A stretch of DNA of 64,000 nt from Ulota crispa (Eukaryota; Streptophyta; Bryopsida; Orthotrichales; Orthotrichaceae), in assembly GCA_963920765.1 (NCBI GenBank), contig OY987248.1, forward strand, positions 4,097,001 to 4,161,000, read 5' to 3'. Below are positions 1 to 64,000 of the stretch, piece after piece. The notes below the pieces were generated by a model. That model saw nothing but the letters and a program-made list of their open reading frames with translations. It ran no database searches and was not told the origin of the DNA. The position numbers and the translations under genes are program-made. Numbering within the stretch: the first letter of the stretch is position 1; each line of letters begins with the position of its first letter.

Positions 1-492
1 TAGTATTTTTTTTATTCAAACAAAGGCAAAATATATGAGTCTTCCAAAACATCTAGATAAACATATAAAAATTATTAAATTACAAAATAAAGATCACTTT
101 AAAGTAGTCATATGCCCTTGCAGGCATATAATAGCGTCAAACGCTTGTCTTCAGTTGCCAAGTCGTGGACTTGATTGGTTGGAGAAGCGGTCGTCTCTAG
201 CCGCCCACCGGTCCGGGTTCGAACCCTATCGGACTCGTCGAGTGGTGATAGCAGCCCACGGCTTTGCAGCTAGTAAGGCAGGAAATTGGTTCAGCCAACC
301 CGCTACTTACCCCCTAAGCTGTACATGTGACAAGACGGCGCAGTGCACTGGAATTTATGGTTGCTGCGTTGTCACCAAACCGTGGTCCTCACCACGACCA
401 ACCATTTTGCCTCAACTGTTGATTTATTCAAATCAATACAAACATAATTAAATAACAAGTATCTACATGATTAAAAGATCTCCATCAGAACA
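1..492 (+). mobile_element. End of an LTR-like repeat, cut by the window edge
   Basis: This stretch matches, in reverse orientation, the segment 25123 to about 25615. The match covers an AT-rich part followed by a GC-richer part and runs to the left window edge, so the element continues outside. The inferred end is ...AGAACA at 492, corresponding to the TGTCC end of the second copy. It contains a tRNA-like segment with an A-box-like TTGGTTGGAGAAG near 175 and a perfect pol III B box GGTTCGAACC at 216-225. A long reading frame at 35-451 also appears in the other copy but diverges with little codon logic, so I do not call it a gene. Confidence 0.65.
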
Positions 493-1185
493 ACGGAGAA
501 TTAGAAGGTGTGTAATTTGAAATCTCTGGCTTCTGTGGATTGCACAAACAATTCAAGAAGTGTGCAATTGTGCATCTTTGTACGTGCATATGTTTGACGT
601 GCTTTTCCAAATTTAGAATTGCAAAATTACTCTTCTGAAGCCATTGGATCTATTGTTGTAAACAAAAATCATCGTGCTGCTTGAGGTTTTGGTGTTGTAC
701 TGCTGGTTCATGTGTCTGTTGGGTGTAGCAAAAGTCATTTTTTTGTTGGATTGTTGTATTGTTGCTATGTTTTCCGGTCGCAGTTATTCAGAATTGCTGG
801 GATTGAGGGTCGTGCAGGTTTCAGTCATGGCTTTGCAATTGAAATTGCCTGAGAACTTCAAGATTCAATTGTTTGGTTTTACCCAAGGCAGTAACGGAAT
901 TAGGAGGCTTGTACTGCCTTTTGCGGAGGTCAATTGTGTTTCGAAAACTTGTATTTCAGAGTCTTGCGCACAACCTACTACCCGCTAGTTGTTGGCTTTG
1001 GAGGCCATTGCTATGTCTCTTTAGGGTGCAGACATCGCGATGGAGACACCAAGCACTGCTCATGGTCCGTCAGGGGGGAGAAGAGGCAAGACAAAGTTGT
1101 TATTACTGTGCCAAAAAGAAGGAAAGTGACAGCTAGCACCATCACTTGCAGATGGCAGTAAGTCTGGGAGTGCCGCTTTGCTTAG
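493..1185 (+). other. Upstream flank of the hAT relic, nothing definite
   Basis: The stretch is T-rich and intron-like. Short overlapping open frames exist at 674-1161 but have no family resemblance I can name. A stop (TAG) at 1183-1185 separates it from the zinc-finger-encoding frame that starts at 1186. It may hold the 5' exons or terminal region of the transposon. Confidence 0.3.
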
Positions 1186-2746
1186 GCAGAAGGTGATTTC
1201 AATGGAGATGGCGACCTTATTAGAGTAGTATGTAAAAGCTGCACAACCATCATTGGTCAAAGGAAAGTCATTGTATCTAAAGCAGACAACCTAGAGAAAC
1301 ATGAAGGTAAGATGATTTGCCGTGAGGATGGGGTGCCGCTACTAGAGTTGAAGAAGGATAAATCGTACACTAGTTCTGATTACAAACACTTGAAGTTTTG
1401 CCAACTTTGGGCAGGCCGGAAGCAACCAGGCACAGTGATTGAGCAGCTTGCCCTAGGTTTGGAGGGCAATGCAAAGCGTAAGGAACTACAGTTTTCTACT
1501 CTGTTACAAATTCTGAGCCATGGTTGCCCCATGTGTGCTTTTGAACGGCAACAGCATCTGCTGCGGCACTTAAAGGTAAAACATTTATTCAGGAAGCATT
1601 GGTCAGAGACCTCAGGCTTGGAAATGAGTGAACATCTACATTCTTCTGTTTTGGGTACTTTGAGGTTAGTGGTTCAATTTGCAAACTTCATTTCCATTAG
1701 TATTGATGAGGTCACTGCTATAGATAATACATCATGGATAGGCATCCATGTATATGCTGTGGATTACTGGGACCAAATTCTTCATTTGTTGCATCTTTCT
1801 TGCGTTGTTGAGAGTGACACTGCTGACCATCTAACCAATATTATTATGCAGTCCTTGTTGGATGAGGGTGGATTAATTAGAGAGGAGATTGCTTGCAAGC
1901 TTGTCTGTTTTGGTGCAGATGGAGTGAGTACCTTCCAAAGTGCAAAGGGAGGCAGTACTAAGCAGATTCAAGAGAAGTGGGCTCCATTCTCGCTAGGGGC
2001 ATCTTGTGCCTCACACAAAATAAACTTAGTTGTGGAGACATTGTCTAAGTACCCCTTGGTCTCTTGCTTAAAAGGCCTATTCCAGTCCACGTACAAGTAT
2101 TTTTGCCGTAGCAACAAACGCCATACTGAGCTGCAGAAGTTGGCTGACCTCGTGGAAACTAAAGGAAATAAGATGCTAAAGAACATGGAGACTCGGTGGA
2201 TCTCTATGAGAAGCCCATCACTCAAAATTCTAGAGGAGTACAAGGCACTATTGCTGAAGATAGGGGTTGACATGGAGCCTGGTCCAGGGCAAAAGTTTGT
2301 TGTTAGAGTTGCTGTCAACTTCAACATCTTGGCTGATATAGAGGTTTTGCTATCTCTATTGTATTTTATTCCATTATTGAATTGTGTGCAATTTTTGATC
2401 AAGCTTTTTCAATCCCGTGACATCTTTGTATGTGATTTCATGAAAGTGCTGAAGCTGTGTCAAGATGAGTTGCACAGGCTTTTTGTTGATAGATCTACAG
2501 CCTATAGCGTAGTGGACTTTAAAATCTACAATGCTTTGGTGACACTCATCCATGAGGAGATTCCGATGGAGTGGAACGACATTCCAGGAGACATTGACTT
2601 GACATATTTGATGTTTAATTTTAAATTCACCACTGTGTTCCCTCGCTGCTATGACAAGCAGACTGGACAACAGCTGTTTGTCACACAACTAGAGTATGAG
2701 TGCATTCATAAAAGCATCCAACTTCAATTTGCAGGTAGCATGTGCA

Positions 2747-2781
<35 letters not shown>

Positions 2782-4599
2782 GTTTCATGTTCCAATTTAT
2801 CTATAGTCTTGGTTGCCGTTCTTGCTATTGTATTAAGAGTACTGCGGGTTTTGTATTAAGAATGGTGCAGATTTTGTGCAGGTAAAGGCATTGTGATAAA
2901 TCTGGATGTGAGGCTGGATTGGTGTGTGGTTCAAAGAAGCTTGCTTTGTTCTTTCATAATTCCGCACTACTGTTATGTGGTTTCAGCTATTGCTCATGCT
3001 GGCTTTGTACATTTCTAGCGTTTGTTGTTTTGATTGTCTAGAAGCTACCTTTGATTGCTCTCAATTTTAGCTCATGGTTTTTTTCCCTGCCGATAATCTA
3101 CATCGTGTTTTGGTCACACAGGTTTGCTTTCATTTGACTTGACTTTGTTTTGCTAGATTTCTTTTCTAGTTTAGGCTTACATGGGTTTATAGTGGGCAAG
3201 GCAGCTCTTTCATTTGCTCAGCTTTGACATGTGAAGGCTGCTTGTTATGCCTTACGGTGTGTTACCTCTAGGCTGTTTTCCTCAGAAGTAACCTTCTTTC
3301 AGGTTTTGTGTGAACTTGAGATTGCTATTCCTCTCCATACCTTGAGATTGTTTTGCTGCTTCTCTTCTTCAGTTTGCTTTTGGTGTCAGGGTGTTATGGT
3401 GGTTCTCGTATTATTTGGGTGAATAATAACTTCATTGAAGTTCCTAATTCCTATCTTCTGCTTTTAGACATGATAAGATTTGCAAGCTTTAACCTTACCT
3501 TAAGGCTACTTCTGGTAGCATAAAGGTAAGGCAGTTCATAGCATTCTATGGTTTGAAGTCTGCCTTTGTTGTCCCATTAAGTTCACAAGTCTTCATGTTT
3601 TGTTATAGTCACTCCATTGAATGAATCATGGGTGGCATCATTTGCAAGTAAGGTTGATGTTGTTTTATATTTGATAGGTTCAGGCATGTTTTGGTGTCAT
3701 GACATGCATGTTGCTATCGGGTGTGTGTGATTTTGGTTCATATTGCTTACTTTTAGCAAGTGCTAATGTCATCTCTACCGTCTATGATTGTATTTGTTGT
3801 AAGTTAGTGAAGGTAGATTTCCTTTGTTCCACGTTGGGGATTTCGGGCATTGTTGATTTTGGTTATGCTAGTTCACGTAGTTTCTGTCCAACTCTAGGAA
3901 AGATAGCCATTCTTATTGTTGGTTGGCACGGATTCAATTATGAAACTCTCTTGTTTTTTGTTGTCCTTCTGGATGCTTGCAGAGATGGCAGAAAACCTCT
4001 GCAGTGAGTTGGATTGACGTTTTCCACAACACAAGCTCTTAGACACTTTTGGCATAATATACCCTCAGTACTGGAGGGATGAGGGGGCTGAAAGAAATTT
4101 TGCCCACCATGTGGCCGTGCTTAAGAGCTTTTACGGCCATGCTGCAGCGATGAATTTTAATGACCCTTCGGAAGATGGGAATGCATATGCCGCCCCCAAT
4201 ATGTTGTCTGCAGCATGCTTGGAGAATCAGCAGGGCCTTTTCAAAGCAATGATGAAATCCCATTGCGAGGCTGCTTGTGACCCCCCATTCCACTTGAATC
4301 CAATCGTAAAGTTGTAGCGGGGGTTGTCCCAATCACTGCATTTGCAAAAACTCATCTCTGAGTATTTCAAGCTTGTTGAAATAGGCTGCTGCTTAGTGCT
4401 GGGTTCTGTGGAAGATGAGAGATGTTCCTCTAATCTCAAGTTCCTAAAGTCCTGTCACCAAAACAGGCTTGGCAAACACCTTCCTCTAGTTGTGCAAATG
4501 TTTGGCTAGCAGAATTTTAACTTGGAGACTTTCCCTTATAAAGAGGCCATTAACTCCTGGAAAGATGCTGTTAAAGTTGGCTGGCATGGGGATGCCTAG
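1186..4599 (+). pseudogene. Dead hAT-superfamily transposase (zinc finger 862-like), two exons
   Basis: The upstream exon (1186-2734) is open throughout. It encodes a BED-like zinc finger (CKSC near 1231, with Lys-His at 1297-1302), then an RNase H-like transposase core. The core shows SIDEV around the first acidic residue, CFGADG around the second, SCASHKIN, and ETRWISM. The downstream exon (3983-4599) encodes the C-terminal hAT dimerisation part with LGSVEDER and LETFPY. Joining 2734 to 3983 keeps the frame (phase 1) and restores a continuous family-like sequence. The downstream exon has in-frame stops at 4015-4017, 4315-4317 (where relatives carry Trp) and 4507-4509, so the gene is dead. 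Family: hAT transposases annotated as zinc finger protein 862-like, from established knowledge. I could not locate terminal repeats or a target duplication. Confidence 0.85.
2735..3982 (+). other. Intron of the hAT relic
   Basis: It begins GTAGCA after GCAG and ends TTGCAG before AGATGG. The DNA is T-rich, as plant introns are. A (TTG)n run at about 2747-2780 extends the upstream frame artificially as poly-leucine. The boundary is inferred from frame and family continuity, not from a transcript. Confidence 0.65.
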
Positions 4600-5320
4600 A
4601 ATTCCAAGAGTTCAATATCCTCAATTACCTTAGTTTTCATGAGGTCAAGCTGGCTTTGCAATTCTGAGAGCACAGCTGAAATCTTAAGTTTTACCTCAAC
4701 TTCAAAGTGCTGCAAACGATTCTGCTGGATCGTGGTCACTTGGATCCTTGAAGATGGAGCTATGGGCAACATGTTCAAGTTGGACAAATAAGGCATCTCC
4801 ATTGCAACATTCAAATATTTGTGCACATCAGATTACTAATACATTGTCTTGACGTGGCTTGTTTTTTGGTGCGCAAAACACTAATATTGTGTTTTGGGCA
4901 GTCATGCTATACGCATGCTGGATTCAATTTCCATGTTAGTGATATATTGTTGTAAGAAAAAACAACAGGTGACTTTAGTGTTTGTACTGAAAAATCGCCA
5001 ATAACTTAAGACTTTACATAAGCAAATTGCATTTCAATTCACACTATATCGAAGCACATAGCACTTTCAAGAAATAAATAAAGTGCAAGTAGCCATTTTG
5101 TAGTGCCAAAATTTCCCTCAAAGTCGCGAGTTGTACTACATTTTGTAAACTTATGTAACAAATGTTCCACTTTTTTTTCCAAATTTATCTCGTAGCTTTT
5201 ACCATTTTATTTCCAGATCGCGGTTGTTTCTCAATTTTATACGCATATATAGCTACGTTGCAAAATACCCTAAACATATTCCAAGAACCCTGCTCTTAAT
5301 ATTTAGAGTTTATAAGCCCT
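4600..5320. other. No recognised gene
   Basis: This is the 3' flank of the hAT relic. A minus-strand frame at 4596-4826 looks mildly coding but has no family I recognise. The rest is AT-rich and shows nothing. Confidence 0.3.
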
Positions 5321-5446
5321 CTACAAGAAAACCATGGTCAAGTCTACAAGAAGTTGACATAGATTGTGACCTAATCTACAGTATATTGTAGATTGGGTCA
5401 CAATCTTTGTCAACTTTTTGTAGATTCAACCATGGTTTTCTTGTAG
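5321..5446. mobile_element. CTACAAGAAA-type hairpin MITE (copy 1)
   Basis: Both ends read CTACAAGAAAACCATGG in inverted orientation. The arms stay complementary almost to the centre, giving a stem of about 55 bp around a short loop near 5383. The end sequence resembles the CACTACAAGAAA termini of plant CACTA (En/Spm) transposons. No coding capacity. Confidence 0.75.
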
Positions 5447-5785
5447 TTAGGAAAGTGATATGCATAGATAAAAAAAGAAAAAGAAAATCTTATTATCTTG
5501 ATTTAGCATGGAATATTAGGTTTAAAGTTCAAAATATTTTCTATTTTAAAGGTTGTTTAAATAAAATGACATATAATAACTACACAAAATTTTCACGATT
5601 CTCTGTCATTTTGGCAAAACAAAGACCTTTAGAGGCTGTTTTGAATTGCAATGTACCTTCGCTCCTACAATTATGATTAGCTGCAAAGTAGAAGGTTCAA
5701 TGTTTGCTTCTTCAGCAACAAACTTTAGAAAGTGCTCATTTTCATGCAACAAGTTTGTAGCAATCTCTATGTTCTCCACTTTGTT
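5447..5785. other. Unassigned AT-rich spacer
   Basis: It lies between two related MITEs. A minus-strand frame at 5606-5784 preceded by a CTTCTAG acceptor-like site reads like protein but matches nothing I know. Confidence 0.2.
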
Positions 5786-5926
5786 CACTAGAAGAAAATG
5801 GGTCCTAATCAAGTGGTCCTCATTAACACAAACATGTTCTAATCAACACTTCTATGTTTAAAATGTCCTAATCAAGATGTTCAAATCAACACAATATTAT
5901 TGATTAAGGTCATGTTTTCTTGTAGA
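5786..5926. mobile_element. CACTA-like MITE (copy 2)
   Basis: The left end reads CACTAGAAGAAAATG and the right end is the complement of CTACAAGAAAACATG. The interior has repeated TCCTAATCAA-like words, as subterminal repeats of such elements do. About 140 bp, non-coding. Confidence 0.55.
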
Positions 5927-6178
5927 GGACCTTCAAAAACAAAAGATTCAACGCACTCCACACTTGCAAAGTTGCAAAGTTGCAACTTACATTAATCATA
6001 TATCTTACTTCTAACAAACACAAGTAGTTGAATTCTTCACATGAGGGAAGAAACAAAAGTGTAGAAGGCAATGGCAATGCAAAGAAGAGACCAATAGAGT
6101 TAAACAAACAATGGTTGCATCACAATGCCATTGATGACACTACATCACATAAAACTCCATGGCAGCTATCCTAATTCA

Positions 6179-7312
6179 TGTACTATACAGTACCAAGCTT
6201 TGCTACCATTCAAAAAAGTTTATATAATACATAGTAAAATTGGGATTTTGTTGTTTTGAATCATAGAGATTGATTCTTATGTAGTCTTGACCAAGCACAC
6301 CAAATTTCGATTCCAAAAAACCAATATCCTCTTTTTGGTGAATTACTTTGTATTTAATTAATGATTTTGTATGAAAATTGATTGAAGAAATTGGTGATGA
6401 ATTTTTGAGATTTGATTGCATGGATATGTAGGCATCCATATGCACATATTTTCCTCTATCAAGCATTTCCAAAAATGCCCCTAAATTCTTTCTATGACGA
6501 TATCAATGTTGAGATGAACATGTTCAAATTTTGTAAAGTAAATGTTTCTTTATGATAATCAGGTTTTGCTACTTGACTTATACACTATGACTAAATTTGT
6601 AAGTTTGAACATAACAATATGTTTACTTAGCCAAAAGCTAGTTTAAAAACAAAAATATTTGTTTACAAATTTTGGTCCTACTACAACCCACATTGAACTC
6701 TTTCTCAATCATAATTTTGTTTCTTAAAGGTATTTGTTTTAATGAAAAATTTCATGGATACCCTTGAAGTTTGGAATATTATCATGGATACCCTTGAAGT
6801 TTGCAATATTTTCATAGATACCCTTGCTTTTTCAAAAATATCACAAATGCCCTTGAACCAAAAAAATTAGGAGTTTGTTTTGTTATGCAGGTCACTTCCT
6901 CCCCTTGTGCGCACAATACTTCTTTCTTGTTATGCATGTGCACAAAGACATGCACAACAAAACGAACGCCTATTTTTTTTGGTTCAAGGGTATTTGTGAT
7001 ATTTTTTGAAAAAGCAAGGGTATCTATGAAAATATTGCAAACTTCAAGGGTATCCATGAAACTTTCCCTTGTTTTAACATGAAAAAGGTGCATATAGGTG
7101 TCTCCTACACATCCATACAATCAAATCTCAAAAATTCATCACTAGCTTTCTTCAATCAATTTTCATGTAAAATCATGAATTTGATACAAAATAATTCACC
7201 AAAAAGAGGGTTTTGATTTTTGTAATCGAAATTTGGTGTGCTTGGTTGGGATTGCATAAGAATCAATTTACACAACTCAAAACAACAAAATCCTAGTTTT
7301 ACTATGTATTAT
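6179..7312. mobile_element. Long-hairpin element A1, interrupted
   Basis: The left arm (6179 to about 6740) and right arm (about 7075-7312) are inverted copies of the sequence shared by A2-A5, recognisable from TTTTTGAGATTTGATTGCAT and CATGAATTTGATACAAAAT words. The left end carries GTACTATACAGTACC. The right end is truncated where A2 begins. A second fold-back element sits in the middle. Non-coding. Confidence 0.75.
6743..7068. mobile_element. Fold-back element nested in A1
   Basis: Arms of roughly 130 bp (6752-6890 and 6935-7064) are inverted copies built on CATGGATACCCTTGAAG. The outer word is tandemly doubled on the left side only (6752 and 6782). The loop holds GC-richer DNA with CATGCACA-type words. 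It lies exactly where the A1 arms break off, so it appears to have inserted there. Confidence 0.7.
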
Positions 7313-8165
7313 GTACCATACCAGTTAATAAAGATATGCAGTGAACTTGCACAATATAGAGAATAGTTGGTATTTTCTTGTCTTAGCATTCTAGTTTTGT
7401 AACTATTATGCAATCCCGATCAAGCATATCAAATTGTGGTTCCTAAAAACCTAAATTCTATTTTTGATGAATTATTTTGTATTGAATTCATGGTTTTACA
7501 TGATAAATGATTGACAAACATTGGCGATGAATTTTTAAGATTTGATTGCATGGGTATGTAGGAAGCATCCATAAGCACATCTTTCCTTCTTACAAACATC
7601 TTCAAAAGTTTTGAAATTCCTTCAACAACAATTTAAATGTTTGGGTGATCATGACCAAATTAAGAAAAATAGATATCTCTACTTCTTTAATTAGCTTTTG
7701 GCAAAATAAATATGCAATCATGCTCAAAGATACAAACTTAATCATAGTGTATGAGTTAAATTACAAAATTTAATTATCATAAAGAGATATCTATTTTTCT
7801 TAATTTGGTCATGATCACCCAAACATTTAAATTGTTGTTGAAGGAATTTCAAAACTTTTGAAGATGTTTGTAAGAAGGAAAGATGTGCTTATGGATGCTT
7901 CCTACATACCCATGCAATCAAATCTTAAAAATTCATCGCCAATGTTTGTCAATCATTTATCATGTAAAACCATGAATTCAATACAAAATAATTCATCAAA
8001 AATAGAATTTAGGTTTTTAGGAACCACAATTTGATATGCTTGATCGGGATTGCATAATAGTTACAAAACTAGAATGCTAAGACAAGAAAATACCAACTAT
8101 TCTCTATATTGTGCAAGTTCACTGACTTACAACATAGAGAACTACATATCTTTATTAACTGGTAC
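7313..8165. mobile_element. Long-hairpin element A2
   Basis: It is a near-perfect inverted repeat. 7341-7690 pairs with 7785-8122 with few mismatches, leaving a loop of about 90 bases. Outside this, CCAGTTAATAAAGATATG at 7321 pairs with its complement at 8144 after an extra 21 bases on the right. The ends read GTACC...GGTAC. The arms share the family core with A1 and A3-A5. A transcript through it would fold into a long double-stranded RNA. Confidence 0.85.
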
Positions 8166-8210
8166 TGTGCATGCCTAAAAACTGGATTTTAATATGAAAA
8201 CCGGTTATAA

Positions 8211-8626
8211 GAGCATCTCCACCAGTCGGCTCCGGCTTCTGAAACAGCATGGCTAGAAGGTCTTTTCATAGTTTCCAATCTCCATTAGTGACCTGCTCAA
8301 GGCATTTTTTTGCGCGGCCTCGCCACATGAGGCTCCGGGGCCTCTGACCTCCCGGGGTAATTTGAGTTTTGAGCGCGCTGGTTTCTCGGTTCCGATAGTT
8401 TTCCTACTGGCTTGTCACAAGACCCGATGCTGGCATGATGAATGTGCTCCAAGAATCCAGCATCCCCAGCTGGTTTTAGTCGAGCTTTCAAACCCTAATT
8501 TTGTGGCGTGTCTCACAAAACACAAACGGGTGGAGGTATGCGCAATTCCCCGAGTCATTTTGCTCCACGGGGCCGCTCAAACACCCTGCAATGCGTTGAG
8601 GCTGGATCCAACCGGCGGAGATGCCC
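8211..8626. mobile_element. Tourist/Harbinger-like MITE
   Basis: The left end GAGCATCTCCACC and right end GGCGGAGATGCCC are imperfect inverted repeats. Each is flanked by TAA (8208-8210 and 8627-8629), the three-base target duplication typical of PIF/Harbinger elements. The interior is clearly GC-richer than the surroundings, suggesting separate origin. Open frames inside have no family match. Confidence 0.7.
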
Positions 8627-8968
8627 TAACCGGCCACACCCTCATGCTATTGAGCAAGGAACGGGCAAGAGCTTGCATGAAATACAAATCCACTTGTTCT
8701 TGATGAAAAATTGTTGTTTCTTTTTCATGAGCAATTCATTTTCTCTACTCCTGGTTTTTTGTTTGGCTATATGAGCTAGAATATTGAAGTAAAGACAATT
8801 ATTTATTCACTTCACTTAGATTATTTTCTACTAGATGTTGGATCTCCTCATACGTTAAATTAAAAATTTCCCTCCCTTTGAGGAGCTTTGGACTGAGTTG
8901 CTCACTTTGTCTTTGTTCCTTTGGGTGCTTTTTATTCACCTAAGGGCCAATGTTTTCTTTTTTCTTTT
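8627..8968. other. No recognised feature
   Basis: Mixed AT-rich DNA. I see no gene, repeat end or RNA gene in it. Confidence 0.3.
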
Positions 8969-9060
8969 TCTGGCAACAAGATGTTGATTTTGCCCACTAG
9001 TATGTCTTCCCTTCACATATGCTCCAATAAGGTGGGCAGAATCGACATCTTGTCGCTAGA
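8969..9060. repeat. Short inverted repeat, MITE-like
   Basis: TCTGGCAACAAGATGTTGAT at 8969 is the inverted counterpart of the segment ending 9060. The arms are about 29 bases with a few mismatches around a loop of about 34. This is a probable small MITE. The target duplication is not clear. Confidence 0.6.
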
Positions 9061-9075
9061 AAAAAAAACACTGCT

Positions 9076-9392
9076 AAGGGTTGGTTCACACCATGTCCCA
9101 ATTCCCAAATTTGCAAATCCCACCTCAACGTGAGATCTTTGGTTTTGCAAAATGAAATACTAAAGAACTAGCCTTAGAGCTATTTTTTTTTGTAGGATGT
9201 GTGATTTTATTTTGGCTCAACCCTAAAATCTTACCTTTGGTGCCAAAACTCTCAAAAAGAGCTGCCATGTAGGCATTTTTAAGTGAACCAAGACATGGGT
9301 CTTGTGCATTGCCAAGTCCCAATTTCCAACTTTGTAACCAATCAAATTTTCAGATTTTATTGGGACTTGGGATATAACGTGAACTATCCCTT
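9076..9392. mobile_element. Inverted-repeat-ended MITE of about 317 bp
   Basis: The left end AAGGGTTGGTTCAC and the complement of the right end AAGGGATAGTTCAC match. The similarity continues into a CCCAA-rich stretch. The interior contains no gene. Superfamily unknown. Confidence 0.5.
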
Positions 9393-10082
9393 ACATAGAT
9401 GACTGAGTTGGGTAGAATGGGATAAGTTATTCTAAATCATACTCCCAATACCCTAGAAATGAGATGATCCAGGGATCCAGGGAACGTGTTCTTCAATTTT
9501 CTATAGAAACTGACTGCGTTCATTTCTTAACATTTTTTTCTCTCTTTTTGTTTTCCTATTAGTCCACTGTATTACTTTCTGATCTTCTGGTCGAACTATT
9601 TGAATTGTTGACTCCGTCTCTTTTTCGTTACCGCTTCCTGAAGGTTGCAGATGGGACTCATGGGAGCTCACGGATCTCGGATGTGATTTTAATAATTAGC
9701 TCAAGTGGCTAAACTCTCAGCAACTAGTGCTATAAATTCAAAAAATGAAGCTGAGTTTCTCATTTCCTGTGGCTATAAGTAAAAATAATGGTAGAAGTCT
9801 TGGTAGATTTAGCCGTGTGTGTGAACGTTACAAGCAATTACCATTCAGCATGTCAATTTTGTACTCCAAGAATATGTGTCAATGGTATATATTATGTTCT
9901 AAAATGCTTGTCGTCAATATATGAGAGTTAAATTTAGGCGTTGGGTGGTAATGACTATGTTGACATTAGAGCATTGTGGTCCTTTGGACTATTTGGACTA
10001 GGCCAAACAAGTATCTTCCTTTGTAAACATCAATTCTTCCACAATGCCTCCAAGTGCCTTTTAGTGGGGGGAATGCTAAATC
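9393..10082. other. No recognised feature
   Basis: About 0.7 kb of AT-rich spacer. No gene or repeat end seen. Confidence 0.3.
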
Positions 10083-10296
10083 GTGAGCACATGAGCTGTG
10101 AGCGCAAATTTTTTTGTCAAAATATTAAATTTCACCTATAAATGTGTACATAAGGTCTTATAGTTGTATAATGTAAATGTTCATTTCTTGAAAAATTTGC
10201 TATATTTTAAGTTTCTACATTGATTTTGAGCTCAAAATTGGTTCTTGCTCACAAAATCTTGGTTCACCACTCATGGGCTCATCATTTTCTGCTCAC
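10083..10296. mobile_element. GTGAGC-ended element G1
   Basis: It starts GTGAGC and ends GCTCAC, with more GAGC/GCTC words near both ends. It shares the central GAGCTCAAAATTGGTTCTTG word and overall layout with G2 at 44481-44705. Non-coding, about 214 bp. Confidence 0.65.
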
Positions 10297-10319
10297 AAAA
10301 TAGTGTCATCCTCTTTTAA

Positions 10320-11224
10320 CCCCGAAAGGACTAGACCCCCTTTTTTAGCAACATAGCAATTTTGGGCAAGAACCTATGATTGGAGCTTTTCATATTTTAG
10401 GCTAAAAATTTAATTGAATGTGGGAACAAGGTTTATCTTTCATATGCACTAGATTTCATGGCATTTGAAATTATGAGTAAAAAGTTATGGCCTAATATAT
10501 TGTTTTTTTCACTTGGCGGGCAATTTGGGCAGATTTTAAAAAATCAATTTTTTCAAGAACAAAAATTTTAAATTGGTTTAGGAGATTTATATGAATGTGG
10601 GAAGCTTTAAATCATTTTGTTTTCATCAATGAGATGAAAGTTATGAGGAGTTTTTGTTTGCCGGCAATTATGGATTCTCTACTCTAAAATAAACTTTGAA
10701 GTCCTTCATTTTACTCAATTTTCATTATTTTGGGAGAAAAACAAAACTAAAAGATATAAATTGTTTATTACAACATTAAAATTATTGGGATTGGCATTTT
10801 TCATTTCCATAATTAAATTCTTAACAATTTAGTGTTTTGAATCATTCTCTACCTCTTTTTACTTACTAATTTTTTTCCTTATGTTATATAGTTCCAAGTA
10901 ATTTGAAACTTTTTAGACATGTACTTTACTTAGGCGAAATAAGGAATCTAGAGAAGCACCATCCACACAACCCTTTTTCCTTGGGGATTTCACCTTCTGA
11001 AGGATAGTTGCCCGATTTTCCACAAGTCATTTTTGAATATTCAAACCATTCTATCTTCCAATCCACGTGGTGGAAAACTCTGATTTTTTTTCCACATCTA
11101 CTAAAACTACTCTTCTACAAGATCCTATGATCACATATGCATAAAAATGTTTTAATTTTCAAATTTGGTTAAAATGACAGTTCTGGAGAGTTTTTGGTGA
11201 AAACTTTGCGTGGTCCTTTAGGGG
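10320..11224. mobile_element. TTAA-flanked element a (905 bp)
   Basis: The ends are CCCCGAAAGGAC and the complement CCCCTAAAGGACCA. TTAA stands on both sides (10316-10319, 11225-11228). The interior shares with elements d, i and k the word GAGATGAAAGTTATGAGGAG, the block starting ATTATGGATTCTCTACTC and the block with CACACAACCC. Non-coding. Confidence 0.8.
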
Positions 11225-11228
11225 TTAA

Positions 11229-11538
11229 TGAAACTCCAATTCACTCGTTGTGTGCTTCTAGTTACCACACTAGCCCATTTTGGCCTACTAGAAAACAACC
11301 TTGGGGCAAAGAAGTTCTTTGCTACTGTAGATGTACAGTACTTCAAAAAAGCGAGATTCTTATGAGAAGTTAACACCTTGAGTGCCTTATTTCCTAGTTG
11401 CTCCTATTAAGATTTAAGGAATCTTTCAATTTATAAACATGGAGAAATGTGATTTTCTCAACCATAAATTGGGAGAATATATATTTGATTGACTCTTGCT
11501 ATAAAGCAGCATGGTTTAATAGTGACAAAGCCCACTTT
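11229..11538. other. Pre-insertion flank of the mitochondrial insertion
   Basis: Ordinary AT-rich DNA between element a and the 38-bp repeat. No gene seen. Confidence 0.3.
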
Positions 11539-11576
11539 GTACAAGGCTCAACACCCTTGGATGATATGAACTTCAT
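11539..11576 (+). repeat. 38-bp direct repeat, left copy
   Basis: It is identical base for base to 11934-11971. It begins GTACAAGGCTCAACACC and ends ATGAACTTCAT, and it directly borders the mitochondrial insertion. Confidence 0.95.
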
Positions 11577-11933
11577 ACTTGGTAAATGAACAAATAAGTG
11601 GTCCTTCTTTGATGAAACAACGCTTTTTTCCTTTAATTTTTGTCACTTTTCTTTTTTTATTATTCAGTAATCTTATTGGTATGATACCTTATAGTTTTAC
11701 AATAACAAGTCATTTTATAATTACCCTGGTTCTTTCATTATCTCTTTTTATCGGAATCACTATAGTTGGATTTCAAACACATGGGCTTCATTTTTTTAGT
11801 TTTTTATTGCCGCAAGGAGTACCCTTGCCGTTAGCACCCTTCCTAGTACTTCTTGAGTTAATCTCCTATTGTTTTTGCGCATTAAGTCTAGGAATACGTT
11901 TATTCGCCAATATGATGGCTGGTCATAGTTTAG
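11577..11933 (+). pseudogene. atp6: Nuclear copy of part of mitochondrial atp6 (NUMT)
   Basis: Reading from LVNEQ at the left edge through to MMAGHSL near the right edge, this encodes about 118 residues of ATP synthase subunit a, the proton-channel subunit of mitochondrial ATP synthase. Visible family landmarks are PSLMKQRFFPLIF, FSNLIGMIPYS, the PQGVPLPLAP loop and LGIRLFANMMAGHS with its channel arginine. The N-terminal part and the last helix are absent, so no functional subunit can be made. The frame is still open, which suggests a young insertion. One residue just before ALSLG is Cys (TGC) where plant relatives usually have Arg (CGC), a C-to-T change of the kind expected in methylated nuclear DNA. 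Confidence 0.9.
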
Positions 11934-11971
11934 GTACAAGGCTCAACACCCTTGGATGATATGAACTTCAT
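11934..11971 (+). repeat. 38-bp direct repeat, right copy
   Basis: A perfect copy of 11539-11576. Together the two copies bracket exactly the atp6 segment, as a long target duplication would. Confidence 0.95.
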
Positions 11972-12539
11972 GGACTCAAGGTGAGGATACTTTTAGCATT
12001 ACAACTCCCTCCTTTCCATAATCACACATTTAGAGTGTCATGTATTTTCAAGATTTGATCACCTTGACATAATTTAGGTTTATAGGATGTGTTATCTTTC
12101 ATCAAAATTGAAAGAGGATGTCTTGTAAAACTCCATTCAAACTTTAACAACTTTGCTTGCTCCTCTCTCTATGTTGCTTGGCTTTTTGTTATTGGAAATG
12201 GTTTTTTTTCCCTCTTTTCTTTTCAATGTAGCTCCAAAATTTGTTGCAGCTACCATTTGATTTTTTTGTATAATGCTTTTGTTTTACCACAATTTCTAAT
12301 AGTGGATAGCAAATTACAATAAAGTTGTTCTAATACATTTCAGATAAATGACACTTTCTTCCCTAAATTTCTTGTATGCTTATTAAAGTGTAAAAATATG
12401 TGTTCAAATCCCAAAATATGAAGGCTGATTGGAACCCTTCAAGTCAAGGTTAAAATGATAATTTGAAGAGGGTTTGACAAGGATGTCAATCTATAAGCTT
12501 ACATCCACCTATAAGCTTACATCCAACTACAATCATGTT
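11972..12539. other. No recognised gene
   Basis: AT-rich. A short direct repeat CTATAAGCTTACATCCA occurs twice near 12491-12525. Nothing else stands out. Confidence 0.3.
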
Positions 12540-12812
12540 TTTCTAATGAACACCAAATTAGGTAAATTGGGAAAAATAGTACATTTTGAGACTTTTGCTG
12601 TTTCGGTCATTATTTAAAATTTAGCATATTACAAAAAAACAAGAGTGCACTTTCTTGTACAATATTGAAGTCTTAGTGATTGCCTCCAAGAATTTCAAAT
12701 AATTACAACTTTGAGCTATAGCTATGCCTACATTTACTATATATAAGATTAAGGTGGAGTACAAAATGATCCCTTCATTTTTCCCAATATACCTAATATG
12801 GTGTTAATGAGA
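12540..12812. repeat. Imperfect inverted repeat
   Basis: 12540-12588 and 12763-12812 are imperfect inverted copies built on AACACCAAATTAGG and TTGGGAAAAAT. Probably a degraded MITE. Confidence 0.5.
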
Positions 12813-12989
12813 GTGTTGCCTTAGTGTCAAAATTGTAACATCCACATATCCAAAACTCTAACAACAAAAAGTGTTTTAAATTAGATGCCAATGATTAGAA
12901 TAATAAGTTCAAGACATATTATTACCAATTAAAAATTAAAGTGCCGTTGCTTTTGTTCCCTAGGGTTTATTTTGCTATCAAGTACTTAA

Positions 12990-13205
12990 CCCTTAAACAA
13001 CTGAAAGGCCCTTCACGATCAATACAATATGGGGTATTTTTCTTGTATTTGGAATGGATCCACACTTCTACTACATTTAAGACCAACAAATAAGTTGGAG
13101 AATAGATCAATGCCGTTCTAGTGAGCTACTTGAGATCCCAAATTAAAATTTCTTATTGGTAGCAAATGACAATAGTATATACTATGCCCTATGGTCATTT
13201 AAGGG
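12990..13205. mobile_element. TTAA-flanked element b (216 bp)
   Basis: The ends are CCCTTAAACAACTG and complement CCCTTAAATGACC, with TTAA on both sides (12986-12989, 13206-13209). A short member of the TTAA family, with no coding content. Confidence 0.7.
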
Positions 13206-13209
13206 TTAA

Positions 13210-14240
13210 AGAGCGGAGTCAAATTTAGGAAGTAATAAAACGTCGAGCTTGTCTTTGATTCGTATATCTCAAATTTTGATATTTTTTTGTTCTTAGCCTG
13301 TGTTCAAAAGAACTCTGATAGAAAAACATGATATGCAGTGTACTTTGGAATGGAATCCCTAGTGCAATAAGAAAAAATTTGAGATTTTGAAAGCGGACCA
13401 GAGATACAAGATTGTTGATGATGTGAGTTTTCAGTTGAATACACTTACTCTTGAAATCAAATGCAAGAAAAATCAACATTAGGCTGAGAGATGGACCAAA
13501 ATGGGATTCCATAAAAAATCCGCAAGAGTGCCAGAGTCCAGAATGTGGGACAATGGATGACTTCAAATGCTTAATATAGAAGTTGCATGAAACAGATGAA
13601 GTATATCCAAGTATGCTAAGAAAACAAATTCAACCATGTTTCAACTCTGTGACTAGTTGATCGTAAGGGAAGAGATCAGCTCGAGTAGAGATAGTAGAAA
13701 AACAAAATATTATAAAACATGTTATTATTTCTGGAATATTCTTGGGCCATAATTTAAATTTGGCTCAAGATCTACAGGATTCAAACACTCACCTTGCACT
13801 CTTACGGGTTAAACCGCAATAAGTACAATTTTCTGGGATACATTTGTTGCTCTATCCGATGAGCTACGAACACATACACCAAAACATTCAAAGGAAACAT
13901 CATAAAAAGACATTTCAGTCTAGATCAAAGAAGAGCAATACAAGTGAGGAACAAATGGTCGAGGGAGATGGAACCATAAAGTTAATAAAAATCTGGGGGA
14001 AATTTGATTTAATCTCGTACATAAATTTGTGACAATTACTCTTGGCTTAGGGGCCCCTTCTATCTTATAGTGGGGAACCGAAGCACTCTTTCACAAAGAG
14101 GGTGTATCATTTTCACTCACGTGCTACTGCTACTACTACTGCTGCTCACTCTATACGGGAAGTAATGTTAAATACCTGGAATGAATTTGAGTCGCATGGA
14201 TATGATGAGACTCCTCATATTGGATTAAGACTAGATTAGA
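13210..14240. other. 3' flank of the NST1-like gene, with a degraded coding relic
   Basis: Around 13540-13640 the plus strand reads as MDDFKCL, a stop, then a stretch ending in PSMLRKQI. The same protein-like sequence occurs at about 56750-56840 (DDFKCLLHKL...SSMLTKKI). This marks an old repeated coding element of unknown family. A (CTA/CTG)n-like trinucleotide stretch lies at about 14124-14150. The rest presumably includes the 3' untranslated region of the gene on the minus strand. Confidence 0.4.
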
Positions 14241-17200
14241 CTAGAAGAAGCCAAAGCCCTTGCTCGGTGCAGACGCAAAGAGACTGTACTCTCCCGCAGA
14301 TAAGCTCGAGGATTTGGTGGTAGCTCCATCAGAACCTCCTGCTGCTCCTCCACCTATACACTGTGTTCTCTCTGCAGCACTGGTGGGCAGTTTACCCGAA
14401 GTGTTGCTGTCAGAATCTGATGCCTTCAGAGAGGCGTCGTTCTCGTTGGAAATAGGCCATTTCGAATGAAAGAAGGAGAAATCTGCCGAGGTAGGTGAGT
14501 CAGCGTGACGTCTCTCGTTGAGGCCACCAGGGAGGGGTGATGAGCCGTTGGAGAGAGCCTGGCCAAGAGGCGGCATTTGACCCTCGTTGAAGTGTTCTGC
14601 AGAGACAGGCGCTTCCACCCGAACGCCATCTGACGCCAAACCTGGACTTCTTTCAACCAGGACTCGCCCTTGGGAACCCCGCCCTGGTGAAGCTGTTGTT
14701 GCAGCAGCACCAAACCGGGACCGGAACACCTGATGATTGACACTTCGCTGGTGTTCTCCGAGCTGCAGGGAATTCAGCCCATCCGGAATTGCAGGCAAGT
14801 GACCGGGTCCAAGGTTCCCTGGCGAGCCAGCCAAGGACATCGGAGGAAGCACGCCCATGGCTAGACCTCCAGGTCCAGAGACAGCATACCCACCACCTGC
14901 TTGCGGAAGAGGCAATACGCCAGTGCTTCCACGCACTGCCCATGGGCCTACTGGAAAAAACCCGAAGGGGCGAGGATGGTGCATATTCATTGGACCAGGT
15001 GACATGTTCGGAGGCTGTATGGCGTGTTGCAAAGGCCCTTGGGAAGGCAGCATGTCAGTTGTGAAAGCATACATGCCATTGCTTGGAGGCCTCATAAAGC
15101 TCCCCTGGGGGAAGTTCACGTGTTGGTGCCCATTCGCATGCAGGTGTGGAGGGGGGAGCCCCGGCATTGCGGAGGGAGAACCGTGATGCACTTGAGAGGT
15201 GAATTCCACTACTGGTACCATGTTAACTGCTCCCTGCGATTTTGAAGCATGTGCAGATTCTTGCTCTTCTCCTGCCAACCCACTGCGAGAGTCGGTACTT
15301 GGTCTATCCTCAGATACAGCACTAGTAGTAGTAAGTCCCTGTGCACTCACAGCTTGCGTTGCCGAATCCTCGCTTGGAGAGTCGGGTGCACATATCACTG
15401 GAGACGAATTCCCGACATTGGTTTCTGTTTCTGTCACTACGGCATTTCCCGGGTCACCATCGGTAGTAATAATAGTCCGAGGTACGTTAGAATCCAGTAG
15501 TAGTTCTCTCTCTTCACTAGCAGACGGGCGCTCAGAACCAGTCGGCTCTTCCTTCGAGCTCTCCGGAGATTCTACCGCTATCACGTTTACAGACTTGGGT
15601 GAAGTTGACTTGGATGCAGGAATCCAAGGGACGGTGGTGGGTCTTGCTTGAGCAATACTACGTAGGCTGTCACTCTTCCCGTGTTCATTATCCAAAGGAC
15701 GACCTCCAGCTGCAATAACCTTCCCTGGTATGCCATTAGGGCTGCCTGAGGCACTTACAGCGCGCGGAGTCCACACAGGTTTCACTGCAACAGCCACAGA
15801 AAAGCCATTCTCCAGAGACCCATGCCCCGTTGATCCATTCGGAGATGATCTCGGTCCCGCAGAGTAACCACCACTTGATGTCAAATCCAAAGACGAGCTT
15901 TTTGAGTGTGATGATGCTTTAGAAAGTCTGTCAGCATTGTTACTACCGGCCCTTTGATCCCTCCGTTCTAACGTGGTGGCTGGGATTGACCTTCCCTGGG
16001 ATTCGGTCGATTTTCGGGGAAGCACAGGATCCAGGTTTCCAAGAGATTTTGTTGGACCCCCAACACCGGTGCGTTCATTGGATCTACTGCCCGCAACTGA
16101 TTCTCCGATTACTATTCTACCAAAACCTCGATGCCCAGCTTTAGACCGGGAACTGGCATGAGAAGTGCCACACGCACAGGATTGAAGAATTTCAGTCCTA
16201 GTGCTACTGCTACATGACGGCGAGCCCGACCAGCCATCTACCCGTGTTGTGGTGGTAGTCTCAGCCTCACCTTTGTGAGTCCCATTCTTCTGGTGCCCTT
16301 GAGAGCTTGGAATCCCTCTGTCTTCAGCACAATGTGCATTGGTTATTCTTCGGGAATTTCCAAAGGAGCTGTTTCCAGCTTCAATAGATCCTCTTCTAAA
16401 ACTGCCATTAGAGTTGGCTGTTGAACCTTTCCGACCCTGTGTTCTCCTTTTGGCCGATTTTGACCTCTCCACGATGAAGGCGCCATTTCCATCCCTCAAG
16501 CCCAGAGCATCGTCAATGACTTGCGCAGGAGCAAACGTTTCATGCTGACTGGAACCTCCATTCTCACTGTCAAAACCATCAGCTGAAGGCCTCGCCTCCA
16601 CCATGTTCGGCGATGAAGGCCTGGCAGACATGCTGTCTTCACTGTTGTTGCTTTCGGTTCCTTCCACTTGGCTGCCTGAATTGCTCTCCCGCTCCTCTTC
16701 ATGATCTTCATCTGAACAATTTCAACAACATTTTCAGTGACCTGTATAATTCTTTCTGCAAAGTACACAAAAGCCAAGAAAAAGAGCCTGTTGCAATGCA
16801 ACCAACGCAGCAAAAATAGGGATCACCACGGAATACGGGGATGCAGGGAATCCATAATTTCATAATGTCAACTAACAGCATGACATTTCTTTTGAGCACG
16901 TAACAAGAGATAAACGATTGAAAATAGCCTTTAATGGGTAGATGTTAACAACAAATACGATGCAGCAAAAGCCCTATAAGCAATGAATTTCTGAGCCAAA
17001 CAGACTCGTACATGTCACAACTAAGCTGCCACAGCCTGCTCTGCAAAAAGAAAAGCAAAAGAGCAAAGCCTAGAATTCATCTCTTACCCAAGAGGCTTGC
17101 TGTCAGACACCCATCAGAGTCCAACGTAGCAGGAGTAAAATTCTTCCTGTTGCCTTTCTCTTTGCTTTTCAGCTTTTCTTTTCTACGCAGCTTTTTCTCT

Positions 17201-20200
17201 TTTTCTTTCTGTTTTCTCCGCTCCCGTTTCTCTTCTTCTTCACGCTTTTCGTACTCCTCTTCCTCCAGGAGCTTATTCTGCTTACACCATAACCAGAAGT
17301 TTCAATGTTTAAGCATCAGCAATGCATAGTTGTTCGTATGAAAGTTTTGATTCTGGAAACCCTAGTATGAGAGCACATGCTACGAAGAATCGATGCCGAA
17401 TGAAAAATAGCATGCGTCCGCTGCCACTCGCCTAAGAACTAGTTCACATAGAAAGACCCTAATTCCTCTCTTATAGAATAGACAGGGGATGTTCTAAGTA
17501 ATAGAGTAAGACAAAGAAATAGATTAACTGGTTTGAAAGCTAAGCCTCACGTGCATTTGTAGGTTTCAAGCCTGGGACTTGGTGTAGGTGAAGAAAGCAA
17601 AGTTGAGAAACATCATAAATCACTAGTTGAGAAAAACAAGCAGAATCAGTCGACATTACTTGGAGCAAGTCCTCAATGATTCTTAAAGATAAAGTCATAA
17701 AAAATTAGACCTGTTTCTCAAGACTTGTAATTTCCTTGCAAGCTACGCGAACACGCTCTTCAAGTAAGCTCAGAGCTAGGCAGACGAATATACTATGCGC
17801 GTTTTGTCGTGCTGTGCCCTCCCTAAAAGCCTTTTCTACCTGTTGACAAGAAACTGAAAGACATCAGAACCTCTGAGCACACCATTATGAAGGACAATTT
17901 GTACTACAAGGCCCTCAATTTAGGGCTTCCCAGGAGATAGAAGTGTAGCAGAAATAAAGAGAATCTAATGTACAGGATATATACCTGCTCTTTAAAGATG
18001 ACAGTGGCCGCGTCTAACAAAAAGTCCCGAGCAAGCTCAGGGCTTTTGGCATGTTTCTGAGGACGAGCACCTTCACCCTCATAATCATTTCCATCTTTGT
18101 CAATAGCATCTTCGTCCTGAAAGCAAATCAAAACACATTCATCCTTTCCAAAACCGGCGTTTCAAAGCGTAAAATGTCTTATCTCGTATATGCCTGCCTC
18201 GCCAAGAAAATTCTTTAACAGAAACGTTCCCTTAATTCCCTTGATAGAGAGATGTTCCTTGACACTCTTCCACAAACTCAAGCTACTTCATACATGAGCA
18301 GAGAAAACCACAAAAAACAATGCAAGTGAATCATCCCTCTCGTTCAAATTGTGTCTTCTTGCTCAAGGTCACTTACCTCCTCTTCTTCTGTCTCCTCTGC
18401 TCGTTCGAAGAATCTTTGTATGCTCTCCCCCTTAGTTACCGATACATAGCCATCTCCTACAATCAGCCGCCGATGAACACACAGCTGCCCTTTTAGAGCA
18501 TGCGCTTTAGCAGAAAGCTCTGTATATCGACCATCTCGCTTCCAACCACGGACAGTTATGAAACAAGCACTAGTATTTGAAAGGTCGAGGTTGTCCACAT
18601 AAGCAGATTCAGATAGACCCACGTCTTCAAAGGCCAGAATGTCGCTTTTCCCTTCTCCAGTGCCCAACGCCCATTCAAAACGTTGAAATGCACTACCTTC
18701 GTCGCCAGCAAAGCAGTCCTGCCAGTCTACTTGCACTGCACTCTCTAATACCTGAGAACAACAAAACGTAGTTAGATGATTAACCATAAAAACTCGCTGG
18801 AGCTTCAAACGACAGGTACAACTGCAGATAATCCTGATTGAGCATTTCTACTAACGTAACGTCACACGTGTGGACACTCCTCTTTGAAAGAATGGTGCAG
18901 CAAATGCTTGTATTATTACCGAACTTCGTGTCATGTAAATTTCTGTCTTCAAACATTCACATTATTCATAAACTTATGGTGGGCTGCCAATGCTGGTTCT
19001 GCCTTCAACTTATAGCTCATTATATGTACCTCGTATCGTAAAACAGTGTCAGCAGCGCAAAACCATCGAGTACACTGAGGTTCTTTCCGCGACCGCTTCA
19101 ACTCTTTCATCTCCTTAAATTCCCGTAGAACATTACGCCTACAATCTCGGCAAAATCGTTTGCTGTTGAATCTGCCATCGAGAGCAAGCACATTTGTCAG
19201 GTTGGTTTGCAATGATGCTTTTGCTTCGCATTGTCTTTGAAAAACTTCCAGATGGCAACAATAGCCACTCTTTGGATGTAGAACTACACCTTAACATGAG
19301 TCTTTCGATAAAATCTTCCTCTTTCATCCTTAAGAGAGAGCGCCTTGTTTCATCTCCCAAAGCAGACCAGAAGTCTACTAACGCTTCACACGACAGCCTA
19401 GCTGTGTGGAGGGCACATGTCTCTTTCAGCGCATGGCCACGTCCATTAAAGCTCGAGTTTGGACAAATCCAGCCTCTTCCACCTCCACCACACGCATCCG
19501 GGTACAGCAATTCTCGCTCTCGCTCTCTGGCTCGAGCACTCTCAAACACCTGTCAGCAGAAATTTATATAAGCTCTCCTGCCACTTCTCCGGATCCAGCT
19601 ATATTTCTATGCTAAGCTTATTATTTTAACTCTAATTTCAATAGCAACAGTAAATCGGGCACATATCCAGGTGAACCGTTCAAAGCGAAGATCAAGCAAA
19701 CTTGCATACAGAATTTTCTCAAGGCACTATAATGCACTCCGTAATAGTCCTTCATTTGAGTCAAAAGCGCTTTGCAATCATCTAAGACAATAGTCTGACT
19801 TTGACACAAGGCCTAAGACCTAAATGCAACTTTCATTCGCTCCACAAGCAGTGGATATCTAATCATTTTTATGAACCATTAACAAAAGTAATGAAATGTG
19901 GGAGGTACATTTTGAAGCACCTCAAGCGGCATCCCATCCAAAAAACAGTCCAAAACCGTCAGCATACTGTCACGAGTGGCTGCTAGGCCACCCCACGGGT
20001 GAACAGACGGGTCCCTCGAGTCATCCGAGAAGCTCGCAACAGCAATGTAGTGGCCATTTTCTGTTATCTGCCTGCCAGGGGCTCCTGCACCATTACTGCT
20101 CCCCACCATGCCTGCTTGCAGGCTCTTCCCATAGAGAATAATCTGGCTAAACCCTTCCACCAGAAGTCCATGACACCGCGAGCAGTACAGGTTCTTGCGC

Positions 20201-21720
20201 ACTTGCTCAAAAAGTGTCTGCTTATCAATGCGTAGCAAGTCCCGGCGAGCCACAACCGATAATCCACTCCAGAACTGCAAAGATTGAACCATCCTACGTT
20301 TAGACTCTCGTACAAACCGTGCTTCAGAAAAAAAACTTTCGACCTATCAACTGGTTTTAAGTTCAGCCCAGTCTTTGACAACTGCCTCACAAGCTGTAGC
20401 CAAATTACACGACCTGAATGATGCACATTTGCCTTGCATAGAAAAAGTACTACGCTTTCATGAATCCAAACGTCATCCCGAGTTAATAGGGTGGATAACT
20501 AATGATAATATCTGTTAGACTCCCTTACTGAGCCTCACTCTCTAGGTACCATTCCACTCCAGATCTGCAAAGGATAAATATCCTAAAGTCAAGGCAGTGG
20601 TACAATACGACGAGGATGTGCATAGATGCCCTGCTTTAAAAGACTATTCGAATGTTCACCTGCGAACTACCTCACAAGCTTTATCCAAACTATGCAAAGC
20701 ACAGTTACATTGCATTGAAAAGGCACCACGTTCTCATGGATTCAAATGTAACCCCAAGTTTATAGAGCAAAGATCCAATGAGAACTGCTTTCGTATGGAG
20801 CGTAGCTCTCCAGAAGAGACTCATTACTAAGCCATAACCCTAAATTTTCCTCTGAATGACGAGACTTCTGGATACTGGATGAAAAGGCTCAGTACTGAAT
20901 AGAATACGAGAACACTGCTTATCTCACAGATCACTTCCAATCAGCTCTGATACTCCACGAGCGCAACTCTCATGAATATAATGATCTGGACCTGAGCACG
21001 AGATTGAGCACCCGGGAGAGACCTTGCCAAATTAGCGCTGCTGCACAGACCAGGAAACATGATCCATTCAACCTAATTTCAAATCCCAATTGCTGCAGAA
21101 AATCCTTGGGTCAAAATTGCACTTCAATCCGTACACCCTCTGAGTTCCACGTCAGCTTAGAACCCGAGAAGATCCAGCTTTCGCAAAGACTAGGGCGACC
21201 TCCATAAAATTGTAAACTTCGGACTCAGATCTTGAACTTATCCCTGACCTTTACAATTAGAGCATTAGTAGAAATTAGGGCTCTAAACAGCACTACAATC
21301 AGAGATTCGGATTTTGAACTCAAAAAGCGGTCTCAATGAGATCTCTAATTAGCAAGTTAGGGCAACCAAAAGGGCAGGGAAATCCAACGTATTCACAAAT
21401 GAACAGACGTGGAACCCGGAAATCGATCTGCCAAACAGAGGAACTCCAGTGCCTGGTTGCGAGCAATCACAGCATCGCCAACATGGTGACAACAAGTGAC
21501 GAATTGATATGTGGAGCGAGGGAAACAAGACGCGGGCAATGAAAGAAATTGAAGCGGATGTGCAAGTAACCTTGTGCAGCTGAGGCAGACTGACATCGTC
21601 GGTATTGGAGCGGGTCCAGACAGCGGCGTTGGAGCGCAGGGCATCTGCGACGGACGCATTGAAGGGCGCGGCGGACGACGATGACGATTGCAGTAGTGCT
21701 TTGTGTGACAGACTCGGCAT
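14241..21720 (-). CDS. Plant NST1-like protein of unknown function, 1404 aa, nine exons
   Basis: Exons (minus): 21720-21571, 20274-19909, 19549-19290, 19171-19030, 18751-18377, 18116-17985, 17839-17711, 17277-17088, 16711-14241. All eight introns are GT-AG and all junctions keep frame. The start is the first ATG after an in-frame TAA in the leader. The conserved N-terminal half (about residues 51-520) carries FWSGLS, RIDKQTLFEQ, CSRC (81-84), the YPDACGGGGRGW block (188-199), CALH (217-220), CRDC (266-269) and KSPELARDFLLDAATVIFKEQ, a likely zinc-binding arrangement. Residues about 505-560 are a Glu/Lys/Arg-rich coiled-coil-like stretch. The last exon is low-complexity Ser/Pro/Gly-rich, likely disordered, with conserved KPVWTPR and a C-terminal GFGFF. 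The family is annotated in plants as 'stress response NST1-like', a name resting mainly on charged-region resemblance to yeast Nst1. The real role is unknown. Confidence 0.92.
20255..20830 (-). repeat. Tandem duplication across the intron 1/exon 2 boundary of the NST1-like gene
   Basis: DNA around 20262-20480 reappears about 290 bp further into intron 1 (about 20552-20765), diverged. Shared words include CTCACAAGCT, TTGCAT and the boundary sequence itself: TTTGCAG/TTCTGGAGTGG at the true exon start (20274) and TTTGCAG/ATCTGGAGTGG at 20564. The upstream copy therefore carries a decoy acceptor and the first codons of exon 2. Confidence 0.8.
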
Positions 21721-22360
21721 GATTTGTAAAAGGCCCCGGGCCGTGCGGCGTTACACTGCGGCGTCCTTCCTGTCTTCGCCCATCTGCCTCTCCCTCCCAT
21801 ACGCTACGACGACAACCTTCAACGGCCTCGAGTTGCCAAGCCAGGAGTAGTCGTCTCATCACCAGATCCAAGTCCGCATCCAATTGTCCACCACCAAAGG
21901 CGCACAACCAACCATCACCACGGGCGGCAGTATGAATAGCAACACCGGAGAACAACCGAGCAACGCCAATCCTTGTCGCGCCGACCTCGCCACTCCAACC
22001 AGCGAGAGCTCTACCTTGCGAAGGCCGGAGAAAGGTAACAACTGCATGAGGCTACCGGTAGGTGGACACCACAACAGATTTAGTGGTGGTCGAAGATATG
22101 GAGAGACAACGAATCACACACACACACAACACGCTACACACCCGAATCGGATGAAACACGAACCAGCGGCATCCCGACGAAACACTCCGTGACCAAGAGA
22201 GAGAGAGCAAAGACCAAACAAGACACTGGTTTCACAGCAACGGGGATGACAATGGGGAAGGGAAGGACCCGAGTCAGATTAGGGTTGGGTCAGCTTGTTG
22301 CCTTTGTCTCTCTCTCTCACTAGTCTCCCTCTATGTGGCCCCTCTCTCTCTCTCCCGACC
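21721..22360 (-). promoter_or_regulatory. Leader and probable promoter of the NST1-like gene
   Basis: GC-rich compared with the spacer DNA. GA/CT tracts stand at about 22195-22206 and 22307-22356, of the kind seen near plant transcription starts. An in-frame TAA about 30 bases upstream of the ATG fixes the start codon. No TATA box is obvious, so the transcription start cannot be placed. Confidence 0.35.
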
Positions 22361-24053
22361 ACCATTAACAAAACAATATCATCCTCAACAGATTCAGATA
22401 CTATTGGAAGCAGATGAAGTGCGTTTGCCAGAAGATCCCTTCCCACCCGAAGCTGCTGCTGCTGCTGCAATTCTACAGTGCTCCATCCATCTCCAGTTGG
22501 TGGAGCAGCAAGGAAAACAGAAGAGAATGTGGCCATGTCTCAACAGCCATAGCCCAAATTCATGTCACATACGCTTAAGCTTAGCCCCTGTTAAAACTCA
22601 CTTCTTCTGCATTACCCTCTGGATTAAGTTACCAGCCCCAACCCCTGATTAGTACATTCATCGTCGTCATTAGCCCTGCCTTGGGGGGGGGGGAGGTTCC
22701 GCTGCATTCCCTGTCTTCTGATATTCTGTCAAATTCTACGCTTCATCGTTCATCTCCCTATTTTCTGTGCGTTTCTATCGCTAGTGCATTCGTCAGCAAT
22801 GCTCATCTGTCCCTCGTGAGGATGATATTCATCGAGAATCGTGGATGAGGTATTCTGTGGTGGTGGCATCCCACGTCCACATCGGCTCCTCTTACAATTG
22901 CCCCACAATAATGCGTGATTTTGCTTCTCATAATCAGCTTCCATCCATGTGCATTTTGCTGGGACTGGGAGAGGTGAGTTGGTCAGGGTTTGGATGAACG
23001 TTGTCGTAGGTAGGGTCGTCTTCTTCATCCCTGTGGGAGTGAGGTTGAGTTCCGGACGACTGTCCCCACTCCCCATTGAAGAGCTGGAAGTTACTATTGC
23101 AGTCGAAACTGTAACTCCACTGGTCAGTTACCCTAGAAGTCGTAAGTTACTGGCTCCTCAAATCCGTTGAGCTTTTATTGAGTAGAAGAAGATGAAGAAG
23201 ACGACCCAACTTAATATGAATAAAGAGTCTGCTTGGTAGTTCTCCTTACTATCCACTCAAAATGTAAATTGGTTTTTTTCTATTGGAGTATAGTAATTGA
23301 TTAGTTCGGGGTGCAAGATTGTCACATGTTAGTTCTACGCGATACCATGTTTCTGAAATACATTCAACAAGGGTCATAGGAATCATGTTCAAACATTTCT
23401 TCAAACCTCTTTTTTATGTTTTACAATCAAATTTTTCATATTGCATTAAGTTACTAATGGAGGTACGCATACACTCTAAGAAAATTTTGGAGTAAACACC
23501 CATCCCAATAACCCCACAAATAAAGGGAAGAATATATGAACTTCCCTTCTATTTAGATCAGAGAATTTTTGAAGGAATTTGGGTTTGAAATTCCCAAAAT
23601 ATTACACAATTATATAGCCAAAGAGAATAAGCTGCGCCTAAAATCATTCCAAGGGTTCTCTTCCAAAAAGTTAAACGGAATTCATTCAAAATCAATAGTG
23701 AATGGTGATTGAGATGATGTCACTTGGACTCATGGTGCTTTGAAAACTAATCAATTAGTGAAAATCAGTGACATGACGTTCAGCATCATTGTCCAGCCAA
23801 ATCACTTTTTGTAATGAATTTGCCGGGTAGTTCAACAAATCACGTCGCATGGATGAAGATAATTTAGAAACAAAAATAATGAGTAAAACGAAATTAACAC
23901 AAAGGTAAGATGCTAAAGACTTACCTCCCAAAAAAATGGTTGTACCATAAGACATGCACTCAAAATAAAAAGAATTTAACATGCCTAGTCTAATTAAGGA
24001 TATTTGCACAAAAGAAGCAAACCAACAACATGTTTTAACAACTATAATTTTAT
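22361..24053. other. No recognised gene
   Basis: It contains a (CTG)n stretch at about 22450-22467, a run of ten or so G at 22684-22694 and a minus-strand frame at 22750-23076 with no family match. From about 23250 on it is plain AT-rich spacer. The first half has gene-like composition and may hold upstream regulatory DNA or an untranslated exon. Confidence 0.3.
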
Positions 24054-24927
24054 GTACAGTGGCCTCAAGAAAGTCTACGTATCACCCTCTCGTGGTATTC
24101 AAAAAAGTTGCTATAACAAAGAACTTAATTGACATTTTATCTTCAAATTTTTTGTATGTAATTCTTATACAATCGTGATCAAGCATACCAAATTTCAGGT
24201 ACTAAAAACCAAAATCCTATTTTTGGTAAATGATTTTGTGTCAAAATCATGGTTTTACAAGAAAGTTGATTAATAAACATTGGTGATGAATTTTTGAGAT
24301 TTGATTGCATGAATATGTAGGAGACATCCATATGCACATCATCCTTTCAAACAAATATTTTCAAAAAGTTTCAATTTTCCTTTTATAGAGATTTTAATGT
24401 TAGGGTGATCATGACCAAATTTAGTAAACTACATATTTCTTCATGGAAATTAGTTTTTGATATTTGACTAATACATTGTGATTAAGTTTGTACCTTTAAA
24501 CACGGTGATATGTTTACTTTGCCAAAAACTAATTTCCATGAAGAAATATGTAGTTTACTAAATTTGGTCATGATTACTTTAACATTAAAATCTCTATAAA
24601 AGGAAAATTGAAATTTTTTGAAAATATTTGTTTGAAAGGATGATGTGCACATGGATGTCTCCTACATATTCATGCAATCAAATCTCAAAAATTCATCACC
24701 AATGTTTATTAATCAACTTTCTCGTAAAACCATGCTTTTGACACAAAATCATTTACTAAAAATAGGATTTTAGTTTTTAGTACCTGAAATTTGGCATGCT
24801 TGATCACAATTGTACAAAGATCACATACAAAAAATCTGAGGATAAAATGCCAATTAAGTTCTTTGTTATAGAAACTTTTTGAATGCCATGAGAAGGTGGT
24901 ACGTAGACTTTTTTGAGGCCACTGTAC
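24054..24927. mobile_element. Long-hairpin element A3
   Basis: GTACAGTGGCCTCAAGAAAG at the left end pairs with its complement ending at 24927. The arms of about 390-400 bp stay complementary inward to a loop near 24480-24520. The core is the A-family sequence. Its right end runs directly into the left end of A4. Confidence 0.85.
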
Positions 24928-25384
24928 GATATCAGTTAGTATTGATAGGTACAACCTGTTTTGGCATTCCAAATAAATTTGTATAACAAAAAATGTAAAA
25001 GTCATTTCAATCTTATATTTTTGGTATATGATTCTCATACAATCCCGATTGACTTTACCAAATCTTAGTTATTAAAAACCAAAATCCTATTTTTGGTAAA
25101 TTTTTGTGTGTCAAATTCACGATGTCCTAATGGAGATCTCTTCATCATGTAGATACTTGTTATTTAATTATGTTTGTGTTGATTCCAATAAATCAACAAA
25201 TGTGGCAAGAAGGGTGATCGTGGTAAAGACCACAGTTTGGTAATAGCGCAGCGGCCATAGATTCTAATGCACTGCGCCGTCCTGTCACATGTACAGCTCA
25301 AGGGGGTAAGTAACGGGTTGGCTGAGCCAATTTCCTGCCTTACTAGCTGCTAAGCCATAGGCCGCCATCACCACTCGACGAGTC

Positions 25385-25445
25385 CAATGAGATTTGAACC
25401 CGGACCGGCAGGCGGCCAAAGACAACCACTTCTCCAACCAACCAA
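25385..25445 (-). other. tRNA-like segment with pol III boxes inside the LTR
   Basis: On the minus strand TGGTTGGAGAAG (25429-25440) resembles an A box, and GGTTCAAATC (25391-25400) is one base from a B box. The copy at 175-225 has the perfect B box GGTTCGAACC. It resembles the head of a tRNA-derived SINE. It is not a full tRNA gene, as no complete cloverleaf can be drawn with confidence. Confidence 0.5.
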
Positions 25446-25799
25446 GTTCACGATTTGGCGACTGAAGACAAGCATTTGACGCTATTATATGCCCGCAAGG
25501 GCATGTGGCTACTTTATGGTGATGTTTATTTTGTAATTTAATAATTTTTATATGTTTATCTAGATATTTTGAAAAGCTCATATATTTTGCTTTTGTTTCA
25601 ATAGAAAAAATACTAAAGATATAGAAGTGAATGAGAAAGGTATGAAAGGAAAAAATGTTGGGCATCTATGGTGGGTTAGGATAAAAAGGGGCATGGGCTA
25701 ATGTACCCCACCTCCCTACCCTAGATAGGGTCGAAATTAAAAAAAAAAGATTCATTAGTTATTGGAAGTTAGTGAATGAGTGTTGGTGGAAAAAGAAAG

Positions 25800-26690
25800 A
25801 AATCCCGAAACTTTGAGGTGAGAGATTTTTCTGTGTATACATGATTTTGAATTGAAATTTGGAAGAATTGTTTTTTGTATGATTATCTTTTCAAAATGAG
25901 TTTGCAAGTTTGATTTGAAATTGTGATGCAAAAGTTATGAGTGTTTGAATCTTGGAATCAAAAAGCCAAACTATGAAGAAATACTGAAACTTTGACAAGC
26001 CATAGCTTATGATCTATATACCATTTTGCAACAAAATTTAAACAAAATGTTTATCTTAGTCTTAGCTCTTTAGAAAATCCTTAGATTTGAGATTTAGAGT
26101 TTAGAGAAGAAAGTTATGGAGGTGTGAAGGATTGGAGATGGCTGCCCCTTTTGTTATGAGAAGGCTGAAACTTTGAAGAGCTACAACTTTTGGATGGTAT
26201 GAAATTTTCTTCTCAAAATTTTAGGAGTGATAATTTGTTGTCATAGCTTTTCATATTATCTTCAATCATTACATTTGAAGTCTTATTGAAGAAATTATAA
26301 TGTGTAGGAGTTTGAGGTTTGAGTTCTCTCCAAAAAATTGAGACCCACACTTTGATTGACTAGAACTTTTGGACAGAGTTATATTTTGAAGTGAAAATTT
26401 TAGAGTTTGTAGCCAGTGATATTATCTTTTCAAATTGATATTACATTTCTATGAGTGATATGTAGAACAAAAGTTATAGAAGTTCATAGAGGCTGTGTTT
26501 AGTTTGCAAGAAAGAAAAGCCTCTACTTTGAACCCGCATAACTTTTGGACAGTAGCTTAGATTAAGTTGAAATTTGAAAGGATGTTAGAAGGTTAAAAGA
26601 GCTTTTCAAATTGTTATCATACCTAGCATTTGGATCTTTGAGCCATCTGTGGCACTAGAAAAAAAGTTGCAGCCATTCTAAGACTTGTTA
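25800..26690 (-). repeat. Degenerate tandem repeat, period about 178 bp
   Basis: On the plus strand a word like CTTTGAnnnGCnnnAACTTTTGGA recurs near 25810, 25985, 26165, 26347 and 26522, steps of 175-182 bases. Each is followed by a diverged A/T-rich tail with TTGAAATTT. The unit is strongly diverged, so this is an old array within the LTR. Confidence 0.5.
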
Positions 26691-27530
26691 TTTGTGATTC
26701 TCCTCATTGTTTTATTAAAACATAAACATTGAAGATCTGAAGAGTAAAAATCAAGACCAAAGACAATTTTAGTCAGCAACGCACAATTGCAGCGAGACAC
26801 CCTGCGTGTTCCCAAGGCGCGCTCCTCTCAATCTGACAACGGTTTTACAAGAAAGTTGATTAAAACACATTACTGATGAATTTTTGAGATTTGATTGCAT
26901 AGATAGGTAGGAGACATCTATATGCACATCTTTCCTTTAACAAACATCTTCAAAAAGTTTAAAATTTAGTCAATAGAAATTTAAATGTTAGAGTGATCAT
27001 GACCAAATTTAGTAAGATAAATATCTCCATTTGTTAATTAGCTTTTGGCAAAATAAACATGTCATCATGTTCAAAGGTATAGATTTAATCATAATATATG
27101 AGTCAAATAGCACAATTTAATTACTATGAAGAATTATCTATTTTATTAAATTTGATCATGATCACTTGAGCATTTGAACCTCTAATGACAAAATTATAAA
27201 CATTTTGAAGATGCTTGTTAAAAGGGAAGACGTGCATATGGATGTCTGCTACCTATCCATGCAATCAAATCTCAAAAATTCATCACCAATGTGTTTTAAT
27301 CAACTTTCTTGTAAAATCGTGATTTTGACACAAAACCACTTACCAAAAATAGGATTTTGATTATTAGTAACCAAGATTTGGTAAGGTCAATCAGGATTGC
27401 ATGAGAATCATATACCAAAAATATGAGATTGAAATAACTTTTACATTTTTTGTTATACAAACTTTTTTGAAATGCCAAAACAGGTTCTACCTACAATACT
27501 AACTCGGGTACTAACTGGTACTGTACAGTA

Positions 27531-28172
27531 TGTGCAATTCATTGAAGATTGTAGTATTGCAAGGGTGTTGTTAATCTAAATATAGGTTCCACTGTAGAAA
27601 TCTAATCCCCTATTTTTTGATTGTGGGATACCTCTTGCTCCCAATGACAGAGACCATTTATAAAAACGCACATGGATAGTACCCATAGAGCAGCAAAAAG
27701 AGCATCCATGAGAGGGAGCTTTGACAGGAGCTATGACACTGACGGGGGCCCCTGGGGAGGGGTAACCCATTAGTTTCCAGCCACATGAGTACATGACAGA
27801 GCTGTTTCATTTGAGGTGTGTACTATGTTTTCACCCTCACTATTTGAAAATGACTGGTTTGCTCTAGGACCCTCCTAATGTAGCCAATCCAAATTCAATT
27901 ATTCGTTTTTGTACCTTTTTATTTAAAAAATAATGTCCTGTACAGGCTATTTCAATTATTGTGTCTTGCACTACATAATGCTAATTTTCACTAATTCAAA
28001 AACTAATTGAATTTGTGAGGTGCATTAACAAATAATTTGTAATAATTTACAGTAATTTAGCATGTTGTGAGGTATTACATACTATCTCAAGTAATATGAT
28101 TTAAGTGGCCAAATTTTTTTAGGAGATTCTAGAGGTATATGTTTCAATTAAAAGTGTGCAAAGAATGTTGCA
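27531..28172. other. No recognised feature
   Basis: Spacer between the A4 hairpin and the first TTAA cluster. No gene or repeat end seen. Confidence 0.3.
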
Positions 28173-28176
28173 TTAA

Positions 28177-29497
28177 CTCCTAAATCTCTGAGTGTCTCCT
28201 TGGGGGACAAATGGGATTTTGGGCAGGTACCTACGATCTCAATTTTTGTTTTAATTTTTTGAAACTTTTTTTGTAAAAAAAAAACACGTTAGCTTTTGGA
28301 GAATGTAAATTTTATTCCAATCTATGACCAAAAGCAAAAGTTATGCCTAGATAAGCAAAACTTTATGGAGATCGGGCAAAATTTTTGTTTTACAAATTTT
28401 TTTTCTTTTTTTTTATTTTTCTTCTCATAGGTTATAATTTTTCCCACATCTGAAGCTTTGATTCATTCCATTTGGACTACTGTAGGTTGATAGCAAATTC
28501 GGCATAAATAATTCCCCAAAATTTTGCCTAATTATTCTTTAGATTATTCTCCAAAAGTGCCCAATGTCAAATAAATCAAAAAATTGAAATGTCAAATACT
28601 ATAAAAGTCATTAAGCTTACTAACAATGGAAGGTCAAGGTTGATTTCAAGAAGGCTCAATCTACTGCAAATTTTATACCAAGGGCTAATTTTAGAAAGTG
28701 GAAGATACTTAGAAAAAGGCTTAACTCTACTAAAAAAAATTGGTTGAATGTCAAATAATTACAAATTTTTTTTGAAAGTGCCTAATCTTGTTTAATTATG
28801 AAATCAGATGCCTAATTGATTTTTTCTCAAAAAATAATTGATTTGGCAGAGACATGCTAAATCTGCTCCTAACCTATAGTAGTTATGAGAAAGTTATGGA
28901 TAATTTAGTTTTTCGGGTACTTTAAGCATCTTCTTGAAAAAATAACTTAAAATTTTCATTTTTGAATGAAATTTTAACATTTTATTAAAAAAAAAAATTG
29001 GAAAAGGTGAAGTTTGCTTTCTAGAACAATCTCACCATTGGGATTATTGCATTTCAATTCCATTGCAAGGTTATGAACAATTGAAGTTTTTGTTCAGTCT
29101 CATACCTTCTTCTACCTAATGTTTTTTTAAAGAATGAAAATTAAGTGTTTTTTGTTTTGATTTTTTTCCAAAGATTCTCAACTCTATTTTTCACCTTTGA
29201 AAAATAAACCCCAAAACTTTGTGGTGCAAAAATTTGAAGTTAAAAATAGATCAAAGTCAAATAATCTAGTCATTCAAGGTGCAAAAAAGTTTGTTTTTGA
29301 CACTTTAAATGCAAATATCTTGCAATCTATGCGGTCAAAGTTTTTGAATTTTTGTTTCCACATTCTTATACTAGTCTAGTACAAGAACCTATGGTTAGAT
29401 ATTCAAAAAGACCAATTTTCAAACTTTTTACTCTTTGCAATAGAAGTGGCAATTTTGAGTGCCTTTTGACAAAATAAAGGCCCCAGGGATTTAGGGG
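28177..29497 (+). mobile_element. TTAA-family element c (1321 bp)
   Basis: It starts CTCCTAAATCTC after TTAA (28173-28176) and ends GGATTTAGGGG before TTAG (29498-29501), a one-base decayed TTAA. It carries the GGGACAAATGGGATTTTGGGC subterminal block at its left and a block near the right end shared, inverted, with element p. Confidence 0.7.
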
Positions 29498-29501
29498 TTA
29501 G

Positions 29502-30397
29502 CCCTAAAGGATCATTGTTCCTTTGGGGGACAAGTTGTACTTTGGGCATGTACCTATGGCTATACTACTTTGTGTGATTTTTTGAAACTTTTATTGAAGG
29601 TGGGAATTCAAAAATCTATGTGAGCATCTAAACTTTTCTTCATTCCTACATTTGATGAAGAAGTTATGTATGAATTTTATGAAAGTTTGAGGAGGACTAC
29701 CCATCCAAGCAGCCCAAAAACTTCTTTAAAACTTACATGTATTTAAAACAAAAATTTGAAGTTGGTTCTTTAGATATTTTTATACGTGGGAAGCTCAGTT
29801 TGAATCATTCAATTTCAATCAATGACAATTATGGATTCTCTACTCTAAAATAAACTTTGAAGTTCTTTATTTCTCTCAATTTTCAATATTTTGGAACAAA
29901 TTAAACCAAAGGAAGTAGATTGTTTATTTACGACATCATAGATGTTGGGATTTGCATTTTCATTTCAATAATGAAATTCTTAACAATTTAGTATTTTGAC
30001 TCATTCTCTACTTCTTTTTACTTACTATTTTTTCCCATGTGTTGTATAATTCCAATTGATTTGAAAATTCTCCCACACTTACCTAACTTGATCTCCTATA
30101 TGGAAAAAATAAAGTACAACTTTGGGTAGAGCAATTTTTTTTTGGTATAAAAGTGGTCAAAGGCTTCTAAAATTTTTTGGTAGCATGGAAAAAAAAATCT
30201 TCACTTTAGATGTAAATTTCTCAATCCTCTCTATCTAGAATGAGCCGATTTTTTCCACAAGTACCTCTTCTAGTCTGGAGCAAGATCCTACAATTGGATT
30301 TCCCAAAAACAAAACATAAAATCTCTTTTTACTAAACTTTCTAAAAGCGACAATTTTTTGTGATTTTCTCTGTAAAAAGGGCTTGGACCTTTAGGGG
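29502..30397 (+). mobile_element. TTAA-family element d (896 bp)
   Basis: It starts CCCTAAAGGATC and ends GGACCTTTAGGGG. The left flank is the TTAG shared with c, and the right flank is TTAA (30398-30401) shared with e. The layout (left block with GGGCATGTACC, centre with ATTATGGATTCTC, right block with AAAAAGGGCTTGG) matches k. Confidence 0.85.
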
Positions 30398-30401
30398 TTA
30401 A

Positions 30402-31120
30402 CTCCTAAAAGATCAAGGGCCCTTTTGGGGGACAAATGGGATTTTGGGCATGTACCTATGGCTAAACTACTTTGCGTGATTTTTTGAAACTTTTATTGAA
30501 GGTGAGAAATTCAAAGATTTACGTGGGAATGTGATTTTTACTTCATTCCGACATTTATTGAAGAAGTTAAAAATGAATAATTGAAAAATAGGGGACTATT
30601 GGGCAGCCAAAAACTTCTTTAAAATTTTCATTTTTTTCAAATAAAAATCTGAAATAGTTACTTTAGACTTGTGTAGACGTGGGGAGCTTTGAATCATTCA
30701 ATTTTGATAAATGAGATGAAAGTTATGAGAAATTTTCAGTTACAAGCACGTGTGATTTTGAGAGAAACCACACCTACCCGCAAACTAAAACTTCTCATAA
30801 CTTTCATCTTATCTATCAAAATTGAATGATCCAAAGCTCCCCAAATCTACACAAGTCTAAAGAACCTATTTCAAATTTTTATTTGAAAAAAATGAAAATT
30901 TTAAAGAAGTTTTTGGCTGCCCAATAGTCCCCTGTTTTTCAGTTATTCACTTTTAACTTCTTCAATAAATGTTGGAATGAAGAAAAAATTACATTCCCAC
31001 ATAAATCTTTGAATTTCTCACCTTCAATAAAAGTTTCAAAAAATCAAGCAAAGTAGTTTAGCCATAGGTACATGCCCAAAATCCTATTTGTCCCGCAAAG
31101 GGACAATGGTCCTTTAGGGG
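30402..31120. mobile_element. TTAA-family element e, palindromic form (719 bp)
   Basis: Both halves are inverted copies of the left-end block (GGGCATGTACC...GATGAAAGTTATGAG) meeting near 30755, so the element folds into one long hairpin. It starts CTCCTAAAAGATC. It ends TCCTTTAGGGG, after which the expected TTAA reads AAGC. Confidence 0.85.
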
Positions 31121-32781
31121 AAGCTTTTCCTAATTAGTTGAGGGGCTCTAAAAGGTTGTGATCTAATCCTTGTGTGAAGAACAAGGGAGATGCATGCTTC
31201 ATCTTCACACTAATTAGACATATTTCACCTAAGTTAATGTAAAGGGATTTAGCACTATTCAAATCTAATATTGACTAAAATAACTATTTTAGTATCATTT
31301 ATTCATATACTCATGTACCTAATATTTTTCTTTCATAAAAGTTATAAATGGACATCAAATTATGAGTGAAATCATACACGTTCATTGTTTGGTTTGCATT
31401 TACGGGCAACCCACACTATGCTTTGTGTATCAATACTATAAGCTTAATGTCACATAAAAAAATCTATAAGTTTAATGTCACATAAAAAAACATTGGAGTA
31501 TCTCATGCAACGAATGTTTTGGAACAAGGCTCCTACATTGGGGTCATTACTTTGTTACATCCAATTCTTAATGCTAAAATCCACTCAAAATTTCTAAGGA
31601 GTGATATTTATAAGATGTTTTAAAGTAAACTTGTGTTTAAAAGGCGGGATATAGTGTGAAGCAAGATGTCCCGAGTTTTACCTCTCAACCAGGGTTTTTT
31701 TTGTTTTCCCACCGATGCTTGGGTGGCATTTTTGAAAATGGTTTGTAGCTTGCTGGCTCTGTCCCTATTTTGGTTGAAGTTGAAGGTGGCCCCAATGCAT
31801 GGATTTTTGGAGCATCATGGGATTTTTTTGTAGGTAAAAAATATTCATTGGTTATTTTTTGAAAACATCCAAATAATCATTGCCATTACTTAAGTGTTAT
31901 ATTGAATTGGATTAGGCAACACTTCAAATAAAGTTAAAATGCTCAAATAATTTTAAAATGATGGCATCAATTTTCAATTTGATAAGGATTTCATGAAAGC
32001 CTAGGCTGCAACGCAATTTTCATTATTGCAATCTAGCATTTTTTGAAAAAAGTTCCCCCTTTTTTTCCTATAGGCTTGAAGCTAGCCTTTTATTTTTGCG
32101 GCAATTGGGCCTTAAATTGCCCAAAAAAAAACACTGCTCTCAACCAATTAAAATTCAAAAATTGAGAGTTGAACTCACATTACCCCACTTGATCTCATTG
32201 AATTCTCAAAATATGATTGGTTGAGATGTTGAAAAATAAGACGTGCAGCTTTGCATTAAGGCTCCTACCCCAAATCCAAAAATCATTTACGATTATCAAC
32301 ACAATAACGTTTTTTGAAAAATTTGGTGTAACAAAATTAAACTTTGTTTCAGGATTTAGATATAGCAAAAATAAATAAATAGAAACCCTAACTTAATAGC
32401 CTTCTTCAAAAACCTTTATTATACAAAATATCCTAACGTTTTATAAAGATTTCTTTTTACCTTCAAAACATCCAAATACAAACAAAATTTGAAATCTTGT
32501 AGAATCGCGATGTGGGACATATGGTAACTCCCCTTAACATGGCGCCTTGGATAATGAACAGAAAAAGGAACCAACTGTTAGCATGCAATTGGATAGGGAG
32601 TAAATTGGATGGGTTGCTAATGAATAATATTCAACATAGCTGCCCGCAGCCACACACTACACTCTAAATTCTCCCACAGTACTGTAGTGGGTTGTGACGT
32701 GTACTAATGAGAGAACCGATTGGGGGAAAAATCAATGATAAACTGAGTATTCCCAGGGCAGGAATAAAAATAGTGCGTTTA
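31121..32781. other. No recognised gene
   Basis: 1.6 kb of AT-rich spacer. A short direct repeat TTTAATGTCACATAAAAAA occurs near 31442 and 31470. No gene or terminal repeat found. Confidence 0.3.
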
Positions 32782-32785
32782 TTAA

Positions 32786-33504
32786 CCCGTAAAGGACCAC
32801 TTGTTCCTATGGGGGACAAATGGGATTTTGGGCATGTATTTATGGCTAAACTATTTTGTGTAATTTTTTGAAATTTTATAGAAGATGGGGAATTCAAAGA
32901 TATGTGTGGGCATCTGATTTTTTTCTCATTCCAACATTTATTGAAGAAGTTAAAAATGAATTTATGAGGATTTTAGTTCAGCGGGCAGCCCAAAAACTTT
33001 TTTAAAATTTGTATTTTTTAAAATTAAAAATTTGAGGTTAGTTCTTTAGACTTACATATATGTGAGAAGCTTTGAATCATTCAATTCTAATTGATGGGAT
33101 GAAAGTTATGAGAAATTTGAGTTTGCGGATAGGTGTGGTAAACCTCAAAACTATGCCTACACGCAAGCTAAAACTTCTCATAACTTTCATCTCATCAATT
33201 AGAATTGAATGATTCAAAGCTTCCCACATATATGTAAGTCTAAAGAACTAACCTCAAATTTTTATTTAGAAAAAATGCAATTTTTAAAGAAGTTCTTGGG
33301 CTGCTTGCCAAACTAAAATTCTCACAAATTCAATTTTAACTTCTTCAATAAATTTTGGAATGAGGAAAAAATTAGATGACCACACAAATCTTTGAATTCC
33401 CCATCTTCCATAAAAGTTTCAAAAATTTACACAAAGTAGTTTAGCCATAAGTACATGCCCAAAATCTTATTTGTATTCCGTAGGGACAAGTGGTCTTTTA
33501 GGGG
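32786..33504. mobile_element. TTAA-family element f, palindromic form (719 bp)
   Basis: It starts CCCGTAAAGGACCA and ends TGGTCTTTTAGGGG, with TTAA at 32782-32785 and 33505-33508. It folds end to end around about 33150. Same length and architecture as e. Confidence 0.88.
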
Positions 33505-33547
33505 TTAAAGTCCATGTGTACATTGAGCAGACATGCTGTATTTACAG

Positions 33548-33857
33548 TACACCAAATAGTGCATTTAGGTTGCCTCAATAATTAAGTTGCCTTACCGTAG
33601 AAAGTTACCTCATGACCCACTGCTTGGCCACTTGGAAGTGCATGCAACTATTTATATATTTAGATTTCACTTGATTTTCAACTTGAATATTGCTAATTTG
33701 TCTTTCTACAACTTTGTAATACTTGCCAAGTCTTTTAAAAATGTTTTATCACAATAAGTATTGCTGAAAATTACTGTAGCCGTAAGTATTTAAATAGTGT
33801 GGAATGTCGAGAAATTAGTGTGGGGCAACCTAAATACACTATGCACTATTTAGTGTA
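33548..33857 (+). mobile_element. MITE F1 (TACAC ends)
   Basis: The ends TACACCAAATAGTG and complement TACACTAAATAGTG are inverted, and a neighbouring TTTAGGTTGCC word is also repeated inverted. It is homologous over its length, in reverse, to F2 at 44400-44955 after removal of G2. Confidence 0.8.
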
Positions 33858-34776
33858 GTTAAAATGCTTCAATCCCTACGTGTCCTAAGGGCATGGGCTA
33901 ATAAAGTTTAGATTTTTTTTTATCAAACATGCTGAGCATGTCTCTAATTTGTTAAAAGCCTGGAGTTTGTCTCATAGTGATAGAACCGGTGTGCTACGCA
34001 AGACGACTGACGATCGTGTATTCAACCAATGTTCAAAAATTCAATATTTTGGAAGCGTTTAATTTTTTGAATTTCATGTTAACATAAAGCTTTTCTTTCT
34101 TGTAGGAAGCAGATTTTCAAGATGAAATCAAATAATATTTTTAATGTTCTTAACGTTTTCCATTAATTTTTGCGAAAAACAAAAAAATGGTTGATAAAAA
34201 AGTATTTATGTTTAGCATTGATACAAAAAATAACACTAATGGCAGGAACACATTTTAGGTTAGGCATTTCTTATTATTGCATGTATGAATTCTGACTGTA
34301 GTGAGGCTAGTTCTAGAACATGTTACCAATATAAAGAAAACCTAACTAAATGTATGAATTATCATAGTCTAACAGCAGGTTAGTCCAAATTACATCCGAA
34401 AAATCATAGGTGAAATAAAATAAGTTGACCACAATAATTGTAATAGAATAAAAATTTATCAACATTATGCTGAGATACTGAAAAAAATAAACATCCGTGG
34501 GCAAAATAATTTAATGTGATTGCAACAATGTACGCAAGTATTACTTGTACCTAGATAGTGGATACTATTCATATTTACTTTGATCAGCCAATTAATGAGC
34601 ATAAGTTTTGGCTAGTAGAACCTGACATATGCAATTTCATTTTTTTGAAATGATGGTTTCTAGGAAATTTCTGCGGGAGTTTATTTTTTACTCTTTGGTT
34701 AATTATTCCCTTGGAATCCCTAAATTTTATTAACGTAAGGTCTTAGATGGAAATAAAGGAATGCCCCTTAAAAAGC
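33858..34776. other. No recognised feature
   Basis: AT-rich spacer. No gene, RNA gene or repeat end recognised. Confidence 0.3.
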
Positions 34777-35085
34777 TAAGGTAGGAGGTTCATAAACCGA
34801 CCATCTAAGGGCTGAACTGAACTTTAGGGATGTGAAACTTTCTGAAATATTTTTCAGTAATGTTTCTTAAAAGACAAGAGGAAGTTTCATGTTTTTTGGA
34901 ATTTTGTTAAATTAGTTATGAAATTTTGAAGTTGAAGTGGTATAAGGCTCTAAAATTACACACCTCCTCAAATATACACTGCTTGTATATTGTTGGAACC
35001 CGTGAAAAATAATGTGTACAAATGAAACATATTTGAGAAGGTGTGCAATTTTAAAGCTTGGACGGTTTATGAGCCTCCTACCTTA
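34777..35085. mobile_element. TAAGGTAGGAG-ended MITE E1
   Basis: The left TAAGGTAGGAGGTTCATAAA pairs with its near-exact complement ending at 35085. The terminal match is about 23 bp and the interior is weakly complementary. The first eleven bases are identical to those of E2 at 46069. Confidence 0.75.
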
Positions 35086-35235
35086 CTTAAAGACGCTTTC
35101 ATACTTTTTCCCTGTTGTGTGATAGAAACTTGCCTAGGCTTGAATGATAATCTTTCTTTGTCATCCTAGAAAGGTCCTAAATGATAAAGTCATGAATGAA
35201 GAATGTATAAGGATTACTAATACATGGATTTGTAA

Positions 35236-35634
35236 GGGAATTGATATGTGTACCACACCCTTTCAATTATTGTACCATGCCCTAGAGTAAAATTTAGAAT
35301 TCTACCATCAAAAAGCTGAATTTGAGAATTTGGAATTTAGATTTGGACTCAAAGACCATGATTTTATCTAGAACCATTAAAAAAGGTTGCAATTCAACAA
35401 CACCCAATGAGAAAGGGAGAAAAGTGTTACTTTTACTTTTGTTTGTAAAAATGATAAGCTTTTTCATTGGGTGTTGTTGAATTGCAACTTTTTTTGTGGT
35501 TCTAGACTAAATCATGGTCTCTAAGTCCAAATTTGAATTCCAAAATCTCAAATTCAGCTTTTTGATGGTAAAAATCTAAAATTTACTTTGGGAGTGTGGT
35601 ATAGTAATTGAAATGGGTACACATATCAATTCCC
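35236..35634. mobile_element. Hairpin element H1 (399 bp)
   Basis: It begins GGGAATTGATATGTGTACC and ends in the complement, with arms of about 180 bp. The core words CCAATGAGAAAG and CTTTTTCATTGGGTGTTG flank a short loop containing TTACTTTTACTTTTG. The same structure occurs at H2 and H3. Confidence 0.85.
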
Positions 35635-35772
35635 GATTTGTAATTGTAGCCCAAATTAATTATAAGCTTTTATTGTTTGGATTAAACATGATTAGTGTTC
35701 AAGGAGAAGTTTTAGCTTTGCCAGCTAATTTCTATTGTTGGGTGGATTCAGCTTGATTCTTAGAACATTATA

Positions 35773-35918
35773 CTACAAGAAATTGTGTCCTAATTGACAT
35801 GTCCGAATTGACTAAATGTGTCCAAAATGACAAAAAACTGTCAAATTGAACAATTTCTGTAGATTTAACCATGTTGATTTGGACATATTTTTGTCATTTT
35901 GGACAGTTTCCCTTGTAA
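35773..35918 (+). mobile_element. CTACAAGAAA-type MITE (copy 3)
   Basis: It begins CTACAAGAAATTGTGTCC and ends TTTCCCTTGTAA, with repeated TGTCC/AATTGAC words inside. The same layout in the opposite orientation is found at 37438-37590. Confidence 0.7.
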
Positions 35919-36676
35919 ATTAGCACATTTTAGCAGTAATTTCTCACTATTTTCAAGTCATTTTATCCTATATTATTTTAGGATTAGCTAATTTTCTTTG
36001 TCTTAAAATATTCTTCCACCAAAGTCCATCTATGTCAAAAAATAATTTGTGCATGATCAACCTCTCTTTGCCAGGAATTGAACTTGGCACAGATATTCAT
36101 CATGAAAAAATCTAAGACTCTTCTAGCTCCAAAAAATGCAGATGGGATTGAAATTCAAAAAGATTATGATAAATCAATGTAAATTTTAGCATTAAGAATT
36201 TTCATTTTCATTAGTTGAAAATTCCAAATCTCATTCAAGAAAGTTTTCAAGATTTGTAACTAATTATCAAAAGTTTATTGAAATTTTCCACAAAACAATT
36301 GCATAAATTAAAATGTTGTTTTAATCACTTGACAACCCCTCTATAGTTACATGCATAGCACTTTCTAGAGTTGCTACAAGCCTATAATCATGTAATTGTG
36401 TTGCTTTTATTTAGTGTTGTTTTTCAAAAAGAAAATGCTTTTGCACCTAGCTATACTCACACATTGACATCTACTTAAGCATACCAAGATGTTTCAATTT
36501 CCAAACCTTATTTTGAGCCAAGTTTTAATTATTAGAACATCATGTATCTTGTAGTTTAGAAAATGGGCAATCTGCCCCTTCACATTATTGACTTGGTAAA
36601 TTTTCTGTGATTTTATTATCTTACCAACTGATTTCTGGTCTTTATATATTTCTCTCCAATTTTATGTTTTGCAAAT
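35919..36676. other. No recognised feature
   Basis: AT-rich spacer between MITEs. Confidence 0.3.
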
Positions 36677-36680
36677 TTAA

Positions 36681-36902
36681 CCCCTGAGGGGCCCAAACGT
36701 CCTTTGCGGCTGTATGTCTGACCATACATATAGACGTATTTGAGCTGCTCTGAGGGCTTTCAAAGTTTTTTACACACCCACCATCATACAACCCTTCAAT
36801 ATGTATGGTTGTAACACTTAATTTTTAACTAATTCAAACTTCTGATATTGGTTGCAACCGTATTTGATACCGTAACTCTAGAGCCCAAGGGCCCTTCAGG
36901 GG
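36681..36902. mobile_element. TTAA-flanked element g (222 bp)
   Basis: The ends are CCCCTGAGGGGCCC and complement CCCCTGAAGGGCCC, with TTAA on both sides (36677-36680, 36903-36906). The TIRs hold, but the interior does not match the larger members. Confidence 0.8.
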
Positions 36903-36906
36903 TTAA

Positions 36907-37437
36907 AACCAAACCGGATTCTTTGCGGTATGGTAATTCCCCACAAATATGAGTGCTCTGCATCAAACCTACACGATTTTTTGTTCACTTTCAAACATGG
37001 ATATAGCTTACAAGCCAATGTATATAATGAACCTATATTTGCCAGATTTCATACACCAAGTAATTTAGATATTCATTCTTTATTATGTGAAGATGTTATA
37101 GAAACTACAATCTATAAGTACAATTAAACGACAACTTAAAAAAAGAAAGAAGGTTACTTCCCTATAATTCTATATTTATACATATATGCACATAATTGGA
37201 TTTGTCATTGCACTCATCAATCTTCTTCAGTAAAATTTGAAACGAAAAATCCAAAATTTCTTCTAAAATAGGTTAAGGTATGAGAATTTATTACAAAGAA
37301 TTTTTTTGGAGATAGAAACTACAAAGTGCTAAAAAAACAAACTCAAGAATCTTGCAATATGTGGATGTATGAAATAAGTCAAGTTTATATATGCATAGGA
37401 CTTATTTACATTCATTTCTTATTTACAATTTGAGATC
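36907..37437. other. No recognised feature
   Basis: AT-rich spacer with one short plus-strand frame (36930-37127) lacking any family match. Confidence 0.3.
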
Positions 37438-37590
37438 TTACAAGGGAGTGTCAATTCAGACATTTTCTGTCAATTAAGTCAACCTCATTCAAATACTTTT
37501 TGTCAATTTGGACATATTTTGTCAATTTATTGTCAGTTTTGACATTTTAGTCAATTTGGACATGTCAATATGAACATTGTTTTCTTGTAG
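37438..37590 (-). mobile_element. CTACAAGAAA-type MITE (copy 4)
   Basis: Read on the minus strand it begins CTACAAGAAAACAATG and ends TCCCTTGTAA, with at least five GACA/TGTC-AATT words as subterminal repeats. It is an inverted relative of copy 3. Confidence 0.7.
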
Positions 37591-37615
37591 TAATCTCTAT
37601 CAATGAGAGGTTTAA

Positions 37616-38483
37616 CCCTCAAAGGTCTGTGCATCCAAAAAGTGGATGCACCTTGGTCAACCCTAATTGTAACTTTCAAAATATCAAATTTTGGTACGTA
37701 GTTCAAACTAAGAAAATGAAGCTTGACAAGTTTCCTTTCTATTCCATTTAATTCTTTTGAAAAATGTCAAAAATCAAGAAAGTTATTGCCATTGAAAGCT
37801 TCAAGTGTTAAAATCCAAATTAGACAATATGGTATGTTTTTCATTCATATTTTCTACTATGTAAGTGCATTTTAAGTTTAAACTACAAAACTATGTTTCT
37901 CATTCTACCATTCATTTATGGTAGAAATTATAGTTTTTTTTAAATATATATTCTAATTGAAGTGATTTTATTTCCATACTTAGCTTTAAAAAATCATAGT
38001 AATTTGAATATTTGTTCAAATTTATTGAAAAAACCAACATAAATAGAAAATGAATGTGTCTTCTAGTAAAAAATATCAAAATTTTATAAATTAATTAAAT
38101 ATAAGGATAAACATGGTTTGATAGTCAAATCTGACTTTAAATTCTTTTTTGTGGTTGATTTGGGTGTAAAATAATAAAATAACCAATTGAAAATTTTTCA
38201 AACTAATCTTTATTATTGCTTGTACCTCTTGAAAAAAATTCAAGTAATTTAGACTTTTTTTGCTATTTTAACTTATTTATGTTTATTTCATGAAAAAAAA
38301 TGATAACAATTACAAATTTTCATGAAACAAATTGAGATTTCTTACATTGGTATATCATTCATAGTTTCAAGCAATAAAAATATAAAATTAATATAAAATT
38401 GTTGTTTGAACACAATTTAAAAAGCAAAGTTAAGCTTAGAAATGAAGTTTGACCATTTCAAAATGGATCAAGTTCTTTAGGGG
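37616..38483. mobile_element. TTAA-flanked element h (868 bp)
   Basis: The ends are CCCTCAAAGGTC and complement CCCCTAAAGAAC, with TTAA at 37612-37615 and 38484-38487. The interior is unlike d or k and very AT-rich. Confidence 0.7.
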
Positions 38484-38550
38484 TTAACTTGGAAGGAGAT
38501 TTTTATGAAGTACTAGAAACTTAAATTTTTCTTCTTTGGTTGAGCCTTCA

Positions 38551-38606
38551 CAAGGAGCCTATATAAATCCCCCGTGATGCTCAGGGGGATTTATATACGC
38601 TCCTTG
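38551..38606. repeat. Compact 23-bp-stem hairpin
   Basis: CAAGGAGCCTATATAAATCC begins a 23-base arm (38551-38573) that pairs with 38584-38606 across a 10-base loop, with one or two mismatches. The stem is closed by a C5/G5 block. It could be a tiny MITE or a structured RNA. Confidence 0.7.
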
Positions 38607-39417
38607 GGATTCATTCCTAAAACAATCTTACAACATCCATGATGCTTGCATTAATGGATATTGCTAATCTAACAAACTGGGTAAACATCAAGATAGAAGC
38701 TATGACTTCTTCAGCAAAATGAAGTGGTTGGCATGGAAGTAGATATGAAAACTGTAATTATGTTCTCTTCATGTGAATTTGTTACAATTAGAAGACTTCG
38801 TTAACCTTTAGAAAATTAAAAAATCAGAAATTGGTTCTCGCGTCGTCTACATTAAGTAAATATTGTATTTGATCATATGGTATCTCTATTTATCCTACTT
38901 GGATTATGTTTTGATTCATATATGGAGTATCCTTCACTAATTCTAGTGATATCCAGTTACTTGGCCCCAATCAAATTACCTTATTCGTAATGAGTCAAAA
39001 TTGTTGTTTAAAAAGCACAAAATCTTTGAACAATTGGAAATTAGGGGTTTTACTACCCATCTCTTTAATATAGAAAATTTTGAGACAACATACAACAAAA
39101 AAAACAAATATATTATTTCTACCAAAATATCATTCACCCAACTACGTTAACCCTTGATTGTCTAAGGCATCACACATGACATGTCAAGTCACCATTTGGA
39201 AGTATATTGCATGCCTTTTGACGTTTAAAGATTAGCAACTGGTTTTATTCCAATTACAAACATATCATACAAAGCCCAATTAACATCATATAAAGCCCAA
39301 ATAATATCATATAATGCCCAAATAATATCATATAAAGCCCAAAAAAAGCATGTGCAGCATGGTACACCTCTTGCCAAAATTGCTCAAATAACCATACAAG
39401 AAACAATAGAAATGTCA
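38607..39417. other. No recognised feature
   Basis: AT-rich. A word like CATATAAAGCCCAAATAATAT is tandemly repeated four or five times at about 39265-39345 (period about 20). Confidence 0.4.
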
Positions 39418-39421
39418 TTAA

Positions 39422-41013
39422 CCCTAAAGGATCAAGCCCTTTTTTTTTTGTCAAAATCACTGAAAATTGCCACTTCTAGGGGATGAGTAAGAAGGTAGTT
39501 TTTTTTTTTTTTTTTTTTTTTTTTTGGAAATGCAATCGTAGGATCTTGCCTTAGACTAGAAGAGGTACTTGTGGAAAAAAAAATCAGATCATTCTAGATG
39601 GTGAGGAGGTTGATATTTACATCTAAAGTGAAAAAAAAGGCTTTTTTCCTTGCTGTCCAAAAAAATTAGAAGCATTTGACCACTCTTACATGAAAAACTT
39701 GCTCTACACAAAGTTGAGGTTTATTTTTCCATGTAGTAGACCAAGTTAGGCATGCGTGGGAGAATTTTCAAATCAATTGGAACTATACAACACATGGGAA
39801 AAATTAGTAAAAAAGAAGAAGTAGAGAATGAGTTAAATCACTAAATTGTCAAGAATTTAATTATTGAAATGAAAAATGCAAATCCCAACAGTCTAATGTT
39901 GTGATAAAAAATCTACTTCCTGAGCTTTAGTTTTTTTTCCAAAATATTGAAAACTGTGGAAAATAAAGGAGTTCAAAGTTTGTTTTAGAGTAGAGGATCT
40001 GTAAATGCCCACAAACTAAAACATCTCATAACTTTCATCTCATTGATTGAAATGGAATGATTCAAAGCTTCCCACATATAAAAAAATCTAAAGAACCAAT
40101 TTCAGTTTTTTATTTTAAAAAAATACAATTTTACCCTTAAATTTTTCAGCCATTTTGAAGGTGTTTTGGACCTCAATTTTGTAAGTTATGAAAGGGTGAA
40201 GCTTAAAGAATGATGAGTCATTTTTAGGCCAAAGTAATCGTAAGATCTTATAGAAAGCCAAGTCCTTATCATCTTTACAAAGTTTGGTTTCAATCCAAGG
40301 GTTTGATTGGAAGATAATAACAAAAGTGTAAATGGTACTACAAGGAAACCAATGTTTTGGAGTAGTTGAAATTGTGCTTTGATTGGCTCTTGTGGACACA
40401 TAACATTTTAAAAAGTTGGCATCTTACGCTCATTCTCAAGGTAATCAAGTTCCACACGCATAGAAACAAGCCTTGTATTTTTAGGGTAAAAAATGAGTGA
40501 GAAAATGGTCTTGCAATAATGACCACTTTACTCTTAAATTTCAAAAATTGTGAGTAAAATTGAAGACTTTCACAAATCTAGGGCCAAAATTTAACACTAC
40601 AACTCCAAGACCACCCATGGTTTGAAAATTTTTGTAAATTCAATGGTGACTCTTCTTCTACATTTGAAAACTTGTTTATCTTTCAAATGAGTCAAAGTTC
40701 AAGTGACTCTTCACATTCCTAAGGTCATAAATGGCCTTGCTAAAAACCAATCAACCCAATTTGGGTCAATGAAAAATTTAAGGATTAAAGAGGTTTTTGA
40801 GCTGCCCAGATTGCCCTCCCTCCCCTTGACATCAGAAATTCTTGCATAACTTTATTGTTGAATGTCAAAATGAGGAAAAAACTAGATGCCCTCATAGATC
40901 TTTGAATTCCCCATTTTCCATAAAAGTTTCAAAAAATTGCATAAAGTAGTTTAGCCGTAGGTACATGCCCGAAATCCCAATTGTCCCTCGAAGGGACAAC
41001 GGTCCTTTAGGGG
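39422..41013 (-). mobile_element. TTAA-flanked element i (1592 bp)
   Basis: It starts CCCTAAAGGATC after TTAA (39418-39421) and ends GGTCCTTTAGGGG before TTAA (41014-41017). The order of blocks is that of d and k in reverse, with roughly 0.7 kb of extra DNA around 40200-40850. A run of 27 T lies at about 39499-39525. Confidence 0.8.
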
Positions 41014-41017
41014 TTAA

Positions 41018-41984
41018 CTCCTAAAATTCATTTGTGTTTACATGCTCAAATGGCTCAAAACTCACTTCTCTCAATAAAATGATTAGTGGATAAAATTTTG
41101 GAAACCTTTTTGATTATTCAACCATAAGATCTATTTTGTCACTTATTTATGTAATCCCTTTCAAAATCTCAAACTTTGTGAGGGTATACTTCCTTAGATT
41201 ATAACACCCAAAGTAAGATCCATACTTTTTTTGAAGCTTGTCTAAGGTGTCAAAATATTTTTTGGTCATCCAAAATGATATATTCTATTATATGAATCTC
41301 TTGTGCAATTTGAATTCCTTGTAGAGCATGAAGTTGGCTATATGCGTCACAAATTTCATCATCATCCAATATTTAGAATACAGCGGAAAAAAACTAGAAG
41401 CACAAACTACTTTGTTGAAACTATCATTACACTAAATAACATTCACAAAAAAAGATGCTTTTAGAATGAAGCTTAGTTACAAAATTTGTATGGTGAAAAC
41501 CTAGAACACCATGTGGAGTACTTGACAAGGTAATTTTTTCTAAAAATAAAAAAGTGAAACTTGATTTATTACAATGTCAAGCAGAGTTGAGTGCAATTTT
41601 TTCCTGTTAACCAATCCTTTGTAAATTGCTTTTGAATACTTTGTGGGCAACAATCTCCCTCAATCCCTTTGTTTTTGATTTTTTTTAGCTATGCCCGGGT
41701 TAACACCTAAATCACACATGGTACCATATCTCAATAAAAAAATAATCCAATTTCAATTTGTTTTTGGGAGGAACGCAAGCTTCTCAATATGAGTACATAC
41801 ATCCTAATTTTCACAATCTTATCTCAAATATTAACACAGAAAATGCTTGCCCAAATATCCTTAGCTTTGATATGTCTAGTCCAATTTGATTTTAGAAACA
41901 CAAATTTTGTCCTTGAATGTGTTTTGCAGACCGTATAGTAAAAATTTGAGGTGCCCCTCCAAATGGTCGACGGTCACTAAAGGG
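41018..41984. mobile_element. TTAA-bounded segment j (967 bp)
   Basis: It lies exactly between the TTAA of i and the TTAA of k. It starts CTCCTAAAATTC and its complement end is CCCTTTAGTGACC, so the terminal match is weaker than in other members. It could be a diverged element or spacer. Confidence 0.45.
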
Positions 41985-41988
41985 TTAA

Positions 41989-42921
41989 CCCCTAAAGGGC
42001 CATTGTTCCTTCGGGGGACAAATGGAATTTTGGGCATGTACTTTTTGATAAGCTACTTTGTGTGATTTTTTGAGACTTTTATTGAAAGTGGGGAATTCTA
42101 AGATCTACATAGGCATCTAACTCTTTCTTCATTCTAACATTTATCAAAGAAGTTATGCAAAAATTTATCAAAAATAAGGGAGGAGTGGCAGTTTGGGCAG
42201 CCCAAAAAACTTCTTTAAAAAATTTCTCTTTAAAAAAATAAAAATCTGGAATTGGTTCTTTAGATTATTATATAGATGGGAAGCTTTGAATCATTCAATT
42301 TCAATCAATGAGATGAAAGTTATGAGGAGTTTTTTTTTACGGGCAATTATGGATTCTCTACTCTAAAATAAACTTTGAAGTCCGTTATTTTACTCTATTT
42401 TCAATACTTTGGAAAAAAAACAAACCTAAGGAAATAGATTGTTTATTACAACATTATAGCCTTTGGAATTTTTCATTTTTTATTTCAATTATTAAATTCT
42501 TAATAGTTTAGTATTTTGACTAATTCTTTACTTCCTTTTACTTACTATTTTTTTCCCATGTGTTGTATAGTTCCAATTGATTTGAAAATTCTCCCACATA
42601 TACCTAGCTTGATCTCCTACATGGAAAAATAAAAGCACAACTTTGGGTAGAGCAATTTTTTTCATGTTAGAGAGGTTAGAGGCTTTTGAAATTTACTAGC
42701 AGGAAGGGAAAAAACCTTTTCCCTTTCACTTTAGATGTAAATATCTTCCTCCTTTCCATCTAGAATGACCTGATTTTTTTTCCATAAGTACTTCTTCTAG
42801 TCTAAGGTTAGATCCTACAGTTGGATTTCCATAAAAAATGAAATTCTACCTTCTTACTCATCCCCTAAAAGTGGCAGTTTTCAATGATTTTGGCAGAAAA
42901 AAGGGCTTGGTCCTTTAGGCG
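41989..42921 (+). mobile_element. TTAA-flanked element k (933 bp)
   Basis: It starts CCCCTAAAGGGCC and ends GGTCCTTTAGGCG, with TTAA at 41985-41988 and 42922-42925. It is collinear with d along its whole length. Confidence 0.85.
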
Positions 42922-42975
42922 TTAAATTCTCAAAACTTGGTGTTAATTGGGAGGCTAGATTTTTTGAGCATATAA

Positions 42976-43487
42976 GGGCCACTTCACACTATGGCAAGTC
43001 AAGAGGATGTGGGAGTAAGAGAGAGGCCAACATAATGGGTTGAAAATAGGCAACTTTTTTTTGAAACCTTTGGCTAACCTTCACAAGGCCAAGTTCAAAG
43101 TTCAAACCCTTTGTAATGTACTTCCATGGCCTCTCAACTTGAACGGCAATAGTGTGAAATCACCAAAGGTCAAGCCCAATGTCCAAATCCATAACATTTG
43201 TTTGACCTTTCAATCTAATGACCAAAGATCTTGTCATTTTATGATTATTTTATATAGGAAAAATTTGACAACCTCTTAACCATAGTATGGGTCTTAAGTT
43301 TTGCTCAACCCAAACTTCTTTTGAGAGGTTGTTGCTTTGGATGAAAAAACCATCAATTTGAAAAAATTTGAATTTTAGATTTTAGCCTTTAGTGTGAAGG
43401 GTCCAAATGCCTAAATCTTGGTTTCTTACAACATGATTGGTGGAAATCAACAACCTCTTAACCTTTGGCCATTGTGTGAAGTGGCCC
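42976..43487. mobile_element. Harbinger-like MITE (512 bp)
   Basis: The ends GGGCCACTTCACACTATGGC and the near-complement CCATTGTGTGAAGTGGCCC are inverted. TAA precedes (42973-42975) and follows (43488-43490). AACCTCTTAACC words recur inside in both orientations. A short frame inside (43040-43279) matches no known protein. Confidence 0.75.
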
Positions 43488-43754
43488 TAAGTTCACTTGG
43501 CATGGCTATTTGGAAATTCTAGTCCAAAGAAAGTGAGACTTGTACTCCAAGAATTGAAACTTTTGGCTTTACACAATCACACTACATCCCAATTTCTAAA
43601 CATCTTTCACTAGGAAATGCCTACATTACAACGTTTTTGGGAAAAAATTGCAGTAAAAATTTGAGGCTTTGTTACAAGAATTGAATGTAACAAAAAATAA
43701 AATCAAAATTCAGAAGCCAAATCAACAACATTATAAATTTAAAACCTCTTTTAA

Positions 43755-44311
43755 CCCCTAAAACCCTAAATATAGTTTTCTGACAACATTGCAATTTTGG
43801 GCAGCTCATTACAAACGGGGTTTTCATTTTTTCTCTAAAACTATTACACATGATGTGCCCAAGTATAGTAGTGCCTCTTTAAGATGAACCTTTATAAGAA
43901 AAAATGCTTAGCTAAAATGAAGGAGATGACTGTCCCTGGCGGTTAGGAAGCTACAAAAGATGTGTTTGGTTACAATGAATGCTTTCCTTACACGAAATGA
44001 ATATGCTGTCCGGATACCTTCATTTTATTGAGGCACCATTGTGGTAGCTTTAAAGTCCAACAATTTTCATGACTTTTGACTTGGGCAGCCCAGGCAACTA
44101 AAAAAAAATCTTTGAAATTTTCATTTTTTAAAATTTTGGAATTGATTATTTAGATTAATGTATGCATGAAGCTTTGAATCATTCAATTTCAATTCATGAG
44201 ATGAAATTTATGAGGAGTTTTAGTTTGCAAGTAGGTATGGTTTTGAGAGACTCCACTAAAAGAGGCTGTTTTTAGTAACTATTACACAAAAAGGGCTTGG
44301 AACTTTAGAGG
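43755..44311. mobile_element. TTAA-flanked element l (557 bp)
   Basis: The ends are CCCCTAAAACCC and complement CTCTAAAGTTCC, with TTAA on both sides (43751-43754, 44312-44315). It shares the ACATTGCAATTTTGGGCAG word with a and the GATGAAATTTATGAGG block with d. Confidence 0.75.
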
Positions 44312-44399
44312 TTAATGGTAAATTCTTTCAAGAACCAACCTAATTGTGTGAGCCATCCATCATACTCCGTGCCTTTGGGATAAATTTTATATAATTAGT

Positions 44400-44955
44400 T
44401 ACACCAAATAGTGTAATTAGGTTGCTCTGCAATAATTTCTTGACATTTTACATTACATATGTGCTGGAGAATGTTATACAGTGAGCGGGGATCCGTGGGT
44501 TGTGAGCTAAGAGCTTGGATTTTTTTCTCAAAATACCAACTTTCACCTACAACCCTATATTAGGGTCCTATAATTGTGCATTTTAAATTTTCTTCTCTTA
44601 AAAAACTTGTTATATTTTTAATTTTTTGATTAATTTTGAGCTCAAAATTGGTTCTTGCTCACAAAATTTTGGCTTACTACTTATGGCTCACCATTTTGGG
44701 CTCTCAAAATAGCAACATCCATATATATTCATTGCTATTGTAATAATTTTCATCAATGATTGTTGCAATAAACAAATTTTCAAAGGCTTGGCAACAAGAA
44801 TGACAATGCAAAAAAAAGTAAACTAGTGGCGTCCATGCTGTAAATCATGTGAAACTCTAGTATTTAGAAAGTTGCATGCACTACTAGGATGGCCAAGCAA
44901 TGAGTCATGAGACACCTTTTTTAAGTAAAGCAACCTAATTATACTATTTAGTGTA
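44400..44955 (-). mobile_element. MITE F2, carrying a nested G element
   Basis: The terminal TACACCAAATAGTG is inverted as in F1. Read on the minus strand it follows F1 collinearly, including CTTGGCCA and TGCATGCAACT, until it is broken by about 225 bp of G2. Confidence 0.8.
44481..44705. mobile_element. GTGAGC-ended element G2 inside F2
   Basis: It starts GTGAGC and ends GCTCTC. It is homologous along its length to G1 at 10083-10296, which stands free of any F element. Confidence 0.7.
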
Positions 44956-45125
44956 GAGTTTAAGCAAGCAACTAATGGCAACAATGTTTTCCCACTAAAG
45001 TAATAGTAGACAAAGGAGGGAGGAGTGGTTCACAACTTGTTTTTGCCTAGGCCTAGTTCAGTGCCTATTTACTCACTTGGCTTTGTTGTGTTTTTATGTT
45101 GTGAATTGCAAAAAGAAACATTTAA

Positions 45126-45213
45126 CTCCTAAAGCCTTAATCCCTCAACGTCCCAGCAGCAAAAAATTTGCTCCATTCCTTGTGTATAGTCTGATACCCG
45201 GGGCTTTGAGGGG
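45126..45213. mobile_element. TTAA-flanked element m (88 bp)
   Basis: The ends are CTCCTAAAGCC and complement CCCCTCAAAGCCCC, with TTAA at 45122-45125 and 45214-45217. The smallest family member, with essentially only terminal repeats left. Confidence 0.65.
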
Positions 45214-45217
45214 TTAA

Positions 45218-45850
45218 CCCCAAAACGACCGTGGAGATTCTTGAGCTTTTAGGAATTTGCTCTAATTTGAACAAAAAGCCACCATTTTGATAAATTGTAT
45301 CAGTTCATTTTGAATTGTAACCATATAAAATCAAACTAGACTTGTTAGAGATCACATTAGAAAAGAAAACACAACAAAATCTCTTATGGATTGAAAGATT
45401 AAAATGTTTGATCATGAGAGCGTTAAAATTGTGAAAGTGATTTGAAGTCTTTCAATCTTCTTTTCACATGTCAAATCTAAAAAGTTGGTCACCAAACAAA
45501 TATGAGGTTAAAGGGCCTAACATGCATAACCCCAATCAATTTATGACTTCTCAAAATCTACTCTAAATTTTTTTTAAATGAATTTCTAATGTGATTTTTT
45601 CTCAAAGATCTAGTTTATTTGAGGCTCATTCCCAAGAGCCCTCAACACTACATAAAGTCAAGATTGCAATGGACACCCTTGCACAAAATCTTGAATAGAA
45701 AAATAATAATTAATCATTTGCAAAATCAGATTGTTGAAGCTAATACTAAACTTCAAAAATATAAACTACTAAAAATAGAATTTTGATAATTTTTTATTTA
45801 ACTTAAAACATTGGTTGAGGACACATTATGTCCTCAGTGTTGTTTTGGGG
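45218..45850. mobile_element. TTAA-flanked element n (633 bp)
   Basis: The ends are CCCCAAAACGACC and complement CCCCAAAACAACAC. The left TTAA is shared with m and the right TTAA is at 45851-45854. The interior is unlike d or k. Confidence 0.7.
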
Positions 45851-46068
45851 TTAAACAACATTTTTTTGGCAACATAGCAATTTTGGGCAGCTCACTACAA
45901 ATGAGTTTTTCATTTTCTTCCCTTCAAATTTTTACACATGATGTGTCCAAGGAGTAGCTTTGAAGTCCAACAATTGTCAAATTATTTTTGGTATTGCTTT
46001 CCTACCTATGCACACTTTTTCTTGCAATTGAATTTTTAATAACTATGTGACCAACTAGTGCTTAGTCA

Positions 46069-46291
46069 TAAGGTAGGAGCACCCATCACCAACATTGTAC
46101 CTGATGGCATCACTCTCTACACATGGTAGTCATTCTAGAACTTAAATTTAGGTACATCATAGATAGCTTATTGCTATTGACCAAAATGATAAGCTATCTA
46201 TGGTGTACCTAGATTTAAGTTCTAGAATGACTACCATATGTAGAGAGTGACACCATTAGGTACAATGTTGGTGATGGGTGCTCCTACCTTA
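46069..46291. mobile_element. TAAGGTAGGAG-ended hairpin E2
   Basis: A nearly perfect hairpin. The arms of about 100 bp begin TAAGGTAGGAGCACCCATCA and close over a loop near 46170-46185. The few mismatches suggest recent activity. It shares its first eleven bases with E1. Confidence 0.85.
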
Positions 46292-46992
46292 TATGACAAA
46301 CTTGGATAATTGAGATGAACGAGCCTTTGATTCTATAGTTTAGTCAAATTATCAAGATTAAAAAAGTTGATGGAACGGAACCTTGTTTTCACAAGCTTTA
46401 GGTGCATTTGATAGTGCAAGAACTAGATTCAACAACTATCAGTTTTTATTATGTATCCTTATAATGCAACTTGACTTCTCTTCATACATTATGTAATAAT
46501 CTTTTTGGATATCACACCCTACTAACAAAAAGTTATGTGAGTCTAAAGTCAAATAAAATTTGATCAATGCTCTATGTCTTCGCAAACAAAGTTTCAAATT
46601 TGACATCTTTTATTGCAATTAATTTGTGATTTTCTCTCCTAGCGCTACACATAGATAAGGAGTTGTGTAAACCAATATGTTCATAATGGTTGTTGGTACT
46701 AGTAACATGAGCTAAGGCCTTTGAATCATAGTAACAAGCTAGATTTGTTGCAGAATCCAAGCTAGTTATTGCTATTGCTACTTCAAACATTTTTTTAGCA
46801 TTTGATGTTTAGTTGCTAACATCTTGATAGGATCTTCTTTAACTACTTGGGCACTATGTTGCTCAAATTTTCTTCTATGTTTAGTTTTGAGCTTTCAAAT
46901 GTCTAGTTGTAGATTTTTTGCAATTATAGCAAGTGATCTTGACCTTGCAAAATGGTGGTTTAGTGTTGAGCCAAGAGAAGCACCTACTTTGT
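46292..46992. other. No recognised gene
   Basis: The minus-strand frame at 46572-46790 contains residues reminiscent of retroelement gag-pol linkers (ACYYDSKALAHVT) but is too short to assign. No other feature. Confidence 0.3.
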
Positions 46993-47876
46993 TTGTACAA
47001 TACCCTTGCAAATCTTTACACCCAACCCTTTTCACTACTTAGCAAACTTAGCATTTTATAAAAAACTTTTGAAACTTTTACATTTTGTATCATTGATCTT
47101 TGATTCTTATACAATCTTAATCAAGCATACCAAATTTTGAGTTCCAAAAAACCAAAACTCTATTTTTGGTGAATAATTTTACATAAAATTCATGGTTTTG
47201 CATAATAAATGATTAAAGAAGGTTGGTGATGATTTTTTGAGATTTGATTGCAAGGGTATATAGGAAATGACCATAAGCACATCTTCCCTTCAAGCAAAAA
47301 TCTCAAAAAAGTTTCAAAATTCCTTCTATATAGATTTTCATGTTAGGATGATCATGACCAAATTTAGTATAAAAGAAATCTCTACTTTCTTATTAGATTT
47401 TGGAAAAACAAAAACATCATCATGCTCAAAGGTATAAACTTAATCATAGTATATGAGTCAATTTTCCAAAATCTAATAAGAAAATAGAGATTTCTTTTTC
47501 ACTAAATTTGGTCATGATCATCCTAACATGAAAATCTATATAGAAGGAATTTTGAAACTTTTTTGAGATTTTTGCTTGAAGGGAAGATGTGCTTATGGTC
47601 ATTTCCTACATACCCTTGCAATCAAATCTCAAAAAATCATCACCAACCTTCTTTAATCATTTATTATGCAAAACCATGAATTTTATGTAAAATTATTCAC
47701 CAAAAATAGAGTTTTGGTTTTTTGGAACTCAAAATTTGGTATGCTTGATTAAGATTGTATAAGAATCAAAGATCAATGATACAAAATGTAAAAGTTTCAA
47801 AAGGGTTTTATAAAATGCTAAGTTTGGTAAGTAGTAAAAAGGGTTGGGTGTAAAGATTTGCAAGGGTACTATACAA
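46993..47876. mobile_element. Long-hairpin element A5
   Basis: TTGTACAATACCCTTGC at the left pairs with the right end. The arms of about 400 bp are almost perfectly complementary through the A-family core, around a loop near 47410-47450 with CATCATCATGCTCAAAGG. Confidence 0.88.
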
Positions 47877-47990
47877 TGCTTCTTTGGATGTCTTCCTCTT
47901 GTAATTAAGAGCTCAATTATTGTAAGGTGTTTGAAGTCTCTTAATATGTACATTTTTTTTTTGGAAAAGTACGTGAAATGCCGTAAGTAA

Positions 47991-48582
47991 TAGTGGGTGT
48001 CAAACTTGGCATATTTGCAGGTTTCTGGATAAATCTGTCCGGATTTTTTTGTAAAGTTACGAGGTGGTGGCTAAACCAAATTCTCCAAAGTTATCACCCT
48101 TTCAAAGCTTCACAAACTACTTGATAAAAATTTGAGTAAGTTTTCATAACTTATGTATGGGATAATGTCACAAAGATTGATGTGTGATACTAAAGAGGGA
48201 GGGTGTGATATTAAAGAGGTTAGGGTGTGATATTACAGAGGTGATTGAGATTTTAGTAGTATGATTAGTAATAACACTAACATCTTTAATGTCACACCCT
48301 CCCTCTTTAATGTCCACCCTCCCTCTTTAATATCACACCCTCCCTCTTTTGTATCACAATCTCCCTCTTTAGTATCACGTATCACAGTCTCCCTCTAGAA
48401 GAGAGCTACAAGATCACTTTATAACTTTTATAAAGAGAGGCCATAACTAGTTAGAGTTGTCACTCACCTCTAGAGGTGGGTGAGAAAGTTGTCATACTTG
48501 ATAACTAGCAAAAATGGTTGAGTTATGGGATGTTTTGAGCTAGAGATATGGGGTGCGCAATTGCCAGGTTTGACACCCACTA
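47991..48582. mobile_element. TA-bounded MITE with an internal minisatellite
   Basis: The terminal TAGTGGGTGTCAAACTTGGC and its complement (ending 48582) match over about 20 bp. TA at each end fits a Tc1/mariner-like target duplication. Non-coding. Confidence 0.75.
48183..48397. repeat. 21-bp minisatellite arranged as an inverted repeat
   Basis: On the left, three units of TGTGATATTAAAGAGGGAGG type follow each other. On the right, about five units of the complement do. The centre is near 48270. Unit variants differ by one or two bases. Confidence 0.85.
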
Positions 48583-48887
48583 ATAGGTTCATGTGGATTT
48601 AGTAATGCCTTTAAGATTGTCTTGACCAAGTCATTTTTGTCAAATGGTTGGTCAATAGTGCTCACTTGCAACTTGATAAGTCAAAAATCACAAATGTAAT
48701 TGTTGACCTTTGAATAGTATATTCTTTTTTGAGAAAGACTTGTTGATTTACATTGCAAATCTTGAATAAGATTCAAAGACGCTTCCATGCATGTTTAGGA
48801 TCTTCAAACTTTGCAATCTTTAACAATATTTTATCTTTTATTAAGACAATAAGAATAGATGTTGCTTCATCTCAACAAAACTAAAAG
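48583..48887. other. No recognised feature
   Basis: Short AT-rich spacer. Confidence 0.3.
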
Positions 48888-48891
48888 TTAA

Positions 48892-49813
48892 CCCCTAAAG
48901 GACCATGGCCTTTATTTTGTCAAAAGACACTCAAAACTGCCACCTCTATGGGAAAGAGTAAAAAAGTTTGAAAATTGGTCTTTTGCATATCTAACCTTAG
49001 GATCTTGTACTAGATTACTGTAAGAATATGTCATACAAAACTCAAGAACTTTGACCATACAAGTTGGAAGATATTTGCATTTAAGAAGTCAAAAACAACT
49101 TCTTTTGCACCTTGCATGACTATATTATTTAACTTTGAACTTTTTTAACTTAAATTTTTTGCACCATAGAGTTTGGAATTCTATTTTTGCATGGTGGGAA
49201 GTTGAGTTGGTAATCTTGGGAAAAAAAATATAACAAAAAATATTTAATTTTCATTCTTTAAAAAGAACATTAGGCAGAAGAAGGTATGAGATTGAACAAA
49301 AACTTAAATTGCTAATAACCTTGCAATGGAATTGAAACTCAATAATCCCAATGGTGAGGTTGTTCTAGAAAGAAAACTTCACCCTCTCCAACAGTTTCTT
49401 TTGAAAAAAGGTTAAGCTTCCATTCCAAAATGAATTGTATAAGTTATTTTTTCAAGAGGATGCGTGAATTGTCCAAAAAACAAGATTGTCCATAACTTTC
49501 TCATAACTAGTCCAAATGGAATGAATCAAAGCTTCAGATGTAAACAAAGATATAATTTATAAGGGAGTTTTTAAAAAAATTAAATCAAGTTTTTATAAGA
49601 ATTGTTTTGCTGCCTGGAGTCCCCAAATTTGTGCTTATTTGGGCATAACTTTTGCTCCCTAGCATCAATTGAAATAAAAATTAGATGCCCACGCAAATCT
49701 TTGAATTCCCCATCTTCAATAAAAGTTTCAAAAAATTATGCAAAGTAGTTTGTACATAGGTACATGCCCGAAATCCCATTTGTCCATTGAACGGACAGTT
49801 GGTCCTTTAGGGG
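48892..49813 (-). mobile_element. TTAA-flanked element p (922 bp)
   Basis: It starts CCCCTAAAGGACCA and ends TTGGTCCTTTAGGGG, with TTAA at 48888-48891 and 49814-49817. The block order is that of c in reverse. Confidence 0.85.
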
Positions 49814-49817
49814 TTAA

Positions 49818-51470
49818 GATCATCTTCTAGTTTATAGTCATAGGATAAGTCGGAAGTTAGAGAGTCATTGGTTAACTTTGAAGCAAACTTGCTTTGGCAT
49901 ATGGTGCAACACTGTCACCTTTAGTAGCTATATTCCTGCTGATTGGAGTATGATAAGATTTGACAATTAGTAACTTAATACTTTCGTTGAAGCAACTATA
50001 ATCCAAACTTTTTTTATGACTTGTCATGCAAATCTTTCAATTGCAAATTTTGTGTGGCCCCACTAATTTACTTGAGTCAAGATATTTAGCATTGAAGTTT
50101 GAACTTATTGCCATGGTGACCCAATGATATTCTTAAAGCTATATTCACAAACGGTATTTCTACTAAATACAAATTCTCTACCAATATGTGAAACTACATT
50201 CACACATGAAATATAATGGCTTACAAGTAATAATCTTGACTTATAGAATGCCACGTTACCTTTCAACAACCAAGTGATTGAGATAAAACAGTAAATACAA
50301 ACTAAGAAGAGCAAGTAAATGCTTCATTATGGAAAGCCAATCAAATGTTCATAAAAGAGTCTAACAACAATAACTAACTAAAAATAGGGCAGGGAAACAT
50401 GGCCGGATCAACCCATGACATGCCATACAACAAAAAGAAGAGTGGGAGAATAAAACACAAACATTATTGACTCTCTTGCTTGAGAAATTAACAAGAAGCA
50501 AACCTTGAAATCAACATGAGAAATGAGGACTTTTGTGCTACAAATAGATTGGAGTAAAAACCCAATTTCTTTGAGGAATTTTTTGACTTTGAAACCCCTA
50601 CTACTGACATGGTTTTTCAAAATTCACATCACAACGTATTTAAAATAGTGCAGGTTGACGATCGGTTATTTTGTAGTCACTCTAATGTTAAACGTGACAC
50701 AAATTTTGTGCCCTCACAAATAGAAGTAAGAGTACATGAATTGGGTAACCGTAAATCCCAACTGGGAAACTTGAAAGCAGTATATGGTAGACGGTGTATA
50801 ACCTTCAGGATCGGAAGCAATTCTAGTACCTGGAGATGCAGAGAGCTTATTCAAACACAAATTTTACTTCATTAACGGTGGGGACAATGACGCAGTTGAG
50901 TCAGAATTACAAATAGAGAGAGCTATCGGTAGAGAGCGTAGACGTGTCAGCCATGCCATCCACGTTCACTGCCATAGTGTTATCTGTGTAGTGAAGGGAA
51001 TTCCAGTTTGGGTCATAAACGGAACCGAGATTACGCTACAAGAGCTCCCTCTTCCACGCATTCCTTCAGAGAGGAGATTGAAATCAAACGCCAAGACTGC
51101 AAATATTTGCTTAGAATCCGTAGACAAATAACCCCGGTTCTTCATTGGAACCGGCTTGTATTGAGAGTGTTCGTTCAAAGTCCGATGCAAAAGCGCATAC
51201 TTAGGACGGTGAGAGCGACGCCAGAATATGAATCCAAATTACAAATACGAAATAGGACATTTAGTATATGAAAATTTGTGAAAATTTCAATCGTTCTCCT
51301 ACACGGTCGCAGACAACTATCATACAACTTGGTTGCGCGAGTACCATTGCCAGTACTTCAAGCAAGCTATTGTTAAGGATTACATCTCGATTGCATTCTC
51401 TGGCCGGCATTCTGCGAAAGGAAGATTGGATTAACATCAAGGCCAGGGCATCGTGACAACGAAATAACCT
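49818..51470. other. 3' flank of the phosphate transporter gene
   Basis: Spacer to about 50580, then less AT-rich DNA to 51470 with a few short frames (50609-50875, 51008-51271) of no known family. It may include 3' untranslated sequence. Confidence 0.3.
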
Positions 51471-51476
51471 TTTATT
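51471..51476 (-). terminator. AATAAA polyadenylation signal
   Basis: On the minus strand AATAAA directly follows the stop codon TAG (51479-51477) of the transporter. Its position implies a very short 3' UTR if it is used, so a further site downstream is also possible. Confidence 0.4.
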
Positions 51477-53446
51477 CTAGAGACCACCGCGTCCATCAAC
51501 AGCATTCTCCTTGGACAGCTTAGCATCTCCATTCAGAGAATTTTGATCGTCATTCTCCCCGGACAAATCCTCCAGCGATTTCTGGTTCGTCTCGGGCACC
51601 AAAAAAGTGAAACAGAATCCCATAGCATTAACAGCCGCCATCACGAAAAGCGCATTCCGAAGCCCGATGCCTTTGTGGTATCCCGCCTGCAGATCGCGCA
51701 CATGGGAGCTTTGTGACGCATACAGAAACCCGAACGTGCCAACGATGGCACCGGCCTTTCCTGACGCGGCCGAAATTCCATGGCAAGTCGACCGGAAGCG
51801 GGCGGGGAAGAGCTCGGCAGGGACGATGAAGGTCGTGCTGTTGGGACCAAAATTTGCGAAGAAAAACGTGAGAGCGTACAAGATCACAAACCCGGCGTGA
51901 TCATGATATCTCAAGTGGTGGAATGGGATGGTGAGGGCCAACATGAAGACGGTCATGAAGAAGAATCCTTGCAGCTGAATCTTGAACCTGCCGATGCGGT
52001 CGATCAGCACCACCGTGACCCAGTAGCCCGGGACGGTGGAGCACAGCGCAATGAGTGCTTGCGCCCTCGCGATTCGGAACACTTCTTCTACAGCTGACAT
52101 AGAACTGGCGCTTGGTATCCACCCCACGGCGCTGTAGACGTTTTTCTGGAACAGAGTCTGGCTGTAGAATGCCACGTCCAACAAGAACCAGCAGGTTGTC
52201 GTGCCGATCAGATGAACACCATGCCTGCGATTAAATTCCTTCGAGAATAAACCATAGCGAATGTTCTCATTTTGCTGCATTTCAATGGCTTGGGCTTGTT
52301 CAGTTTTAAGCACCTTGGCCATGTCCAGAGCTGCAAGTTTTGCGTCTCCGGCCACGAGCGCGGTGTACCGCGCGGTTTCGGGCATCTTCATTCGGTAGTA
52401 GAACGTTGCAAGAGCTGGCACCGCACCGAACATAAGGATTGCACGCCAGACGAAGTCGGACGACTCTGGTACTGAGCCCTGCGGGCTGACTTCGAATGAT
52501 GGTGCGTGGACGAAGTGGTTGTAAATGGCGGCAACCACGCAGCCCACTGCACCTGCGCACAGGATCCCAGTGCCTTGCATCGCAAACACGGCCGCGATGA
52601 ACGCACCTCGCGTCCTATAAAATTCAAAACCGAAAAACTCAACGTGTCAAGCCTCAGTCTGGTTGGTTTCGACAACTTTGATATAACTTAAGTTCAGCAC
52701 GTTTCAGAAAGTGGCTGGTTGGATTGATTAGTACCTAGTGTTGGCATACTCTGACATGATGGTCGCAGACAGAGGGTAATCGCCACCGATTCCGAAGCCA
52801 AGCCAGAAGCGGAAAAAGCAGAGCGTTGCCAACGTCGATGTTGCAGTATGGCCGAAGGAGAGACCGCAGGCCAGGGCTGATATAACCATCAGCATGAGCG
52901 TCATCCCGTAGACCTTCTTCCGACCCAATTTATCACCTGTGGAGCAATCACATGGTCAATCCTTCAGCTCTTGAAATGAACCAAGCGATATGACAAGGAT
53001 ACGGAGGAGGTGAGTATGACTGTTTACCAAGCCATCCGAAGAAGAGTTGGCCCGCCAGGGTCCCACACAAGGCTACGGCACTCACAGCGGCATTCACGTT
53101 AACAGGCAGAACACCGGGAGTCTTGGCGCCGGGTTTTTGGTAGTAGAGTCGTCCAAGCAGTCCTGTGACGACGGGGATGGAGAACAAATCATACGCGTCG
53201 GTGAAAAACCCCATTCCTGCGTTGCGTAGCCAGAATATGCAACAAAAAACGGGTCAGGTTTCACACTAAAAGACAAAATAATTCTACGGACAAGCTTTCA
53301 TACTCGAAAATTAAATTGGAATCAAATTCACTGTAAGAGTCGGACGGGCAGCTCAAGTAACTCCTACCAGCAATGATGATCGCCGTGAAGTGGTACCATT
53401 GCGTCTTGGCCGTGTCCAAGGAGGTCAAGACTGCGAGTTGCGGCAT
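51477..53446 (-). CDS. PHT1: PHT1-family H+/phosphate symporter, 535 aa, four exons
   Basis: Exons (minus): 53446-53368, 53216-53028, 52936-52735, 52614-51477. Introns are 151, 91 and 120 bp, all GT-AG and in frame. An in-frame TGA lies about 27 bases before the ATG. The product is a plasma-membrane major-facilitator transporter importing phosphate with protons. Length fits the family (about 520-550 aa, 12 membrane helices). Visible landmarks: [17 protein letters not shown] (11-27), [12 protein letters not shown] (27-38), DKLGRKK loop (91-97), the PHT1 signature [13 protein letters not shown] (140-152), the large hydrophilic central loop (about 230-290), [11 protein letters not shown] (299-309) with Asp303 at the position of the substrate/proton aspartate of the family, and [12 protein letters not shown] (422-433). 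No defect seen. The exact paralogue and its expression cannot be told from sequence. Confidence 0.96.
53233..53240. promoter_or_regulatory. P1BS-like PHR1 site in intron 1
   Basis: GAATATGC fits the P1BS consensus GNATATNC bound by PHR1-type phosphate-starvation regulators. It lies in the first intron of the transporter. One such match is expected about every 4 kb by chance, so this is suggestive only. Confidence 0.3.
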
Positions 53447-54300
53447 AGCTGATGGCCTAGAGCAGTACTTTCACCTGAACATGTCGTGTGGGCATCGTCA
53501 GATAAAGAGTTGAACAATCACGCACTCAGTTGCTTCAAGAAATTGCTTCTAGGACATGGAATCTCAGCAACTCTGCTAGGGTTGTATTCTACTGAATTGG
53601 ACATTCCTCAATTAATCAACTATTTGTACCGGAAAGCTACGACTAACTTGAAAACCATAATGTAGAGAACCGATTGAGGTTATCAAGGAGTATGCATAAT
53701 GCATGTTCACCCGCGCACGGGCATAGTCAAAACCTTCAAAACGAAAGGATGAAAAATAAGCAAATTTCGAAAGCCTCGACTCTTCACAGCCTACCAGCAC
53801 TCATGCCACTGCACCAACATCTATACTGTTTCAAGAGGAGGAATCTCAGGATAGGACTGAGCACAATGAGCACTGGTACAAAAACCAAAAGAACCAAAAC
53901 AAAATCTCAGGCACTCATTTCAGCGACTGATCGAATGTGACTCAATCAACAACTTCCGAAGAAATTTTAAACATCTTGAATTCATTCTGCAAGCCTCGGC
54001 TACGTCCCCGCACTTAATTGCAACTGCTGATGCGCCGACTCTCAGGCTAACGCAAGAAGGACAATCAAATCAAGAACCATGCCAAAGGCCGGGCCGACCT
54101 CTGGGCGGAGAAAACCTCACAACACTGAAAAGCGCAATCCAAGCCAAGAACTACACGTCCACTGGACTCTTCGGAAGTCTTAGAATCTTCCAAAAACAGA
54201 AACAGTTCAACAATCCTGCCAGTGACGTGCAAGTCGAAAAATAGCGACTCACACAACAACTCCTACAAACAGTCACAATCGCCGGCAGCACACGCACGCA
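53447..54300 (-). other. Leader or 5' UTR intron of the transporter
   Basis: No coding potential. TGTTCAG/GTGAAA near 53477 could be the acceptor of a leader intron. This is inferred only from the TATA-like box lying about 1.5 kb upstream of the ATG. Confidence 0.3.
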
Positions 54301-54818
54301 CGCCGCGCGCTTAACATAAATCCGGATGTCGCAAAAGAGAGAGCAATACTCCGCTAAACTCACCAGAAATAAGTTATCCAACACACAAAATCTCCATCAA
54401 TCAATACAAAACACGACAGAAAAGAACTTGCTAAAGAAGCTGAATCTCTCGAAATCGGCACACGCCGCGCGCTTAACATAATCCGGATGTCGCAGAAGAG
54501 AGTGCACCAGAAATAAGTTATCCAACACACAAAATCTCCATCAATCAATACAAAACACGACAGAAAAGAACTTGCTAAAGAAGAAGAAGCTGAAAAAATC
54601 TGGCTACCTTTACACACTCGAACGCGGCCGCGCGCTTCACAGAATCCGGATATCGCAAAAGAGAGATTGCTACGCTAAACTCACCAGAAATACGTTATCC
54701 AACATACAAAAGCTCGTTTCAATCAATACAAAACACGACAGAAAAGAACTTGCTAAAGAAGAAGAAGCTGAAATAATCTCGCTACCTTAATTTACGCACT
54801 CGAGCGCGGCCGCGCCAG
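54301..54818 (-). repeat. Three tandem copies of a 160-190 bp unit upstream of the transporter
   Basis: Copies start near 54301, 54463 and 54627 with CGCGCGCTT...TCCGGAT. Each contains CACCAGAAATAAGTTATCC, AATCAATACAAAACACGACA and GAAAAGAACTTGCTAAAGAA. The second and third are joined by an AGAAGAAGAAGCTGAAA stretch. High identity suggests recent expansion. Confidence 0.9.
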
Positions 54819-54936
54819 AAATCGAGAGATGCTCAAATCTGTCGCAACTCAGCGAGGTAGAGCGAGCGAGGTCGCTCTGACATCCAACGGAGTGCGCGAA
54901 GGCCAGCCTTCGTGATTGCGGCACCAAGGAGCACGG

Positions 54937-54945
54937 ATATATATA
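54937..54945 (-). promoter_or_regulatory. TATA-like box
   Basis: TATATATA on the minus strand in otherwise GC-rich DNA, upstream of the tandem repeats. If used, transcription would start near 54905-54915. Confidence 0.4.
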
Positions 54946-55595
54946 CACACGCTCATCTCCGAAGTCGGCGCTGCATGTCAACCCTACGGCACGACTCCCT
55001 TTCCCTTTGCATACAGCTCCCGTCTCGGAGGATCGTGGTACGAGGCCACGCGCGACCTCAACGGACCAGCAAAAAGGCTGCAACTCGGCTCACGAGCTGC
55101 TGCGCGTACTTTTGGCAGAAAGGTTTATACCGGGTTTATACTTTATACCTTCCTGGGCATCCCCTATAATTAATGAGATTCTCCGCACCTCTGCCCGCTG
55201 CCCGTCCCCTTCTGGAATCTTCGAACCTCGGCCTCTGCTTGCCTCTTCAGCTCTTCTTGCCCCCTCGCTCCCCGCGATATTTCTACTGCACGCTGCCCGC
55301 TTCTCTACACAAACTTCACCATTTCGAATATTTGGTCCACGTCAGCACTTGAGCATGATTCCCGTTCTTTGACTTTCTTTCTTTATTAGGTTTTTTTTTA
55401 CTTTCACTACTTGTTTTTGTCCGGAATTGCTTTTCTCTGTTATTTTCTTGGCTTGCTAAGTATTTCCATAACTGGAATCTTCAGTTCATTATGGTACTGC
55501 CTAGCAATCCCAAATGTGATCTTCCTAACCGCCTCGAGTGGCTAAAATCTTTGGTAAATGTGCCGGGTAAGGGCTTCACGTAAGTGTATTCTAGG
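54946..55595. other. GC-richer upstream region of the transporter
   Basis: It contains several overlapping short frames with no family match. Probably promoter DNA. From about 55380 the composition drops to AT-rich spacer. Confidence 0.3.
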
Positions 55596-55612
55596 GGTTA
55601 ACCCTAAAGGAA
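55596..55612. repeat. Orphan TTAA-family junction
   Basis: CTAGGGGTTAACCCTAAAGG (about 55591-55610) is exactly the form of two family ends meeting at one TTAA. I found no partner ends for either side nearby. Confidence 0.5.
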
Positions 55613-58600
55613 CAAGGGCAAAGGTGAGGTCTTTAGCTTGCATAAATGTTTTTTGAACAAAATAGTGTCACATTGTTGTGTAGTACCAGGTTACACTCAG
55701 TAAAAATTAGATAAAGTTATATTAACACAATTTAGTAAATAATTGAGTATAAATAGGAAACTATAAAAAAGTAAAACAAAAATAAAAAGATAGAAAAATA
55801 AAAGTAAAAGTAGACTACTAATACCTAAAAGTAGGCTGTTTGTTTGGATGTTTGTTTGTCCCATTGAAATCTCCCGGATTGTGTATCCTCTGTTGGATGC
55901 TTGGTACTGTTGGAAAGCTCTCGGCAAGGAGGGGTGTATGGGTTTGGTTTTGTGGCATTTGGGTGTACGGTGGGAAAGTTATTAAATTTCAAAACTTTTT
56001 TATGGATTAAAAGTTTAGAAAATTATTGATGGTCCAAAGGCAAGTTTTGTGTAAAAATAGGGTAGAGTACAAGTTTAACTAAAGTAAAATTTGGATGTCC
56101 ACTTAAAATTAAAGTAGAGTGTTTAACCAAAGTAAATTATAAATTAAAGCAAGGGGGGCATGAGGAGACAACATGGGGGGCATGGGGGGCATGGGGGAGT
56201 GAAAATTGAGCCAACAGCATAGGGCCACACTTGTGACTATAGAAGTAGGATGAATTATGATATATTTATGTGAGAGTATTATATTTATGAAATGTATATG
56301 TATGTATGTTGAAACATTCAATTTTTTATCTATTATTTATTATTCATTTTGCATGACCAATCTTTTTGCAAAATAAACCATGTGTTTCCCCACACAAAGC
56401 TCTTGCCACTACAACTTATCTTTTTTTTATGATAAGAATGACATTATGCACTGTGACATCATTCAACAATTTTTGTTATTACAATTATGCAACGTGACAC
56501 CACCCCACAATTTTTGTTGTTATGTTTGTAAGTATAAGGGCAACCAAAGATACAAAGGATTTTGTTCAAACAACGTTTGCATGCAAAATTTTCTAATTTC
56601 AACTCTGAGGTAATATTCACAATTTCTTTTTTGCAACGTGAGCAAAATTTGGTGGAAGCTATGCAAAATTTAGCCCCACATTGTGAACATTATCAGTTAC
56701 CCCCCTAACCGCAATAAAAGTACGAGAATCCAAAATGTGGATAAGTTAGTATGGACAATAGATGACTTCAAATGCTTACTGCACAAACTCGTCAATATAA
56801 ATGAAGTACATTCAAGTATGCTTACAAAGAAAATTTGTGTAGTTTTCAAATGTGTGCCTAGTTACATTGGGCACTCCATGAATTTTGTGCAAAGTTTAGG
56901 GTTTAGTTTGTGTAGAGACAATTGAAATATCAAACTTGCAAAAGTGATGATCTTGTTTATGTTATCTTCTTAGTTCATAATTATTTTGCCTCAAAAGGTC
57001 CAAATCTGTGTGCAACTCGGGTACTGCACTCATGGCGGTTAATAGTACGGTGAAGGACTGGATGGTATTGCCAAATCCCTCTTGCAACAAAAACAGGTTT
57101 GTCAATATTTGCACAAACGTTACTAATTTGAATAGATCATATGGATGAACGTGCGGTCTTGGATGGTTCTATGACTTCTATCCATGTCTCCTAAATTCCG
57201 TGCATATCAGCACGTGTCGCTTGACTAATGACAAAGAAGGGGAAAGTTCCCTGTTTTGGGTTACAATGAATTTTGTAAGGTCTAATAGTGGTACTCGTGT
57301 TCATTCTTTGATTGAGGATATTCTTCTGTTCGGTTGAAGGGAGGAATCTATTCTGCCGCATTTTGGGATAAGGATTGCAATTATGTGCAGTTTTAAATTT
57401 CATACCCCCATGTCGCAGATAGCAAATTTGAGTGTGACTGCCACGTGGCTTTCGAGTATGTGTTCCATGGCCTACGGGGTGGCAATGCTGACGTAATGTT
57501 TTCACTTGACCGATAATATACCTGTCCAAGATGCTGATCCCTTCGCTTTCACAAACTTCTTTTCTGCCACGGCATCACGCTGCGTTCACACTAAAACGTC
57601 GATGGAGGGTTTGAAACTCTCAAGGGGTCTACTTCGGAGTCTACTTGGCCTTGACTCTTCCCTTCTCTTGATTTGAAGTTTTTTAAAGCCGTATTGCAAC
57701 CAACAGCTTGGAAGAAATGAGCAGGGCAAGGGCCTCACGCAAGAGCATTCCTGTGTTTAAGTCAACAAGGAACAAGGACAGAACCTGAGTAACCAATAGC
57801 GCAAGCATGAGATTGCTCATCCATGAGGTCCTTAGCTTGTGTAAACATTGCTAAAAGAAGATATTGTCAAATGTTCTTTTTGTTAGTAAGAATGATGCTA
57901 TGCATTGTGACATCACTTCACAACTTTTGGTTACTTTCATAAGTATAAGGCAATCAAAAATGCAAAGGATTGTGTTCATTAAATGTTTACGGTTTGATAT
58001 TGGTATGGTTTGGTATTGGTATGGTTTGATGTTGACATTCTACTTTTAATATTGATGTTAAATTTTACACAATGGTGGTGAGATTAGGTTTCTTATGGAT
58101 ATCATCCAACATTTAAAAACAGAATTTGAAACCAAAAAGTTAAAATTCCTTGGAAAATCATTTACATTAGAAATTTTGACAATTCCAAGAGTGAAACATT
58201 TTACTTGAAAATCTTTATTATGGTTTGCTTACTTACGTGAACTCTATAAAATTAATGCCTTGACCTAATTTGTTGAGGTCACTCTATGAAATACAAAAAA
58301 ATATGCTTTGTTTTCGAACTTGAATTTTTTTTTAACTTTAAATATATAAAATACTGGTAAAAGGTAGTCTTGAAAAGGTGCGTTGTGTTATTGTTGCTTA
58401 ACTAACATAGAAATCAAGAAAACTGAATTTTCCCTACCAACCAAATCTTTTTTAAAAATATGGGAATTTGTGTTGAATTATAATTTTGATAAAATTAAGA
58501 GAATAAAAGTACTCTAAAAATGTACACAAATGTCATTGGTAAATTTACTACATTATCGGCTAATAAAATTTAGTTGGTATTGATTCTTCACGCATGTTGT

Positions 58601-59449
58601 CTTTGTAAGGGACCACAAGCTTTGTGCATAGAAATTTACAAAAGAAGAAAACATAACAACTACATCTAAAGCTATCGTATGAAGTTTTCTTTGGTGTAGA
58701 TTTGGTCATTTTGACCTCAATCCAGATTCCCAAGTGTGAAGACAAATTACAAAACATCTACAAAACATCTCTTAGAAGAATAATCTAATAGATATTTTCA
58801 AACACTTTAGTCATTAGGGGATTTCATATATCTTAAAAAAACGGTGAACGAATGGTCGTGAATGAGTTTTTGTTCATCGTGAACGTGAAGTCACAAAAGT
58901 GAACAATGTGAAGCCTCTCCCTCCTCGCCTCTCTCGCTAGCTCCTCCGCTTGTGTTCCTATCGCTCCTGCGCGTGCGCTCTTGTTTGTGTTGTTGCTCGC
59001 CTCTCGGCTCTCACTTTGCACCTCTGTTTCTTGCTCCGCACCTTTATACAGTTTGGATGCAAAATTGATTGCCAAGTCAATAAAATTCAAGGAATCGCAA
59101 TGCGCAAGAAGCGACAATGGTGGAGCTGAAGAGATCTTGATTAGAAGCGGACAATTGTGGAGACAAAGGGTTCCAGATTAGAAGCAACAATGGTGTTCAA
59201 GAGATCTGTACGGGATTGGTGATTGTGGGTAAATTGAAAGGGTGGTGAGTAGTTCACTACAATTCAGATATTTGAATGGGTGATCGCAAGGACATGAATG
59301 GTGGCTTGACTAACTTGTTCACCAATTTCATTCACGTGAACAAAATTGCTAGTTTAGGGTATATTTGAAACCCCCAATGGACTAGACATATTTAGCAAGA
59401 TGTACTATTGAGTTCATCAATTATAGTGAATTTGTCATAGAAAATATAA
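55613..59449. other. Repeat-derived spacer, no intact gene
   Basis: Segments 55560-55650 and 56430-56570 recur, diverged, at 57725-57850 and 57885-57980, in the same order. A coding relic at 56683-56925 (WTIDDFKCLLHKL...SMLTKKI) resembles the one near 13540. A GGGGGGCATG-type repeat is at 56153-56200. The GC-richer block 58900-59200 has short frames only. Nothing here is assigned to a family. Confidence 0.4.
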
Positions 59450-59857
59450 GGGAATTGATATATGCACACGTTGAGTTTGTTACATGTATAAGGGGGTAAA
59501 TTTAAGATGTTTATCATCTACAAGTTGAACTTGAAAAATTTGAATTCATATTTGGATTTAGAGACCTCCATTTTGACTAGAACCACAAAGGAGAATACAA
59601 TTGAATAGCTCCTAGTGGAAAAACTTAGCTAGGGGGCAAATTATTACTTTTACCCTTGTTTGTAAAAATTACTAACCTTTTCCATTAGGTGTTGTTCAAT
59701 TGTATCCTCCTTTGTGGTTCTAGACAAAATCAAGGTCTCTAAATCCAAATATGAATTCAAACTTTTCAAAATCAATTTGTAGATGGTAAATATCTAAAAC
59801 TTAACCCCCCCTTGGGTGTACACATAACAAACCCGAGGTGCGCATATATCAATTCCC
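59450..59857. mobile_element. Hairpin element H2 (408 bp)
   Basis: It begins GGGAATTGATATATGCACAC and ends with the complement. The arms pair through CTTTTCCATTAGGTGTTG near the loop at about 59640-59680. It has diverged more from H1 than H3 has. Confidence 0.8.
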
Positions 59858-60011
59858 ATAAACAATTGCAATCATTTGATTACTTGTGGAATGTTAGTGT
59901 TTTTTTCCACATTACTGTGGAGTACTGTGTAAACCCCCAATTTATAATCATTTGCAATATTATCATGTTCTTATTATAATTAGCATCATCTTTTTAGGAT
60001 CATTATTTGAA

Positions 60012-60417
60012 GGGAATTGATACGTCTACCACACCCTTTCAACTATTCTACCACACCCCCGAGACAAATTTTAAATTTTTACCATCAAATAATTGAATTT
60101 GAGAATTTGAAATTCAGATTTGGACTTAGAGACCTTAATTTTGTCTAGAACCATAACAAGAAGTTGTAATTGAAGAATACCCAATGAAAAAGCTTAGCTC
60201 GGGGGAAAAGTATTACTTTTACTTTGTTTATAAAAAAAATAAGCTTTTTCATTGGGTGTTGTTCAATTAGAACTGTTTTATGATTCTAGACTAAATCACA
60301 ATCTCTAAGTTCTAATCTAAATTCCAAATTCTCAAATTCAAGTATTTGATGGTAGAAATCTGAAATTTATCCAGTGTGGCAGAATAGTTGAAAGGGTGTG
60401 GTAGACATATCAATCCC
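60012..60417. mobile_element. Hairpin element H3 (406 bp)
   Basis: It begins GGGAATTGATACGTCTACC and ends with the near-complement. Loop near 60200-60240. It shares CATTGGGTGTTGTT and CACACCCTTTCAA with H1. Confidence 0.85.
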
Positions 60418-60495
60418 CTTATTTGAATTAAAGATGCTCTTTATTGAGGTGAAACATGATGATAATAGGATTGCTACAAGGTAGTTTGCTCTTAA

Positions 60496-61393
60496 CCCCT
60501 AAATGTCCAAGGGTATTTTTCTTGTTTTTGGAAGGTAGTTTTGAAGTTTTTGAATTATCCTTGTAAGATCATTATTAAACATCAAAATAAAATTGTAACC
60601 GTTGGATCTTGAACTTCAAGGTTTCTAGATGGCATTATTCAAAAAGAATCCAAAATGACCGCGTGGATTTTAAGATATTTGTGATTGAATGATGATGAGT
60701 ATGGAATTTTTTGCTTTTTTTTGAGCTACCCGAAATTTCTAATGCAAATTGGCAACCTTTAGATACAAAATTGGGAGACAACCACTTAGGATGCTTTCGT
60801 GTTTATTGTTGTTACTTCAAAACCACTGGCCGCTCTTCCAAATCCACGACCACAATTTCACAAATGAGCCTGCAATGCAACCCTCAAAACGCAACCGTCT
60901 TATCCAAAGAAATTTTTAACTTCAATTATTAACCAAAAATCATTATGAATGAAAGAAAATTCAACGGTGAAAGGATCCTAATTTCAATAACAAAGACATT
61001 CCAAGTGAAATTAGTCTAAAAGCACTTTTAGATTTTGTTAGATGTCAAAATTTCAATAAAAAGGCCCTTATTGTCCAAGGGAGTGCCCAAGGGAAATCTT
61101 CACCTTTTGCTCAACTTGATGCCCGTTTTTTCAATGTGGCAACTTCTCATAGGCTCTATGACACTATCCACAACACTATTCACAACAAAAAATGTATGCT
61201 TGTAGTTAACCTTCCACCAAAAATAAATGGAATAAGATATGGAAGAAATTGAATTTGAACGGCAAAGCTAACTTCAACGTGCAACTTTTCCACAAAAAAA
61301 ATCTCAAAACAATAAAATCTATAACTTCAACAATGTTTCAAAGTTCCTGAAATTTTTTGGACACCAGAATCTGGTGTCTTGTGCATTGAGGGG
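60496..61393. mobile_element. TTAA-flanked element r (898 bp)
   Basis: The ends are CCCCTAAATGTCC and complement CCCCTCAATGCAC, with TTAA at 60492-60495 and 61394-61397. The interior is not collinear with d or k. Confidence 0.7.
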
Positions 61394-61397
61394 TTAA

Positions 61398-61483
61398 AGC
61401 AACCCGGCTGTAAAAGCGACCCCTCCTGAAATGCACAGCATGCGTACCAAAAGCAATGGGATCGCTTTTACAGCCGGGTCGCT
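61398..61483. mobile_element. Small MITE with 25-bp inverted repeats
   Basis: AGCAACCCGGCTGTAAAAGC at the left is matched by its complement ending at 61483, with one mismatch. TTAA flanks both sides (61394-61397, shared with element r, and 61484-61487). The interior is GC-richer than its surroundings. Confidence 0.8.
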
Positions 61484-61487
61484 TTAA

Positions 61488-63644
61488 GAGCAGACTACCT
61501 TACATCCAAGTAAACTTTTGGATTTTCATTGATGTTTGACTACAAATATAGGGATACTTAATACAACATCAAGGAGTTGGGGAGTTTTGGAGTACAATTC
61601 AACTATTACATACAACATATGTGATCATGGTTTCTTTGTATTGAGCATATAAATGATAATATTTACATATATGGACATATATTGTATGTGCTCTATATTG
61701 TGTGGTTGGATGCTCTTGGAGGAGGTTTACTCCATGCATCTTGTCGAGAATATATTTCTTAAACATATTTAAGTGGTGGGAAAGGCCTCAATTAAGTAAA
61801 TCTATGAGTGGTGGTATGGAGCTGCATCTAAATGAACCATTATCAAAACTACTACTCGATGAAAATGTTTATGTTTTAAACCTTATAAACAAATTCAAAT
61901 CAAAATTGGCTTTGCTTTTATTTATTTGAAATTGCTCCTACAATCTTCACAATTAGAAGGCCAATACAAGGTGTCTTTGTGCAACTAAAAAGTCACAACA
62001 TTGAGATGTGCACCTCGAAAGCCACAAGAGTTTTTAATTACAAGACAAACAGTATTGAATCTCACCAAATTTTGGCCATCAATAATATCAAGGGGAAATA
62101 TCAAAAATGACCCTGACAATCGGCCTTATTTCGAAACTAGTCCTGAGATTCTGAAAATATCCAAAATAGACTTGCCGCCTGAGTGAACACTCCATGAGTG
62201 GCTATGAAAAACTTGTTCTCCATAGCATCATTCTCTCCCACCAAAACTAGTTTTCCTCGGGGGTCACTCTCCAATTTTTTAATAAACTACGTGAGATAAA
62301 ATAAAGGGTCAATTTTATTCATTGGAGATAAATTTTATATCTTTTTTAGATTTACCATAGCATTGGAAAAATATGTCTTGCTTCATTATATGTAAAATAG
62401 GGTGGTGTATAATCCTCCATTTTAGAATATTGTAGAAAAAAAGAAGGGCGGGAATTATAAGATTATCCTAAAATAGTTTAGTAGGATGAGTGTAGGTTTT
62501 AGAATTCATGAGCAAATGGATGAAAAATAGTTTATTTTGTTCAAGTTTTAGGTTGTAACGTTTTGGATTTAGCAACAGGCTGTAGGGTAATTGAAGAAGG
62601 GTCAAGTGTGCTGGCAAAGGTTGGCATTATTGTGGAATCTCAAAAGTAGGGTTTGTGCTGGTGAGCACATTGGATTCTTTACACGTTGGCTTCATTACAA
62701 GCTATTATCTAAGCTTACCGTTGCTCTTGCTGGCATTTATGATTATTAGATTTGAGATTGTTTTCTTGCTGTTTGCAATTTTTCTCCCCCCGGATTATCT
62801 GAGCGTGCTAAAAGTGGCGGCGAGGGTGCTATATATGTAATTGAAGCTTTTCATCCTCCTTACAAAATTTTCCTCACAATGCTCTACTTGCAAGCATAGG
62901 AGTGTGAGCTTAGTGGGGTTTTCCTTCAAGGTTGGATTTGTTTTCTTTGTTGGCGTGTTTAGGGTTGGATTTCTTATTTTCTTCTGCCAACAACAATGGT
63001 GGACATTGGAGTTACCATTCAATTCTTTTTGCAGTTCTTGATAGTAAAAGCTCAAATTCACGCTCATAATTACATGTTGTCCTTTGCCTAATTTTCTTCC
63101 TTTCTTCATTTCTTCTCCATTTTAGGGTTTAGTGCTTCAAAGCTCGTTGTTTGCCATTTTGTGAGTATGCACGTGGTTGAAGATAATCTAAATTTTTTAG
63201 GAATGGGTTAGGGTTTAGAAAGGTTGCTTTGTAAGTATGGATTGAGGGACTTGCTATGTGTTAAATTCTTACGCTATTTTCTTGCGGGCCAAGTCTTCTA
63301 TAAACCCATTGTATACACATAATTTTTTCTTATGATACTTTTGTATTTGTAAAAAAAATAAGGTCTAAAAAATTAGGTCATATAACCATTTAGAAATAAG
63401 CATAGGGTACCCTAAAATACACTAAAGTAGCTTTTATATAATGAAAGGGAGGAAAAATTTACCTTAAAGAATCTAAATACCCCCCATTTAATTACCCCAT
63501 TATTGCATGTGGTATCCAATCGTAAAGGGGTGTGACCCCCTGAGTAATTTTCTCCTAGTACATTGCAAAATTAAGAACAAGAGTTGAATCTAGGACTTTG
63601 TAATCACACTCGGGTCCATACCTTGAAAGATTCCACTAAACATC
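61488..63644. other. No recognised gene
   Basis: The plus-strand frames at 61702-61929 and 62655-62840 and the minus-strand frame at 62795-63109 have no family match. Composition between 62550 and 63150 is slightly gene-like, so an untranslated exon or pseudogene cannot be excluded. Confidence 0.3.
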
Positions 63645-63648
63645 TCAA

Positions 63649-64000
63649 CTCCTAAAGGACAGTTGGCCCTTTTGGGGGTCAAATGGGATTTCGGGCATGT
63701 ACTTATAACTAAACTACTTTGTGTGATTTTTAGAAACTTTTATGGATGATGGGGAATTCAAAAATTTACTTGGGCATCTAATTTTTTCTTCATTCTAACA
63801 TTTATTGAAGAAGTAAAAAATGAATTTACGGAAAACAAGTTAGATTGGGCAGCCCAAAAACTTCTTTAAAAATTGCATCTTTTAAAACTAAAAATATGAA
63901 ATAGACTCTTTAGACTTATGTATTGGTGGGGATCTTTCAATCATTCAATTTTGATTGATGAGATGAAAGTTATGAGAAGTTTTTGTTTGCAAATGGATGT
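63649..64000 (+). mobile_element. TTAA-family element s, cut by the window edge
   Basis: It starts CTCCTAAAGGACAG after TCAA (one base off TTAA). It follows the left-end block of d and e (GGGCATGTAC, GAAGAAGT, GCAGCCCAAAAACTTC, GATGAAAGTTATGAG) to the last base. Confidence 0.75.

Follow-up and report, generated by a model that had tools for sequence, protein, structure and literature searches.

TTAA-flanked non-autonomous elements in Ulota crispa and their piggyBac relatives

We analyzed a window of 64,000 nt of the genome of Ulota crispa (GCA_963920765.1, OY987248.1:4,097,001-4,161,000, forward strand; element coordinates are those of the window). The elements it carries almost certainly belong to a piggyBac family, the best-studied class being internal-deletion derivatives of a longer transposase-encoding element. 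Such derivatives would keep the first ~200 bp of the parent (A end) and its last ~350-540 bp (B end), without the gene. A piggyBac transposase supplied in trans would bind to the termini of the elements, excise them exactly at the CCC tip, leaving a donor site closed to one TTAA, and reinsert them into another TTAA, which would thereby be duplicated. These cut-and-paste steps are transferred from work on animal piggyBac, and it is presumably in this way, in trans, that the transposase moved the copies described here. The original prediction of piggyBac-like non-autonomous elements, made from TTAA and the CCC ends, is supported by a decayed relative on C5 and by the empty sites with a single TTAA described below.

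Elements of the window

Sixteen segments were laid out in the window and the 15 with matching ends were kept; 41018-41984 was rejected because its own two ends agree at 4/10 positions only. The 15 segments range from 88 to 1592 bp and share the terminal pattern C(C/T)CCTAAAGGACCA, which four of them match more weakly. TTAA lies at both flanks in 12 of them, the exceptions being 28177-29497 and 29501-30397, which meet at a common TTAG, and 30402-31120, with AAGC at its right. These counts bear out the original prediction, which had at least fifteen segments in this size range with common ends and TTAA outside nearly all of them. TTAA-anchored ends matching C(C/T)CCTAAAGG at 7/10 positions or more occur 31 times (16 left, 15 right); in 60 first-order Markov simulations the count averaged 6.3 and never exceeded 13. 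When the flank was left free and the ends had to match at 8/10 positions or more, TTAA was found outside 25 times (13 left, 12 right) and the runner-up tetranucleotide 4 times. The first four bases are C, C, C, and C in 97, 81, 97, and 84% of 32 window ends, a set that takes in the rejected left end at 41018, and base 2 is often T.

The terminal motif initially proposed holds as a common end, and is corrected here to a terminal inverted repeat (TIR) of ~14 bp, CYCCTAAAGGACCA, behind which the two sides of many elements differ, one being an A end (...GGGGGACAAATGGGATTTTGGGCATG) and the other a B end (...AAGCCCTTTTTTCTGTCAAAATCACTGAAAACTGCC). Both sides are A ends in 30402-31120 and 32786-33504, which are nearly palindromic. 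Among 51 elements, 18 are without a clear A or clear B end, which counts against the internal-deletion explanation. Four segments with a weaker TIR match are probable members of the family (12990-13205, 37616-38483, 45126-45213, and 45218-45850; Table 1). Loci L001 and L015 hold elements near the first of these in size and tip. Neighboring MITEs in the window often adjoin through one common TTAA. Insertions inside elements were considered as nested members, but the junctions displayed were not TTAA/CCC, although several alignments were ambiguous. A tblastn search of the window with four transposase queries detected no remnant of such a gene (best E 0.14).

Table 1. Elements of the window, with their ends, flanks, and related sequences
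Position	Strand	Feature	Ends and flanks	Related sequences and inserts
10320..11224	+	Non-autonomous element, 905 bp	TTAA both sides; left A-like; right TIR CCCCTAAAGGACCA	Internal 391 bp with 81% identity to 42214-42603
12990..13205	.	Small element, 216 bp, probable member	TTAA both sides; variant TIR CCCTTAAA	
28177..29497	+	Element, 1321 bp	A left, B right; TTAA left, common TTAG right	Unrelated 402-bp insert
29501..30397	+	Element, 897 bp, A...B	Joined to neighbors via common target sites	Final ~350 bp 74.6% identical to 3' end of transposase element L050
30402..31120	.	Palindromic element, 719 bp	A both sides; arms 351 nt, 90%; right flank AAGC, not TTAA	
32786..33504	.	Palindromic element, 719 bp	A both sides; TTAA both sides	86% identity over 176 bp to 5' end of C5 transposase element
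36681..36902	.	Element, 222 bp	TTAA both sides; TIR CCCCTGARGGGCCC	Second copy at L007:1627-1851, 82% identity
37616..38483	.	Element, 868 bp, probable member	TTAA both sides; TIR weaker	
39422..41013	-	Element, 1592 bp	B left, A right; TTAA both sides	~640-bp insert absent from sister copies
41989..42921	+	Element, 933 bp, A...B	TTAA both sides	Reads as internal-deletion derivative of C5 piggyBac element
43755..44311	+	Element, 557 bp	TTAA both sides; left A-like, right B-like	
45126..45213	.	Element, 88 bp, probable member	TTAA both sides; short, 10/14 at each end	
45218..45850	.	Element, 633 bp, probable member	One TTAA common with 88-bp element; TIR CCCCAAAACRAC	
48892..49813	-	Element, 922 bp	B left, A right; TTAA both sides; TIRs 14/14 both	
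60496..61393	.	Element, 898 bp	TTAA both sides	Sister copy at L023:3185-4080, 85.6%
63649..64000	+	Left (A) end of element, cut by window edge	Flank TCAA	

Target site and empty sites

A TIR match at 12/14 positions or more was found at 107 ends (window plus 28 loci), 88 of which have TTAA outside. The pattern used to select the loci itself contained TTAA, so that up to 28 of the 88 were preselected; with these set aside, at least 60/79 remain. Flank columns -4 to -1 are T, T, A, and A in 97, 99, 94, and 95 of the 107 ends (up to 28 preselected). Beyond TTAA, left and right flanks agree over 1, 2, 3, 4, and 5 bases in 13, 3, 0, 0, and 0 of 52 pairs, which is the chance level. There is thus no duplication above chance outside TTAA, and TTAA is the duplicated target and not a part of the element. 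Six paralogous empty sites were readable, the cases of L022 and L027 being unreadable and left out. Two have a single TTAA (the element of L012 compared with L007, and that of L021 with window 34834-35087), three have TTAG, and one is gapped, so that the alignment across one TTAA or TTAG is gapless in five of the six. The two single-TTAA sites support the piggyBac-like insertion that had been proposed; the three TTAG sites and the gapped one count against it.

A decayed transposase-bearing relative

The original prediction had named, as a check, a longer relative with the same ends and a piggyBac transposase. One, decayed, is present in the plant's own genome: an element of 8,821 bp (C5:24506230-24515050), with TTAA on both sides, has a decayed piggyBac transposase between the ends of the window elements (A 14/14, B 13/14), in matching orientation. 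End-region profiles built under a strict rule from 39 (A) and 19 (B) sequences match its 5' end (A, E 8.8e-59) and its 3' end (B, E 6.8e-81). The B profile also matches the 3' end of a transposase copy on C7 (E 7.7e-34), and in four other transposase loci neither profile gives a hit at E 1 or below. With earlier, laxer profiles (A 49, B 18 sequences), A also matched the 3' end of the C5 element (E 1.3e-17); this match was gone under the strict rule and the others were kept. The search for the A half in loci L030-L050 gave no 5' end; the A end lay in a further upstream C5 piece. The C7 copy has the C5-type 3' terminus over ~340 bp, with no 5' end within the 7 kb searched; the A end was seen at only one of the two extended transposase loci.

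The window element 41989-42921 aligns by its first 226 bp and its positions 396-931 to the two termini of the C5 element. The part of the 3' alignment detectable by BLAST covers ~350 bp at 76%, and positions 214-584 have no convincing BLAST match to the C5 element (best E 0.009). The C5 copy has stops inside the transposase and its upstream part holds a repeat common with L028, so that it is not callable autonomous today. Other candidates for autonomous copies were rejected: L029 has 3.35 kb between two ends, with no transposase-like frame by eye and a B end paired with an end of another type, and no transposase-like reading frame was recognized by eye in the long pairs of L016, L026, and L028.

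piggyBac transposases in the genome

The piggyBac transposase family PF13843 has 120 matches in the genome of the window (best E 1.3e-73, all those listed being above the cut-off) and none in 14 control genomes. The match is stop-free at eight transposase loci, which account for 10 of the listed matches. The C7 and C5 copies are 50% identical, and their lineage has only 28-36% amino-acid identity with four other loci. The C7 copy (P0001) matches DDE_Tnp_1_7 (3.2e-44), the solved structure 6x67 (1.8e-17), listed as 'Transposase' and which we take to be piggyBac, and piggyBat 9c0f (1.2e-11). Its acidic residues align with those of 6x67 and 9c0f in the motifs IDE, LDN, GVD, and VAD, and inspection by eye shows the same motifs in P0002 and P0003 from C5. 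The catalytic acidic residues of Trichoplusia ni piggyBac are D268, D346, D447, and D450. Cysteines and histidines are found at the C-terminal end of P0001, where Pfam reports no domain. A B end lies 3' of the transposase in only 2 of the 19 loci examined; in the remaining ones the ends are of related but differing TTAACCC types, or none were found. Locus L044, with a B-like end in the opposite direction, was left out of the count. In L049, a complete non-autonomous element lies on the 5' side of the transposase.

Alternative explanations

The elements might belong to another TTAA-targeting superfamily that merely resembles piggyBac. Sola3 has a TTAA target and its own Sola3 transposase. Kolobok too duplicates TTAA (PMC9587614), but as described in that source it has ends 5'-RR and YY-3' and the transposase signature C/DxxH; the ends seen here start instead with C(C/T)CC, and Kolobok was rejected by end sequence and transposase. 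Against either superfamily, the transposase encoded by the full-length relative with these ends is that of piggyBac, and we regard such a mere resemblance as exceedingly improbable. Hardly any more credit can be given to the view that TTAA is a part of the terminal repeat and that the true duplication is another one, e.g., the 2-bp TA of Tc1/mariner. Being a palindrome, TTAA could indeed count as belonging to an inverted repeat, and filled sites by themselves are compatible with duplication of only the TA within a strictly required TTAA. Yet adjoining elements have one TTAA in common and not two, the 52 pairs show chance-level agreement beyond it, five of the six readable empty sites are gapless over a single TTAA or TTAG, and the transposase is that of piggyBac.

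One may also suppose that two unrelated things are being confounded: a piggyBac element, and old MITEs of unknown class that happened to insert at its edges. The MITEs of the window do often adjoin with one TTAA common to both, and L049 provides a complete non-autonomous element next to a transposase. However, the outermost A (~220 bp) and the outermost B (350-540 bp) at C5 are only partial; they are arranged and oriented as in a single element, enclose the gene, and have TTAA at their outer sides. Had a whole A...B element been inserted at either edge, its other half should be visible there, and the profiles find none. Furthermore, the C7 transposase copy, 50% identical, has the same 3' terminus over ~340 bp. 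This makes edge insertion very unlikely, if marginally less so than the two preceding views, and piggyBac derivatives remain the preferred reading.

Comparison with known systems

piggyBac jumping genes are best known from animals and are a widespread gene-delivery tool. As in the superfamily at large (Trichoplusia ni piggyBac, Myotis piggyBat; DDE_Tnp_1_7), we find here a TTAA target, a short TIR, ends mostly starting with CCC, and a transposase whose catalytic acidic residues align with those of known members; its cysteines close to the C-terminus may correspond to the cysteine-rich domain of the superfamily. The 5' motifs given in a 2025 paper are CCCT, CCCTTT, CCCATT, and one CACGTT (PMC12732532). 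What differs from typical piggyBac is the plant host, the very large non-autonomous fraction, and the size of the C5 copy with both ends (8.8 kb, with an extra repeat), compared with 2074-3465 bp for the intact beetle elements of the same paper. A phosphate transporter ORF and the overall gene content likewise suggest a plant host. MITEs tied to piggyBac have been described in coral (PMC2872659) and in Daphnia, for Pokey (PMC4912750); at the level of their abstracts, these are similarly non-autonomous, in hosts that are not plants. In Ulota crispa, the genome itself holds a transposase-bearing relative with both termini, and A/A palindromes of ~719 bp stand beside an A/B class of ~930 bp. In known piggyBac elements, the two ends differ internally.

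It had been suggested that a plant family of this kind would be new or little described. The novelty does not stand, as the passages cited list PiggyBac among plant superfamilies (PMC10794571), among angiosperm MITE superfamilies (PMC10004981), and among the superfamilies present in all groups studied (PMC4438587). The scarcity of descriptions fares better, since the 2025 paper describes piggyBac as occasional in plants (PMC12732532). What we have is therefore a plant piggyBac family in which non-autonomous elements form a large share, from a superfamily previously listed for plants. Annotators of plant genomes gain a concrete family, with ends, target, and transposase, whose members could otherwise end up among unclassified MITEs, and horizontal entry and native piggyBac activity in plants become testable questions.

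Abundance and age

The exact 18-mer TTAACCCCTAAAGGACCA occurs 7,555 times in the genome (3781 forward and 3774 reverse, 274.8 Mb), and its reversed control has no occurrence in the same 274.8 Mb. The window has 3 exact 18-mers, compared with 1.76 per 64 kb genome-wide. The listed elements total 11.8 kb of the window, probable members counted, which would scale to roughly 10% of the genome, a rough figure extrapolated from only these 3 window matches. One may safely state that there are at least ~3,800 elements, supposing two exact ends in each. Thousands of piggyBac-type ends and more than 100 transposase matches indicate that the superfamily can thrive in plants. We lean slightly towards the view that this lineage hosts a long-lived and diverse piggyBac population, with several transposase lineages, over 100 matches, and non-autonomous copies that number ~10^4 or more and account for several percent of the genome. 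If so, a land plant would have piggyBac among its major native DNA transposons, and some of the transposases may still work or have been domesticated. Copies inside one cluster differ by ~20%, which shows that the family is old.

Elements with shared ends and a TTAA target

The window contains segments that begin with C(C/T)CCTAAAGGACCA and end in the complement, with TTAA at either side. The original prediction of a TTAA-flanked family with shared ends holds: of the 16 segments taken from its list, 15 have matching ends (weaker in 4 cases), and TTAA stands at both sides of 12 of the 15. TTAA-anchored ends number 31, against a mean of 6.3 and a maximum of 13 at the same threshold in 60 runs of a first-order Markov model of the window. 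Among 32 window ends, the outer four bases are T, T, A, and A in 91, 94, 94, and 97% of the cases, with mostly background-like bases beyond them and strong conservation at the first positions inside. These flank columns are not independent, since the ends were partly picked for TTAA, whereas counts made without regard to the flank are. In such a count, covering the window and 28 genome loci (L numbers below denote numbered loci), TTAA lies outside 88 of the 107 ends that match the terminal repeat at 12 or more of 14 positions. When the ends used to choose the loci (at most 28 of the 88) are set aside, TTAA still borders at least 60 of 79.

TTAA is the target of these elements. An element that included TTAA should be bordered by a duplication farther out. 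Among the 52 left/right pairs from the window and the 28 loci, agreement of the flanks over 1, 2, 3, 4, and 5 bases beyond TTAA occurs in 13, 3, 0, 0, and 0 pairs, as expected by chance. The likeness in an alignment of three copies stops at TTAA, and adjoining elements have one TTAA in common. We also compared the joined flanks of 58 segments with the DNA of the window and of the fetched loci. Spanning matches other than element ends were found for four elements, and the junction was readable for those of L012 (four paralogous subjects) and L021 (two), those of L022 and L027 being unreadable. A single TTAA was present in two of the six readable paralogous empty sites, with TTAG in three and a gap in one.

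Kolobok elements also target TTAA, but their 5'-RR ends, as described in the available text of PMC9587614, differ from those of the window family and exclude them. The features tested place the family in the piggyBac superfamily.

Classes, age, and abundance

Behind the common terminal repeat of ~14 bp, the two ends of an element are often unlike each other, one type (A) reading ...GGGGGACAAATGGGATTTTGGGCATGTACC and the other (B) ...AAGCCCTTTTTTCTGTCAAAATCACTGAAAACTGCCAC. We applied a strict rule to window 29501-30397 and to all of the 52 pairs but the two longest, 51 elements in total: 19 are A...B and 8 A...A, an unclassified end is paired with A in 5 and with B in 1, and the other 18 have neither A nor B. 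BLAST clustering of the 50 pairs gave eight singletons and nine clusters of at least two members. The largest has 15 members, mostly of ~930 bp, and the next, that of the palindromes, has 8, mostly of ~719 bp. Mean identity within clusters of at least three members is 77-82%, and hence the copies are old.

The window lies on contig C7 of a 274.8-Mb assembly, in which the counts are 3781 + 3774 for the exact 18-mer TTAACCCCTAAAGGACCA and 144 + 152 for a longer A-end pattern, with no occurrence of either control (reversed, for the 18-mer).

A transposase-bearing relative

No transposase remnant was found within the window by tblastn with four queries (best E 0.14), as originally stated. The longer relative that was anticipated, with the same ends and a piggyBac transposase, is present in decayed form at C5:24506230-24515050. 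This element of 8,821 bp runs from an A end on the left (14/14) to a B end on the right (13/14), each bordered on the outside by TTAA, and its transposase is read in the A-to-B direction. Over the first 174-213 bp of the element, identity to window 41989-42921, 29501-30397, and 32786-33504 is 82-86%; over the last ~350 bp, identity to 29501-30397 and 41989-42921 is 75-76%. The first 226 bp and positions 396-931 of 41989-42921 align to its two termini, the inner part of the latter alignment being a weak match. Strict A/B end-region profiles match its 5' end (E 8.8e-59), its 3' end (E 6.8e-81), and the 3' end of the C7 transposase copy (E 7.7e-34); the A and B profiles had no match up to E 1 in transposase loci L030-L033. 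The C5 element is a relic, since its gene has internal stops and lies downstream of a repeat in common with L028. Two stops interrupt the PF13843 match of the C7 copy, whose 5' end was not found.

An open piece of 363 residues from the C7 copy matches DDE_Tnp_1_7 (3.2e-44). Among PDB structures, it matches 6x67 (1.8e-17), an entry listed as 'Transposase' and presumably a piggyBac complex, and piggyBat 9c0f (1.2e-11). The acidic residues of its IDE, LDN, GVD, and VAD motifs are aligned with these matches. The piece shares 50% identity with the C5 copy and 28-36% with four other loci, two of which (L030 and L033) are 68% alike. Hence, several transposase lineages coexist. In the most likely reading, drawn by analogy with animal piggyBac, a transposase of the longer relatives would have recognised the shared ends and moved the short copies in trans, with cuts at the CCC tips and insertion at TTAA.

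Transposase genes in the genome

PF13843 (DDE_Tnp_1_7), to which the piggyBac transposase belongs, has at least 120 matches on contigs C1 to C11 (best E 1.3e-73), a lower bound given that 116 of 528 candidates were scored, with all listed rows above the curated cut-off; there were none in 14 control genomes. Among the matches listed, ten at eight loci lack an internal stop and are candidate intact or domesticated transposases.

Stop-free piggyBac transposase matches in the genome
Position	Family	Remark
C1:1180709-1181995	PF13843	
C8:19570986-19572215	PF13843	
C4:3591922-3593028	PF13843	L030; GVN in place of the GVD motif
C2:34594948	PF13843	L048; no TTAACCC end within 1.9 kb of 3' flank
C2:36765124	PF13843	
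C2:36779670	PF13843	
C6:21758576	PF13843	
C5:11139315	PF13843	

Among 19 transposase loci examined at one end or at both, two (C7:11819342 and C5:24512207) terminate in the window family's B end. Each of the four loci L030-L033 (~6 kb each) shows one or more TTAA ends related to the terminal repeat (8/14 or better), and both ends of L031 467-5485 carry TTAA and CCCYTCATYGCCAA. In the 3' flanks of 15 loci (1.9 kb each), TTAACCC was found inward in seven and outward in one.

Other tips, CCCYTCAYYGCC or CCCTTTAG, stand behind TTAA in the piggyBac copies L031 467-5485, L030, L033, L035, L038, and L041, and such copies may own separate non-autonomous families. L044 has a B-like end at about 1817-1896 (+; E 5.2e-15), 3' of another transposase match; it is directed away from this match, is truncated where the locus stops, and probably belongs to a neighbouring element. 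A long simple repeat, read as HTYI or MYVC repeats in several frames, directly follows the transposase piece of L049 on its 3' side (about 5203-5922).

PiggyBac in plants

In the portions available of the works cited here, PiggyBac figures among the superfamilies of plants (PMC10794571), the MITE superfamilies of angiosperms (PMC10004981), and the superfamilies found in all groups studied (PMC4438587), and insects, fungi, and plants are named as the organisms from which it has been isolated (PMC10813416). The amounts given in repeat tables are small, with 1230 pieces in a fern (PMC6890710) and 38 in Dracaena (PMC6294377). A 2025 beetle paper calls the occurrence of PiggyBac in plants occasional, with red algae as the example (PMC12732532). 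Among the papers listed in literature searches (titles and abstract openings, with most subscription papers and all preprints outside), none described a land-plant piggyBac family with its transposase and derived elements. The original view of plant piggyBac as new or little described must therefore be narrowed: the superfamily is already recorded in plants, and the family is probably a new member of it. The piggyBac-type abundance observed here is unusual for a plant.

Other features of the window

Just downstream of element 10320-11224, an open stretch of 129 codons (11570-11956, +) matches the ATP synthase A chain (PF00119, E 1.3e-34). We take it to resemble mitochondrial atp6, and it may represent mitochondrial DNA inserted in the nuclear genome. 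Of the genes in the window, the most plant-like is an open frame at 51477-52646 (-), matching inorganic phosphate transporter 1-11 (PDB 9kmq, E 2e-120) and Sugar_tr in Pfam; gene content of this kind points to a plant. A stretch of 557 open codons at 1186-2859 (+) has no Pfam match and, in our judgement, resembles hAT-derived zinc-finger proteins. Two long near-perfect inverted repeats lie at 46993-47876 (415-nt arms, 98%) and 24102-24880 (358-nt arms, 95%). The latter has sequence in common with the flanks of an L027 element and, through these flanks, with further sites in the window and in L020; it is a separate foldback family. Within 28177-29497, a 402-bp insert (28478-28879) missing from a sister copy adjoins TA and has inverted ends starting CTRTAGGTT, and is presumably a Tc1/mariner-type MITE.
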